The position numbers and the translations under genes were made by a program. 64,000 bases of DNA from Henricia sp. BOLD:AAB3569 (taxonomy: Eukaryota; Echinodermata; Asteroidea; Spinulosida; Echinasteridae). The notes under the pieces were generated by a model. That model did no database searches. It had not been told where the DNA came from and worked only from the letters and a program-made list of their open reading frames with translations. This document shows positions 1 to 64,000 of this stretch, piece after piece. Numbering within the stretch: the first letter of the stretch is position 1; each line of letters starts with the position of its first letter. The stretch covers positions 186,001 to 250,000 of the forward strand of contig JBBELK010000481.1 of assembly GCA_037783545.1 (NCBI GenBank), read 5' to 3'.

Positions 1-972
1 ACATGGGAAGAAAACAGGAAATTTTCAATCTCCAATTTGGATGCAAAGCAAAAAGGTTGGTGTGATCAACGCACTGCTTTATGGAACAGGAAAATTAGTT
101 TTTAATAACCTTGAAAATATACGGAGTGAGAGAGCAGAATGGTAATGGGGAAAAATGACACATGATATAGTATCAAAATCTCAACACCCATGAGAAAAAT
201 GGAGGGTCAAAAATGTGATCTGGACATGCTCCTTTAAAGAGCTAGTATCCCCCTTGACGAAAAATCCAGCATTTGCACCTCTTTTGATAGTCCACATGTC
301 CCGCCAGCTGACTTATATCGCTGTTTATTTCAAATTGTGTGTTTTAGGTGGATAAATCGCAAGCGAAAGTGCGGTTTTCGATTTCTTAAACGCTTATTAG
401 GTATTAATGACATGCGCATTACCCCGTGACGCAATCCTGAGAAACACGAGTAAACACGGTCGGCAGTTCCATACGTTTACACACAAAAACCGTCTCTGTT
501 CAATGGTGTTTTTCGCAAAAAAATGTTCTTGTGCAAAAAGCCACAGATGTGCCCAGTAGTTGTGTGGTTGTATACTTTACCAGACACCATGAAAAAATAA
601 AGAGCAGAAAGATTTTCTGTTTTATTACCAAGAGAGAAAAATTAGTAGCTCGTTCTTACTTCTTCAACTTGTGATGGTGTTGTAGACACATACACCTCCA
701 TGATAAACATGAAAACTTTAAAAATGTAGACGGGGGGGATACTAGCTCTTTAAACAAGGTAAAGCACATAGGATTTAAACATAGTACAGGTTGTCCGAGA
801 TACATGTAAGCGAACCTTTTTATTGAATTAATCAAATGTTCCAAGCAATTTTGTATAAGATAAGTGAACATCTGACTTATTTGAGGTTTACTGTATAAAA
901 GAGAAGTCCATTTTGGTTATCTGTATTGTCTATAGTCCCAATGTAACGACAAAGTTCCACTTTTTTCTTCAG
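1..972. other. Intronic or intergenic sequence, no gene recognised
   Basis: No convincing coding exon was found on either strand. The stretch ends in a pyrimidine-rich tract and AG at 971-972 that fits a splice acceptor for the exon starting at 973, so at least its right part is probably intron of the MED24-like gene. A 20-bp motif around 232-252 recurs in inverted orientation around 733-755. Confidence 0.5.
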
Positions 973-1118
973 TGTCGTTACTTCAGCTGCTGGCGTCTCT
1001 TATTTCAAGCAGCATGATCGGACCACGGACGGAGTTTGTAACGTCGTTCATGAGCGAGATTGTTCACTGTGGGGAGCCTGTTGCCTCAGCTGTGCTGCAA
1101 TTTGCCCCTATTGCAATG
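973..1118 (+). CDS. MED24: Penultimate exon of a MED24-like Mediator subunit gene (partial gene)
   Basis: This 146-bp exon is bounded by a polypyrimidine tract plus AG at 971-972 and a GTAACA donor at 1119. It begins with two bases of a split codon, then reads 48 open codons. The peptide includes LLQLLASLISSS and, near its end, HCGEPVASAVLQFAP, which matches my memory of the C-terminal region of metazoan Mediator subunit 24. MED24 is a nuclear, tail-module subunit of Mediator, the complex that links transcription factors to RNA polymerase II. The exon ends in phase 0, and the exon at 2928 starts in phase 0, so the two splice cleanly. Earlier exons lie left of the window. A GTG-initiated reading of this stretch is only a reading-frame artefact. 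The assignment rests on recall, not alignment. Confidence 0.6.
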
Positions 1119-2927
1119 GTAACAAATTCTCTACGTTCAGATTTTATTCACATTTTAACTCGAAACTAAAGTCACTAAGAAACTAAAGGGGCTGTATCAC
1201 AATCTGCGCATGCCTAGCAAAACTGAAGAAGTTGGCCCAACTTTTTGAAGTTTTGACAATGCATATCTTGTTCAATCTTTGCCATCCTTTGTAATACGTC
1301 AGTAATTCAGACTATGGTGTAGTTTAAGTGTGTGGTTGTTATCCCGAATGCATTAATTACTTTCGAACTTGCACTATTTGTTGTATATAGAGAAATAATC
1401 CGTTAACTTGAGACTCCTTCCAAAGCGAGGAGCCATCCATTGCATGAACTGTGTGTTTTGTAATTGTTAAATCGAACAGCACGCATCCATGACGCGTGCA
1501 ACGCGCCCGTATAATATATGCGTAACTAACAACGTCTGAGTGCACACACACACACGGTACGCTAAAACATCGCAAAGATTTGGCGCATGCGCAAACCATG
1601 ACACAGCCCCTCAAAATCTCAGGCGCGAGCTTTAAGAGTTGGCGAATATTGGAAACTCCTAGTAAAACCTTTGGCGTCACAATGTCTACGAGTAGTCTAC
1701 AAGTTGGTTTAGACAGTTACGTATTTACATTTACGTTTAGTCAGTTACGTATTTGCTTTGAGCCTGGTACGAATTGTCTATAGAGTGTACTAACTAGTTT
1801 TACAATGTTATTATGAATTAGGCAGGAGTTTCCTACAAGCACGAGTTTACTACAAGCTTTCCGAGCTTACTGCGAGTCAGTTACGGGTGTGGCACGAGTT
1901 ACGCGGCATTTTGCATGGGATTTGGCGCCAAATCATCTAGAATTTCACTGGCTCTTGCAACTCGTACCAGACTTACGTGATACACTGCTATACAAGTTTG
2001 CCACGAGTGGCCTATGAGTTATATACGAGTTTCATGAGTTTGCAAAGAGTTGTACGAGTTGCTCACAAGTTGGCAACTCGTGGCCGAAATTTTAAACATG
2101 TTTGAAATTTTCGCCACGAGTCATGTGCTGCTACAAGTTGTCCTCGAGTTACATGAATCTTCCCGAGTTTCCCAAATTTGCCAACTTTTAAAGCTCTTGC
2201 CGGAGAGTTTTGTGTGAGAGAGAGCGCCTTTATATCCAGAGAATGTAATAACCAATGCATACACAATGAATAGAGTATAAACGAGAAAGAGCTTTATATC
2301 AGGGACTGTTAAAATGAGAGTTTATTGTACAAAGGGAACAAAGTTTCAACTATTGGTCTCTAAACAGTCCAAGAAAAACAATTTTTTTAGCACTTCTCTA
2401 AACAAGTGAAATTTAACAGCAAAATGAATACACTTACCCACTTTTTCTTTCATTCAAATTGGGCTTCTAACTGGCACCTCTCCTAACAAGGATATATAAA
2501 GTGCTGGTATATTAAATATGATGCTCGGCCAAATTGCTTTGTCGACTTTAAAATCAATTGAAAATGCTCCATGCCAGTTGACGCCGGGATTATTTTTGGC
2601 AAACAATTTTTATTGTTTAAAAGGCAAAAGTTAAGACCAGGTCAAGCACCACAAATACTGACTCTTGAGAGTCATTTCTACATTCATTGTATGAATCTTC
2701 TCACCAAAAGATCATACTTTGCAACACTCCGAGGCAGCCGCCACGTTCAAGTTCAAAACACAGTTATACAGATGGACAACGGACGTGTTTACACGTCAAC
2801 CGTGGAAGACAGCGGCAAAGCTGACATTTTAACTCATCAACTGCCCATGTGACTATACATTGCCAGAACGTGTTCACGTGTCCTCCAGCGTCAAGTGGTT
2901 AATACACCGTTATTTTATTTTGCACAG
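1119..2927 (+). other. Intron of the MED24-like gene, with an ACGAGTT-rich degenerate repeat
   Basis: The 1.8-kb gap between the two coding exons starts with GTAACA and ends with a T-rich tract and CAG at 2925-2927. It holds no convincing exon. A short CA microsatellite lies near 1545-1556. At about 1830-2170 the motif ACGAGTT and close variants recur roughly every 10-40 bp in both orientations (for example near 1838, 1897, 2021, 2055 and 2081), a low-order degenerate repeat rather than a clean tandem array. Confidence 0.5.
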
Positions 2928-3065
2928 ATGACCCAGCTATTGAATACTGCCAGTGGCCAGTTTCTGTTGGACCTATCCCTGGCTGTAGGTCGCGTTGACA
3001 GCGTTGTTGCAAGACGACTGGCTGCTAAGGCGCTTTGTCAGACTGCTAAAAGTGGACGGACGTGA
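2928..3065 (+). CDS. MED24: Terminal coding exon of a MED24-like Mediator subunit gene
   Basis: After an acceptor (TTTTATTTTGCACAG) the frame reads 45 codons to a TGA at 3063-3065. The peptide contains QFLLDLSLAVGR followed by RRLAAKALCQ, resembling the DLSLPLGRxVAAKA-type ending I recall for vertebrate MED24, here with an insertion between the two blocks and a longer basic tail (TAKSGRT). Phase agrees with the exon at 973-1118. With that exon it gives the last ~93 residues of the protein. No catalytic role is expected; Mediator tail subunits are structural and bind activators. The gene name is a by-eye call and the rest of the gene is outside the window. Confidence 0.6.
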   Translation: MTQLLNTASGQFLLDLSLAVGRVDSVVARRLAAKALCQTAKSGRT

Positions 3066-3600
3066 ATGGAACTCATAGCATCTGAACTACAGGGTTGATA
3101 ATTGTGATCAGTTGCTTAGGGATATGAGCTATTTTTAACCACTATGGAGCATGGATGAAAATGTACGAAAGGTCCCAGCATTATTTAAAAAGAAAAGCTA
3201 CTGGACTTATCTTACTTAAGAAAATTTAGTTTTGTTTGGCACATCGACCAAATTCCTTTACATTCTATGAGATCCTTTCCCTCCACCATTTACATATCAA
3301 TTGACTAATTCTGCATTTAAGAAGCATTATGGCGTGTTTCGCCACTTCAGGCTCATGCACTCTCGCTGAATGTCCATTGCTCCGTGTTTGTATACACTGT
3401 ACACATACATTATGTATGTTACGTTATTCCCAGTATACTTGGCAGTCTCGACTTATCTGCAAGAACTCTGGTTTTGAAAAATTCAAGGGTATTTTGATCA
3501 ACGTTTTAATGCTCTATATATTGTGTAACATTATATACATTTTCCATTAATGAACTGGAAAATAAAAAATAAAAAATAAGGATCTATAGCCAGACCGGGC
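3066..3600 (+). promoter_or_regulatory. 3' untranslated region and candidate polyadenylation signal of the MED24-like gene
   Basis: The first clear AATAAA after the stop codon is at 3561-3566, in an A-rich stretch. The UTR would then be about 500 bp. It contains the first copy (3220-3409) of a segment that is repeated downstream at 4039-4240. Confidence 0.35.
3220..3409 (+). repeat. Direct duplication, copy 1
   Basis: Starts GAAAATTTAGTTTTGTTTGG and ends in ACACATAC. A second copy at 4039-4240 has the same order with small indels, about 820 bp downstream. The two differ at scattered positions, so the duplication is not recent. Confidence 0.85.
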
Positions 3601-4038
3601 AACGTCGTTTATGTCGATTTTTCGTGACAAACCAGTTATAGACCACTCGCTGCGGCCTTAACGCAGAGATCAACCCCCCGTGCGGCCCTCCAACTACGGT
3701 TTGCAGGACGCCCCAGGGAGTTACACGAACGGAAACGCAAGATCTGCATTGCCGTCGATAGCGAAACGGGCTGGGCAACGGTTTAATATATGGACACGAA
3801 TTAAAACCGGGCTTTTCTTGGGATCAACTTCAAATCAAAGAAAGAGGCCTTTCACAATTAGAACGGAAACGTAAAAGGCAAGATATAGCGCCGACACCTC
3901 TTCAATGGATCATTCCGACCTTCATCATTTTCCAGGTTCACACAATTTATACTTTGTTTTCTTCAGCATGTCTCATTGTGTATGCAGGCCCACGACCCCA
4001 TGCTGTCTCAATAAATATTTCTCGCAACGAAGGAGCAT
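3590..4038. other. Spacer between duplicated segments, unrecognised
   Basis: About 270 bp (3590-3870) is richer in G+C than its surroundings and includes the short palindrome-like CTGCGGCCTTAACGCAG. Two overlapping short frames on opposite strands look like chance. The remainder is AT-rich. No known family was recognised. Confidence 0.3.
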
Positions 4039-4240
4039 GAAAATTTAGTTTTGTTTGGCACATAGACCAAATGCTTTTACATTCTTCCCTTGCATTCCTT
4101 TCCCTCCACTCATTTACATATCAATTGACTACTGCATTTAAGAGGGCATTCTGGCGTGTTTCGCCACTTCATCAGGCTTATGCACTCTTGCTGAATGTAC
4201 ATTGCTCCGTTTTTGTATACACTGTACTATGTACACATAC
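4039..4240 (+). repeat. Direct duplication, copy 2
   Basis: Near-copy of 3220-3409 with a few small insertions. Its right edge is followed directly by the presumed 3' end of the LINE fragment, at a CA-type microsatellite (about 4260-4285). Confidence 0.85.
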
Positions 4241-4269
4241 GGTTTCCCACCCAGGTACGCGCATTGCTA

Positions 4270-5450
4270 TACACACACGCACACATCAGCTTCTGCATCT
4301 GTTGAGTATTGTGCAACCTCCCTCAAGGGATATCCCGCACAGGGTACAGACGTGGTGCTGGCAGCTTCTAGTCAAGGACCCCCGCGTAATTTCAAGAAGA
4401 TTAATTTTGTCAATTTGTGATTTAATAAAGTCCTCCAGGCTCTGAGAGTCTCTAGCAGCTGGAGGCAGAGAGTTCCACTAAGCCACAGTTCTTGGTAGAA
4501 ATGAGAATTTGTAGCAATCTTTGTTTACTTGGGGACGTATGAATGATAATCCTGAGTTTTGCCTAGTGTGTATACGCCGATGATTGACAGGAAACGTTTG
4601 GAGGTCAATTAAGGCGAAATAATGATGAGCTTTGTACAGATCAGTGTCAGTCTAGCTCCAAGCCTTCTTTCCTCAAGTCGTTTCCACTCAAGATCCTGCA
4701 CCATAGCAGAAACACTATTATCCCGGGAGAAATCTTTCTTAACGAATCTGGCAGCTCTGTTTTGGACAGCTTTTAGAGCATTAATGTAGTTCTGATGATG
4801 GGGATCCCAGATAGTTGAGCAGTATTCAATCTGAGGTCTTACAAGGGTATTGTATGCTGTTGACTTTACGTGTTGATTCCCATGGTAGAAATTACGTCTT
4901 AAAAGACCAAGAGTCTTGTTGGCTTTGTAAATGACGTTGTTAATATGTGTAAAAACGGCAAAATTATGTCGTTTCTTTTCAGGATATGTTCAGTTTATTT
5001 CAGAAGGGCATTTAGAATCTCGTATGGGTCAATTTCGAGCCTAAAATAGCCCAACAAAGCCGGTGTGTACCTTTAAACTTCATCAGCCATCTATCTTGCC
5101 AGGCACACATGGTGTCAACATCCCTATGTAGGATCAATGAATCAACAGTGGCGATATTCCGATACATTATGCAATCATCGGCTAAAAGTCTCAAAGTGGA
5201 CTGGATATTATCTGGGAGGTCGTTGATATATAGGAGAAACATTGCTCGTCCCAGGACTGTACCTTGAGGTACTCCAGAGCAAACATGGACTTTCTCTGAT
5301 GTAATTCCGTCAATGACAACTTGCCGAATTATTTCGGTAAGAAAGCACCTCATTCACTGAACCAAGGACTCTGATACTTTCCGAAACCCATGTTGACTGT
5401 CGCACAGCACATTTTGTGTTTCTCAAAAATCCATAATTAATTGTGTGACA
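4270..5450 (-). pseudogene. LINE (CR1/Jockey-type) ORF2 fragment: C-terminal reverse transcriptase and tail
   Basis: Read on the minus strand this is the 3' third of a non-LTR retrotransposon. Near 5379-5395 comes the RT block QHGFRK, then GVPQGTVLG and YINDLP (around 5215-5280) and the catalytic-type LLADDC (around 5170). Past an internal deletion near 4,940-5,010 the C-terminal tail reads KANKTLGLLRRNF, then VRPQIEYCSTIWDP and NRAARFVKKD, and finally FLPRTVA, a stop, then WNSLPP. At least one frameshift (near 4,640) and several stops break it. The sequence resumes exactly where the fragment at 50,563-50,847 leaves off, so the 45-kb element was inserted in it. The family is Jockey/CR1-like; I cannot place the clade more finely. 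Confidence 0.85.
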
Positions 5451-5452
5451 GA

Positions 5453-5572
5453 TGGGTCATTCCGTGTCAATTCAACGAGCTTTTGGACCTGACCATCACG
5501 GATTGAAATGAAATTTAGTGTGCTGATTGGACTCCTTGAGAAACCCCATGAACTGAAATTTTATGTAATTCG
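5453..5572 (+). repeat. Left 120-bp terminal inverted repeat
   Basis: Compared base by base with the reverse complement of 50,441-50,560: about five mismatches in 120 positions and no indel. Begins TGGGTCATTCCGTGTCAATT and ends TTATGTAATTCG. Confidence 0.93.
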
Positions 5573-6338
5573 GTCAATTAATTTTTTAGATACGGGTCAA
5601 CGAACTTTGGACTAATTAGCATGACCTGCTATGCTTGGACAATTATATCTCTAAAGGTAATGGACCTACAGAGATAAACTTAACATCATTTTAAAGCTCT
5701 TGAAATGGCCTTCATTTTGTAAGATAACATCAAAATTGTATCTCGTACCACAAACAAGTTATGTGAATTTTTAACCTTTGACCTTGATTTGCAAAAATGC
5801 GTATTTGTCAAAATGCGTAATTTTTTTTTATTTGTAAGGAACATTTCCAGAAAGATTTGGGATGGGCACTCTTACAGTTTGAGTTCCGATAATTTAAACA
5901 TTAAATAACATGTAAATACCATGTAAATACCATGCAAATAACATGTAACTGTGTATGTACATGTGCTGTACATGGCATTTACATGTTATTTAATGTTTAA
6001 ATTATGGGAACTCAAAAACTGTAAGAGTGCCCATCCCAAATCTTTCTGGAAATGTTCTTTACATCTTTAGCTAACAAATAATAAAAAATTACGCATTTTG
6101 ACAAATACGCACTTTTGCAAATCAAGGTCAAACGTTATAAATTCAAATAACTTGTTTGTGGTACGAGATACAATTTTGATGTTACATTATAAAATAAAGG
6201 CCATTTCAAGAGCTTTAAAATGATGTAAAGTTTATCTCTGTAGGTCCATTACTTTTAGAGATATAATTGTTCAAACATAGCAGGTTATGCTAATTAGTCC
6301 AAAGTTCGTTGAACCGTATCTCAAAAATTAATTGACCC
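5572..6338. repeat. 767-bp palindrome (arms ~370 bp)
   Basis: The left arm from GGTCAATTAATTTT (5572) pairs with the right arm ending AAAAATTAATTGACC (about 6337). The arms track each other through TGGACTAATTAGCAT, the TTATATCTCTAAA region, CTCGTACCACAAACAAGTTAT and GATTTGGGATGGGCACTC, with a few percent mismatch and one ~12-bp indel near 5840/6070. The centre (about 5930-5980) is built of ACATGTAA/TACATG-type short repeats. It is present only at the left end of the large element. It could be a nested foldback MITE or the ancestral core of the element. No reading frame. Confidence 0.88.
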
Positions 6339-9300
6339 AAACATTAGACTTTTTAAATTTCATATTTAATTTCCCAGATAAGCATTCAAGGTCAAATTCA
6401 AGGAATATACTCTATGGGCTCTAAGCAACGTTTCCTGCAGTTTTGAAGAAAATCGAAATTAGAAAATGTTTGGCCAAAACTTTAAAAATTTTCTCAAAAA
6501 TTTACTTTTTGAAAATGTCTTAGTAATGACTCCTTATGAAAATTTAGCCCGTTTGGAACCTATTTCCAAGAGAAAATGGAAATTTTGGCCAAACATTTGA
6601 CTTTTTCCTGAAAATCTTAAATTTTATAAATTTCATATTTCATTTCCCAGATAAGCATTCAAGGTCAAATTCAAGGAATATCCTCTATGGGCTCTAAGCA
6701 ACGTTTCTTGCAGTTTTGAAGAAAATCGAAATTATAAAATGTTTAGCCAAAACTTTAACAATTTTTCTCAAAAATTGACTTTTTGAAAATGCCTTATGAA
6801 AATTTAGCCCGTTTGGAACCTATTTCCAAGAGAAAGTGGAAATTTTGGCCAAACATTTGACTTTTTCCTAAAAATCTTAAACTTTATAAATTTCATATTT
6901 CATTTCCCAGATAAGCATTCAAGGTCAAATTCAAGGAATATCCTCTATGGGCTCTAAGCAACGTTTCCTGCAGTTTTGAAGAAAATCGAAATTAGAAAAT
7001 GTTTGGCCAAAACTTTAAAATTTTTCTCAAAAATTTACTTTTTGAAAATGTCTTAGTAATGACTCCTTATGAAAATTTAGCCCGTTTGGAACCTATTTCC
7101 AAGAGAAAGTGGACATTTTGGCCAAACATTTGACTTTTTCCTGAAAATCTTAAATTTTATAAATTTCATATTTCATTTCCCAGATAAGCATTCGAGGTCA
7201 AATTCAAGGAATATCCTCTATGGGCTCTAAGCAACGTTTCCTGCAGTTTTGAAGAAAATCGAAATTAGAAAATGTTTGGCCAAAACTTTAAAATTTTTCT
7301 CAAAAATTTACTTTTTGAAAATGTCTTAGTAATGACTCCTTATGAAAATTTAGCCCGTTTGGAACCTATTTCCAAGAGAAAATGGAAATTTTGGCCAAAC
7401 ATTTGACTTTTTCCTCAATATCTTAAATTTTATAAATTTCATATTTCATTTCCCAGATAAGCATTCAAGGTCAAATTCAAGGAATATCCTCTATGGGCTC
7501 TAAGCAACGTTTCCTGCAGTTTTGAAGAAAATCGAAATTAGAAAATGTTTGGCCAAAACTTTGAAAATTTTCTCAAAAATTTACTTTTTGAAAATGTCTT
7601 AGTAATGACTCCTTATGAAAATTTAGCCCGTTTGGAACCTATTTCCAAGAGAAAATGGAAATTTTGGCCAAACATTTGACTTTTTCCTCAATATCTTCAA
7701 TTTTATAAATTTCATATTTCATTTCCCAGATAAGCATTCCAGGTCAAATTCAAGGAATATCCTCTATGGGCTCTAAGCAACGTTTCCTGCAGTTTTGAAG
7801 AAAATCGAAATTAGAAAATGTTTGGCAAAAACTTAAAAATTTTTCTCAAAAATGTACTTTTTGAAAATGTCTTAGTAATGACTCCTTATGAAAATTTAGC
7901 CCGTTTGGAACCTATTTCCAAGAGAAAGTGGACATTTTGGCCAAACATTTGACTTTTTCCTCAATATCTTAAATTTTATAAATTTCATATTTCATTTCCC
8001 AGATAAGCATTCAAGGTCAAATTCAAGGAATATCCTCTATTGGTTCTAGGCAACGTTTCCTGCAGTTTTGAAGAAAATCGAAATTAGAAAATGTTTGGCC
8101 AAAACTTTAAAAATCTTGCAAGGGGTTAGTCCAGCAATTTTTCTCAAAAATTGACTTTTTGAAAATGCCTTAGTAATGACTCCTTATGAAAATTTAGCCC
8201 GTTTGGAACCTATTTCCAAGAGAAAGTGGACATTTTGGCCAAACATTTGACTTTTTCCTGAAAATCTTAAATTTTATAAATTTCATATTTCATTTCCCAG
8301 ATAAGCATTCAAGGTCAAATTCAAGGAATATCCTCTTTTGAAGAAAATCGAAATTAGAAAATGTTTGGCCAAAACTTTGAAAATTTTCTCAAAAATTTAC
8401 TTTTTGAAAATGTCTTAGTAATGACTCCTTATGAAAATTTAGCCCGTTTGGAACCTATTTCCAAGAGAAAATGGAAATTTTGGCCAAACATTTGACTTTT
8501 TCCTCAATATCTTCAATTTTATAAATTTCATATTTCATTTCCCAGATAAGCATTCCAGGTCAAATTCAAGGAATATCCTCTATGGGCTCTAAGCAACGTT
8601 TCCTGCAGTTTTGAAGAAAATCGAAATTAGAAAATGTTTGGCAAAAACTTAAAAATTTTTCTCAAAAATGTACTTTTTGAAAATGTCTTAGTAATGACTC
8701 CTTATGAAAATTTAGCCCGTTTGGAACCTATTTCCAAGAGAAAGTGGACATTTTGGCCAAACATTTGACTTTTTCCTCAATATCTTAAATTTTATAAATT
8801 TCATATTTCATTTCCCAGATAAGCATTCAAGGTCAAATTCAAGGAATATCCTCTATTGGTTCTAGGCAACGTTTCCTGCAGTTTTGAAGAAAATCGAAAT
8901 TAGAAAATGTTTGGCCAAAACTTTAAAAATCTTGCAAGGGGTTAGTCCAGCAATTTTTCTCAAAAATTGACTTTTTGAAAATGCCTTAGTAATGACTCCT
9001 TATGAAAATTTAGCCCGTTTGGAACCTATTTCCAAGAGAAAGTGGACATTTTGGCCAAACATTTGACTTTTTCCTGAAAATCTTAAATTTTATAAATTTC
9101 ATATTTCATTTCCCAGATAAGCATTCAAGGTCAAATTCAAGGAATATCCTCTATGGGCTCTAAGCAACGTTTCCTGCAGTTTTGAAGAAAATCGAAATTA
9201 GAAAATGTTTGGCCAAAACTTTAAAATTTTTCTCAAAAATTGACTTTTTGAAAATGTCTTAGTAATGACTCCTTATGAAAATTTAGCCCGTTTGGAACCT

Positions 9301-12274
9301 ATTTCCAAGAGAAAATGGACATTTTGGCCAAACATTTGACTTTTTCCTCAATATCTTAAATTTTATAAATTTCATATTTCATTTCCCAGATAAGCATTCC
9401 AGGTCAAATTCAAGGAATATCCTCTATGGGCTCTAAGCAACGTTTCCTGCAGTTTTGAAGAAAATCGAAATTAGAAAATGTTTGGCCAAAACTTAAAAAT
9501 TTTTCTCAAAAATTGACTTTTTCAAAATGTCTTAGTAATGACTCCTTATGAAAATTTAGCCCGTTTGGAACCTATTTCCAAGAGAAAGTGGACATTTTGG
9601 CCAAACATTTGACTTTTTCCTCAATATCTTAAATTTTATAAATTTCATATTTCATTTCCCAGATAAGCATTCAAGGTCAAATTCAAGGAATATCCTCTAT
9701 GGGCTCTAAGCAACGTTTCCTGCAGTTTTAAAGAAAATCGAAATTAGAAAATGTTTGGCCAAAACTTGAAAAATCTTGCAAGGGGTTAGTCCAGCAATTT
9801 TTCTCAAAAATTGACTTTTTGAAAATGCCTTAGTAATGACTCCTTATGAAAATTTAGCCCGTTTGGAACCTATTTCCAAGAGAAAGTGGACATTTTGGCC
9901 AAACATTTGACTTTTTCCTGAAAATCTTAAATTTTATAAATTTCATATTTCATTTCCCAGATAAGCATTCAAGGTCAAATTCAAGGAATATCCTCTATGG
10001 GCTCTAAGCAACGTTTCCTGCAGTTTTGAAGAAAATCGAAATTATAAAATGTTTGGCCAAAACTTAAAAATTTTTCTCAAAAATTTACTTTTTGAAAATG
10101 TCTTAGTAATGACTCCTTATGAAAATTTAGCCCGTTTGGAACCTATTTCCAAGAGAAAGTGGACATTTTGGCCAAACATTTGACTTTTTCCTCAATATCT
10201 TAAATTTTATAAATTTCATATTTCATTTCCCAGATAAGCATTCAAGGTCAAATTCAAGGAATATCCTCTATGGGCTCTAAGCAACGTTTCCTGCAGTTTT
10301 GAAGAAAATCGAAATTAGAAAATGTTTGGCCAAAACTTGAAAAAATCTTGCAAGGGGTTAGTCCAGCAATTTTTCTCAAAAATTGACTTTTTGAAAATGC
10401 CTTAGTAATGACTCCTTATGAAAATTTAGCCCGTTTGGAACCTATTTCCAAGAGAAAGTGGACATTTTGGCCAAACATTTGACTTTTTCCTGAAAATCTT
10501 AAATTTTATAAATTTCATATTTCATTTCCCAGATAAGCATTCAAGGTCAAATTCAAGGAATATCCTCTATGGGCTCTAAGCAACGTTTCCTGCAGTTTTG
10601 AAGAAAATCGAAATTATAAAATGTTTGGCCAAAACTTAAAAATTTTTCTCAAAAATTTACTTTTTGAAAATGTCTTAGTAATGACTCCTTATGAAAATTT
10701 AGCCCGTTTGGAACCTATTTCCAAGAGAAAGTGGACATTTTGGCCAAACATTTGACTTTTTCCTCAATATCTTAAATTTTATAAATTTCATATTTCATTT
10801 CCCAGATAAGCATTCAAGGTCAAATTCAAGGAATATCCTCTATGGGCTCTAAGCAACGTTTCCTGCAGTTTTAAAGAAAATCGAAATTAGAAAATGTTTG
10901 GCCAAAACTTTAAAAATCTTGCAAGGGGTTAGTCCAGCAATTTTTCTCAAAAATTGACTTTTTGAAAATGCCTTAGTAATGACTCCTAATGAAAATTTAG
11001 CCCGTTTGGAACCTATTACCAAGACAAAGTGGAAATTTTTGCCAAACATTTGACTTTTTCCTGAAAATCTTAAACTTTATAAATTTCATATTTCATTTCC
11101 CAGATAAGCATTCAAGGTCAAATTCAAGGAATATCCTCTATTGGCTCTAGGCAACGTTTCCTGCAGTTTTGAAGAAAATCGAAATTAGAAAATGTTTGGC
11201 CAAAACTTTAAAAATCTTGCAAGGGGTTAGTCCAGCAATTTTTCTCAAAAATTGACTTTTGGAAAATGCCTTAGTAATGACTCCTTATGAAAATTTAGCC
11301 CGTTTGGAACCTATTTCCAAGAGAAAGTGGACATTTTGGCCAAACATTTGACTTTTTCCTGAAAATCTTAAATTTTATAAATTTCATATTTCATTTCCCA
11401 GATAAGCATTCAAGGTCAAATTCAAGGAATATCCTCTATGGGCTCTAAGCAACGTTTCCTGCAGTTTTGAAGAAAATCGAAATTATAAAATGTTTGGCCA
11501 AAACTTAAAAATTTTCTCAAAAATTTACTTTTTGAAAATGTCTTAGTAATGACTCCTTATGAAAATTTAGCCCGTTTGGAACCTATTTCCAAGAGAAAAT
11601 GGAAATTTTGGCCAAACATTTGACTTTTTCCTCAATATCTTCAATTTTATAAATTTCATATTTCATTTCCCAGATAAGCATTCCAGGTCAAATTCAAGGA
11701 ATATCCTCTATGGGCTCTAAGCAACGTTTCCTGCAGTTTTGAAGAAAATCGAAATTAGAAAATGTTTGGCAAAAACTTAAAAATTTTTCTCAAAAATGTA
11801 CTTTTTGAAAATGTCTTAGTAATGACTCCTTATGAAAATTTAGCCCGTTTGGAACCTATTTCCAAGAGAAAGTGGACATTTTGGCCAAACATTTGAGTTT
11901 TTCCTCAATATCTTAAATTTTATAAATTTCATATTTCATTTCCCAGATAAGCATTCAAGGTCAAATTCAAGGAATATCCTCTATTGGTTCTAGGCAACGT
12001 TTCCTGCAGTTTTGAAGAAAATCGAAATTAGAAAATGTTTGGCCAAAACTTTAAAAATCTTGCAAGGGGTTAGTCCAGCAATTTTTCTCAAAAATTGACT
12101 TTTTGAAAATGCCTTAGTAATGACTCCTTATGAAAATTTAGCCCGTTTGGAACCTATTTCCAAGAGAAAGTGGACATTTTGGCCAAACATTTGACTTTTT
12201 CCTGAAAATCTTAAATTTTATAAATTTCATATTTCATTTCCCAGATAAGCATTCAAGGTCAAATTCAAGGAATA

Positions 12275-15200
12275 TCCTCTTTTGAAGAAAATCGAAATTA
12301 GAAAATGTTTGGCCAAAACTTTGAAAATTTTCTCAAAAATTTACTTTTTGAAAATGTCTTAGTAATGACTCCTTATGAAAATTTAGCCCGTTTGGAACCT
12401 ATTTCCAAGAGAAAATGGAAATTTTGGCCAAACATTTGACTTTTTCCTCAATATCTTCAATTTTATAAATTTCATATTTCATTTCCCAGATAAGCATTCC
12501 AGGTCAAATTCAAGGAATATCCTCTATGGGCTCTAAGCAACGTTTCCTGCAGTTTTGAAGAAAATCGAAATTAGAAAATGTTTGGCAAAAACTTAAAAAT
12601 TTTTCTCAAAAATGTACTTTTTGAAAATGTCTTAGTAATGACTCCTAATGAAAATTTAGCCCGTTTGGAACCTATTACCAAGACAAAGTGGAAATTTTTG
12701 CCAAACATTTGACTTTTTCCTGAAAATCTTAAACTTTATAAATTTCATATTTCATTTCCCAGATAAGCATTCAAGGTCAAATTCAAGGAATATCCTCTAT
12801 TGGCTCTAGGCAACGTTTCCTGCAGTTTTGAAGAAAATCGAAATTAGAAAATGTTTGGCCAAAACTTTAAAAATCTTGCAAGGGGTTAGTCCAGCAATTT
12901 TTCTCAAAAATTGACTTTTGGAAAATGCCTTAGTAATGACTCCTTATGAAAATTTAGCCCGTTTGGAACCTATTTCCAAGAGAAAGTGGACATTTTGGCC
13001 AAACATTTGACTTTTTCCTGAAAATCTTAAATTTTATAAATTTCATATTTCATTTCCCAGATAAGCATTCAAGGTCAAATTCAAGGAATATCCTCTATGG
13101 GCTCTAAGCAACGTTTCCTGCAGTTTTGAAGAAAATCGAAATTATAAAATGTTTGGCCAAAACTTAAAAATTTTCTCAAAAATTTACTTTTTGAAAATGT
13201 CTTAGTAATGACTCCTTATGAAAATTTAGCCCGTTTGGAACCTATTTCCAAGAGAAAATGGAAATTTTGGCCAAACATTTGACTTTTTCCTCAATATCTT
13301 CAATTTTATAAATTTCATATTTCATTTCCCAGATAAGCATTCCAGGTCAAATTCAAGGAATATCCTCTATGGGCTCTAAGCAACGTTTCCTGCAGTTTTG
13401 AAGAAAATCGAAATTAGAAAATGTTTGGCAAAAACTTAAACATTTTTCTCACAAATTTACTTTTTGAAAATGTCTTAGTAATGACTCCTTATGAAAATTT
13501 AGCCCGTTTGGAACCTATTTCCAAGAGAAAGTGGACATTTTGGCCAAACATTTGACTTTTTCCTCAATATCTTAAATTTTATAAATTTCATATTTCATTT
13601 CCCAGATAAGCATTCAAGGTCAAATTCAAGGAATATCCTCTATGGGCTCTAAGCAACGTTTCCTGCAGTTTTAAAGAAAATCAAAATTAGAAAATGTTTG
13701 GCCAAAACTTTAAAAATCTTGCAAGGGGTTAGTCCAGCAATTTTTCTCAAATTGACTTTTTGAAAATGCCTTAGTAATGACTCCTTATGAAAATTTAGCC
13801 CGTTTGGAACCTATTTCCAAGAGAAAATGGAAATTTTGGCCAAACATTTGACTTTTTCCTCAAAATCTTAAATTTTATAAATTTCATATTTCATTTCCCA
13901 GATAAGCATTCAAGGTCAAATTCAAGGAATATCCTCTTTTGAAGAAAATCGAAATTAGAAAATGTTTGGCCAAAACTTTGAAAATTTTCTCAAAAATTTA
14001 CTTTTTGAAAATGTCTTAGTAATGACTCCTTATGAAAATTTAGCCCGTTTGGAACCTATTTCCAAGAGAAAATGGAAATTTTGGCCAAACATTTGACTTT
14101 TTCCTCAATATCTTCAATTTTATAAATTTCATATTTCATTTCCCAGATAAGCATTCCAGGTCAAATTCAAGGAATATCCTCTATGGGCTCTAAGCAACGT
14201 TTCCTGCAGTTTTGAAGAAAATCGAAATTAGAAAATGTTTGGCAAAAACTTAAAAATTTTTCTCAAAAATGTACTTTTTGAAAATGTCTTAGTAATGACT
14301 CCTAATGAAAATTTAGCCCGTTTGGAACCTATTACCAAGACAAAGTGGAAATTTTTGCCAAACATTTGACTTTTTCCTGAAAATCTTAAACTTTATAAAT
14401 TTCATATTTCATTTCCCAGATAAGCATTCAAGGTCAAATTCAAGGAATATCCTCTATTGGCTCTAGGCAACGTTTCCTGCAGTTTTGAAGAAAATCGAAA
14501 TTAGAAAATGTTTGGCCAAAACTTTAAAAATCTTGCAAGGGGTTAGTCCAGCAATTTTTCTCAAAAATTGACTTTTGGAAAATGCCTTAGTAATGACTCC
14601 TTATGAAAATTTAGCCCGTTTGGAACCTATTTCCAAGAGAAAGTGGACATTTTGGCCAAACATTTGACTTTTTCCTGAAAATCTTAAATTTTATAAATTT
14701 CATATTTCATTTCCCAGATAAGCATTCAAGGTCAAATTCAAGGAATATCCTCTATGGGCTCTAAGCAACGTTTCCTGCAGTTTTGAAGAAAATCGAAATT
14801 ATAAAATGTTTGGCCAAAACTTAAAAATTTTCTCAAAAATTTACTTTTTGAAAATGTCTTAGTAATGACTCCTTATGAAAATTTAGCCCGTTTGGAACCT
14901 ATTTCCAAGAGAAAATGGAAATTTTGGCCAAACATTTGACTTTTTCCTCAATATCTTCAATTTTATAAATTTCATATTTCATTTCCCAGATAAGCATTCC
15001 AGGTCAAATTCAAGGAATATCCTCTATGGGCTCTAAGCAACGTTTCCTGCAGTTTTGAAGAAAATCGAAATTAGAAAATGTTTGGCAAAAACTTAAAAAT
15101 TTTTCTCAAAAATGTACTTTTTGAAAATGTCTTAGTAATGACTCCTTATGAAAATTTAGCCCGTTTGGAACCTATTTCCAAGAGAAAGTGGACATTTTGG

Positions 15201-15600
15201 CCAAACATTTGAGTTTTTCCTCAATATCTTAAATTTTATAAATTTCATATTTCATTTCCCAGATAAGCATTCAAGGTCAAATTCAAGGAATATCCTCTAT
15301 TGGTTCTAGGCAACGTTTCCTGCAGTTTTGAAGAAAATCGAAATTAGAAAATGTTTGGCCAAAACTTTAAAAATCTTGCAAGGGGTTAGTCCAGCAATTT
15401 TTCTCAAAAATTGACTTTTTGAAAATGCCTTAGTAATGACTCCTTATGAAAATTTAGCCCGTTTGGAACCTATTTCCAAGAGAAAGTGGACATTTTGGCC
15501 AAACATTTGACTTTTTCCTGAAAATCTTAAATTTTATAAATTTCATATTTCATTTCCCAGATAAGCATTCAAGGTCAAATTCAAGGAATATCCTCTTTTG
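12275..15600. repeat. Higher-order repeat block, ~1,657-bp period
   Basis: A diagnostic monomer lacking about 28 bp (TCCTCT joined directly to TTTGAAGAAAATCG) occurs at 12,275, 13,932 and 15,591, spacings of 1,657 and 1,659 bp, i.e. six monomers. The same deletion also occurs at 8,331, so the block shares ancestry with the 8-kb region. Confidence 0.75.
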
Positions 15601-18600
15601 AAGAAAATCGAAATTAGAAAATGTTTGGCCAAAACTTTGAAAATTTTCTCAAAAATTTACTTTTTGAAAATGTCTTAGTAATGACTCCTTATGAAAATTT
15701 AGCCCGTTTGGAACCTATTTCCAAGAGAAAATGGAAATTTTGGCCAAACATTTGACTTTTTCCTCAATATCTTCAATTTTATAAATTTCATATTTCATTT
15801 CCCAGATAAGCATTCCAGGTCAAATTCAAGGAATATCCTCTATGGGCTCTAAGCAACGTTTCCTGCAGTTTTGAAGAAAATCGAAATTAGAAAATGTTTG
15901 GCAAAAACTTAAAAATTTTTCTCAAAAATGTACTTTTTGAAAATGTCTTAGTAATGACTCCTTATGAAAATTTAGCCCGTTTGGAACCTATTTCCAAGAG
16001 AAAGTGGACATTTTGGCCAAACATTTGACTTTTTCCTCAATATCTTAAATTTTATAAATTTCATATTTCATTTCCCAGATAAGCATTCAAGGTCAAATTC
16101 AAGGAATATCCTCTATTGGTTCTAGGCAACGTTTCCTGCAGTTTTGAAGAAAATCGAAATTAGAAAATGTTTGGCCAAAACTTTAAAAATCTTGCAAGGG
16201 GTTAGTCCAGCAATTTTTCTCAAAAATTGACTTTTGGAAAATGCCTTAGTAATGACTCCTTATGAAAATTTAGCCCGTTTGGAACCTATTTCCAAGAGAA
16301 AGTGGACATTTTGGCCAAACATTTGACTTTTTCCTGAAAATCTTAAATTTTATAAATTTCATATTTCATTTCCCAGATAAGCATTCAAGGTCAAATTCAA
16401 GGAATATCCTCTATGGGCTCTAAGCAACGTTTCCTGCAGTTTTGAAGAAAATCGAAATTAGAAAATGTTTGTCCAAAACTTTAAAATTTTTCTCAAAAAT
16501 TGACTTTTTGAAAATGTCTTAGTAATGACTCCTTATGAAAATTTAGCCCGTTTGGAACCTATTTCCAAGAGAAAATGGAAATTTTGGCCAAACATTTGAC
16601 TTTTTCCTCAATATCTTAAATTTTATAAATTTCATATTTCATTTCCCAGATAAGCATTCAAGGTCAAATTCAAGGAATATCCTCTATGGGCTCTAAGCAA
16701 CGTTTCCTGCAGTTTTGAAGAAAATCGAAATTAGAAAATGTTTGGCCAAAACTTGAAAAATCTTGCAAGGGGTTAGTCCAGCAATTTTTCTCAAAAATTG
16801 ACTTTTTGAAAATGCCTTAGTAATGACTCCTAATGAAAATTTAGACCGTTTGGAACCTATTTCCAAGAGAAAGTGGACATTTTGGCCAAACATTTGACTT
16901 TTTCCTCAATATCTTAAATTTTATAAATTTCATATTTCATTTCCCAGATAAGCATTCCAGGTCAAATTCAAGGAATATCCTCTATGGGCTCTAAGCAACG
17001 TTTCCTGCAGTTTTGAATAAAATCGAAATTAGAAAATGTTTGGCCAAAACTTAAAAATTTTTCTCAAAAATTTACTTTTTCAAAATTTCTTAGTAATGAC
17101 TCCTTATGAAAATTTAGCCCGTTTGGAACCTATTTCCAAGAGAAAGTGGACATTTTGGCCAAACATTTGACTTTTTCCTCAATATCTTAAATTTTATAAA
17201 TTTCATATTTCATTTCCCAGATAAGCATTCAAGGTCAAATTCAAGGAATATCCTCTATGGGCTCTAAGCAACGTTTCCTGCAGTTTTGAAGAAAATCGAA
17301 ATTATAAAATGTTTGGCCAAAACTTAAATTTTTTTCTCAAAAATTTACTTTTTGAAAATGTCTTAGTAATGACTCCTTATGAAAATTTAGCCCGTTTGGA
17401 ACCTATTTCCAAGAGAAAGTGGACATTTTGGCCAAACATTTGACTTTTTCCTCAATATCTTAAATTTTATAAATTTCATATTTCATTTCCCAGATAAGCA
17501 TTCAAGGTCAAATTCAAGGAATATCCTCTATGGGCTCTAAGCAACGTTTCCTGCAGTTTTAAAGAAAATCGAAATTAGAAAATGTTTGGCCAAAACTTTA
17601 AAAATCTTGCAAGGGGTTAGTCCAGCAATTTTTCTCAAAAATTGACTTTTTGAAAATGCCTTAGTAATGACTCCTAATGAAAATTTAGCCCGTTTGGAAC
17701 CTATTACCAAGACAAAGTGGAAATTTTTGCCAAACATTTGACTTTTTCCTGAAAATCTTAAACTTTATAAATTTCATATTTCATTTCCCAGATAAGCATT
17801 CAAGGTCAAATTCAAGGAATATCCTCTATTGGCTCTAGGCAACGTTTCCTGCAGTTTTGAAGAAAATCGAAATTAGAAAATGTTTGGCCAAAACTTTAAA
17901 AATCTTGCAAGGGGTTAGTCCAGCAATTTTTCTCAAAAATTGACTTTTGGAAAATGCCTTAGTAATGACTCCTTATGAAAATTTAGCCCGTTTGGAACCT
18001 ATTTCCAAGAGAAAGTGGACATTTTGGCCAAACATTTGACTTTTTCCTGAAAATCTTAAATTTTATAAATTTCATATTTCATTTCCCAGATAAGCATTCA
18101 AGGTCAAATTCAAGGAATATCCTCTATGGGCTCTAAGCAACGTTTCCTGCAGTTTTGAAGAAAATCGAAATTATAAAATGTTTGGCCAAAACTTAAAAAT
18201 TTTTCTCAAAAATTTACTTTTTGAAAATGTCTTAGTAATGACTCCTTATGAAAATTTAGCCCGTTTGGAACCTATTTCCAAGAGAAAGTGGACATTTTGG
18301 CCAAACATTTGACTTTTTCCTCAATATCTTAAATTTTATAAATTTCATATTTCATTTCCCAGATAAGCATTCAAGGTCAAATTCAAGGAATATCCTCTAT
18401 GGGCTCTAAGCAACGTTTCCTGCAGTTTTGAAGAAAATCGAAATTATAAAATGTTTGGCCAAAACTTAAAATTTTTTCTCAAAAATTTACTTTTTGAAAA
18501 TGTCTTAGTAATGACTCCTTATGAAAATTTAGCCCGTTTGGAACCTATTTCCAAGAGAAAGTGGACATTTTGGCCAAACATTTGACTTTTTCCTCAATAT

Positions 18601-18976
18601 CTTAAATTTTATAAATTTCATATTTCATTTCCCAGATAAGCATTCAAGGTCAAATTCAAGGAATATCCTCTATGGGCTCTAAGCAACGTTTCCTGCAGTT
18701 TTAAAGAAAATCGAAATTAGAAAATGTTTGGCCAAAACTTTAAAAATCTTGCAAGGGGTTAGTCCAGCAATTTTTCTCAAAAATTGACTTTTTGAAAATG
18801 CCTTAGTAATGACTCCTAATGAAAATTTAGCCCGTTTGGAACCTATTACCAAGACAAAGTGGAAATTTTGGCCAAACATTTGACTTTTTCCTCAATATCT
18901 TAAATTTTATAAATTTCATATTTCATTTCCCAGATAAGCATTCAAGGTCAAATTCAAGGAATATCCTCTATGGGCT

Positions 18977-21900
18977 CTAAGCAACGTTTCCTGCAGTTTT
19001 AAAGAAAATCGAAATTAGAAAATGTTTGGCCAAAACTTTAAAAATCTTGCAAGGGGTTAGTCCAGCAATTTTTCTCAAAAATTGACTTTTTGAAAATGCC
19101 TTAGTAATGACTCCTAATGAAAATTTAGCCCGTTTGGAACCTATTACCAAGACAAAGTGGAAATTTTTGCCAAACATTTGACTTTTTCCTGAAAATCTTA
19201 AACTTTATAAATTTCATATTTCATTTCCCAGATAAGCATTCAAGGTCAAATTCAAGGAATATCCTCTATTGGCTCTAGGCAACGTTTCCTGCAGTTTTGA
19301 AGAAAATCGAAATTAGAAAATGTTTGGCCAAAACTTTAAAAATCTTGCAAGGGGTTAGTCCAGCAATTTTTCTCAAAAATTGACTTTTGGAAAATGCCTT
19401 AGTAATGACTCCTTATGAAAATTTAGCCCGTTTGGAACCTATTTCCAAGAGAAAGTGGACATTTTGGCCAAACATTTGACTTTTTCCTGAAAATCTTAAA
19501 TTTTATAAATTTCATATTTCATTTCCCAGATAAGCATTCAAGGTCAAATTCAAGGAATATCCTCTATGGGCTCTAAGCAACGTTTCCTGCAGTTTTGAAG
19601 AAAATCGAAATTATAAAATGTTTGGCCAAAACTTAAAAATTTTTCTCAAAAATTTACTTTTTGAAAATGTCTTAGTAATGACTCCTTATGAAAATTTAGC
19701 CCGTTTGGAACCTATTTCCAAGAGAAAGTGGACATTTTGGCCAAACATTTGACTTTTTCCTCAATATCTTAAATTTTATAAATTTCATATTTCATTTCCC
19801 AGATAAGCATTCAAGGTCAAATTCAAGGAATATCCTCTATGGGCTCTAAGCAACGTTTCCTGCAGTTTTAAAGAAAATCGAAATTAGAAAATGTTTGGCC
19901 AAAACTTTAAAAATCTTGCAAGGGGTTAGTCCAGCAATTTTTCTCAAAAATTGACTTTTTGAAAATGCCTTAGTAATGACTCCTAATGAAAATTTAGCCC
20001 GTTTGGAACCTATTACCAAGACAAAGTGGAAATTTTTGCCAAACATTTGACTTTTCCTGAAAATCTTAAACTTTATAAATTTCATATTTCATTTCCCAGA
20101 TAAGCATTCAAGGTCAAATTCAAGGAATATCCTCTATTGGCTCTAGGCAACGTTTCCTGCAGTTTTGAAGAAAATCGAAATTAGAAAATGTTTGGCCAAA
20201 ACTTTAAAAATCTTGCAAGGGGTTAGTCCAGCAATTTTTCTCAAAAATTGACTTTTTGAAAATGCCTTAGTAATGACTCCTTATAAAAATTTAGCCCGTT
20301 TGGAACCTATTTCCAAGAGAAAGTGGACATTTTGGCCAAACATTTGACTTTTTCCTGAAAATCTTAAATTTTATAAATTTCATATTTCATTTCCCAGATA
20401 AGCATTCAAGGTCAAATTCAAGGAATATCCTCTATGGGCTCTAAGCAACGTTTCCTGCAGTTTTGAAGAAAATCGAAATTATAAAATGTTTGGCCAAAAC
20501 TTAAAAATTTTTCTCAAAAATTTACTTTTTGAAAATGTCTTAGTAATGACTCCTTATGAAAATTTAGCCCGTTTGGAACCTATTTCCAAGAGAAAGTGGA
20601 CATTTTGGCCAAACATTTGACTTTTTCCTCAATATCTTAAATTTTATAAATTTCATATTTCATTTCCCAGATAAGCATTCAAGGTCAAATTCAAGGAATA
20701 TCCTCTATGGGCTCTAAGCAACGTTTCCTGCAGTTTTAAAGAAAATCGAAATTAGAAAATGTTTGGCCAAAACTTTAAAAATCTTGCAAGGGGTTAGTCC
20801 AGCAATTTTTCTCAAAAATTGACTTTTTGAAAATGCCTTAGTAATGACTCCTAATGAAAATTTAGCCCGTTTGGAACCTATTACCAAGACAAAGTGGAAA
20901 TTTTTGCCAAACATTTGACTTTTCCTGAAAATCTTAAACTTTATAAATTTCATATTTCATTTCCCAGATAAGCATTCAAGGTCAAATTCAAGGAATATCC
21001 TCTATTGGCTCTAGGCAACGTTTCCTGCAGTTTTGAAGAAAATCGAAATTAGAAAATGTTTGGCCAAAACTTTAAAAATCTTGCAAGGGGTTAGTCCAGC
21101 AATTTTTCTCAAAAATTGACTTTTTGAAAATGCCTTAGTAATGACTCCTTATAAAAATTTAGCCCGTTTGGAACCTATTTCCAAGAGAAAGTGGACATTT
21201 TGGCCAAACATTTGACTTTTTCCTGAAAATCTTAAATTTTATAAATTTCATATTTCATTTCCCAGATAAGCATTCAAGGTCAAATTCAAGGAATATCCTC
21301 TATGGGCTCTAAGCAACGTTTCCTGCAGTTTTGAAGAAAATCGAAATTATAAAATGTTTGGCCAAAACTTAAAAATTTTTCTCAAAAATTTACTTTTTGA
21401 AAATGTCTTAGTAATGACTCCTTATGAAAATTTAGCCCGTTTGGAACCTATTTCCAAGAGAAAGTGGACATTTTGGCCAAACATTTGACTTTTTCCTCAA
21501 TATCTTAAATTTTATAAATTTCATATTTCATTTCCCAGATAAGCATTCAAGGTCAAATTCAAGGAATATCCTCTATGGGCTCTAAGCAACGTTTCCTGCA
21601 GTTTTAAAGAAAATCGAAATTAGAAAATGTTTGGCCAAAACTTTAAAAATCTTGCAAGGGGTTAGTCCAGCAATTTTTCTCAAAAATTGACTTTTTGAAA
21701 ATGCCTTAGTAATGACTCCTAATGAAAATTTAGCCCGTTTGGAACCTATTACCAAGACAAAGTGGAAATTTTTGCCAAACATTTGACTTTTTCCTGAAAA
21801 TCTTAAACTTTATAAATTTCATATTTCATTTCCCAGATAAGCATTCAAGGTCAAATTCAAGGAATATCCTCTATTGGCTCTAGGCAACGTTTCCTGCAGT

Positions 21901-22450
21901 TTTGAAGAAAATCGAAATTAGAAAATGTTTGGCCAAAACTTTAAAAATCTTGCAAGGGGTTAGTCCAGCAATTTTTCTCAAAAATTGACTTTTGGAAAAT
22001 GCCTTAGTAATGACTCCTTATGAAAATTTAGCCCGTTTGGAACCTATTTCCAAGAGAAAGTGGACATTTTGGCCAAACATTTGACTTTTTCCTGAAAATC
22101 TTAAATTTTATAAATTTCATATTTCATTTCCCAGATAAGCATTCAAGGTCAAATTCAAGGAATATCCTCTATGGGCTCTAAGCAACGTTTCCTGCAGTTT
22201 TGAAGAAAATCGAAATTATAAAATGTTTGGCCAAAACTTAAAAATTTTTCTCAAAAATTTACTTTTTGAAAATGTCTTAGTAATGACTCCTTATGAAAAT
22301 TTAGCCCGTTTGGAACCTATTTCCAAGAGAAAGTGGACATTTTGGCCAAACATTTGACTTTTTCCTCAATATCTTAAATTTTATAAATTTCATATTTCAT
22401 TTCCCAGATAAGCATTCAAGGTCAAATTCAAGGAATATCCTCTATGGGCT
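18977..22450. repeat. Higher-order repeat block, 868-bp period (3 monomers)
   Basis: A monomer variant with CTCCTAATGAAAATTTAG and ACCTATTACCAAGACAAAG recurs at offsets of 869, 868 and 868 bp (same landmark at 18,977, 19,846, 20,714 and 21,582). Each unit is the box-plus-TAATG monomer, a TTGGCTCTAGG monomer, and an ATTATAAAATG monomer. Two units share a one-base shortening (GACTTTTCCTG), so they were copied as a block. Confidence 0.85.
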
Positions 22451-25149
22451 CTAAGCAACGTTTCCTGCAGTTTTGAAGAAAATCGAAATTAGAAAATGTT
22501 TGGCCAAAACTTGAAAAAATCTTGCAAGGGGTTAGTCCAGCAATTTTTCTCAAAAATTGACTTTTTGAAAATGCCTTAGTAATGACTCCTTATGAAAATT
22601 TAGACCGTTTGGAACCTATTTCCAAGAGAAAGTGGACATTTTGGCCAAACATTAGACTTTTTCCTGAAAATCTTAAATTTTATAAATTTCATATTTCATT
22701 TCCCAGATAAGCATTCAAGGTCAAATTCAAGGAATATCCTCTATGGGCTCTAAGCAACGTTTCCTGCAGTTTTGAAGAAAATCGAAATTAGAAAATGTTT
22801 GGCCAAAACTTTAAAAAATTTCTCAAAAATTGACTTTTTGAAAATGCCTTAGTAATGACTCCTTATGAAAATTTAGCCCGTTTGGAACCTATTACCAAGA
22901 GAAAATGGACATTTTGGCCAAACATTTGACTTTTTCCTGAAAATCTTAAATTTTATAAATTTCATATTTCATTTCCCAGATAAGCATTCAAGGTCAAATT
23001 CAAGGAATATCCTCTATGGGCTCTAAGCAACGTTTCCTGCAGTTTTGAAGAAAATCGAAATTAGAAAATGTTTGGCCAAAACTTTAAAAAATTTCTCAAA
23101 AATTGACTTTTTGAAAATGCCTTAGTAATGACTCCTTATGAAAATTTAGCCCGTTTGGAACCTATTTCCAAGAGAAAGTGGACATTTTGGCCAAACATTT
23201 GACTTTTTCCTGAAAATCTTAAATTTTATAAATTTCATATTTCATTTCCCAGATAAGCATTCAAGGTCAAATTCAAGGAATATCCTCTATGGGCTCTAAG
23301 CAACGTTTCCTGCAGTTTTAAACAAAATCAAAATTAGAAAATGTTTGGCCAAAACCTTAAAATTTTTCTCAAAAATTTACTTTTTGAAAATGTCTTAGTA
23401 ATGACTCCTTATGAAAATTTAGCCCGTTTGGAACCTATTTCCAAGAGAAAATGGACATTTTGGCCAAACATTTGACTTTTTCCTGAAAATCTTAAATTTT
23501 ATAAATTTCATATTTCATTTCCCAGATAAGCATTCAAGGTCAAATTCAAGGAATATCCTCTATGGGCTCTAAGCAACGTTTCCTGCAGTTTTGAAGAAAA
23601 TCGAAATTAGAAAATGTTTGGCCAAAACTTTAAAAATTTTCTCAAAAATTTACTTTTTGAAAATGTCTTAGTAATGACTCCTTATGAAAATTTAGCCCGT
23701 TTGGAACCTATTTCCAAGAGAAAATGGAAATTTTGGCCAAACATTTGACTTTTTCCTCAATATCTTAAATTTTATAAATTTCATATTTCATTTCCCAGAT
23801 AAGCATTCAAGGTCAAATTCAAGGAATATCCTCTATGGGCTCTAAGCAACGTTTCCTGCAGTTTTAAACAAAATCAAAATTAGAAAATGTTTGGCCAAAA
23901 CTTTAAAAAATTTCTCAAAAAGTGACTTTTTGAAAATGCCTTAGTAATGACTCCTTATGAAAATTTAGCCCGTTTGGAACCTATTACCAAGAGAAAATGG
24001 ACATTTTGGCCAAACATTTGACTTTTTCCTGAAAATCTTAAATTTTATAAATTTCATATTTCATTTCCCAGTTAAGCATTCAAGGTCAAATTCAAGGAAT
24101 ATCCTCTATGGGCTCTAAGCAACGTTTCCTGCAGTTTTGAAGAAAATCGAAATTAGAAAATGTTTGGCCAAAACTTTAAAAAATTTCTCAAAAATTGACT
24201 TTTTGAAAATGCCTTAGTAATGACTCCTTATGAAAATTTAGCCCGTTTGGAACCTATTACCAAGAGAAAATGGACATTTTGGCCAAACATTTGACTTTTT
24301 CCTCAATATCTTAAATTTTATAAATTTCATATTTCATTTCCCAGATAAGCATTCAAGGTCAAATTCAAGGAATATCCTCTATGGGCTCTAAGCAACGTTT
24401 CCTGCAGTTTTGAAGAAAATCGAAATTAGAAAATGTTTGGCCAAAACTTGAAAAAATCTTGCAAGGGGTTAGTCCAGCAATTTTTCTCAAAAATTGACTT
24501 TTTGAAAATGCCTTAGTAATGACTCCTTATGAAAATTTAGACCGTTTGGAACCTATTTCCAAGAGAAAGTGGACATTTTGGCCAAACATTTGACTTTTTC
24601 CTGAAAATCTTAAATTTTATAAATTTCATATTTCATTTCCCAGATAAGCATTCAAGGTCAAATTCAAGGAATATCCTCTATGGGCTCTAAGCAACGTTTC
24701 CTGCAGTTTTAAAGAAAATCAAAATTAGAAAATGTTTGGCCAAAACTTTAAAAAATTTCTCAAAAAGTGACTTTTTGAAAATGCCTTAGTAATGACTCCT
24801 TATGAAAATTTAGCCCGTTTGGAACCTATTACCAAGAGAAAATGGACATTTTGGCCAAACATTTGACTTTTTCCTGAAAATCTTAAATTTTATAAATTTC
24901 ATATTTCATTTCCCAGTTAAGCATTCAAGGTCAAATTCAAGGAATATCCTCTATGGGCTCTAAGCAACGTTTCCTGCAGTTTTAAAGAAAATCAAAATTA
25001 GAAAATGTTTGGCCAAAACTTTAAAAAATTTCTCAAAAATTGACTTTTTGAAAATGCCTTAGTAATGACTCCTTATGAAAATTTAGCCCGTTTGGAACCT
25101 ATTACCAAGAGAAAATGGACATTTTGGCCAAACATTTGACTTTTTCCTG

Positions 25150-28100
25150 AAAATCTTAAATTTTATAAATTTCATATTTCATTTCCCAGATAAGCATTCA
25201 AGGTCAAATTCAAGGAATATCCTCTATGGGCTCTAAGCAACGTTTCCTGCAGTTTTGAAGAAAATCGAAATTAGAAAATGTTTGGCCAAAACTTAAACAT
25301 TTTTCTCACAAATTTACTTTTTGAAAATGTCTTAGTAATGACTCCTTATGAAAATTTAGCCCGTTTGGAACCTATTTCCAAGAGAAAGTGGACATTTTGG
25401 CCAAACATTTGACTTTTTCCTCAATATCTTAAATTTTATAAATTTCATATTTCATTTCTCAGATAAGCATTCAAGGTCAAATTCAAGGAATATCCTCTAT
25501 GGGCTCTAAGCAACGTTTCCTGCAGTTTTGAAGAAAATCGAAATTAGAAAATGTTTGGCCAAAACTTAAAAAATTTTCTCAAAAATTTACTTTTTGAAAA
25601 TGTCTTAGTAATGACTCCTTATGAAAATTTAGCCCGTTTGGAACCTATTTCCAAGAGAAAGTGGACATTTTGGCCAAACATTTGACTTTTTCCTCAATAT
25701 CTTAAATTTTATAAATTTCATATTTCATTTCCCAGATAAGCATTCAAGGTGAAATTCAAGGAATATCCTCTATGGGCTCTAAGCAACGTTTCCTGCAGTT
25801 TTGAAGAAAATCGAAATTAGAAAATGTTTGGCCAAAACTTTAAAAATCTTGCAAGGGGTTAGTCCAGCAATTTTTCTCAAATTGACTTTTTGAAAATGCC
25901 TTAGTAATGACTCCTTATGAAAATTTAGCCCGTTTGGAACCTATTTCCAAGAGAAAATGGAAATTTTGGCCAAACATTTGACTTTTTCCTCAAAATCTTA
26001 AATTTTATAAATTTCATATTTCATTTCCTAGATAAGCATTCAAGGTCAAATTCAAGGAATATCCTCTATGTGCTCTAAGCAACGTTTCCTGCAGTTTTAA
26101 AGAAAATCAAAATTAGAAAATGTTTGGCCAAAACTTTAAAATATTTCTCAAAAATTGACTTTTTGAAAATGCCTTAGTAATGACTCCTTATGAAAATTTA
26201 GCCCGTTTGGAACCTATTACCAAGAGAAAATGGACATTTTGGCCAAACATTTGACTTTTTCCTGAAAATCTTAAATTTTATAAATTTCATATTTCATTTC
26301 CCAGATAAGCATTCAAGGTCAAATTCAAGGAATATCCTCTATGGGCTCTAAGCAACGTTTCCTGCAGTTTTAAAGAAAATCAAAATTAGAAAATGTTTGG
26401 CCAAAACTTTAAAAAAATTCTCAAAAATTGACTTTTTGAAAATGCCTTAGTAATGACTCCTTATGAAAATTTAGCCCGTTTGGAACCTATTACCAAGAGA
26501 AAATGGACATTTTGGCCAAACATTTGACTTTTTCCTGAAAATCTTAAATTTTATAAATTTCATATTTCATTTCCCAGATAAGCATTCAAGGTCAAATTCA
26601 AGGAATATCCTCTATGGGCTCTAAGCAACGTTTCCTGCAGTTTTAAAGAAAATCAAAATTAGAAAATGTTTGGCCAAAACTTTAAAAAATTTCTCAAAAA
26701 TTGACTTTTTGAAAATGCCTTAGTAATGACTCCTTATGAAAATTTAGCCCGTTTGGAACCTATTACCAAGAGAAAATGGACATTTTGGCCAAACATTTGA
26801 CTTTTTCCTGAAAATCTTAAATTTTATAAATTTCATATTTCATTTCCCAGATAAGCATTCAAGGTCAAATTCAAGGAATATCCTCTATGGGCTCTAAGCA
26901 ACGTTTCCTGCAGTTTTGAAGAAAATCGAAATTAGAAAATGTTTGGCCAAAACTTAAACATTTTTCTCACAAATTTACTTTTTGAAAATGTCTTAGTAAT
27001 GACTCCTTATGAAAATTTAGCCCGTTTGGAACCTATTTCCAAGAGAAAGTGGACATTTTGGCCAAACATTTGACTTTTTCCTCAATATCTTAAATTTTAT
27101 AAATTTCATATTTCATTTCCCAGATAAGCATTCAAGGTCAAATTCAAGGAATATCCTCTATGGGCTCTAAGCAACGTTTCCTGCAGTTTTGAAGAAAATC
27201 GAAATTAGAAAATGTTTGGCCAAAACTTAAACATTTTTCTCACAAATTTACTTTTTGAAAATGTCTTAGTAATGACTCCTTATGAAAATTTAGCCCGTTT
27301 GGAACCTATTTCCAAGAGAAAGTGGACATTTTGGCCAAACATTTGACTTTTTCCTCAATATCTTAAATTTTATAAATTTCATATTTCATTTCCCAGATAA
27401 GCATTCAAGGTGAAATTCAAGGAATATCCTCTATGGGCTCTAAGCAACGTTTCCTGCAGTTTTGAAGAAAATCGAAATTAGAAAATGTTTGGCCAAAACT
27501 TTAAAAATCTTGCAAGGGGTTAGTCCAGCAATTTTTCTCAAATTGACTTTTTGAAAATGCCTTAGTAATGACTCCTTATGAAAATTTAGCCCGTTTGGAA
27601 CCTATTTCCAAGAGAAAATGGAAATTTTGGCCAAACATCTGACTTTTTCCTCAAAATCTTAAATTTTATAAATTTCATATTTCATTTCCCAGATAAGCAT
27701 TCAAGGTCAAATTCAAGGAATATCCTCTATGTGCTCTAAGCAACGTTTCCTGCAGTTTTAAAGAAAATCAAAATTAGAAAATGTTTGGCCAAAACTTTAA
27801 AATATTTCTCAAAAATTGACTTTTTGAAAATGCCTTAGTAATGACTCCTTATGAAAATTTAGCCCGTTTGGAACCTATTACCAAGAGAAAATGGACATTT
27901 TGGCCAAACATTTGACTTTTTCCTGAAAATCTTAAATTTTATAAATTTCATATTTCATTTCCCAGATAAGCATTCAAGGTCAAATTCAAGGAATATCCTC
28001 TATGGGCTCTAAGCAACGTTTCCTGCAGTTTTAAAGAAAATCAAAATTAGAAAATGTTTGGCCAAAACTTTAAAAAAATTCTCAAAAATTGACTTTTTGA

Positions 28101-28520
28101 AAATGCCTTAGTAATGACTCCTTATGAAAATTTAGCCCGTTTGGAACCTATTACCAAGAGAAAATGGACATTTTGGCCAAACATTTGACTTTTTCCTGAA
28201 AATCTTAAATTTTATAAATTTCATATTTCATTTCCCAGATAAGCATTCAAGGTCAAATTCAAGGAATATCCTCTATGGGCTCTAAGCAACGTTTCCTGCA
28301 GTTTTAAAGAAAATCAAAATTAGAAAATGTTTGGCCAAAACTTTAAAAAATTTCTCAAAAATTGACTTTTTGAAAATGCCTTAGTAATGACTCCTTATGA
28401 AAATTTAGCCCGTTTGGAACCTATTACCAAGAGAAAATGGACATTTTGGCCAAACATTTGACTTTTTCCTGAAAATCTTAAATTTTATAAATTTCATATT
28501 TCATTTCCCAGATAAGCATT
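25150..28520. repeat. Higher-order repeat block, 1,661-bp period (6 monomers)
   Basis: The rare variant CAAGGTGAAATTC occurs at about 25,745 and 27,406, 1,661 bp apart, and flanking monomers match in order (CTCACAAATTT types, box type with the short CTCAAATTGAC, then several TAAAGAAAATCAAAATTAG types). The block ends at an irregular junction near 28,524-28,556. Confidence 0.7.
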
Positions 28521-28649
28521 CAAGGTCATTTTGGCCAAAGGTCATTTTGGCCAAACATTTGACTTTTTCCTGAAAATCTTAAATTTTATAAATTTCATAT
28601 TTCATTTCCCAGATAAGCATTCAAGGTCAAATTCAAGGAATATCCTCTA

Positions 28650-31600
28650 TGGGCTCTAAGCAACGTTTCCTGCAGTTTTGAAGAAAATCGAAATTAGAAA
28701 ATGTTTGGCCAAAACTTAAACATTTTTCTCACAAATTTACTTTTTGAAAATGTCTTAGTAATGACTCCTTATGAAAATTTAGCCCGTTTGGAACCTATTT
28801 CCAAGAGAAAGTGGACATTTTGGCCAAACATTTGACTTTTTCCTCAATATCTTAAATTTTATAAATTTCATATTTCATTTCCCAGATAAGCATTCAAGGT
28901 CAAATTCAAGGAATATCCTCTATGGGCTCTAAGCAACGTTTCCTGCAGTTTTGAAGAAAATCGAAATTAGAAAATGTTTGGCCAAAACTTAAACATTTTT
29001 CTCACAAATTTACTTTTTGAAAATGTCTTAGTAATGACTCCTTATGAAAATTTAGCCCGTTTGGAACCTATTTCCAAGAGAAAGTGGACATTTTGGCCAA
29101 ACATTTGACTTTTTCCTCAATATCTTAAATTTTATAAATTTCATATTTCATTTCCCAGATAAGCATTCAAGGTCAAATTCAAGGAATATCCTCTATGGGC
29201 TCTAAGCAACGTTTCCTGCAGTTTTAAAGAAAATCAAAATTAGAAAATGTTTGGCCAAAACTTTAAAAATCTTGCAAGGGGTTAGTCCAGCAATTTTTCT
29301 CAAATTGACTTTTTGAAAATGCCTTAGTAATGACTCCTTATGAAAATTTAGCCCGTTTGGAACCTATTTCCAAGAGAAAATGGAAATTTTGGCCAAACAT
29401 TTGACTTTTTCCTCAAAATCTTAAATTTTATAAATTTCATATTTCATTTCCCAGATAAGCATTCAAGGTCAAATTCAAGGAATATCCTCTATGGGCTCTA
29501 AGCAACGTTTCCTGCAGTTTTGAAGAAAATCGAAATTAGAAAATGTTTGGCCAAAACTTAAACATTTTTCTCACAAATTTACTTTTTGAAAATGTCTTAG
29601 TAATGACTCCTTATGAAAATTTAGCCCGTTTGGAACCTATTTCCAAGAGAAAGTGGACATTTTGGCCAAACATTTGACTTTTTCCTCAATATCTTAAATT
29701 TTATAAATTTCATATTTCATTTCCCAGATAAGCATTCAAGGTCAAATTCAAGGAATATCCTCTATGGGCTCTAAGCAACGTTTCCTGCAGTTTTGAAGAA
29801 AATCGAAATTAGAAAATGTTTGGCCAAAACTTAAACATTTTTCTCACAAATTTACTTTTTGAAAATGTCTTAGTAATGACTCCTTATGAAAATTTAGCCC
29901 GTTTGGAACCTATTTCCAAGAGAAAGTGGACATTTTGGCCAAACATTTGACTTTTTCCTCAATATCTTAAATTTTATAAATTTCATATTTCATTTCCCAG
30001 ATAAGCATTCAAGGTCAAATTCAAGGAATATCCTCTATGGGCTCTAAGCAACGTTTCCTGCAGTTTTAAAGAAAATCAAAATTAGAAAATGTTTGGCCAA
30101 AACTTTAAAAATCTTGCAAGGGGTTAGTCCAGCAATTTTTCTCAAATTGACTTTTTGAAAATGCCTTAGTAATGACTCCTTATGAAAATTTAGCCCGTTT
30201 GGAACCTATTTCCAAGAGAAAATGGAAATTTTGGCCAAACATTTGACTTTTTCCTCAAAATCTTAAATTTTATAAATTTCATATTTCATTTCCCAGATAA
30301 GCATTCAAGGTCAAATTCAAGGAATATCCTCTATGGGCTCTAAGCAACGTTTCCTGCAGTTTTGAAGAAAATCGAAATTAGAAAATGTTTGGCCAAAACT
30401 TAAACATTTTTCTCACAAATTTACTTTTTGAAAATGTCTTAGTAATGACTCCTTATGAAAATTTAGCCCGTTTGGAACCTATTTCCAAGAGAAAGTGGAC
30501 ATTTTGGCCAAACATTTGACTTTTTCCTCAATATCTTAAATTTTATAAATTTCATATTTCATTTCCCAGATAAGCATTCAAGGTCAAATTCAAGGAATAT
30601 CCTCTATGGGCTCTAAGCAACGTTTCCTGCAGTTTTGAAGAAAATCGAAATTAGAAAATGTTTGGCCAAAACTTAAACATTTTTCTCACAAATTTACTTT
30701 TTGAAAATGTCTTAGTAATGACTCCTTATGAAAATTTAGCCCGTTTGGAACCTATTTCCAAGAGAAAGTGGACATTTTGGCCAAACATTTGACTTTTTCC
30801 TCAATATCTTAAATTTTATAAATTTCATATTTCATTTCCCAGATAAGCATTCAAGGTCAAATTCAAGGAATATCCTCTATGGGCTCTAAGCAACGTTTCC
30901 TGCAGTTTTAAAGAAAATCAAAATTAGAAAATGTTTGGCCAAAACTTTAAAAATCTTGCAAGGGGTTAGTCCAGCAATTTTTCTCAAATTGACTTTTTGA
31001 AAATGCCTTAGTAATGACTCCTTATGAAAATTTAGCCCGTTTGGAACCTATTTCCAAGAGAAAATGGAAATTTTGGCCAAACATTTGACTTTTTCCTCAA
31101 AATCTTAAATTTTATAAATTTCATATTTCATTTCCCAGATAAGCATTCAAGGTCAAATTCAAGGAATATCCTCTATGGGCTCTAAGCAACGTTTCCTGCA
31201 GTTTTGAAGAAAATCGAAATTAGAAAATGTTTGGCCAAAACTTAAAAAATTTTCTCAAAAATTTACTTTTTGAAAATGTCTTAGTAATGACTCCTTATGA
31301 AAATTTAGCCCGTTTGGAACCTATTACCAAGAGAAAATGGACATTTTGGCCAAACATTTGACTTTTTCCTGAAAATCTTAAATTTTATAAATTTCATATT
31401 TCATTTCCCAGATAAGCATTCAAGGTCAAATTCAAGGAATATCCTCTATGGGCTCTAAGCAACGTTTCCTGCAGTTTTAAAGAAAATCAAAATTAGAAAA
31501 TGTTTGGCCAAAACTTTAAAAAATTTCTCAAAAATTGACTTTTTGAAAATGCCTTAGTAATGACTCCTTATGAAAATTTAGCCCGTTTGGAACCTATTAC

Positions 31601-33390
31601 CAAGAGAAAATGGACATTTTGGCCAAACATTTGACTTTTTCCTGAAAATCTTAAATTTTATAAATTTCATATTTCATTTCCCAGATAAGCATTCAAGGTC
31701 AAATTCAAGGAATATCCTCTATGGGCTCTAAGCAACGTTTCCTGCAGTTTTGAAGAAAATCGAAATTAGAAAATGTTTGGCCAAAACTTAAACATTTTTC
31801 TCACAAATTTACTTTTTGAAAATGTCTTAGTAATGACTCCTTATGAAAATTTAGCCCGTTTGGAACCTATTTCCAAGAGAAAGTGGACATTTTGGCCAAA
31901 CATTTGACTTTTTCCTCAATATCTTAAATTTTATAAATTTCATATTTCATTTCCCAGATAAGCATTCAAGGTCAAATTCAAGGAATATCCTCTATGGGCT
32001 CTAAGCAACGTTTCCTGCAGTTTTGAAGAAAATCGAAATTAGAAAATGTTTGGCCAAAACTTAAACATTTTTCTCACAAATTTACTTTTTGAAAATGTCT
32101 TAGTAATGACTCCTTATGAAAATTTAGCCCGTTTGGAACCTATTTCCAAGAGAAAGTGGAAATTTTGGCCAAACATTTGACTTTTTCCTCAATATCTTAA
32201 ATTTTATAAATTTCATATTTCATTTCCCAGATAAGCATTCAAGGTCAAATTCAAGGAATATCCTCTATGGGCTCTAAGCAACGTTTCCTGCAGTTTTAAA
32301 GAAAATCAAAATTAGAAAATGTTTGGCCAAAACTTTAAAAATCTTGCAAGGGGTTAGTCCAGCAATTTTTCTCAAATTGACTTTTTGAAAATGCCTTAGT
32401 AATGACTCCTTATGAAAATTTAGCCCGTTTGGAACCTATTTCCAAGAGAAAATGGAAATTTTGGCCAAACATTTGACTTTTTCCTCAAAATCTTAAATTT
32501 TATAAATTTCATATTTCATTTCCCAGATAAGCATTCAAGGTCAAATTCAAGGAATATCCTCTATGGGCTCTAAGCAACGTTTCCTGCAGTTTTGAAGAAA
32601 ATCGAAATTAGAAAATGTTTGGCCAAAACTTAAACATTTTTCTCACAAATTTACTTTTTGAAAATGTCTTAGTAATGACTCCTTATGAAAATTTAGCCCG
32701 TTTGGAACCTATTTCCAAGAGAAAGTGGACATTTTGGCCAAACATTTGACTTTTTCCTCAATATCTTAAATTTTATAAATTTCATATTTCATTTCCCAGA
32801 TAAGCATTCAAGGTCAAATTCAAGGAATATCCTCTATGGGCTCTAAGCAACGTTTCCTGCAGTTTTGAAGAAAATCGAAATTAGAAAATGTTTGGCCAAA
32901 ACTTAAACATTTTTCTCACAAATTTACTTTTTGAAAATGTCTTAGTAATGACTCCTTATGAAAATTTAGCCCGTTTGGAACCTATTTCCAAGAGAAAGTG
33001 GACATTTTGGCCAAACATTTGACTTTTTCCTCAATATCTTAAATTTTATAAATTTCATATTTCATTTCCCAGATAAGCATTCAAGGTCAAATTCAAGGAA
33101 TATCCTCTATGGGCTCTAAGCAACGTTTCCTGCAGTTTTAAAGAAAATCAAAATTAGAAAATGTTTGGCCAAAACTTTAAAAATCTTGCAAGGGGTTAGT
33201 CCAGCAATTTTTCTCAAATTGACTTTTTGAAAATGCCTTAGTAATGACTCCTTATGAAAATTTAGCCCGTTTGGAACCTATTTCCAAGAGAAAATGGAAA
33301 TTTTGGCCAAACATTTGACTTTTTCCTCAAAATCTTAAATTTTATAAATTTCATATTTCATTTCCCAGATAAGCATTCAAGGTCAAATTC
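28650..33390. repeat. Higher-order repeat block, 842-bp period (3 monomers)
   Basis: The box-bearing monomer with CTCAAATTGAC recurs with GTTAGTCC at 29,281, 30,123 and 30,965 (842 bp each) and again at 32,353 and 33,195 (842 bp). Between 30,965 and 32,353 two extra monomers interrupt (1,388 = 842 + 546). Each unit is two CTCACAAATTT monomers plus one box monomer. Confidence 0.82.
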
Positions 33391-35689
33391 AAAGAATATC
33401 CTCTATGGGCTCTAAGCAACGTTTCCTGCAGTTTTAAAGAAAATCAAAATTAGAAAATGTTTGGCCAAAACTTTAAAAAATTTCTCAAAAATTGACTTTT
33501 TGAAAATGCCTTAGTAATGACTCCTTATGAAAATTTAGCCCGTTTGGAACCTATTACCAAGAGAAAATGGACATTTTGGCCAAACATTTGACTTTTTCCT
33601 GAAAATCTTAAATTTTATAAATTTCATATTTCATTTCCCAGATAAGCATTCAAGGTCAAATTCAAGGAATATCCTCTATGGGCTCTAAGCAACGTTTCCT
33701 GCCGTTTTGAAGAAAATCGAAATTAGAAAATGTTTGGCCAAAACTTTAAAATTTTTCTCAAAAATTTCCTTTTTGAAAATGTCTTAGTAATGACTCCTTA
33801 TGAAAATTTAGCCCGTTTGGAACCTATTTCCAAGAGAAAATGGAAATTTTGGACAAACATTTGACTTTTTCCTCAATATCTTAAATTTTATAAATTTCAT
33901 ATTTCATTTCCCAGATAAGCATTCAAGGTCAAATTCAAGGAATATCCTCTATGGGCTATAAGCAACGTTTCCTGCAGTTTTGAAGAAAATCGAAATTAGA
34001 AAATGTTTGGCCAAAACTTGAAAAAATCTTGCAAGGGGTTAGTCCAGCAATTTTTCTCAAATTGACTTTTTGAAAATGCCTTAGTAATGACTCCTTATGA
34101 AAATTTAGCCCGTTTGGAACCTATTTCCAAGAGAAAATGGAAATTTTGGCCAAACATTTGACTTTTTCCTCAAAATCTTAAATTTTATAAATTTCATATT
34201 TCATTTCCCAGATAAGCATTCAAGGTCAAATTCAAGGAATATCCTCTATGGGCTCTAAGCAACGTTTCCTGCAGTTTTAAAGAAAATCAAAATTAGAAAA
34301 TGTTTGGCCAAAACTTTAAAAAATTTTCTCAAAAATTGACTTTTTGAAAATGCCTTAGTAATGACTCCTTATGAAAATTTAGCCCGTTTGGAACCTATTA
34401 CCAAGAGAAAATGGACATTTTGGCCAAACATTTGACTTTTTCCTGAAAATCTTAAATTTTATAAATTTCATATTTCATTTCCCAGATAAGCATTCAAGGT
34501 CAAATTCAAGGAATATCCTCTATGGGCTCTAAGCAACGTTTCCTGCAGTTTTGAAGAAAATCGAAAATAGAAAATGTTTGGCCAAAACTTAAACATTTTT
34601 CTCACAAATTTACTTTTTGAAAATGTCTTAGTAATGACTCCTTATGAAAATTTAGCCCGTTTGGAACCTATTTCCAAGAGAAAGTGGACATTTTGGCCAA
34701 ACATTTGACTTTTTCCTCAATATCTTAAATTTTATAAATTTCATATTTCATTTCCCAGATAAGCATTCAAGGTCAAATTCAAGGAATATCCTCTATGGGC
34801 TCTAAGCAACGTTTCCTGCAGTTTTGAAGAAAATCAAATTTAGAAAATGTTTGGCCAAAACTTAAACATTTTTCTCACAAATTTACTTTTTGAAAATGTC
34901 TTAGTAATGACTCCTTATGAAAATTTAGCCCGTTTGGAACCTATTTCCAAGAGAAAGTGGACATTTTGGCCAAACATTTGACTTTTTCCTCAATATCTTA
35001 AATTTTATAAATTTCATATTTCATTTCCCAGATAAGCATTCAAGGTCAAATTCAAGGAATATCCTCTATGGGCTCTAAGCAACGTTTCCTGCAGTTTTGA
35101 AGAAAATCGAAATTAGAAAATGTTTGGCCAAAACTTAAAAAAATTTCTCAAAAATTTACTTTTTGAAAATGTCTTAGTAATGACTCCTTATGAAAATTTA
35201 GCCCGTTTGGAACCTATTTCCAAGAGAAAGTGGACATTTTGGCCAAACATTTGACTTTTTCCTCAATATCTTAAATTTTATAAATTTCATATTTCATTTC
35301 CCAGATAAGCATTCAAGGTCAAATTCAAGGAATATCCTCTATGGGCTCTAAGCAACGTTTCCTGCAGTTTTGAAGAAAATCGAAATTAGAAAATGTTTGG
35401 CCAAAACTTTAAAAATCTTGCAAGGGGTTAGTCCAGCAATTTTTCTCAAATTGACTTTTTGAAAATGCCTTAGTAATGACTCCTTATGAAAATTTAGCCC
35501 GTTTGGAACCTATTTCCAAGAGAAAATGGAAATTTTGGCCAAACATTTGACTTTTTCCTCAATATCTTAAATTTTATAAATTTCATATTTCATTTCCCAG
35601 ATAAGCATTCAAGGTCAAATTCAAGGAATATCCTCTATGGGCTCTAAGCAACGTTTCCTGCAGTTTTGAAGAAAATCGAAATTAGAAAA

Positions 35690-38600
35690 TGTTTGGCCAA
35701 AACTTGAAAAAATCTTGCAAGGGGTTAGTTAGTCCAGCAATTTTTCTCAAAAATTGACTTTTTGAAAATGCCTTAGTAATGACTCCTTATGAAAATTTAG
35801 CCTGTTTGGAACCTATTTCCAAGAGAAAGTGGACATTTTGGCCAAACATTTGACTTTTTCCTGAAAATCTTAAATTTTATAAATTTCATATTTCATTTCC
35901 CAGATAAGCATTCAAGGTCAAATTCAAAGAATATCCTCTATGGGCTCTAAGCAACGTTTCCTGCAGTTTTGAAGAAAATCGAAATTAGAAAATGTTTGGC
36001 CAAAACTTAAACATTTTTCTCACAAATTTACTTTTTGAAAATGTCTTAGTAATGACTCCTTATGAAAATTTAGCCCGTTTGGAACCTATTTCCAAGAGAA
36101 AGTGGACATTTTGGCCAAACATTTGACTTTTTCCTCAATATCTTAAATTTTATAAATTTCATATTTCATTTCCCAGATAAGCATTCAAGGTCAAATTCAA
36201 GGAATATCCTCTATGGGCTCTAAGCAACGTTTCCTGCAGTTTTGAAGAAAATCGAAATTAGAAAATGTTTGGCCAAAACTTGAAAAATCTTGCAAGGGGT
36301 TAGTCCAGCAATTTTTCTAAAAAATTGACTTTTTGAAAATGCCTTAGTAATGACTCCTTATGAAAATTATCCCGTTTGGAACCTATTTCCAAGAGAAAGT
36401 GGACATTTTGGCCAAACATTTGACTTTTTCCTGAAAATCTTCAATTTTATAAATTTCATATTTCATTTCTCAGATAAGCATTCAAGGTGAAATTCAAGGA
36501 AAATGCTATATGGGCTCTAAGCAACGTTTCCTGCAGTTTTGAAGAAAATCGAAATTAGAAAATGTTTGGCCAAAACTTGAAAAATCTTGCAAGGGGTTAG
36601 TCCAGCAATTTTTCTCAAATTGACTTTTTGAAAATGCCTTAGTAATGACTCCTTATGAAAATTTAGCCTGTTTGGAACCTATTTCCAAGAGAAAGTGGAC
36701 ATTTTGGCCAAACATTTGACTTTTTCCTGAAAATCTTAAATTTTATAAATTTCATATTTCATTTTCCAGATAAGCATTCAAGGTAAAATTCAAGGAATAT
36801 CCTCTATGGGCTCTAAGCAACGTTTCCTGCAGTTTTGAAGAAAATCGAAATTAGAAAATGTTTGGCCAAAACTTTAAAATTTTTCTCAAAAATTTCCTTT
36901 TTGAAAATGTCTTAGTAATGACTCCTTATGAAAATTTAGCCCGTTTGGAACCTATTTCCAAGAGAAAATGGAAATTTTGGCCAAACATTTGACTTTTTCC
37001 TCAATATCTTAAATTTTATAAATTTCATATTTCATTTCCCAGATAAGCATTCAAGGTCAAATTCAAGGAATATCCTCTATGGGCTCTAAGCAACGTTTCC
37101 TGCAGTTTTGAAGAAAATCGAAATTAGAAAATGTTTGGCCAAAACTTGAAAAAATCTTGCAAGGGGTTATTCCAGCAATTTTTCTCAAAAATTGACTTTT
37201 TGAAAATGCCTTAGTAATGACTCCTTATGAAAATTTAGCCTGTTTGGAACCTATTTCCAAGAGAAAGTGGACATTTTGGCCAAACATTTGACTTTTTCCT
37301 GAAAATCTTAAATTTTATAAATTTCATATTTCATTTCCCAGATAAGCATTCAAGGTCAAATTCAAAGAATATCCTCTATGGGCTCTAAGCAACGTTTCCT
37401 GCAGTTTTGAAGAAAATCGAAATTAGAAAATGTTTGGCCAAAACTTAAACATTTTTCTCACAAATTTACTTTTTGAAAATGTCTTAGTAATGACTCCTTA
37501 TGAAAATTTAGCCCGTTTGGAACCTATTTCCAAGAGAAAGTGGACATTTTGGCCAAACATTTGACTTTTTCCTCAATATCTTAAATTTTATAAATTTCAT
37601 ATTTCATTTCCCAGATAAGCATTCAAGGTCAAATTCAAGGAATATCCTCTATGGGCTCTAAGCAACGTTTCCTGCAGTTTTGAAGAAAATCGAAATTAGA
37701 AAATGTTTGGCCAAAACTTGAAAAATCTTGCAAGGGGTTAGTCCAGCAATTTTTCTAAAAAATTGACTTTTTGAAAATGCCTTAGTAATGACTCCTTACG
37801 AAAATTTAGCCCGTTTGGAACCTATTTCCAAGAGAAAGTGGACATTTTGGCCAAACATTTGACTTTTTCCTGAAAATCTTCAATTTTATAAATTTCATAT
37901 TTCATTTCTCAGATAAGCATTCAAGGTGAAATTCAAGGAAAATGCTATATGGGCTCTAAGCAACGTTTCCTGCAGTTTTGAAGAAAATCGAAATTAGAAA
38001 ATGTTTGGCCAAAACTTGAAAAATCTTGCAAGGGGTTAGTCCAGCAATTTTTCTCAAATTGACTTTTTGAAAATGCCTTAGTAATGACTCCTTATGAAAA
38101 TTTAGCCTGTTTGGAACCTATTTCCAAGAGAAAGTGGACATTTTGGCCAAACATTTGACTTTTTCCTGAAAATCTTAAATTTTATAAATTTCATATTTCA
38201 TTTCCCAGATAAGCATTCAAGGTCAAATTCAAGGAATATCCTCTATGGGCTCTAAGCAACGTTTCCTGCAGTTTTGAAGAAAATCGAAATTAGAAAATGT
38301 TTGGCCAAAACTTTAAAATTTTTCTCAAAAATGTCCTTTTTGAAAATGTCTTAGTAATGACTCCTTATGAAAATTTAGCCCGTTTGGAACCTATTTCCAA
38401 GAGAAAATGGAAATTTTGGCCAAACATTTGACTTTTTCCTCAATATCTTAAATTTTATAAATTTCATATTTCATTTCCCAGATAAGCATTCAAGGTCAAA
38501 TTCAAGGAATATCCTCTATGGGCTCTAAGCAACGTTTCCTGCAGTTTTGAAGAAAATCGAAATTAGAAAATGTTTGGCCAAAACTTGAAAAAATCTTGCA

Positions 38601-41600
38601 AGGGGTTAGTCCAGCAATTTTTCTCAAAAATTGACTTTTTGAAAATGCCTTAGTAATGACTCCTTATGAAAATTTAGCCTGTTTGGAACCTATTTCCAAG
38701 AGAAAGTGGACATTTTGGCCAAACATTTGACTTTTTCCTGAAAATCTTAAATTTTATAAATTTCATATTTCATTTCCCAGATAAGCATTCAAGGTCAAAT
38801 TCAAAGAATATCCTCTATGGGCTCTAAGCAACGTTTCCTGCAGTTTTGAAGAAAATCGAAATTAGAAAATGTTTGGCCAAAACTTAAACATTTTTCTCAC
38901 AAATTTACTTTTTGAAAATGTCTTAGTAATGACTCCTTATGAAAATTTAGCCCGTTTGGAACCTATTTCCAAGAGAAAGTGGACATTTTGGCCAAACATT
39001 TGACTTTTTCCTCAATATCTTAAATTTTATAAATTTCATATTTCATTTTCCAGATAAGCATTCAAGGTCAAATTCAAGGAATATCCTCTATGGGCTCTAA
39101 GCAACGTTTCCTGCAGTTTTGAAGAAAATCAAAATTAGAAAATGTTTGGCCAAAACTTAAAAATTTTTCTCAAAAATTTACTTTTTGAAAATGTCTTAGT
39201 AATGACTCCTTATGAAAATTTAGCCCGTTTGGAACCTATTTCCAAGAGAAAGTGGACATTTTGGCCAAACATTTGACTTTTTCCTCAATATCTTAAATTT
39301 TATAAATTTCATATTTCATTTCCCAGATAAGCATTCAAGGTCAAATTCAAGGAATATCCTCTATGGGCTCTAAGCAACGTTTCCTGCAGTTTTGAAGAAA
39401 ATCAAAATTAGAAAATGTTTGGCCAAAACTTAAAAAATTTTCTCAAAAATTTACTTTTTGAAAATGTCTTAGTAATGACTCCTTATGAAAATTTATCCCG
39501 TTTGGAACCTATTTCCAAGAGAAAGTGGACATTTTGGCCAAACATTTGACTTTTTCCTCAATATCTTAAATTTTATAAATTTCATATTTCATTTCCCAGA
39601 TAAGCATTCAAGGTCAAATTCAAGTAATATCCTCTATGGGCTCTAAGCAACGTTTCCTGCAGTTTTGAAGAAAATCGAAATTAGAAAATGTTTGGCCAAA
39701 ACTTGAAAAAATCTTGCAAGGGGTTAGTCCAGCAATTTTTCTAAAAAATTGACTTTTTGAAAATGCCTTAGTAATGACTCCTTATGAAAATTTATCCCGT
39801 TTGGAACCTATTTCCAAGAGAAAGTGGACATTTTGGCCAAACATTTGACTTTTTCCTCAATATCTTAAATTTTATAAATTTCATATTTCATTTCTCAGAT
39901 AAGCATTCAAGGTGAAATTCAAGGAAAATGCTATATGGGCTCTAAGCAACGTTTCCTGCAGTTTTGAAGAAAATCGAAATTAGAAAATGTTTGGCCAAAA
40001 CTTAAACATTTTTCTCAAAAATTGACTTTTTGAAAATGTCTTAGTAATGACTCCTTATGAAAATTTAGCCCGTTTGGAACCTATTTCCAAGAGAAAGTGG
40101 ACATTTTGGCCAAACATTTGACTTTTTCCTCAATATCTTAAATTTTATAAATTTCATATTTCATTTCCCAGATAAGCATTCAAGGTCAAATTCAAGGAAT
40201 ATCCTCTATGGGCTCTAAGCAACGTTTCCTGCAGTTTTGAAGAAAATCGAAATTAGAAAATGTTTGGCCAAAACTTGAAAAATCTTGCAAGGGGTTAGTC
40301 CAGCAATTTTTCTAAAAAATTGACTTTTTGAAAATGCCTTAGTAATGACTCCTTATGAAAATTTAGCCCGTTTGGAACCTATTTCCAAGAGAAAGTGGAC
40401 ATTTTGGCCAAACATTTGACTTTTTCCTGAAAATCTTCAATTTTATAAATTTCATATTTCATTTCTCAGATAAGCATTCAAGGTGAAATTCAAGGAAAAT
40501 CCTATATGGGCTCTAAGCAACGTTTCCTGCAGTTTTGAAGAAAATCGAAATTAGAAAATGTTTGGCCAAAACTTTAAAAATCTTGCAAGGGGTTAGTCCA
40601 GCAATTTTTCTCAAATTGACTTTTTGAAAATGCCTTAGTAATGACTCCTAATGAAAATTTAGCCCGTTTGGAACCTATTTCCAAGAGAAAATGGAAATTT
40701 TGGCAAAACATTTGACTTTTTCCTCAATATCTTAAATTTTATAAATTTCATATTTCATTTCCCAGATAAGCATTCAAGGTCAAATTCAAGGAATATCCTC
40801 TATGGGCTCTAAGCAACGTTTCCTGCAGTTTTGAAGAAAATCGAAATTAGAAAATGTTTGGCCAAAACTTGAAAAAATCTTGCAAGGGGCTAGTCCAGCA
40901 ATTTTTCTCAAAAATTGACTTTTTGAAAATGCCTTAGTAATGACTCCTTATGAAAATTTAGCCTGTTTGGAACCTATTTCCAAGAGAAAGTGGACATTTT
41001 GGCCAAACATTTGACTTTTTCCTGAAAATCTTAAATTTTATAAATTTCATATTTCATTTCCCAGATAAGCATTCAAGGTCAAATTCAAGGAATATCCTCT
41101 ATGGGCTCTAAGCAACGTTTCCTGCAGTTTTGAAGAAAATCGAAATTATAAAATGTTTGGCCAAAACTTAAAAATTTTTCTCAAAAATTTACTTTTTGAA
41201 AATGTCTTAGTAATGACTCCTTATGAAAATTTAGCCCGTTTGGAACCTATTTCCAAGAGAAAGTGGACATTTTGGCCAAACATTTGACTTTTTCCTCAAT
41301 ATCTTAAATTTTATAAATTTCATATTTCATTTCCCAGATAAGCATTCAAGGTCAAATTCAAGGAATATCCTCTATGGGCTCTAAGCAACGTTTCCTGCAG
41401 TTTTGAAGAAAATCGAAATTAGAAAATGTTTGGCCAAAACTTAAACATTTTTCTCAAAAATTGACTTTTTGAAAATGTCTTAGTAATGACTCCTTATGAA
41501 AATTTAGCCCGTTTGGAACCTATTTCCAAGAGAAAGTGGACATTTTGGCCAAACATTTGACTTTTTCCTCAATATCTTAAATTTTATAAATTTCATATTT

Positions 41601-42900
41601 CATTTCCCAGATAAGCATTCAAGGTCAAATTCAAGGAATATCCTCTATGGGCTCTAAGCAACGTTTCCTGCAGTTTTGAAGAAAATCGAAATTAGAAAAT
41701 GTTTGGCCAAAACTTGAAAAATCTTGCAAGGGGTTAGTCCAGCAATTTTTCTAAAAAATTGACTTTTTGAGAATGCCTTAGTAATGACTCCTTATGAAAA
41801 TTTAGCCCGTTTGGAACCTATTTCCAAGAGAAAGTGGACATTTTGGCCAAACATTTGACTTTTTCCTGAAAATCTTCAATTTTATAAATTTCATATTTCA
41901 TTTCTCAGATAAGCATTCAAGGTGAAATTCAAGGAAAATCCTATATGGGCTCTAAGCAACGTTTCCTGCAGTTTTGAAGAAAATCGAAATTAGAAAATGT
42001 TTGGCCAAAACTTTAAAAATCTTGCAAGGGGTTAGTCCAGCAATTTTTCTCAAATTGACTTTTTGAAAATGCCTTAGTAATGACTCCTTATGAAAATTTA
42101 GCCCGTTTGGAACCTATTTCCAAGAGAAAATGGAAATTTTGGCAAAACATTTGACTTTTTCCTCAATATCTTAAATTTTATAAATTTCATATTTCATTTC
42201 CCAGATAAGCATTCAAGGTCAAATTCAAGGAATATCCTCTATGGGCTCTAAGCAACGTTTCCTGCAGTTTTGAAGAAAATCGAAATTAGAAAATGTTTGG
42301 CCAAAACTTGAAAAAATCTTGCAAGGGGTTAGTCCAGCAATTTTTCTCAAAAATTGACTTTTTGAAAATGCCTTAGTAATGACTCCTTATGAAAATTTAG
42401 CCTGTTTGGAACCTATTTCCAAGAGAAAGTGGACATTTTGGCCAAACATTTGACTTTTTCCTGAAAATCTTAAATTTTATAAATTTCATATTTCATTTCC
42501 CAGATAAGCATTCAAGGTCAAATTCAAGGAATATCCTCTATGGGCTCTAAGCAACGTTTCCTGCAGTTTTGAAGAAAATCGAAATTATAAAATGTTTGGC
42601 CAAAACTTAAAAATTTTTCTCAAAAATTTACTTTTTGAAAATGTCTTAGTAATGACTCCTTATGAAAATTTAGCCCGTTTGGAACCTATTTCCAAGAGAA
42701 AGTGGACATTTTGGCCAAACATTTGACTTTTTCCTCAATATCTTAAATTTTATAAATTTCATATTTCATTTCCCAGATAAGCATTCAAGGTCAAATTCAA
42801 GGAATATCCTCTATGGGCTCTAAGCAACGTTTCCTGCAGTTTTGAAGAAAATCGAAATTAGAAAATGTTTGGCCAAAACTTGAAAAATCTTGCAAGGGGT
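35690..42900. repeat. Higher-order repeat block, 1,439-bp period (5 monomers)
   Basis: Several rare variants repeat at exactly 1,439 bp: AAATGCTATATGGG at 36,501 and 37,940; TTTAGCCTG at 36,666/38,105, 37,238/38,677 and 40,961/42,400; CCTATATGGG at 40,501 and 41,940. An intervening stretch around 39-40 kb breaks the phase. Confidence 0.8.
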
Positions 42901-45900
42901 TAGTCCAGCAATTTTTCTAAAAAATTGACTTTTTGAAAATGCCTTAGTAATGACTCCTTATGAAAATTTAGCCCGTTTGGAACCTATTTCCAAGAGAAAA
43001 TGGAAATTTTGGCCAAACATTTGACTTTTTCCTCAATATCTTAAATTTTATAAATTTCATATTTCATTTCCCAGATAAGCATTCAAGGTCAAATTCAAGG
43101 AATATCCTCTATGGGCTCTAAGCAACGTTTCCTGCAGTTTTGAAGAAAATCGAAATTAGAAAATGTTTGGCCAAAACTTGAAAAAATCTTGCAAGGGGTT
43201 AGTCCAGCAATTTTTCTCAAAAATTGACTTTTTGAAAATGCCTTAGTAATGACTCCTTATGAAAATTTAGCCTGTTTGGAACCTATTTCCAAGAGAAAGT
43301 GGACATTTTGGCCAAACATTTGACTTTTTCCTGAAAATCTTAAATTTTATAAATTTCATATTTCATTTCCCAGATAAGCATTCAAGGTCAAATTCAAGGA
43401 ATATCCTCTATGGGCTCTAAGCAACGTTTCCTGCAGTTTTGAAGAAAATCGAAATTAGAAAATGTTTGGCCAAAACTTAAACATTTTTCTCAAAAATTGA
43501 CTTTTTGAAAATGTCTTAGTAATGACTCCTTATGAAAATTTAGCCCGTTTGGAACCTATTTCCAAGAGAAAGTGGACATTTTGGCCAAACATTTGACTTT
43601 TTCCTCAATATCTTAAATTTTATAAATTTCATATTTCATTTCCCAGATAAGCATTCAAGGTCAAATTCAAGGAATATCCTCTATGGGCTCTAAGCAACGT
43701 TTCCTGCAGTTTTGAAGAAAATCGAAATTAGAAAATGTTTGGCCAAAACTTGAAAAATCTTGCAAGGGGTTAGTCCAGCAATTTTTCTCAAATTGACTTT
43801 TTGAAAATGCCTTAGTAATGACTCCTAATGAAAATTTAGCCCGTTTGGAACCTATTTCTAAGAGAAAATGGAAATTTTGGCAAAACATTTGACTTTTTCC
43901 TCAATATCTTAAATTTTATAAATTTCATATTTCATTTCCCAGATAAGCATTCAAGGTCAAATTCAAGGAATATCCTCTATGGGCTCTAAGCAACGTTTCC
44001 TGCAGTTTTGAAGAAAATCGAAATTAGAAAATGTTTGGCCAAAACTTGAAAAAATCTTGCAAGGGGCTAGTCCAGCAATTTTTCTCAAAAATTGACTTTT
44101 TGAAAATGCCTTAGTAATGACTCCTTATGAAAATTTAGCCTGTTTGGAACCTATTTCCAAGAGAAAGTGGACATTTTGGCCAAACATTTGACTTTTTCCT
44201 GAAAATCTTCAATTTTATAAATTTCATATTTCATTTCTCAGATAAGCATTCAAGGTGAAATTCAAGGAAAATCCTATATGGGCTCTAAGCAACGTTTCCT
44301 GCAGTTTTGAAGAAAATCGAAATTAGAAAATGTTTGGCCAAAACTTTAAAAATCTTGCAAGGGGTTAGTCCAGCAATTTTTCTCAAATTGACTTTTTGAA
44401 AATGCCTTAGTAATGACTCCTTATGAAAATTTAGCCCGTTTGGAACCTATTTCCAAGAGAAAATGGAAATTTTGGCAAAACATTTGACTTTTTCCTCAAT
44501 ATCTTAAATTTTATAAATTTCATATTTCATTTCCCAGATAAGCATTCAAGGTCAAATTCAAGGAATATCCTCTATGGGCTCTAAGCAACGTTTCCTGCAG
44601 TTTTGAAGAAAATCGAAATTAGAAAATGTTTGGCCAAAACTTGAAAAAATCTTGCAAGGGGTTAGTCCAGCAATTTTTCTCAAAAATTGACTTTTTGAAA
44701 ATGCCTTAGTAATGACTCCTTATGAAAATTTAGCCTGTTTGGAACCTATTTCCAAGAGAAAGTGGACATTTTGGCCAAACATTTGACTTTTTCCTGAAAA
44801 TCTTAAATTTTATAAATTTCATATTTCATTTCCCAGATAAGCATTCAAGGTCAAATTCAAGGAATATCCTCTATGGGCTCTAAGCAACGTTTCCTGCAGT
44901 TTTGAAGAAAATCGAAATTATAAAATGTTTGGCCAAAACTTAAAAATTTTTCTCAAAAATTTACTTTTTGAAAATGTCTTAGTAATGACTCCTTATGAAA
45001 ATTTAGCCCGTTTGGAACCTATTTCCAAGAGAAAGTGGACATTTTGGCCAAACATTTGACTTTTTCCTCAATATCTTAAATTTTATAAATTTCATATTTC
45101 ATTTCCCAGATAAGCATTCAAGGTCAAATTCAAGGAATATCCTCTATGGGCTCTAAGCAACGTTTCCTGCAGTTTTGAAGAAAATCGAAATTAGAAAATG
45201 TTTGGCCAAAACTTGAAAAATCTTGCAAGGGGTTAGTCCAGCAATTTTTCTAAAAAATTGACTTTTTGAAAATGCCTTAGTAATGACTCCTTATGAAAAT
45301 TTAGCCCGTTTGGAACCTATTTCCAAGAGAAAATGGAAATTTTGGCCAAACATTTGACTTTTTCCTCAATATCTTAAATTTTATAAATTTCATATTTCAT
45401 TTCCCAGATAAGCATTCAAGGTCAAATTCAAGGAATATCCTCTATGGGCTCTAAGCAACGTTTCCTGCAGTTTTGAAGAAAATCGAAATTAGAAAATGTT
45501 TGGCCAAAACTTGAAAAAATCTTGCAAGGGGTTAGTCCAGCAATTTTTCTCAAAAATTGACTTTTTGAAAATGCCTTAGTAATGACTCCTTATGAAAATT
45601 TAGCCTGTTTGGAACCTATTTCCAAGAGAAAGTGGACATTTTGGCCAAACATTTGACTTTTTCCTGAAAATCTTAAATTTTATAAATTTCATATTTCATT
45701 TCCCAGATAAGCATTCAAGGTCAAATTCAAGGAATATCCTCTATGGGCTCTAAGCAACGTTTCCTGCAGTTTTGAAGAAAATCGAAATTAGAAAATGTTT
45801 GGCCAAAACTTAAACATTTTTCTCAAAAATTGACTTTTTGAAAATGTCTTAGTAATGACTCCTTATGAAAATTTAGCCCGTTTGGAACCTATTTCCAAGA

Positions 45901-48900
45901 GAAAGTGGACATTTTGGCCAAACATTTGACTTTTTCCTCAATATCTTAAATTTTATAAATTTCATATTTCATTTCCCAGATAAGCATTCAAGGTCAAATT
46001 CAAGGAATATCCTCTATGGGCTCTAAGCAACGTTTCCTGCAGTTTTGAAGAAAATCGAAATTAGAAAATGTTTGGCCAAAACTTGAAAAATCTTGCAAGG
46101 GGTTAGTCCAGCAATTTTTCTCAAATTGACTTTTTGAAAATGCCTTAGTAATGACTCCTTATGAAAATTTAGCCCGTTTGGAACCTATTTCCAAGAGAAA
46201 ATGGAAATTTTGGCAAAACATTTGACTTTTTCCTCAATATCTTAAATTTTATAAATTTCATATTTCATTTCCCAGATAAGCATTCAAGGTCAAATTCAAG
46301 GAATATCCTCTATGGGCTCTAAGCAACGTTTCCTGCAGTTTTGAAGAAAATCGAAATTAGAAAATGTTTGGCCAAAACTTGAAAAAATCTTGCAAGGGGT
46401 TAGTCCAGCAATTTTTCTCAAAAATTGACTTTTTGGAAATGCCTTAGTAATGACTCCTTATGCAAATTTAGCCTGTTTGGAACCTATTTCCAAGAGAAAG
46501 TGGACATTTTGGCCAAACATTTGACTTTTTCCTGAAAATCTTAAATTTTATAAATTTCATATTTCATTTCCCAGATAAGCATTCAAGGTCAAATTCAAGG
46601 AATATCCTCTATGGGCTCTAAGCAACGTTTCCTGCAGTTTTGAAGAAAATCGAAATTATAAAATGTTTGGCCAAAACTTAAAAATTTTTCTCAAAAATTT
46701 ACTTTTTGAAAATGTCTTAGTAATGACTCCTTATGAAAATTTAGCCCGTTTGGAACCTATTTCCAAGAGAAAGTGGACATTTTGGCCAAACATTTGACTT
46801 TTTCCTCAATATCTTAAATTTTATAAATTTCATATTTCATTTCCCAGATAAGCATTCAAGGTCAAATTCAAGGAATATCCTCTATGGGCTCTAAGCAACG
46901 TTTCCTGCAGTTTTGAAGAAAATCGAAATTAGAAAATGTTTGGCCAAAACTTGAAAAATCTTGCAAGGGGTTAGTCCAGCAATTTTTCTCAAATTGACTT
47001 TTTGAAAATGCCTTAGTAATGACTCCTTATGAAAATTTAGCCCGTTTGGAACCTATTTCCAAGAGAAAATGGAAATTTTGGCCAAACATTTGACTTTTTC
47101 CTCAAAATCTTAAATTTTATAAATTTCATATTTCATTTCCCAGATAAGCATTCAAGGTCAAATTCAAGGAATATCCTCTATGGGCTCTAAGCAACGTTTC
47201 CTGCAGTTTTGAAGAAAATCGAAATTAGAAAATGTTTGGCCAAAACTTAAACATTTTTCTCACAAATTTACTTTTTGAAAATGCCTTAGTAATGACTCCT
47301 TATGAAAATTTAGCCTGTTTGGAACCTATTTCCAAGAGAAAGTGGACATTTTGGCCAAACATTTGACTTTTTCCTGAAAATCTTAAATTTTATAAATTTC
47401 ATATTTCATTGCACAGATAAGCATTCAAGGTCAAATTCAAGGAATATCCTCTATGGGCTCTAAGCAACGTTTCCTGCAGTTTTGAAGAAAATCGAAATTA
47501 GAAAATGTTTGGCCAAAACTTAAAAATTTTTCTCAAAAATTTACTTTTTGAAAATGTCTTAGTAATGACTCCTTATGAAAATTTAGCCCGTTTGGAACCT
47601 ATTTCCAAGAGAAAGTGGACATTTTGGCCAAACATTTGACTTTTTCCTCAATATCTTAAATTTTATAAATTTCATATTTTATTTCCCAGATAAGCATTCA
47701 AGGTCAAATTCAAGGAATATCCTCTATGGGCTCTAAGCAACGTTTCCTGCAGTTTTGAAGAAAATCGAAATTAGAAAATGTTTGGCCAAAACTTGAAAAA
47801 TCTTGCAAGGGGTTAGTCCAGCAATTTTTCTAAAAAATTGACTTTTTGAAAATGCCTTAGTAATGACTCCTTATGAAAATTTAGCCCGTTTGGAACCTAT
47901 TTCCAAGAGAAAATGGAAATTTTTGCCAAACATTTGACTTTTTCCTCAATATCTTAAATTTTATAAATTTCATATTTCATTTCCCAGATAAGCATTCAAG
48001 GTCAAATTCAAGGAATATCCTCTATGGGCTCTAAGCAACGTTTCCTGCAGTTTTGAAGAAAATCGAAATTAGAAAATGTTTGGCCAAAACTTGAAAAAAT
48101 CTTGCAAGGGGTTAGTCCAGCAATTTTTCTAAAAAATTGACTTTTTGAAAATGCCTTAGTAATGACTCCTTATGAAAATTTAGCCCGTTTGGAACCTATT
48201 TCCAAGAGAAAGTGGACATTTTGGCCAAACATTTGACTTTTTCCTGAAAATCTTCAATTTTATAAATTTCATATTTCATTTCTCAGATAAGCATTCAAGG
48301 TGAAATTCAAGGAAAATCCTATATGGGCTCTAAGCAACGTTTCCTGCAGTTTTGAAGAAAATCGAAATTAGAAAATGTTTGGCCAAAACTTTAAAAATCT
48401 TGCAAGGGGTTAGTCCAGCAATTTTTCTCAAATTGACTTTTTGAAAATGCCTTAGTAATGACTCCTTATGAAAATTTAGCCCGTTTGGAACCTATTTCCA
48501 AGAGAAAGTGGACATTTTGGCCAAACATTTGACTTTTTCCTGAAAATCTTCAATTTTATAAATTTCATATTTCATTTCTCAGATAAGCATTCAAGGTGAA
48601 ATTCAAGGAAAATCCTATATGGGCTCTAAGCAACGTTTCCTGCAGTTTTGAAGAAAATCGAAATTAGAAAATGTTTGGCCAAAACTTTAAAAATTTTCTC
48701 AAAAATTTACTTTTTGAAAATGTCTTAGTAATGACTCCTTATAAAAATTTAGCCCGTTTGGAACCTATTTCCAAGAGAAAATGGACATTTTGGCCAAACA
48801 TTTGACTTTTTCCTGAAAATCTTAAACTTTATAAATTTCATATTTCATTTCCCAGATAAGCATTCAAGGTCAAATTCAAGGAATATCCTCTATTGGCTCT

Positions 48901-50440
48901 AGGCAACGTTTCCTGCAGTTTTGAAGAAAATCGAAATTAGAAAATGTTTGGCCAAAACTTTAAAATTTTTCTCAAAAATTTACTTTTTGAAAATGTCTTA
49001 GTAATGACTCCTTATGAAAATTTAGCCCGTTTGGAACCTATTTCCAAGAGAAAATGGAAATTTTGGCCAAACATTTGACTTTTTCCTCAAAATTTTAAAT
49101 TTTATAAATTTCATATTTCATTTCCGAGATAAGCATTCAAGGTCAAATTCAAGGAATATCCTCTATGGGCTCTAAGCAACGTTTCCTGCAGTTTTGAAGA
49201 AAATCGAAATTAGAAAATGTTTGGCCAAAACTTTAAAATTGACTTGTTTAAAATGCCTTAGTAATGACTCCTTATGAAAATTTAGCCCGTTTGGAACTTA
49301 TTTCCAAGAGAAAGTGGAAATTTTGGCCAAACATTTGACTTTTTCCTGAAAATCTTGAATGTTATAAATTTCATATTTCATTTCCCAGATAAGCATTCAA
49401 GGTCAAATTCAAGGAATATCCTCTATGGGCTCTAAGCAACGTTTCCTGCAGTTTTTAAGAAAATCGAAATTAGAAAATGTTTGGCCAAAACTTTAAAATC
49501 TTGTAAGGGGTTAGTCTTTTTGAAAATGCCTTAGTAATGACTCCTTATTAAATTTAGCCCGTTTGGAACCTATTTCCAAGAGAAAGTGGAAATTTTTGCC
49601 AAACATTTGACTTTTTCCTGAAAATCTTAAACTTTATAAATTTCATATTTCATTTCCCAGATAAGCATTCAAGGTCAAATTCAAGGAATATCCTCTATTG
49701 GCTCTAGGCAACGTTTCCTGCAGTTTTTAAGAAAATCGAAATTAGAAAATGTTTGGCCAAAACTTTAAAATCTTGTAAGGGGTTAGTCTTTTTGAAAATG
49801 CCTTAGTAATGACTCCTTATTAAATTTAGCCCGTTTGGAACCTATTTCCAAGAGAAAGTGGAAATTTTTGCCAAACATTTGACTTTTTCCTGAAAATCTT
49901 AAACTTTATAAATTTCATATTTCATTTCCCAGATAAGCATTCAAGGTCAAATTCAAGGAATATCCTCTATTGGCTCTAGGCAACGTTTCCTGCAGTTTTG
50001 AAGAAAATCGAAATTAGAAAATGTTTGGCCAAAACTTTAAAATCTTGTAAGGGGTTAGTCTTTTTGAAAATGCCTTAGTAATGACTCCTTATTAAATTTA
50101 GCCCGTTTGGAACCTATTTCCAAGAGAAAGTGGAAATTTTGGCCAAACATTTGACTTTTTCCTGAAAATCTTAAACTTTATAAATTTCATATTTCATTTC
50201 CCAGATAAGCATTCAAGGTCAAATTAAAGGAATATCCTCTATTTGCTCTAAGCAACGTTTCCTGCAGTTTTGAAGAAAATCGAAATTATAAAATGTTTTG
50301 CCAAAACTTGAAAAATCTTGCAAGGGGTTAGTCCAGCAATTTTTCTCAAAAATTGACTTTTTGAAAATGCCTTAGTAATGACTCCTTATGAAAATTTAGC
50401 CCGTTTCAAACCTATTTCCAAGAGAAAGTGGAAATTTTGG

Positions 50441-50560
50441 CGAATTACATAAAATTTCAGTTCTCGGGGTTTTTCAATGAGTCCAATCAGCACACCAAAT
50501 TTCATTTCAATCCGTGATGGTCAGGTCCAAAAGCTCGTTGAATTGACACGGAATGACCCA
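50441..50560 (-). repeat. Right 120-bp terminal inverted repeat
   Basis: Reverse complement of 5453-5572 with about five mismatches. It directly follows a satellite monomer cut in the middle of TTTTGGCC, and ends GGAATGACCCA. The palindrome seen beside the left TIR is absent here. Confidence 0.93.
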
Positions 50561-50562
50561 GA

Positions 50563-50847
50563 TAATATGTTCTAAGGGTTTACATGGAACTGACGTGAGC
50601 GAGATGGGGCGATAATTAGCTGGCTCAGCCCTGTTTCCACTCTTGAAAACTGGGACAACATTTGCATGGAGCCAGTCTAATGGCAAAACACAGATGTCAA
50701 TTGATTTTTGGAATATAAGTCGAAGGATGGGAGCTACACTTGATGCACACAGCTTCAGAATTCGAGGTGATACTCCGGTCTAGGAGCTTTCTGAGGCTGC
50801 AAGTTGTTCAACAACATTTCTACTCCCTCAGTGGAAAATGAAATTTC
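50563..50847 (-). pseudogene. LINE ORF2 fragment: N-terminal reverse transcriptase
   Basis: On the minus strand it reads FSTEGVEMLLNNLQP, QKAP, then after a frameshift LCASSVAPILRLIFQKS, LPLDWLHANVVPVFKSGN and PANYRPISLTSVPCK, the RT fingers blocks of CR1/Jockey-type LINEs. The next expected residues (LEHII followed by the region before QHGFRK) continue at 5,450 on the other side of the 45-kb element. The upstream neighbour (linker part of the same ORF) is at 60,296-60,965. It is therefore the middle piece of a three-way split LINE. Confidence 0.85.
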
Positions 50848-51164
50848 TTTTCGTTATCGAACGACAGGTGCGTTCAATAACGACAGGTGCGCTCAATTGA
50901 GCTCTTGCGTAATGCTTTGTTACGCACCAATGCTCCTTCCTATATAAGGAGTGCAATTTGCATTGTATCTTTCTTCTCAGTGTGAGCATTAAAACATAAG
51001 AATTCCACTGTTTAAGCATTTAATTAGGTATATGGCAAGGAAAAGGGAGTGCACCCTCTTTCGGTATCCTAGGATGCACCCACGTTTCCTCCTAAAAAGA
51101 TAAAGAAAAGAAAAAAAGTTTTTTTTCGTGGCCTCCGAGGACCAGCAGCGTGCTGTATGGACTG
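50848..51164. other. Edge of second insertion, with a plus-strand TATA-like stretch
   Basis: Starts TTTTCGTTATCGAACGACAG just after the LINE fragment. It contains two copies of AACGACAGGTGCG separated by a few bases (about 50,869 and 50,880), a TATATAAGG at about 50,941, and an A/T-rich leader. It could be part of an LTR or an unrelated promoter; I could not assign it. Confidence 0.3.
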
Positions 51165-52119
51165 TGTCACGAACCGGGTCCCCCTGCCGTCTCACACGCA
51201 ATGTGCCCTCGGTTATGTCACTCAACACAGAAAGACACAAAACAGTTTTTTAAGATTTGCCCCCCAAAAAAATACATTTATTTACTTACAGTACTTAATA
51301 TTTACAATTTCCCCATTAAACATTAATTACTAAGTTTTATTGGCCATAATTTAAGCAATCAGATGCGACTTTCCAATAACAATTTAAGGCAAGTTATTGC
51401 GATTGTGTTTACGCGTTTTCGAGCATCGATTCAGGTTCTGTCGTTAGAACTTTCGGACCGTTTTTGGCGAACCATGCAGTCCGTAAAAAGGCGGAGCGGA
51501 TGTCGAATTCCATGTTTCTAGCCCCAACGAGCGTTTCTAGATTACCAGTTCGCATACCGCATAGAACCTCAATCTTGCCAATCCATACACGATACGTCAC
51601 CTACTGCCCATGGTAGGAACAGAATCGGCACTTGATCCCTGGTCTCCGGAACAGACTAACGTAGTATGTCTATTGTGTCCAAAATGAACTCAGCACAGGA
51701 GCCCTGAAAATGTACATGAATCATAAATTCCCATGTAATTTTACCTATTTTAAATTAACAAAATTTAAATTATTAAATTCAAAAACCGACATTTCGTTTT
51801 CCAAAATTTAAATGTTAAACGGTTTCTAATGCCCCATTCAAATATGCGTAAATTTCACGGCAAGAGTTTTGTACTCGAATTTCACTATTTTACTTAAAAT
51901 AACCCATCAAGCATCAATAAACGAAATAACCATTTTACTACAAATGAAAACACATGTAACTTACAGTTTAAACTGGCTCTTGTAAGACTTGTGGCATTAA
52001 CGGGAAAATCACGGACTACCGATGAAATATCAATATCAGCTATCGCTGAAAAGGTGGCTAACGCCAATATACGGAGGTAAAACAATTTCAAAAATTTCTG
52101 ACATCATACGAGCTAACGC
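51165..52119 (-). other. Possible distal part of the 3' LTR; short open frames of unknown meaning
   Basis: If the LTR begins TGTCAC at 54,797 (minus), a fitting inverted end GTGACA lies at 51,165-51,170, giving an LTR of ~1.2 kb once the foldback element is removed. I did not find a matching second LTR, so this is tentative. The stretch also has, on the minus strand, a signal-peptide-like start (MKLFYLRILALATFS, 52,091) followed by a GTAAGT donor-like site near 51,957-51,962, and an open stretch near 51,409-51,705. The phases do not join cleanly and no family was recognised. Confidence 0.25.
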
Positions 52120-52533
52120 TCTAATAGGTATCTAGCATGGAACGGTACGTAAGCGAACGTTATGACCTATAATATAACGTATCGCTGAACAAAAGGGCAG
52201 TTGACGTGCTGAACAATACCCGTGCCATGCAAATAAAAACCTTTTTGTCGGCGTCCACTGTGGCATGTTGATAAGAGACCCATTCAATGGCTATTGGATT
52301 ATGCAGAGTGACAGGCGATCTACCCGCGCACATTTTAACCCCCCACCCATAATTTTTTGGGCAATTTTGTACACATTACATTCACACCATAACAGCACTT
52401 TAGACTGTTTTCTTGGGAAAAATTAAAAATTTTACAATAAATTAAACAATAAAAGTTCTATGGGGAAAGCCATGCCGCCATAATTGTCTGTATTTGCCAA
52501 ATTTTCAGTGAGGGGGAGGGGGAGGAAGGGGGC

Positions 52534-52554
52534 GGGGGGGGGGGGGGGGGGGGG
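52534..52554 (+). repeat. 21-G homopolymer
   Basis: An uninterrupted run of 21 G preceded by several G3-G5 tracts. It adjoins the outer edge of the inner palindrome and has obvious quadruplex potential. Length may be affected by sequencing error. Confidence 0.8.
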
Positions 52555-52569
52555 ATTTTGTAACCGCCT

Positions 52570-53481
52570 CGTAGCTACGCCGCTGAATATACATTCTACC
52601 TGACGCAATCAAATCAATTATTATTACTAGCGTACATTTGGTTTTAAAAATAACATAAATAAATTAATAAATAATTTCTACAAATTTCAATAATCGAGCT
52701 AAAACATCTGCCTTATCGACGCAGGTAAATCATTTGTTTTATATGTTTAATGTACGTTTTTAAAACTGCTCCAATATATATGTACATGGTACAGGTAATG
52801 TTCAGCACTAGGCCTTTTTGTTAGGCGATACGTCATGTTATAAGTCATAACGTTCGTATACGTACCGTACTACCGTTCCATACTACCTAAGCGAACGTTA
52901 TTACCTATAATATGACGTATCGCCGAACAAAAGGGCAGGTGACGTGCTGAACAATACCCGGGACATGCCCATACAAAAACAAACTTTTGTCGGCGTTCCA
53001 CTGATAAGAGTCCCATTCAATGGCTATCGGGTTATTAAAGACGCTGAGTGACAGGCGATACTCGCGCACGAGGGGTTTCATGTGCATGCGCCGGGCGCGC
53101 ATTGTTCAGCACGTCCATAGGGCTTTTTTTTGTTCGGTGATTAGGCCTATACGTCATATTATAGGTCATAACGTTCGCTTAGGTAGTATGGGACGGTAGT
53201 ACGATACGTATGCGAACGTTATTACTTATAACATGACGTATCGTCCAACAAAAAGGCCTAGTGCTGAACATTACCTGTATTGGAGCAGTTTTAAAAACGT
53301 AGATTAAACATGTGCAAACATTTTTTATTTATCTGTACCTGCGTCGATAAGGCAAATGTTTTAGCTCCATTATCAAAATTTGTATAATTTATTAATGTTA
53401 TTTTTAAAACCAAATCCACGCTATAATAATAATTGATTTGGCTTGCGTCAGGGAGGATGTATGTTCAGCGGCGTAGCTACG
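52570..53481. repeat. 912-bp inner palindrome within the foldback element
   Basis: Ends are an exact 18-bp inverted pair (CGTAGCTACGCCGCTGAA at 52,570 and its complement at 53,464-53,481). The arms run inwards through TCAATTATTATTA, GCCTTATCGACGCAGGTA, AAAACTGCTCC and GGTAATGTTCAGCACTAGGCC to about 52,965 and 53,100. The inner part of its left half (about 52,885-53,075) is a direct, diverged relative of the outer left arm at 52,136-52,320, so both palindromes come from the same family. Confidence 0.75.
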
Positions 53482-53497
53482 GGGGGTGGGGGAGGGG

Positions 53498-53610
53498 TTA
53501 GGGAGGGGGGCTGGGGGGGGGGGGCTGGGGGGGGGGGGGGTGGAGGTGGGAGAGGCGTTCCCCAAGAAAATTCCCCCCAGTCGATCCCCCCCCCCCTCCC
53601 CCACTGGAAA
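53498..53610 (+). repeat. G-rich then C-rich low-complexity tract
   Basis: Runs of G up to 14 (53,527-53,540) followed by C-rich sequence near 53,585-53,602. The overlapping proline- or glycine-rich frames of 75-128 codons on both strands are products of base composition. Confidence 0.7.
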
Positions 53611-53885
53611 TTATTTTGTTTATTTTGTTCCCAAGAAAACAGTATAAAGTGCTGTTTAAAATATGGGTGGGGGTTAAAAGGGCCCGGCCCCCTCTCCCCG
53701 CTGAGCGACGCCGGCGCTCGCATGCACTGGCAACATTTTTTGGTATTACACGACCGCCCACCCACAGACACGTCCAGCAGAACCCCAGAATCGCCCCCAC
53801 CCCCGCTGTGTATATTAGGTTTGTTTTAATTCCACGTGTTTAATATATGCTTTTAACACGACCGCCTCCCGGAGCCCTCAGTATA

Positions 53886-54332
53886 AGGGTGTGTTCACCT
53901 GTGTTCACCACTGCACTGTTTTCGTCCGTCAGACGTATACGTCGTTGCATCCGGTCGTCGCGTATAGCCGGCCACACGTCGAAACGGATAAGTTGAATTT
54001 CTTCCAGACACTGCCGTTATGTACGTTTTTAACAGCGGCTCACACTAGACGCGCGCGTACGTCCGACCGCATGGAAATTAACCCAGCAGTGTTTCATCCT
54101 TCTTTCAGCCACACAGTCTAAAACAATTAAAGAATCCACCACAGGATTTTCTCAAACGAACCGCTTTAGAAAATCATGCTGGGATTAATATTATTTTGAT
54201 CGCGCTACAGACGCGACGGATGGAATTCTACTTGGATCAACCCTTCCGTCATCCGTCATTTTGACGTATGAACAAATTATTTTTACGTACGTCTGACAGA
54301 AGAAAACAGTGCATTGTGAAACGCCCTAAAGC
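53886..54332. repeat. Short inverted-repeat element inside the foldback
   Basis: The left end AGGGTGTGTTCAC, with CACTGCACTGTTTTCGTC and GTCAGACGTA, is matched in inverse at 54,280-54,330 (TACGTCTGACAGAAG, AAACAGTGCATTGTG, CGCCCT). The arms are about 60 bp with indels. No frame. Possibly a small hAT- or PIF-like MITE; no clear target duplication. Confidence 0.5.
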
Positions 54333-54562
54333 ACACGCGGAAAATGTGCACGGGTAGATCGCCTGTCACTCAGCATAATCCGATAGCCATTGAACGGGAC
54401 TCGTATCAACATGCAACAGTACAGTGGACGCCGACAAAAGGGTTTTTATGTGCATGGCACGGGTATTGTTCAGCACGTCAACTGCCCTTTTGTTCAGCGA
54501 TACGTTATATTATAGGTCATAACGTTCGCTAACGTACCGTTCCATGCTAGATACCTACTCGT

Positions 54563-54797
54563 GCTAACGCAACGCACCTCTAGCGAGATCTAACCTCCTC
54601 GAAAATCACTCAAATGCTAACCGATTTCCGCTCAGTGCCACATTTCTTATTCAAATTAATTAAAGAAAGACAAAAATTCCCACTACGTTCCACGTGATCT
54701 GACGTCACGTCAACGCCCTTAATTTAGACATTTTAACTTATAGTTGATTTCAGAGAGGGAACATACATTTGACATAAAATATCGCCCTCTTGTGACA
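54563..54797 (-). repeat. Probable start of the gypsy 3' LTR (U3), with CRE and E-box
   Basis: On the minus strand a polypurine tract, GAAAGGGGAATAA (54,798-54,810), is followed at once by TGTCACAAGAGGGCG, the expected position and TG start for an LTR. About 90-105 bp in are a palindromic TGACGTCA (54,700-54,707) and CACGTG (54,691-54,696), the kind of enhancer sites LTR U3 regions carry. The foldback element interrupts the LTR at 54,562. Confidence 0.45.
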
Positions 54798-54943
54798 TTA
54801 TTCCCCTTTCAGATTATTTCATGTCAAATATATTTTCCCAAAATTTACTTGAAATTCAAAAGTTTTTAAAAGCACCATGCATTATCGGTACATTACGTCT
54901 CTACAAGTAATATTACGTCTCTACAAGCTCTTGACATAGGAAC

Positions 54944-55413
54944 CTAATCATGCTGTAATTCCACTGGGCATCGACTTAGGAAATCGGCAACTGTATTATC
55001 AGTGCCTTTTATTGCCTTTACCAAATATCGGTATGGCTGAAGCGTCAGGGACCATCTCATTACTCTGCAGTTCTTGTTTTGAGACTGAGCAATGTACGAT
55101 AGAGGTTTGTGATCTGTCTCAATTATAAATTCCTTGCCATATAGGTACATCTTGAATTTTTCAACAGCCCATACGAGAGCTAAACATTCCCTCTCAACAG
55201 TGGAATATGCACGTTGCCTAGTAGTAGCTTTTTACTGGCAAAGCACACTGGAAGCTGCTCATTGCCTTCGTTTTGCATCAAAACTGCACCTATGCCTACT
55301 TCGGACGCATCTGTGCGCAGTATGAACATTTTCGCTGGATCCGGCAAATGCAGAACCGGTGCAGACGCTATGCGATTCTTTAGCGTATCGAACGCGCGCT
55401 CTTGAGCATGCTC
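54944..55413 (-). pseudogene. Gypsy RNase H domain (end of pol), frameshifted
   Basis: RNase H removes the RNA strand from the RNA-DNA hybrid during reverse transcription. On the minus strand the frame reads [14 protein letters not shown] (first catalytic Asp), CFASKKLL, then after a frameshift near 55,195-55,215 [17 protein letters not shown] (catalytic Glu), YGKEFIIETDHKPLSY (second Asp) and finally TDNTVADFLSRCP before a stop at 54,944. This is the usual Ty3/gypsy RNase H with no domain after it: a 130-bp gap leads to the polypurine tract. Integrase is not downstream, as it would be in standard gypsy elements; it lies upstream of RT. Confidence 0.85.
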
Positions 55414-56516
55414 TCAGATTATTTGCTCAGTGAGTGGACTAGCAATCGCTGCAAAATTGGGAACAAATCGGCGATAATACCCCACTGAACCCAATAATGA
55501 CCTGACCTCTTTCTTTGTGGTGGGTCTTTTGGCACTCATGATGGCCTCTACCTTGCCCAGTTGTGGTCGAAGGTTTCCTTCTCCGATGACATGTCCTAGA
55601 AAATCAATATTGTCATATCCAACAAAGCACTTTGTAGGGCGAGCTGTTAGACCCGCGGACCTAAGTCTATCTAACACATCAGTTAGTAATTTTACATGCA
55701 GATGTCATCGATGAAGTTCACAACATTAGGTAGTCTATGAAGCAACTTCCGCATCATTCTGCTGAACACAGCAGGCGCATTGACCATGCCAAATGGTAAG
55801 ACCTTGAACTGAAACAAACCATCGGCTGTTACAAATGCAGTCTTCTGTTCATCTTTGGGAGAAATTAGAATTTGCCAATACCCTTTTGAAAGATCAATTT
55901 TAGTAAAGTACTTGCCAGACGACATCTTGGCCATAATATCGTCAATGTTAGGAATTGGTTCAGGATCAAAAACTGTGATGTTGTTCAGTTTACGAAAATC
56001 GACACAAAATCGATTGGTTCCATCTTTCTTGCGGACAAGGACTACGGGAGAAGCATAAGGCGAGTTAGATTCCTCAATAACATCAAGTTTGATCATGGTC
56101 TCTACTTCTTTCCTGGTGGTATTTTGTACCGCAAGTGGCACCGGATAAGGCTTAGACCTAATTGGTGTATCAGATGTCAACTTCACCGTATGTTCAACCA
56201 ATTGCGTTCTACCTGGCAAGTCTGTGAAAACATCACTATACAGGTCTAGGATAGAAGTAATATCCCTTACCTCAGATTCACTTCTGCTCGGACCGATATG
56301 GACATCATCAGCAACCTCCTGACGTTCGAGTGGTAGGAGTTGAAGTGCTGGTGTATCGCCATCAAATTCATCAGGTGCATCCACAATGGTAGAACAGGCT
56401 TTAGCTAGGTGAAGAATTGGTGTAGTCCTCTGCTCCTCACCGTCCATTTCTTCCGGCATCCGTCTGATGTATTTCTTGAGAAGGTTGGCGTTATTTGTCT
56501 TTTCTTTACCTTTCAT
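55414..56516 (-). pseudogene. Gypsy reverse transcriptase domain (pol)
   Basis: RT copies the element RNA into cDNA in the cytoplasmic particle. A long open stretch on the minus strand gives, in order, IRSKPYPVPLAVQ, LDVIEESNSPYASPVVLVRK, NRFCVDFRKLNNIT, KYFTKIDLSKGYWQI (first catalytic Asp), FQFKVLPFGMVNAPAVF and NFIDDICM (the catalytic Asp pair at about 55,704-55,709). Directly after it a stop and a small deletion with frame change break the frame; it resumes with DRLRSAGLTARPTKC, IDFLGHVIGEG and the thumb YYRRFVPNFAAIASPLTE. Residues match Ty3/gypsy RTs. The frame is continuous at its N-terminus with the integrase tail rather than with protease, which is the defining oddity of this element. 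Confidence 0.9.
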
Positions 56517-56539
56517 CTGAATCCTGTAATCATTATTGG

Positions 56540-57500
56540 CAATCTTTCTAATAACCTTGTATGGCCTGCATGAGAAGTTTATTATGACTAGTCGGAAGTA
56601 GAATCAGAACTTCGTCATCAATGTTGAATTTCCGCTCTCGACTCCTCACATCATAATATTTGCGGTACCGTCTGGACGCTTACTTCAGTTCTTCTTTGGC
56701 TAATTCGCATGTGGACTCTAACCGTTCCTTCAAATCCAGAACATACTGGTTACTGCTACGGATTTCGTCTTCAGTTGTCTCCCCTGTCCAAAGATCACGT
56801 AGGATAGCCATTGGACCTCGGACTTCCCGACCAAACATCATCTCAAATGGTGAAAATCCCAAACTTTCTTGAGGAACTTCCCGATAGGCAAAAAGTAAAG
56901 CTGGTATGTAGCGGTCCCAATCCTTGGGTCTTTCACTGCACATTCGCCGCAACATCTTTTTTAGTGTACCATTGTAACGCTCACAGAGACCATTACACAT
57001 AGGGTGATATTGTGTGGTTGTCATCTGCTTGATCATGAGTAGGCGTCCAACTTCCCTCATGACATCGGATGTAAATTGCGTACCCATGTCAGTCAGAATC
57101 TCATCTGGCACACCTAGCCTAGAATAGACCTCCAACAAGGCTTCGGCTACTCTTTCGGTCTCAATCCTCTTTAAAGGAATGGCTTCAGGATACCGTGTGC
57201 AATAATCTCTACCAACGTCAATATATACCTATTTCCACGATCCGTGATGGGAGTGATGGGTCCTACTATGTCGACTGCAACTCGGCGGAAGGGAGTGTCG
57301 ATCAAGGGCATCTCACCGAGTGGCGCCTTAGCGATGCTTCCCTTCCAGACCGTTCGTTAACAAACATCGCAGGACAGGCAATACCGATGGATGTCTCCAT
57401 TGACTCCTGGCCAATAGAACTTGGAAGTCACTCTGTCAGTGGTGCGACGGATTCCCATATGACCCGCCATGGGTGCATCGTGTGCAACTTTCACCACGTA
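56540..57500 (-). pseudogene. Gypsy integrase (H2C2, DDE core, GPY/F), upstream of RT
   Basis: Integrase joins element cDNA to the chromosome. On the minus strand the zinc-binding region reads VAHDAPMAGHMG, FYWPGV and HRYCLSCDVC (57,357-57,490). After a stop come VAVDIVGP (first Asp), then past a frameshift near 57,215 YSRLGVPDEILTDMGTQF (second Asp) and YHPMCNGLCERYNGTLKK (Glu), completing a D,D-E triad; then FAYREVPQESLGFSPFEM. The C-terminal part has FNIDDEVLILLPTS and a damaged GPY/F module near 56,551-56,575, and runs on into the RT frame. All catalytic residues remain, but stops and indels make it a pseudogene. Position before RT gives a copia-like order on a gypsy-type protein, as in Gmr1. 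Confidence 0.88.
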
Positions 57501-58150
57501 GTTCCTGTAAAGACTTGGAACAACCAACTGTTTTAGTGCTCTACCTTGATTAATTCTTGGTGAAGTAAATTCACGGAACAGCAGACTATTTTTCACCTTA
57601 AAGAACGTTACATTCCCTTTGCCAGATACCTTAGCATCACCACTTTCTCCTGCTTTCCAAAGGCTTCTGAGAGTGTCATCTTCCTTCTGAGCTTTAAGAA
57701 GTTCATCTCTCGAGGCCGGGACACCATAGGAAGTGTTCATCTGAGGCGTATGAAGTGGTTTTAGTGGTCTGGTCTTCTCCAACTTCTGAGCTCGCGTTTC
57801 TACTGCATTAACCTCATTCAATATCGTCTCCATCGCCTTGGGTTTCCAAGACGGATCAATATCTGCAGGGTCTCTTACAAATGGAATATTGCCAATAGTT
57901 ACATCATACAAAGGTTTAGTCATACAGATCGCCTTAACAGTACCTGAATAGAAAGGCGTATCGAGGTCAACCTCTGCAACCGGGCAGTTTCTAACTGTAC
58001 CGTCCAGAAAAATACATTTTTGTGATTGGCCGGTAAGTTGATTCTCATCAATTAAATCCCTCTTGACCACTACAGTACTATACACCCAGTATCTCGAAGT
58101 ATAGTACTCTCTTTGGACCAATAAAACCCTCCTTTACTGGCATTTTGTCA
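57501..58150 (-). pseudogene. Gypsy protease and linker (start of pol), frameshifted
   Basis: A retropepsin active-site DTG is encoded at 58,085-58,093 (minus) in the context TILRDTGC. The rest of the domain (TVVVKRDLIDENQLTGQS, VAEVDLDTPFYSGTVKA, PLYDVTIGNI) is in another frame, reached through a 2-nt insertion just after the DTG. A further frame change lies just upstream. Retropepsins act as dimers and cut the Gag-Pol polyprotein. Downstream a linker (LKPLHTPQMN, RDELLKAQKEDDTLRSLW) leads directly to the integrase zinc region with no RT between, confirming the order PR-INT-RT-RH. Confidence 0.8.
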
Positions 58151-58394
58151 CCATCTGTACAAGCTGCACTTACCACTGGAAGTGAATGGCCACACGACAG
58201 CTTCATATCTTTCCTTGAATTGTTATCGACACAGTCACACCATCCTGAAGAACTCACAGGTAGACACGTCGCAACCTTCTCGGCAGAGTGCGAGGCATCA
58301 TTTCCCGTCTGTCCAGGCGTGGGTTGTGCACGATCTGAATCTGTAATTAAACTTGCAACAATCTTAGCTGTTTGGCCTTGGTTATATACTGCCG

Positions 58395-59729
58395 ACTCCG
58401 ACAGTAACGAGCTATATGTCCAACCTTAATTACCACACTTTCGACAAGTACGTGTCTCCCTCCAGTACTGGTTAAACGGTCTTTCAGATTTCTGAGTTTG
58501 GTTAAGGGATTGGGGTTGACTATTTTGATTATTATTTCTTGCCCTTATATCACTAGGATTCATCTGTTTTCTATCAGTCTTGAACCGATGGGCTTCAACA
58601 TACCCATCAGCTAGACGTACCAATACCCCTACGTCATTTGGTTGTCGCTCCTTTAAGTATACTTAAATCTCTACTACACACTCTATGAATCTGTACCTTC
58701 AGTAACAAATCAACAAGACCTTCAAATGTCTTAGGAGTTTCAGCGACATCAACCCAACGTATAAGATAGCTTTTAATTCGATCACAGAATTGTGCATACG
58801 TTTCTCCACTTTCAGGTCGAGTAGATCTAAACTTAAGTCTAAAACCTTCTTCAGTCAGTTGGAAGTTGTAAAGAAGTGCTGCCCTAAGCTCTTGATAATC
58901 TCTATAGCTTTGCTTGTGGGCAGACGAGCATATACATCTAAGGCCTTACCTGTTAAGAATGCACCAAGTGACGTAGCCCAATCCTCTTCCGGCCAATCCA
59001 TGGCAGTAGCAAACCTTTCAAACCGCAGTAGGTAGGAGTCCGTGTTATGGCCAAGCGGTCTAGTGCGTTGAACTCAAGTTACTGCCAGTAGCCTACTAGA
59101 ATGTGGGTTCGATTCCGGGCCGCGACAGGTTGTGGCACTTGTGCACTTGAGAAAGGCACTTAATCACACTTTTTTCATCCTTCGGAAGGGATGTAAAGCC
59201 GTTGGCCCGGTGTGTTAGGTAAGGTAACGCACTTTAAAGATCCCAGAGCATTTCTTCGTGAAGAGAAGGGGAGGGATTCCCCGGTGTCTCTGTCCATATC
59301 ATGGGTTCCTCACGCTTGACGAGCGACAGTGCAATGGGCACTATTGAGGAATCCTCGGGTTTCAGTACCAGAAATAAATAATAATAAAATAATAATAATA
59401 ATAATATTAATCTCGTCTTTTCCTTCCCTGTATGCTGGTAACTTGGGGAGCGTAGGAACTGGATAATGGGAGGTGTCATTAACATTACCCTTTTATTTTG
59501 CCGTCTAGTTTCTTCATAAGTTTTTCATGTTCACGTCTTCTTTGTCGTTCCTCCCTTTCTAACATCTCCTGTTCTTTTCGTTCAATAATCTCCGACTGCT
59601 TAACTTCCCGTTCTATTTCGAGTTCCCTTTTTTTAAGGCCTTTTTCTCACGTTCTTGAACGAAAGCCAACAACCTATCCCCCTCCAAGTTTAGTTCCTTC
59701 CCCAACTTCAAGAACCGTTCAAATTCCAT
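58395..59729 (-). pseudogene. Gypsy gag, split by a SINE
   Basis: Gag forms the particle and binds element RNA. The likely start is the Met at 59,727-59,729 (EFERFLKLGKELNLEG), followed by a charged, coiled-coil-like Lys/Glu stretch with a one-base frame change near 59,625, then LPKLPAYREGKDEI (about 59,410-59,460). A SINE at 59,041-59,410 interrupts it. On the far side the core continues with LLRFERFATAMDWPEEDW, LGAFLTGKALDVYARLP, then ALLYNFQLTEEGFRLKF and STRPESGETYAQF, typical of Ty3/gypsy gag. It ends in a CCHC zinc knuckle at 58,401-58,446 (CRKCG ... GHIARYC) with a frameshift inside. The longer frame running upstream of the chosen Met to 59,909 has no gag similarity that I see. Confidence 0.8.
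59041..59410 (+). mobile_element. tRNA-derived SINE (~370 bp) inserted in gag
   Basis: The head has a pol III A box TGGCCAAGCGG (59,048-59,058) and a B box GGTTCGATTCC (59,106-59,116), spaced as in a tRNA with a long variable arm (Ser/Leu-like). The body includes GAGAAAGGCACTTAATCAC and the tail is an AATA/ATA-rich repeat (about 59,371-59,408). Gag resumes on both sides (minus-strand codons for KDEI before, DSYLLRFERF after), showing a clean insertion; I see no clear target duplication. The orientation is opposite to gag. Confidence 0.85.
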
Positions 59730-59909
59730 TTTGTTTGGCTGTCCTTCACCGAATCTTAGAGCATGCACACAGCCGCAGAAAGCAAAACCATCTACTTTAT
59801 TTGCTACTATAAGATATCCATAACTGCTGCCGCTAGCATGCACGGTGCGCCTAAAGCAAGAAGCTAGCAAGCAAACTATCGCCAATATCACGCAAAATTT
59901 CCTGAGCAT

Positions 59910-60295
59910 TATTACATAGGTCTATTGCGAAATAAGTAAATCCAACAAGTCTAATCATAATATATAACAAGAAATTGCCAATCAACTAAATACGCAATTA
60001 TAATTGACAAGACAGTGTGTTGCGTGACTTAACCAAGCAGGGTTTATTTAGAATTCAACAACTCGACTAAAGTTAAATCCGAAAGCCTTGTTCATGTTCA
60101 TGTATCAATTGATAAGTGAAGCAAACTTTTTGTCATGCTATTTAAATCAGTAAGAATGTAATAAGAATTTGGCTTAAATGGTTTGATGAATAAACAGGCA
60201 AGGTTCTGGCCCGCAGCCATTCCAAATGTTCACCAATGAAATTTGTGTCACGATTCCTTTATTTGGTGTCTTTACATGAGGTAGATATAGAAAAG
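59910..60295. other. Region upstream of gag: leader or 5' LTR remnant, not resolved
   Basis: No reading frame of interest. On the minus strand it holds AATAAA-like sites and, at 60,246-60,251 (plus coordinates), a GTGACA that would fit an LTR end. No copy of the TGTCACAAGAGGGCG LTR start was found here, so a full 5' LTR seems absent or truncated. Confidence 0.35.
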
Positions 60296-60965
60296 AAATG
60301 AAGTTTCTGACGTAGGAACGGAGTCAGAAACATCAATTTCAGGAAACTCGGCAGCATTGCATGGACCAAGATCAGGAATGTTGAGGTCTTCCTCTACAGT
60401 GAAGACAGACTCAAACTGCCTGCTCAACACATTAGCCTTCTCTTGTTGGGTGGCTGCAACTCCTTCGGGAGAATTAAGTGTACCAACTCCAAAATGTTCT
60501 TGTCTTTTAGATTTTACAAAATTCCAGAATGGTTTAGTATTATTTGTAGCTAAACTACCACCAATGACCTCTGTGACATAGTGACGATAAGCTTGTCGAA
60601 TGGCACGGTCGATAGAAGACCAGTGGTCTGCCTGATTGGTTCGTTTTGCCCTGTTGTGCAGTCTTTGTTTTCGGCGAATAGCACGTCTGAGTGTGCTATC
60701 TATCCACGGCAGGTTGTAGTTGGTGGAAGACATTTTGCTCGGAATATACTTTTCCATGAGTGAAAACAGTACATCTTTGAATGAAGTCCATATCCAAAGT
60801 TCCTCAACCGATGACCGACTAATCTTCTCCTCAGTCAATGTGTCTCCAAATTCATTCAAGCCGTCCGATAATCCATTAATGTCTGCTTTGTCATAGAAAT
60901 AGACCTTTCGTTTTATAGGTTTATTACTTAATAAAGTCGGGATTAAGTGCAGAGTTACAGACATA
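60296..60965 (-). pseudogene. LINE ORF2 fragment: linker between endonuclease and RT
   Basis: On the minus strand about 220 codons are open: IKRKVYFYDKADINGL, LPWIDSTLRRAIRRKQRLHN, YRHYVTEVIGGSL, NTKPFWNFVKSKRQEHFGVG, KANVLSRQFESVFT. This is the region between the endonuclease and RT of CR1/Jockey-type LINEs (the PWID ... R.KQR and KPFWNFVKSKR blocks are characteristic). It is nearly undamaged to 60,307, where the frame runs into the inserted DNA. The RT that should follow is at 50,563-50,847. The endonuclease domain proper was not recognised upstream of 60,965, so the copy looks 5'-truncated there. Confidence 0.85.
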
Positions 60966-61635
60966 CGATTGAAATGTTTCGATTAAGATAAAAGACATAA
61001 AAGCGATGTGTCCGCCTTTGGGGAAAATGCTCAATGAAATTGCATAAGAACAAAGACCGCTTTTCTTGAAAAAAATGAACTACGTGACGCTGTGACTGCC
61101 TGCGAATGACTTGCAACCGCCCATGCAAGTGTACCACATTACACGGCGCATTGTACGCACCAGTACACCACAATCAAACCTTTAGACCTTACGTAGCACC
61201 CACCAACAGGTGCTCTCACGCTTACGATGAGATAACAATTCTCTTATGTGCATGCCGAAGAGAATTTATAAATCTCATCTCAGCCCCGATATACTGTATA
61301 ACATCAAGTCAAACAACGTGACATCAGAACTATGTTATACTGTTTTATTCTGGGATGGCTGCAGTCACCTACGCCCACTTTAAGTACAATGTCATGCGGT
61401 TTGTACTATAATGAGAGGACAGAGTTTGCATGGAAAACGAAGAAAAGTGATATAATTATACTTTAGCCGCGATGGCTCTATGTAGCACCTTAAAGATTCA
61501 TAGCAAGGGATAAATGATAATTTGTTAAAATACTAAACGTTTTTTTCTGTGCATGTCGCCGGTTGCAACCGGTTCTCGTTCCCACCGACCAATCACATCG
61601 CCTGCGGCGTTGTGGACTCAATGTAGGTACGACAC
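60966..61635. other. Unassigned flank
   Basis: No convincing coding or RNA feature on either strand. A 14-bp palindrome CCGGTTGCAACCGG lies at about 61,559. The last nine bases (61,627-61,635) are the left target duplication of the MITE. Confidence 0.4.
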
Positions 61636-61831
61636 TAGCCTTTGTTAAGGCCTCACAGCTGGGTGAGTCGCTCGCCAGAACGAGAGCGCCACCATGCGAC
61701 GAGGACGGAACAATTTTTCTGGGTCAGCAAAGGCCTCACAGCTAGCGGTGCTCGTCCCGTCCTCGTCGCATATGGTGGCGCTCTCGTTCTGGTGCGCGAC
61801 TCACCCAGCTGTGAGGCCTTAACAAAGGCTA
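61636..61831. mobile_element. 196-bp MITE with ~75-bp TIRs and 9-bp target duplication
   Basis: The TIRs start TAGCCTTTGTTAAGGCCTCA and are nearly perfect through CGAGAGCGCCACCAT to the CGACGAGGACGG end of each arm. The loop carries another partial copy of the terminus (CAAAGGCCTCACAGCT). GTACGACAC is repeated exactly at 61,627-61,635 and 61,832-61,840. A 9-bp duplication suggests a MULE-like mobiliser, by analogy only. It has no meaningful coding capacity. Confidence 0.9.
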
Positions 61832-61840
61832 GTACGACAC

Positions 61841-63519
61841 TTACATTTACTTCGAATATACCCCCATTGAGCTGAGCTCCATGTAAATGCGTTTAAATTT
61901 AACAAATTGTTTGTAATTTTGTAAAATGTGTCAAGCTTCAATTAATTTTAATTGCTCAAATTTGCTTAACACACTGAACCCCTATTAACTCAAACCGTGA
62001 GCCATTTGCAACAGAATAAACAAAAATCGTCAACACAAAACTCTGCTTAACTTCAGGGGCCAGTTTTATGCTAACAAGATCTTGACTTGCAAAGGTTAAT
62101 TTTAGTTTAAATAGAAAGCAGCCTTTTTACAGTTTCAACTTTAGACAACCTTTTCTATAATAGTTACATGATTTGTTTTATTTGACATATGTACATACAT
62201 GTAGTGCACATTTTTGTAATTTCAAAACGAATACTGGATATTCTTTGCATTTGTTTTTTTCGTTTGATGATCTGAAATAATTTCAAAACCTTGTGATCGC
62301 AAATATACTAAGGGATCTACATGTCTGTAGACATGTACAGACCATATGAAATAGCTGCCACCATGTAGGCTGGCCAATTTTGTCCCCTTTAGAACACATG
62401 CATGGTTAGTACATTTTGTGCTTACATAAAGCAATGTAAATAGCAAAAGTTGCCATGCGGCTATTCGATATGGTCTACATGTATATGCCTTATCTATTTA
62501 TTGTTGAATTTAAAAAGGGATCCCACTTTTTCATAACAAATATGCACAAATATATTTTCCATGATGATCAGTAAATTATGAACATCTATAATATTTCAGA
62601 TTATAATATTTCATCCAAAATATAATATTTATATATAAATATAAATACATGTAACATGAAAATCCACTATATAATGTATACAATTTGTTGTTGTTGATTG
62701 ATGCTTGGTAATCTAAAGGTTTTGCCAATAAAAGTAACATTTTATGAATGAAAACAAGACAAACATAATATTGTTCCGCGTTTGTTGTATAAAAATGGTG
62801 CTCTTTTTTATTAACAGATTGGATGGGAGGTCTTTGTCAAATGTTCGGCATTAAAACTTGCTAAGATGCTTAAACATCTCTTATATTTGCAATAACACTC
62901 TCTTAAATTCAGGTCACGATTTTTGTTTGTTTTTAGTTAAACAGTTCTTTAAGTTCTGCAAGTATTCTGTATTGTACTAGGCTACATGTATCACTCGGAA
63001 CAAGACAAGGCTTAATTCTGGAGCTGGACCTCGGGGGGGGGGGGGGGGGGGGGAATGTTTTTTAAACAAATATCCAACAATGATGAATTAAAGGGAAAAA
63101 TGGTGCTTTCAAGCAGATAAAATTTCCATTTTCACCTGCTTTTTATTTTTCAAAAGTAGGTGAAAGTAAGTCTTCAGGTGTAGGTGGTGCCCTCTTTTCC
63201 CCCATTTTAAGCACTTCATAGTGCAGCTTTTGCTCACATCTAGTAGTAGGCCTATCTATGAAGTTGGGCGAAAAAAATCTCCAAGGAACTAGCAAATCGG
63301 TTCGAAAGTCGCCAACTGACTTCCGATGTTCCGTTGGCAAATTCACCCAATTTACGAGCGGCTTTGCACCAAATGTCGGTATGCTTAAAATCAGCGAAAG
63401 TTGCTACACTTCGTAGGGTCAGAGTTTTTTTCAGAATCGTCTCCTCCAGATCGCAATCAACGACGATATGAAACCCGGTTCGGAACTGGGCAAACAACTG
63501 TACTATAGTACGTACAGAA
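61841..63519. other. AT-rich spacer upstream of the helicase gene
   Basis: No gene recognised. Contains several TACATGTA-type words (for example near 62,200 and 62,980), AT-rich DNA near 62,590-62,650, and a run of 21 G at 63,033-63,053. The short minus-strand frames between 63,143 and 63,530 have no recognisable domain. The last part should hold the helicase promoter; no TATA box stands out. Confidence 0.4.
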
Positions 63520-64000
63520 ATGGCCGCCAAGTCTGATTTTGATGAGGCTGTAGATTTCGCTGAAAAGAAATTGGGTAATATTAAGCTTAAAACCCAGCAA
63601 ACAACCGCTATTCGGCAGATCGTTGAAGGCCACGACGTTTTTGTTAGTTTACCAACCGGTTTTGGAAAAAGCGTAATATTTCAAGCCACGCCAATAATCC
63701 TAGACTTTCTTAATGAAAAACACGGACATGACGGACCGAGTACCGCTACCGCTACCGCTGAAGTTGCCACACAGACGGCCGGTGATCGCAGGGAACATGG
63801 GGAAAAGACGGTAATCATCGTCGTTCTCCCGCTAAAAGCTTTGGTGGTTGACCAGCTGGACCGCGTTGGAAAGCTTGGTCTTCAAGCGGTAGATGTGACA
63901 TCCGGGATAACGGATACAGTTCTGGAACATTTAAGAGACTATTCGATAATTTTCGCGAGCCCCGAATCACTTTGTGGTTCACGGGGAAAAGAACTCCTGC
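63520..64000 (+). CDS. RecQ-like ATP-dependent DNA helicase, N-terminal part (runs off the window)
   Basis: The frame opens at an ATG in good context (GAAATGG) and stays open for 160 codons to the window edge. It shows KTQQTTAIRQIVEGHDV (Q-motif region of superfamily 2 helicases), SLPTGFGKSVIFQ (Walker A, motif I), VVLPLKALVVDQL (motif Ia) and IIFASPESL (motif Ib), the layout and wording of RecQ family proteins. RecQ helicases unwind DNA 3' to 5' in repair and recombination in the nucleus. An insert rich in Thr/Ala between motifs I and Ia is unusual in length. Motif II (DEAH) would lie beyond the window. It could be a stand-alone RecQ-like gene or belong to a mobile element; no intron was seen in the visible part. 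Confidence 0.8.
   Translation, partial: MAAKSDFDEAVDFAEKKLGNIKLKTQQTTAIRQIVEGHDVFVSLPTGFGKSVIFQATPIILDFLNEKHGHDGPSTATATAEVATQTAGDRREHGEKTVIIVVLPLKALVVDQLDRVGKLGLQAVDVTSGITDTVLEHLRDYSIIFASPESLCGSRGKELL

Follow-up and report, generated by a model that had tools for sequence, protein, structure and literature searches.

In Drosophila virilis, as the report on Tetris and TIR-220 describes, satellites were born in a foldback element and their repeat resembles part of its terminal inverted repeat (TIR) (PMC4079207). Fibre-FISH in the same report revealed long Tetris arrays flanked by two end domains (PMC4079207). For Xenopus, a review cites Scalvenzi and Pollet for the capture of tandem repeats by a MITE, miDNA4, and credits them with proposing that capture comes first and expansion later (PMC12628747). 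In Tribolium, satellite sequence is described together with TIRs and target duplications in the TCAST transposon-like elements (PMC3411249). Among molluscs, the monomers at the edge of a satellite are reported to decay for lack of unequal crossover (PMC5139131).

The locus described here lies in what we call the window, the whole stretch of 64,000 nucleotides that was analysed, and it resembles each of these systems in part. Like Tetris/TIR-220, it holds tandem repeats between the inverted ends of a foldback element; however, the TIR-220 repeats are described from many copies of the element and have 37 bp in common with its own TIR, whereas the repeat of the window is unrelated to the arm and was seen in one MITE copy (PMC4079207). 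In miDNA4 the satellite is, according to the review, a feature of the family, whereas a single carrier copy is known here (PMC12628747). The association of satellite, TIRs, and target duplications is shared with TCAST, in which, unlike in the window, satellite segments form part of the TIRs of a dispersed family whose members do not exceed 1,181 bp (PMC3411249). The junctions are abrupt, as reported for mollusc satellites, one of which has its junctions within its palindrome, but those cases are monomers and short arrays, whereas the window offers both ends of one 44-kb array (PMC5139131). The literature that we searched held no long array in a single MITE with whole-unit ends, which is not proof of absence.

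Most of what is inferred about how satellites arrive at new places comes from broken junctions. A palindromic MITE serves as a ruler, as each arm shows the sequence of the other and the target before insertion is therefore known to the base. At this locus a satellite block has entered in phase and leaving no scar, and the site is a clean test locus for circle insertion versus template switching. We consider the nested capture of a pre-existing satellite by a MITE within a LINE to be the probable reading (roughly 0.8); the locus has the look of repeats nested with unusual tidiness, not of a giant mobile element of a new type.

A MITE with a satellite inside a LINE

An earlier note, made from the letters of the window, had described inverted ends of about 96% identity. 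A BLAST comparison of the window with itself bears this out, pairing 5453-5572 with 50441-50560 over 120 bp at 95.8% (E 8e-50), and removal of the target site duplications (TSDs) sets the element at 5454-50559 (Table 1). The same comparison places a palindrome of 89% at 5572-6337, so that the left end exceeds a TIR and the greater part of a foldback MITE precedes the array. The tandem array was also said to run right up to the right TIR, and head-to-tail monomers indeed occupy 6338-50441, with the MITE resuming at 50442. The arrangement looks like a LINE holding a MITE that holds a captured satellite.

Table 1. Coordinates of the nested repeats, in positions of the window
Feature	Position	Strand	Basis
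LINE (non-LTR) fragment, downstream part of split reverse transcriptase	4609..5449	-	RVT_1 match; homologous to L061-L063
Left target site duplication AGAT	5450..5453	.	One AGAT in 3/3 paralogs
Left MITE part (left arm, centre, most of right arm)	5454..6337	+	Palindrome; aligned with uninterrupted L004/L047, L046
Satellite array, 44,104 bp, units A + B, bordered by TTTGG/CCAAA	6338..50441	+	Ends ambiguous by 1 bp
MITE right arm, outer 118 bp (right TIR)	50442..50559	+	Continues left part, no base lost or gained
Right target site duplication AGAT	50560..50563	.	One AGAT in paralogs
LINE fragment, upstream part of split reverse transcriptase	50564..50860	-	Minus-strand translation with NYRPISLTSVPCKPLEHII; homologous to L061-L063

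The target site could be read directly from related LINE copies. All three paralogs examined (L061-L063) are continuous across the site with one AGAT, and the two LINE flanks of the window, joined with one AGAT, match these paralogs, each of which carries GTGTGACAGATAATATG (3/3). This empty site confirms the suggestion that a LINE reading frame was split by the whole insert. The left flank has a weak minus-strand match to RVT_1 at 5012-5353, which at 23.7 bits (E 4.6e-5) stays below the Pfam cut-off of 29.6, and a Pfam search with a 44-aa piece of the right LINE fragment gave no match. No second, allele-like copy of the LINE flank was present among the best 40 of 1,537 candidates.

The host element is an ordinary MITE

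Excising 6338-50441 leaves a MITE of 1,004 bp, running from T to A, whose restored junction, TTGACC joined to GAATTAC, is exactly what the opposite arm predicts. An uninterrupted copy, L004, aligns from end to end with the two MITE parts of the window combined. The proposal of one 45-kb insertion as a unit finds no support in this comparison, as the insert minus its 44,104 bp of satellite is a complete MITE matched by uninterrupted copies.

The family is abundant. The outermost 27 bp occur 461 times with at most one mismatch (226 on the plus and 235 on the minus strand; none for the reversed control), and a genome search with the left end gave at least 43 matches with the best 40 of 991 candidates scored. 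Counts from our DNA searches are lower bounds, with only the top candidates scored (40 of 991, 4 of 1,320, 40 of 180, and 40 of 1,537). Complete copies of 1,004 and 1,016 bp were found. The 13 MITE loci fetched (L046-L058) yielded nine elements with paired ends, 281-1,364 bp long; L048, L051, L053, and L057 have no partner end within 6 kb and were excluded from the TSD count. Perfect 4-bp TSDs flank six of the nine, and the other three are deletion derivatives of 281-293 bp, two of them with identical flanks. The window copy conforms, with its 4-bp AGAT and the empty site in the LINE paralogs. The host is thus a high-copy, palindromic, non-autonomous MITE of about 1 kb, short and TIR-bearing, with target duplications of a fixed 4 bp.

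These data bear on the idea of a 45-kb TIR transposon carrying the satellite as internal cargo born from the MITE, as in Tetris. The array is enclosed by TIRs and a TSD, as that idea demands, but 21 of the 22 inverted TIR pairs among the places listed span 366-1,637 bp, the remaining one spanning 19.4 kb on contig C187, and the arm is unrelated to the monomer (see below); we regard such a transposon as extremely improbable. What stands of the original proposal is an array within a TIR element that lies in a LINE with a target duplication; what finds no support is a family of 45-kb units, the family being a MITE of about 1 kb.

Two further places caught our attention. At C187:17347-36739 the same TIR occurs in opposite orientation at the ends of the 19.4-kb interval, which may represent another nested case, or else a pair of unrelated elements. 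At C158:2015540-2015930, three TIR ends of like orientation follow one another at 182-bp spacing and may form a small tandem array of the MITE end.

The satellite array

Units A and B each match 157 times in the array, always on the plus strand, giving a head-to-tail series of roughly 157 monomers with two parts each, and a comparison of the array with itself gave no match on the minus strand. Unit A, mostly 158 bp, alternates with unit B, mostly 115 or 138-140 bp, and Tandem Repeats Finder reports periods of 273 and 298 bp, among others. Within the array there are 285 exact copies of the palindrome TTTGGCCAAA, or 313 if one mismatch is allowed, and every GGCC of the array falls within this palindrome.

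The 151 full A units are on average 97.65% identical to one another. They are 96.2-97.5% identical to the A units of related arrays on contigs C462 and C420, and 94.6% identical to those of a second array on the contig of the window (C481). A homogeneous head-to-tail array with relatives at several loci is what defines satellite DNA. At the right edge, similarity to the consensus is 95.5-98.1% for the final five full A units, as compared with 94.8-100% for interior units, so that edge decay is mild. The first unit at the left end is an A of 137 bp that is 95.6% like the reference A over the aligned length. The higher-order structure claimed for the array is present as local patterns of units, although it is modest and varies from place to place: among seven stretches, mean unit similarity peaks at a lag of 3 in two, of 6 in two, and of 5, 8, and 11 in one each.

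An assembly artefact in which the array was misjoined to the MITE has to be weighed here. Contig C5 ends inside a related array, which indicates that such arrays strain the assembly. However, the MITE parts are complementary to the base and the TSDs match, and a misjoin would hardly give both; we therefore judge this explanation highly unlikely. The length of the array in the assembly could nevertheless be wrong. Exact direct repeats in the array reach 2,018 bp at most, a length that long reads would span.

Probable capture of the satellite

A Tetris-like origin makes the repeat a derivative of the sequence of the element. The best score between MITE arm and monomer is 22, reached by an 11-bp word, while 200 shuffled comparisons gave a mean of 24.2 and a 95th percentile of 30. 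The parallel with Tetris drawn in the earlier note is not supported here, as the arm bears no significant similarity to the monomer. Derivation of the monomer from the MITE arm was ruled out as a candidate, its score falling below the shuffled mean.

Nor does the satellite appear to be a property of the family. On neither strand did any of the other 13 MITE loci fetched, which total 92 kb, match unit A or unit B. The right junction pattern has one match in the genome at up to two mismatches (control 0), and the left pattern has one exact match, that of the window itself, with seven further matches at two mismatches versus three for the reversed control. A genome search with the TIR had been proposed as a way to the seed element, and it did uncover small relatives free of satellite, namely the MITE of about 1 kb; relatives with TIR plus monomers did not appear among the loci fetched. 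The note had itself named the failure to find the TIR with satellite elsewhere as grounds for abandoning its view, and this is what we found within the sequence searched, with no satellite at 13 of 13 loci and single exact junctions. A family of large MITE-satellite units was likewise rejected, in view of copies of about 1 kb, single exact junctions, and satellite-free MITE loci. It is well supported that an ordinary MITE captured a satellite that existed independently.

In the order proposed by Scalvenzi and Pollet, the MITE would have taken up a monomer, or a few, ahead of its transposition or in the course of it and carried them into the LINE, where the array expanded later. The capture may have come before or after the entry of the MITE into the LINE, and the array could have expanded in place in either case. 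Nevertheless, the assembly contains no other exact MITE-satellite junction and the other MITE loci lack both units, which makes this sequence of events rather unlikely. It overlaps with our preferred reading and differs from it in order, just as template switching, considered below, differs in the joining step.

How the satellite joined the MITE

The capture looks base-precise, with no MITE base lost or duplicated. When the two ends of the array are closed, TTTTGGC meets CAAACATT, which is the canonical border between B and A. The two array ends thus share one phase and fall at the palindrome TTTGG/CCAAA, the boundary of the half-monomers; moving the cut by one base, a shared C, would place it in the middle of that palindrome. 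Random cuts would give ends that agree in phase to within 1 bp in about 1% of cases (3 of 298 phases).

Whole units with a closed phase at both ends are what the insertion of a circle would leave, and template switching predicts the same. In the latter case, repair would have copied satellite into the MITE arm at TTGACCGAA versus TTGGCCAAA and returned at the same motif. The junctions do lie in a stretch where the MITE site and the A/B border match at 7 of 12 positions in the best of three registers. However, 8.9% of random site-phase pairs reach this similarity, and as read from the letters the junctions are one base off the matching register. Since random pairs reach it so often, the likeness carries little weight for or against template switching at a short similarity, which we consider doubtful as the origin of the array.

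Circle insertion followed by expansion in place fits best, with template switching as its main rival. We propose that a palindromic MITE of about 1 kb, from a high-copy family, inserted into the LINE with a 4-bp duplication, and that a pre-existing satellite block was joined into its right arm, 118 bp from the end, two steps that the structure of the locus itself displays. Ends that are base-exact and in phase suggest that the block most likely arrived in circular form, as whole monomers opened at the TTTGGCCAAA border; we give entry as a circle about an even chance. The array would then have grown and been homogenised in place by unequal exchange, as the local unit patterns suggest. Several observations sit uneasily with this account: the weak likeness between the MITE site and the A/B border, the seven matches to the left junction pattern at two mismatches, the array edges elsewhere that lie away from palindromes, the mild edge decay, and the closest relatives of the A units, which lie within the window array for 131 of 151 but on C462 for the other 20.

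Related arrays elsewhere in the genome

The 26-bp core motif of unit A has 574 matches in the genome with at most one mismatch (reversed control 0). The second array on C481 extends over about 48.8 kb (approximately 858,969-907,749), with satellite at all seven probes placed between 860 and 887.5 kb; its left edge falls at position 124 of B and its right edge at position 67 of A. In this array (858969-907749), B units are often missing and A is joined to A near the palindrome. The array on C5 runs for about 20 kb, from about 495.4 kb to the contig end at 515,866, and its one visible edge decays gradually in unrelated sequence.

The edges on C481 and C5 lie away from the palindromes, which argues that the TTTGG/CCAAA border is no general integration site. 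One could imagine a scarless satellite mobility in which this palindrome serves as release and joining point and whole-unit blocks move without loss or duplication of the target, although we think it very unlikely.

The arrays on C462 and C420 lie within homologous flanks that are 93-98% alike (4.7 kb at 98.2%). Because of this likeness they appear to be haplotigs or a segmental duplication and were counted as one locus. In both (L042-L045; C462:256001-274000 and C420:188001-206000), satellite blocks of opposite orientation surround a shared non-satellite core of 0.93 kb on C462 or 9.2 kb on C420, with more diverged monomers outside. Diverged monomers beside the C462 array have short matches of 73-86% identity on at least 15 further contigs, among the best 40 of 180 candidates. 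The presence of MITE sequence at other satellite arrays was considered and rejected, the stretches fetched and compared (L039-L045, L091, and L092), which left of the second C481 array covered 68 bp of flank, giving no match.

Other repeats in the window

To the right of the LINE lies a retroelement remnant (55692-58121, minus strand), which we take to be Ty3/gypsy-like, with separate open reading frames matching Integrase_H2C2 (E 1e-16) and RVT_1 (E 1.9e-21). On the minus strand the integrase part lies upstream of the RVT_1 part; integrase upstream of reverse transcriptase is an unusual order for Ty3/gypsy. Several inverted repeat pairs (77-95%) surround G-rich runs at 52.5 and 53.5 kb within 52125-54557, and a palindrome of about 200 bp (82%) at 61634-61833 is possibly another foldback MITE.
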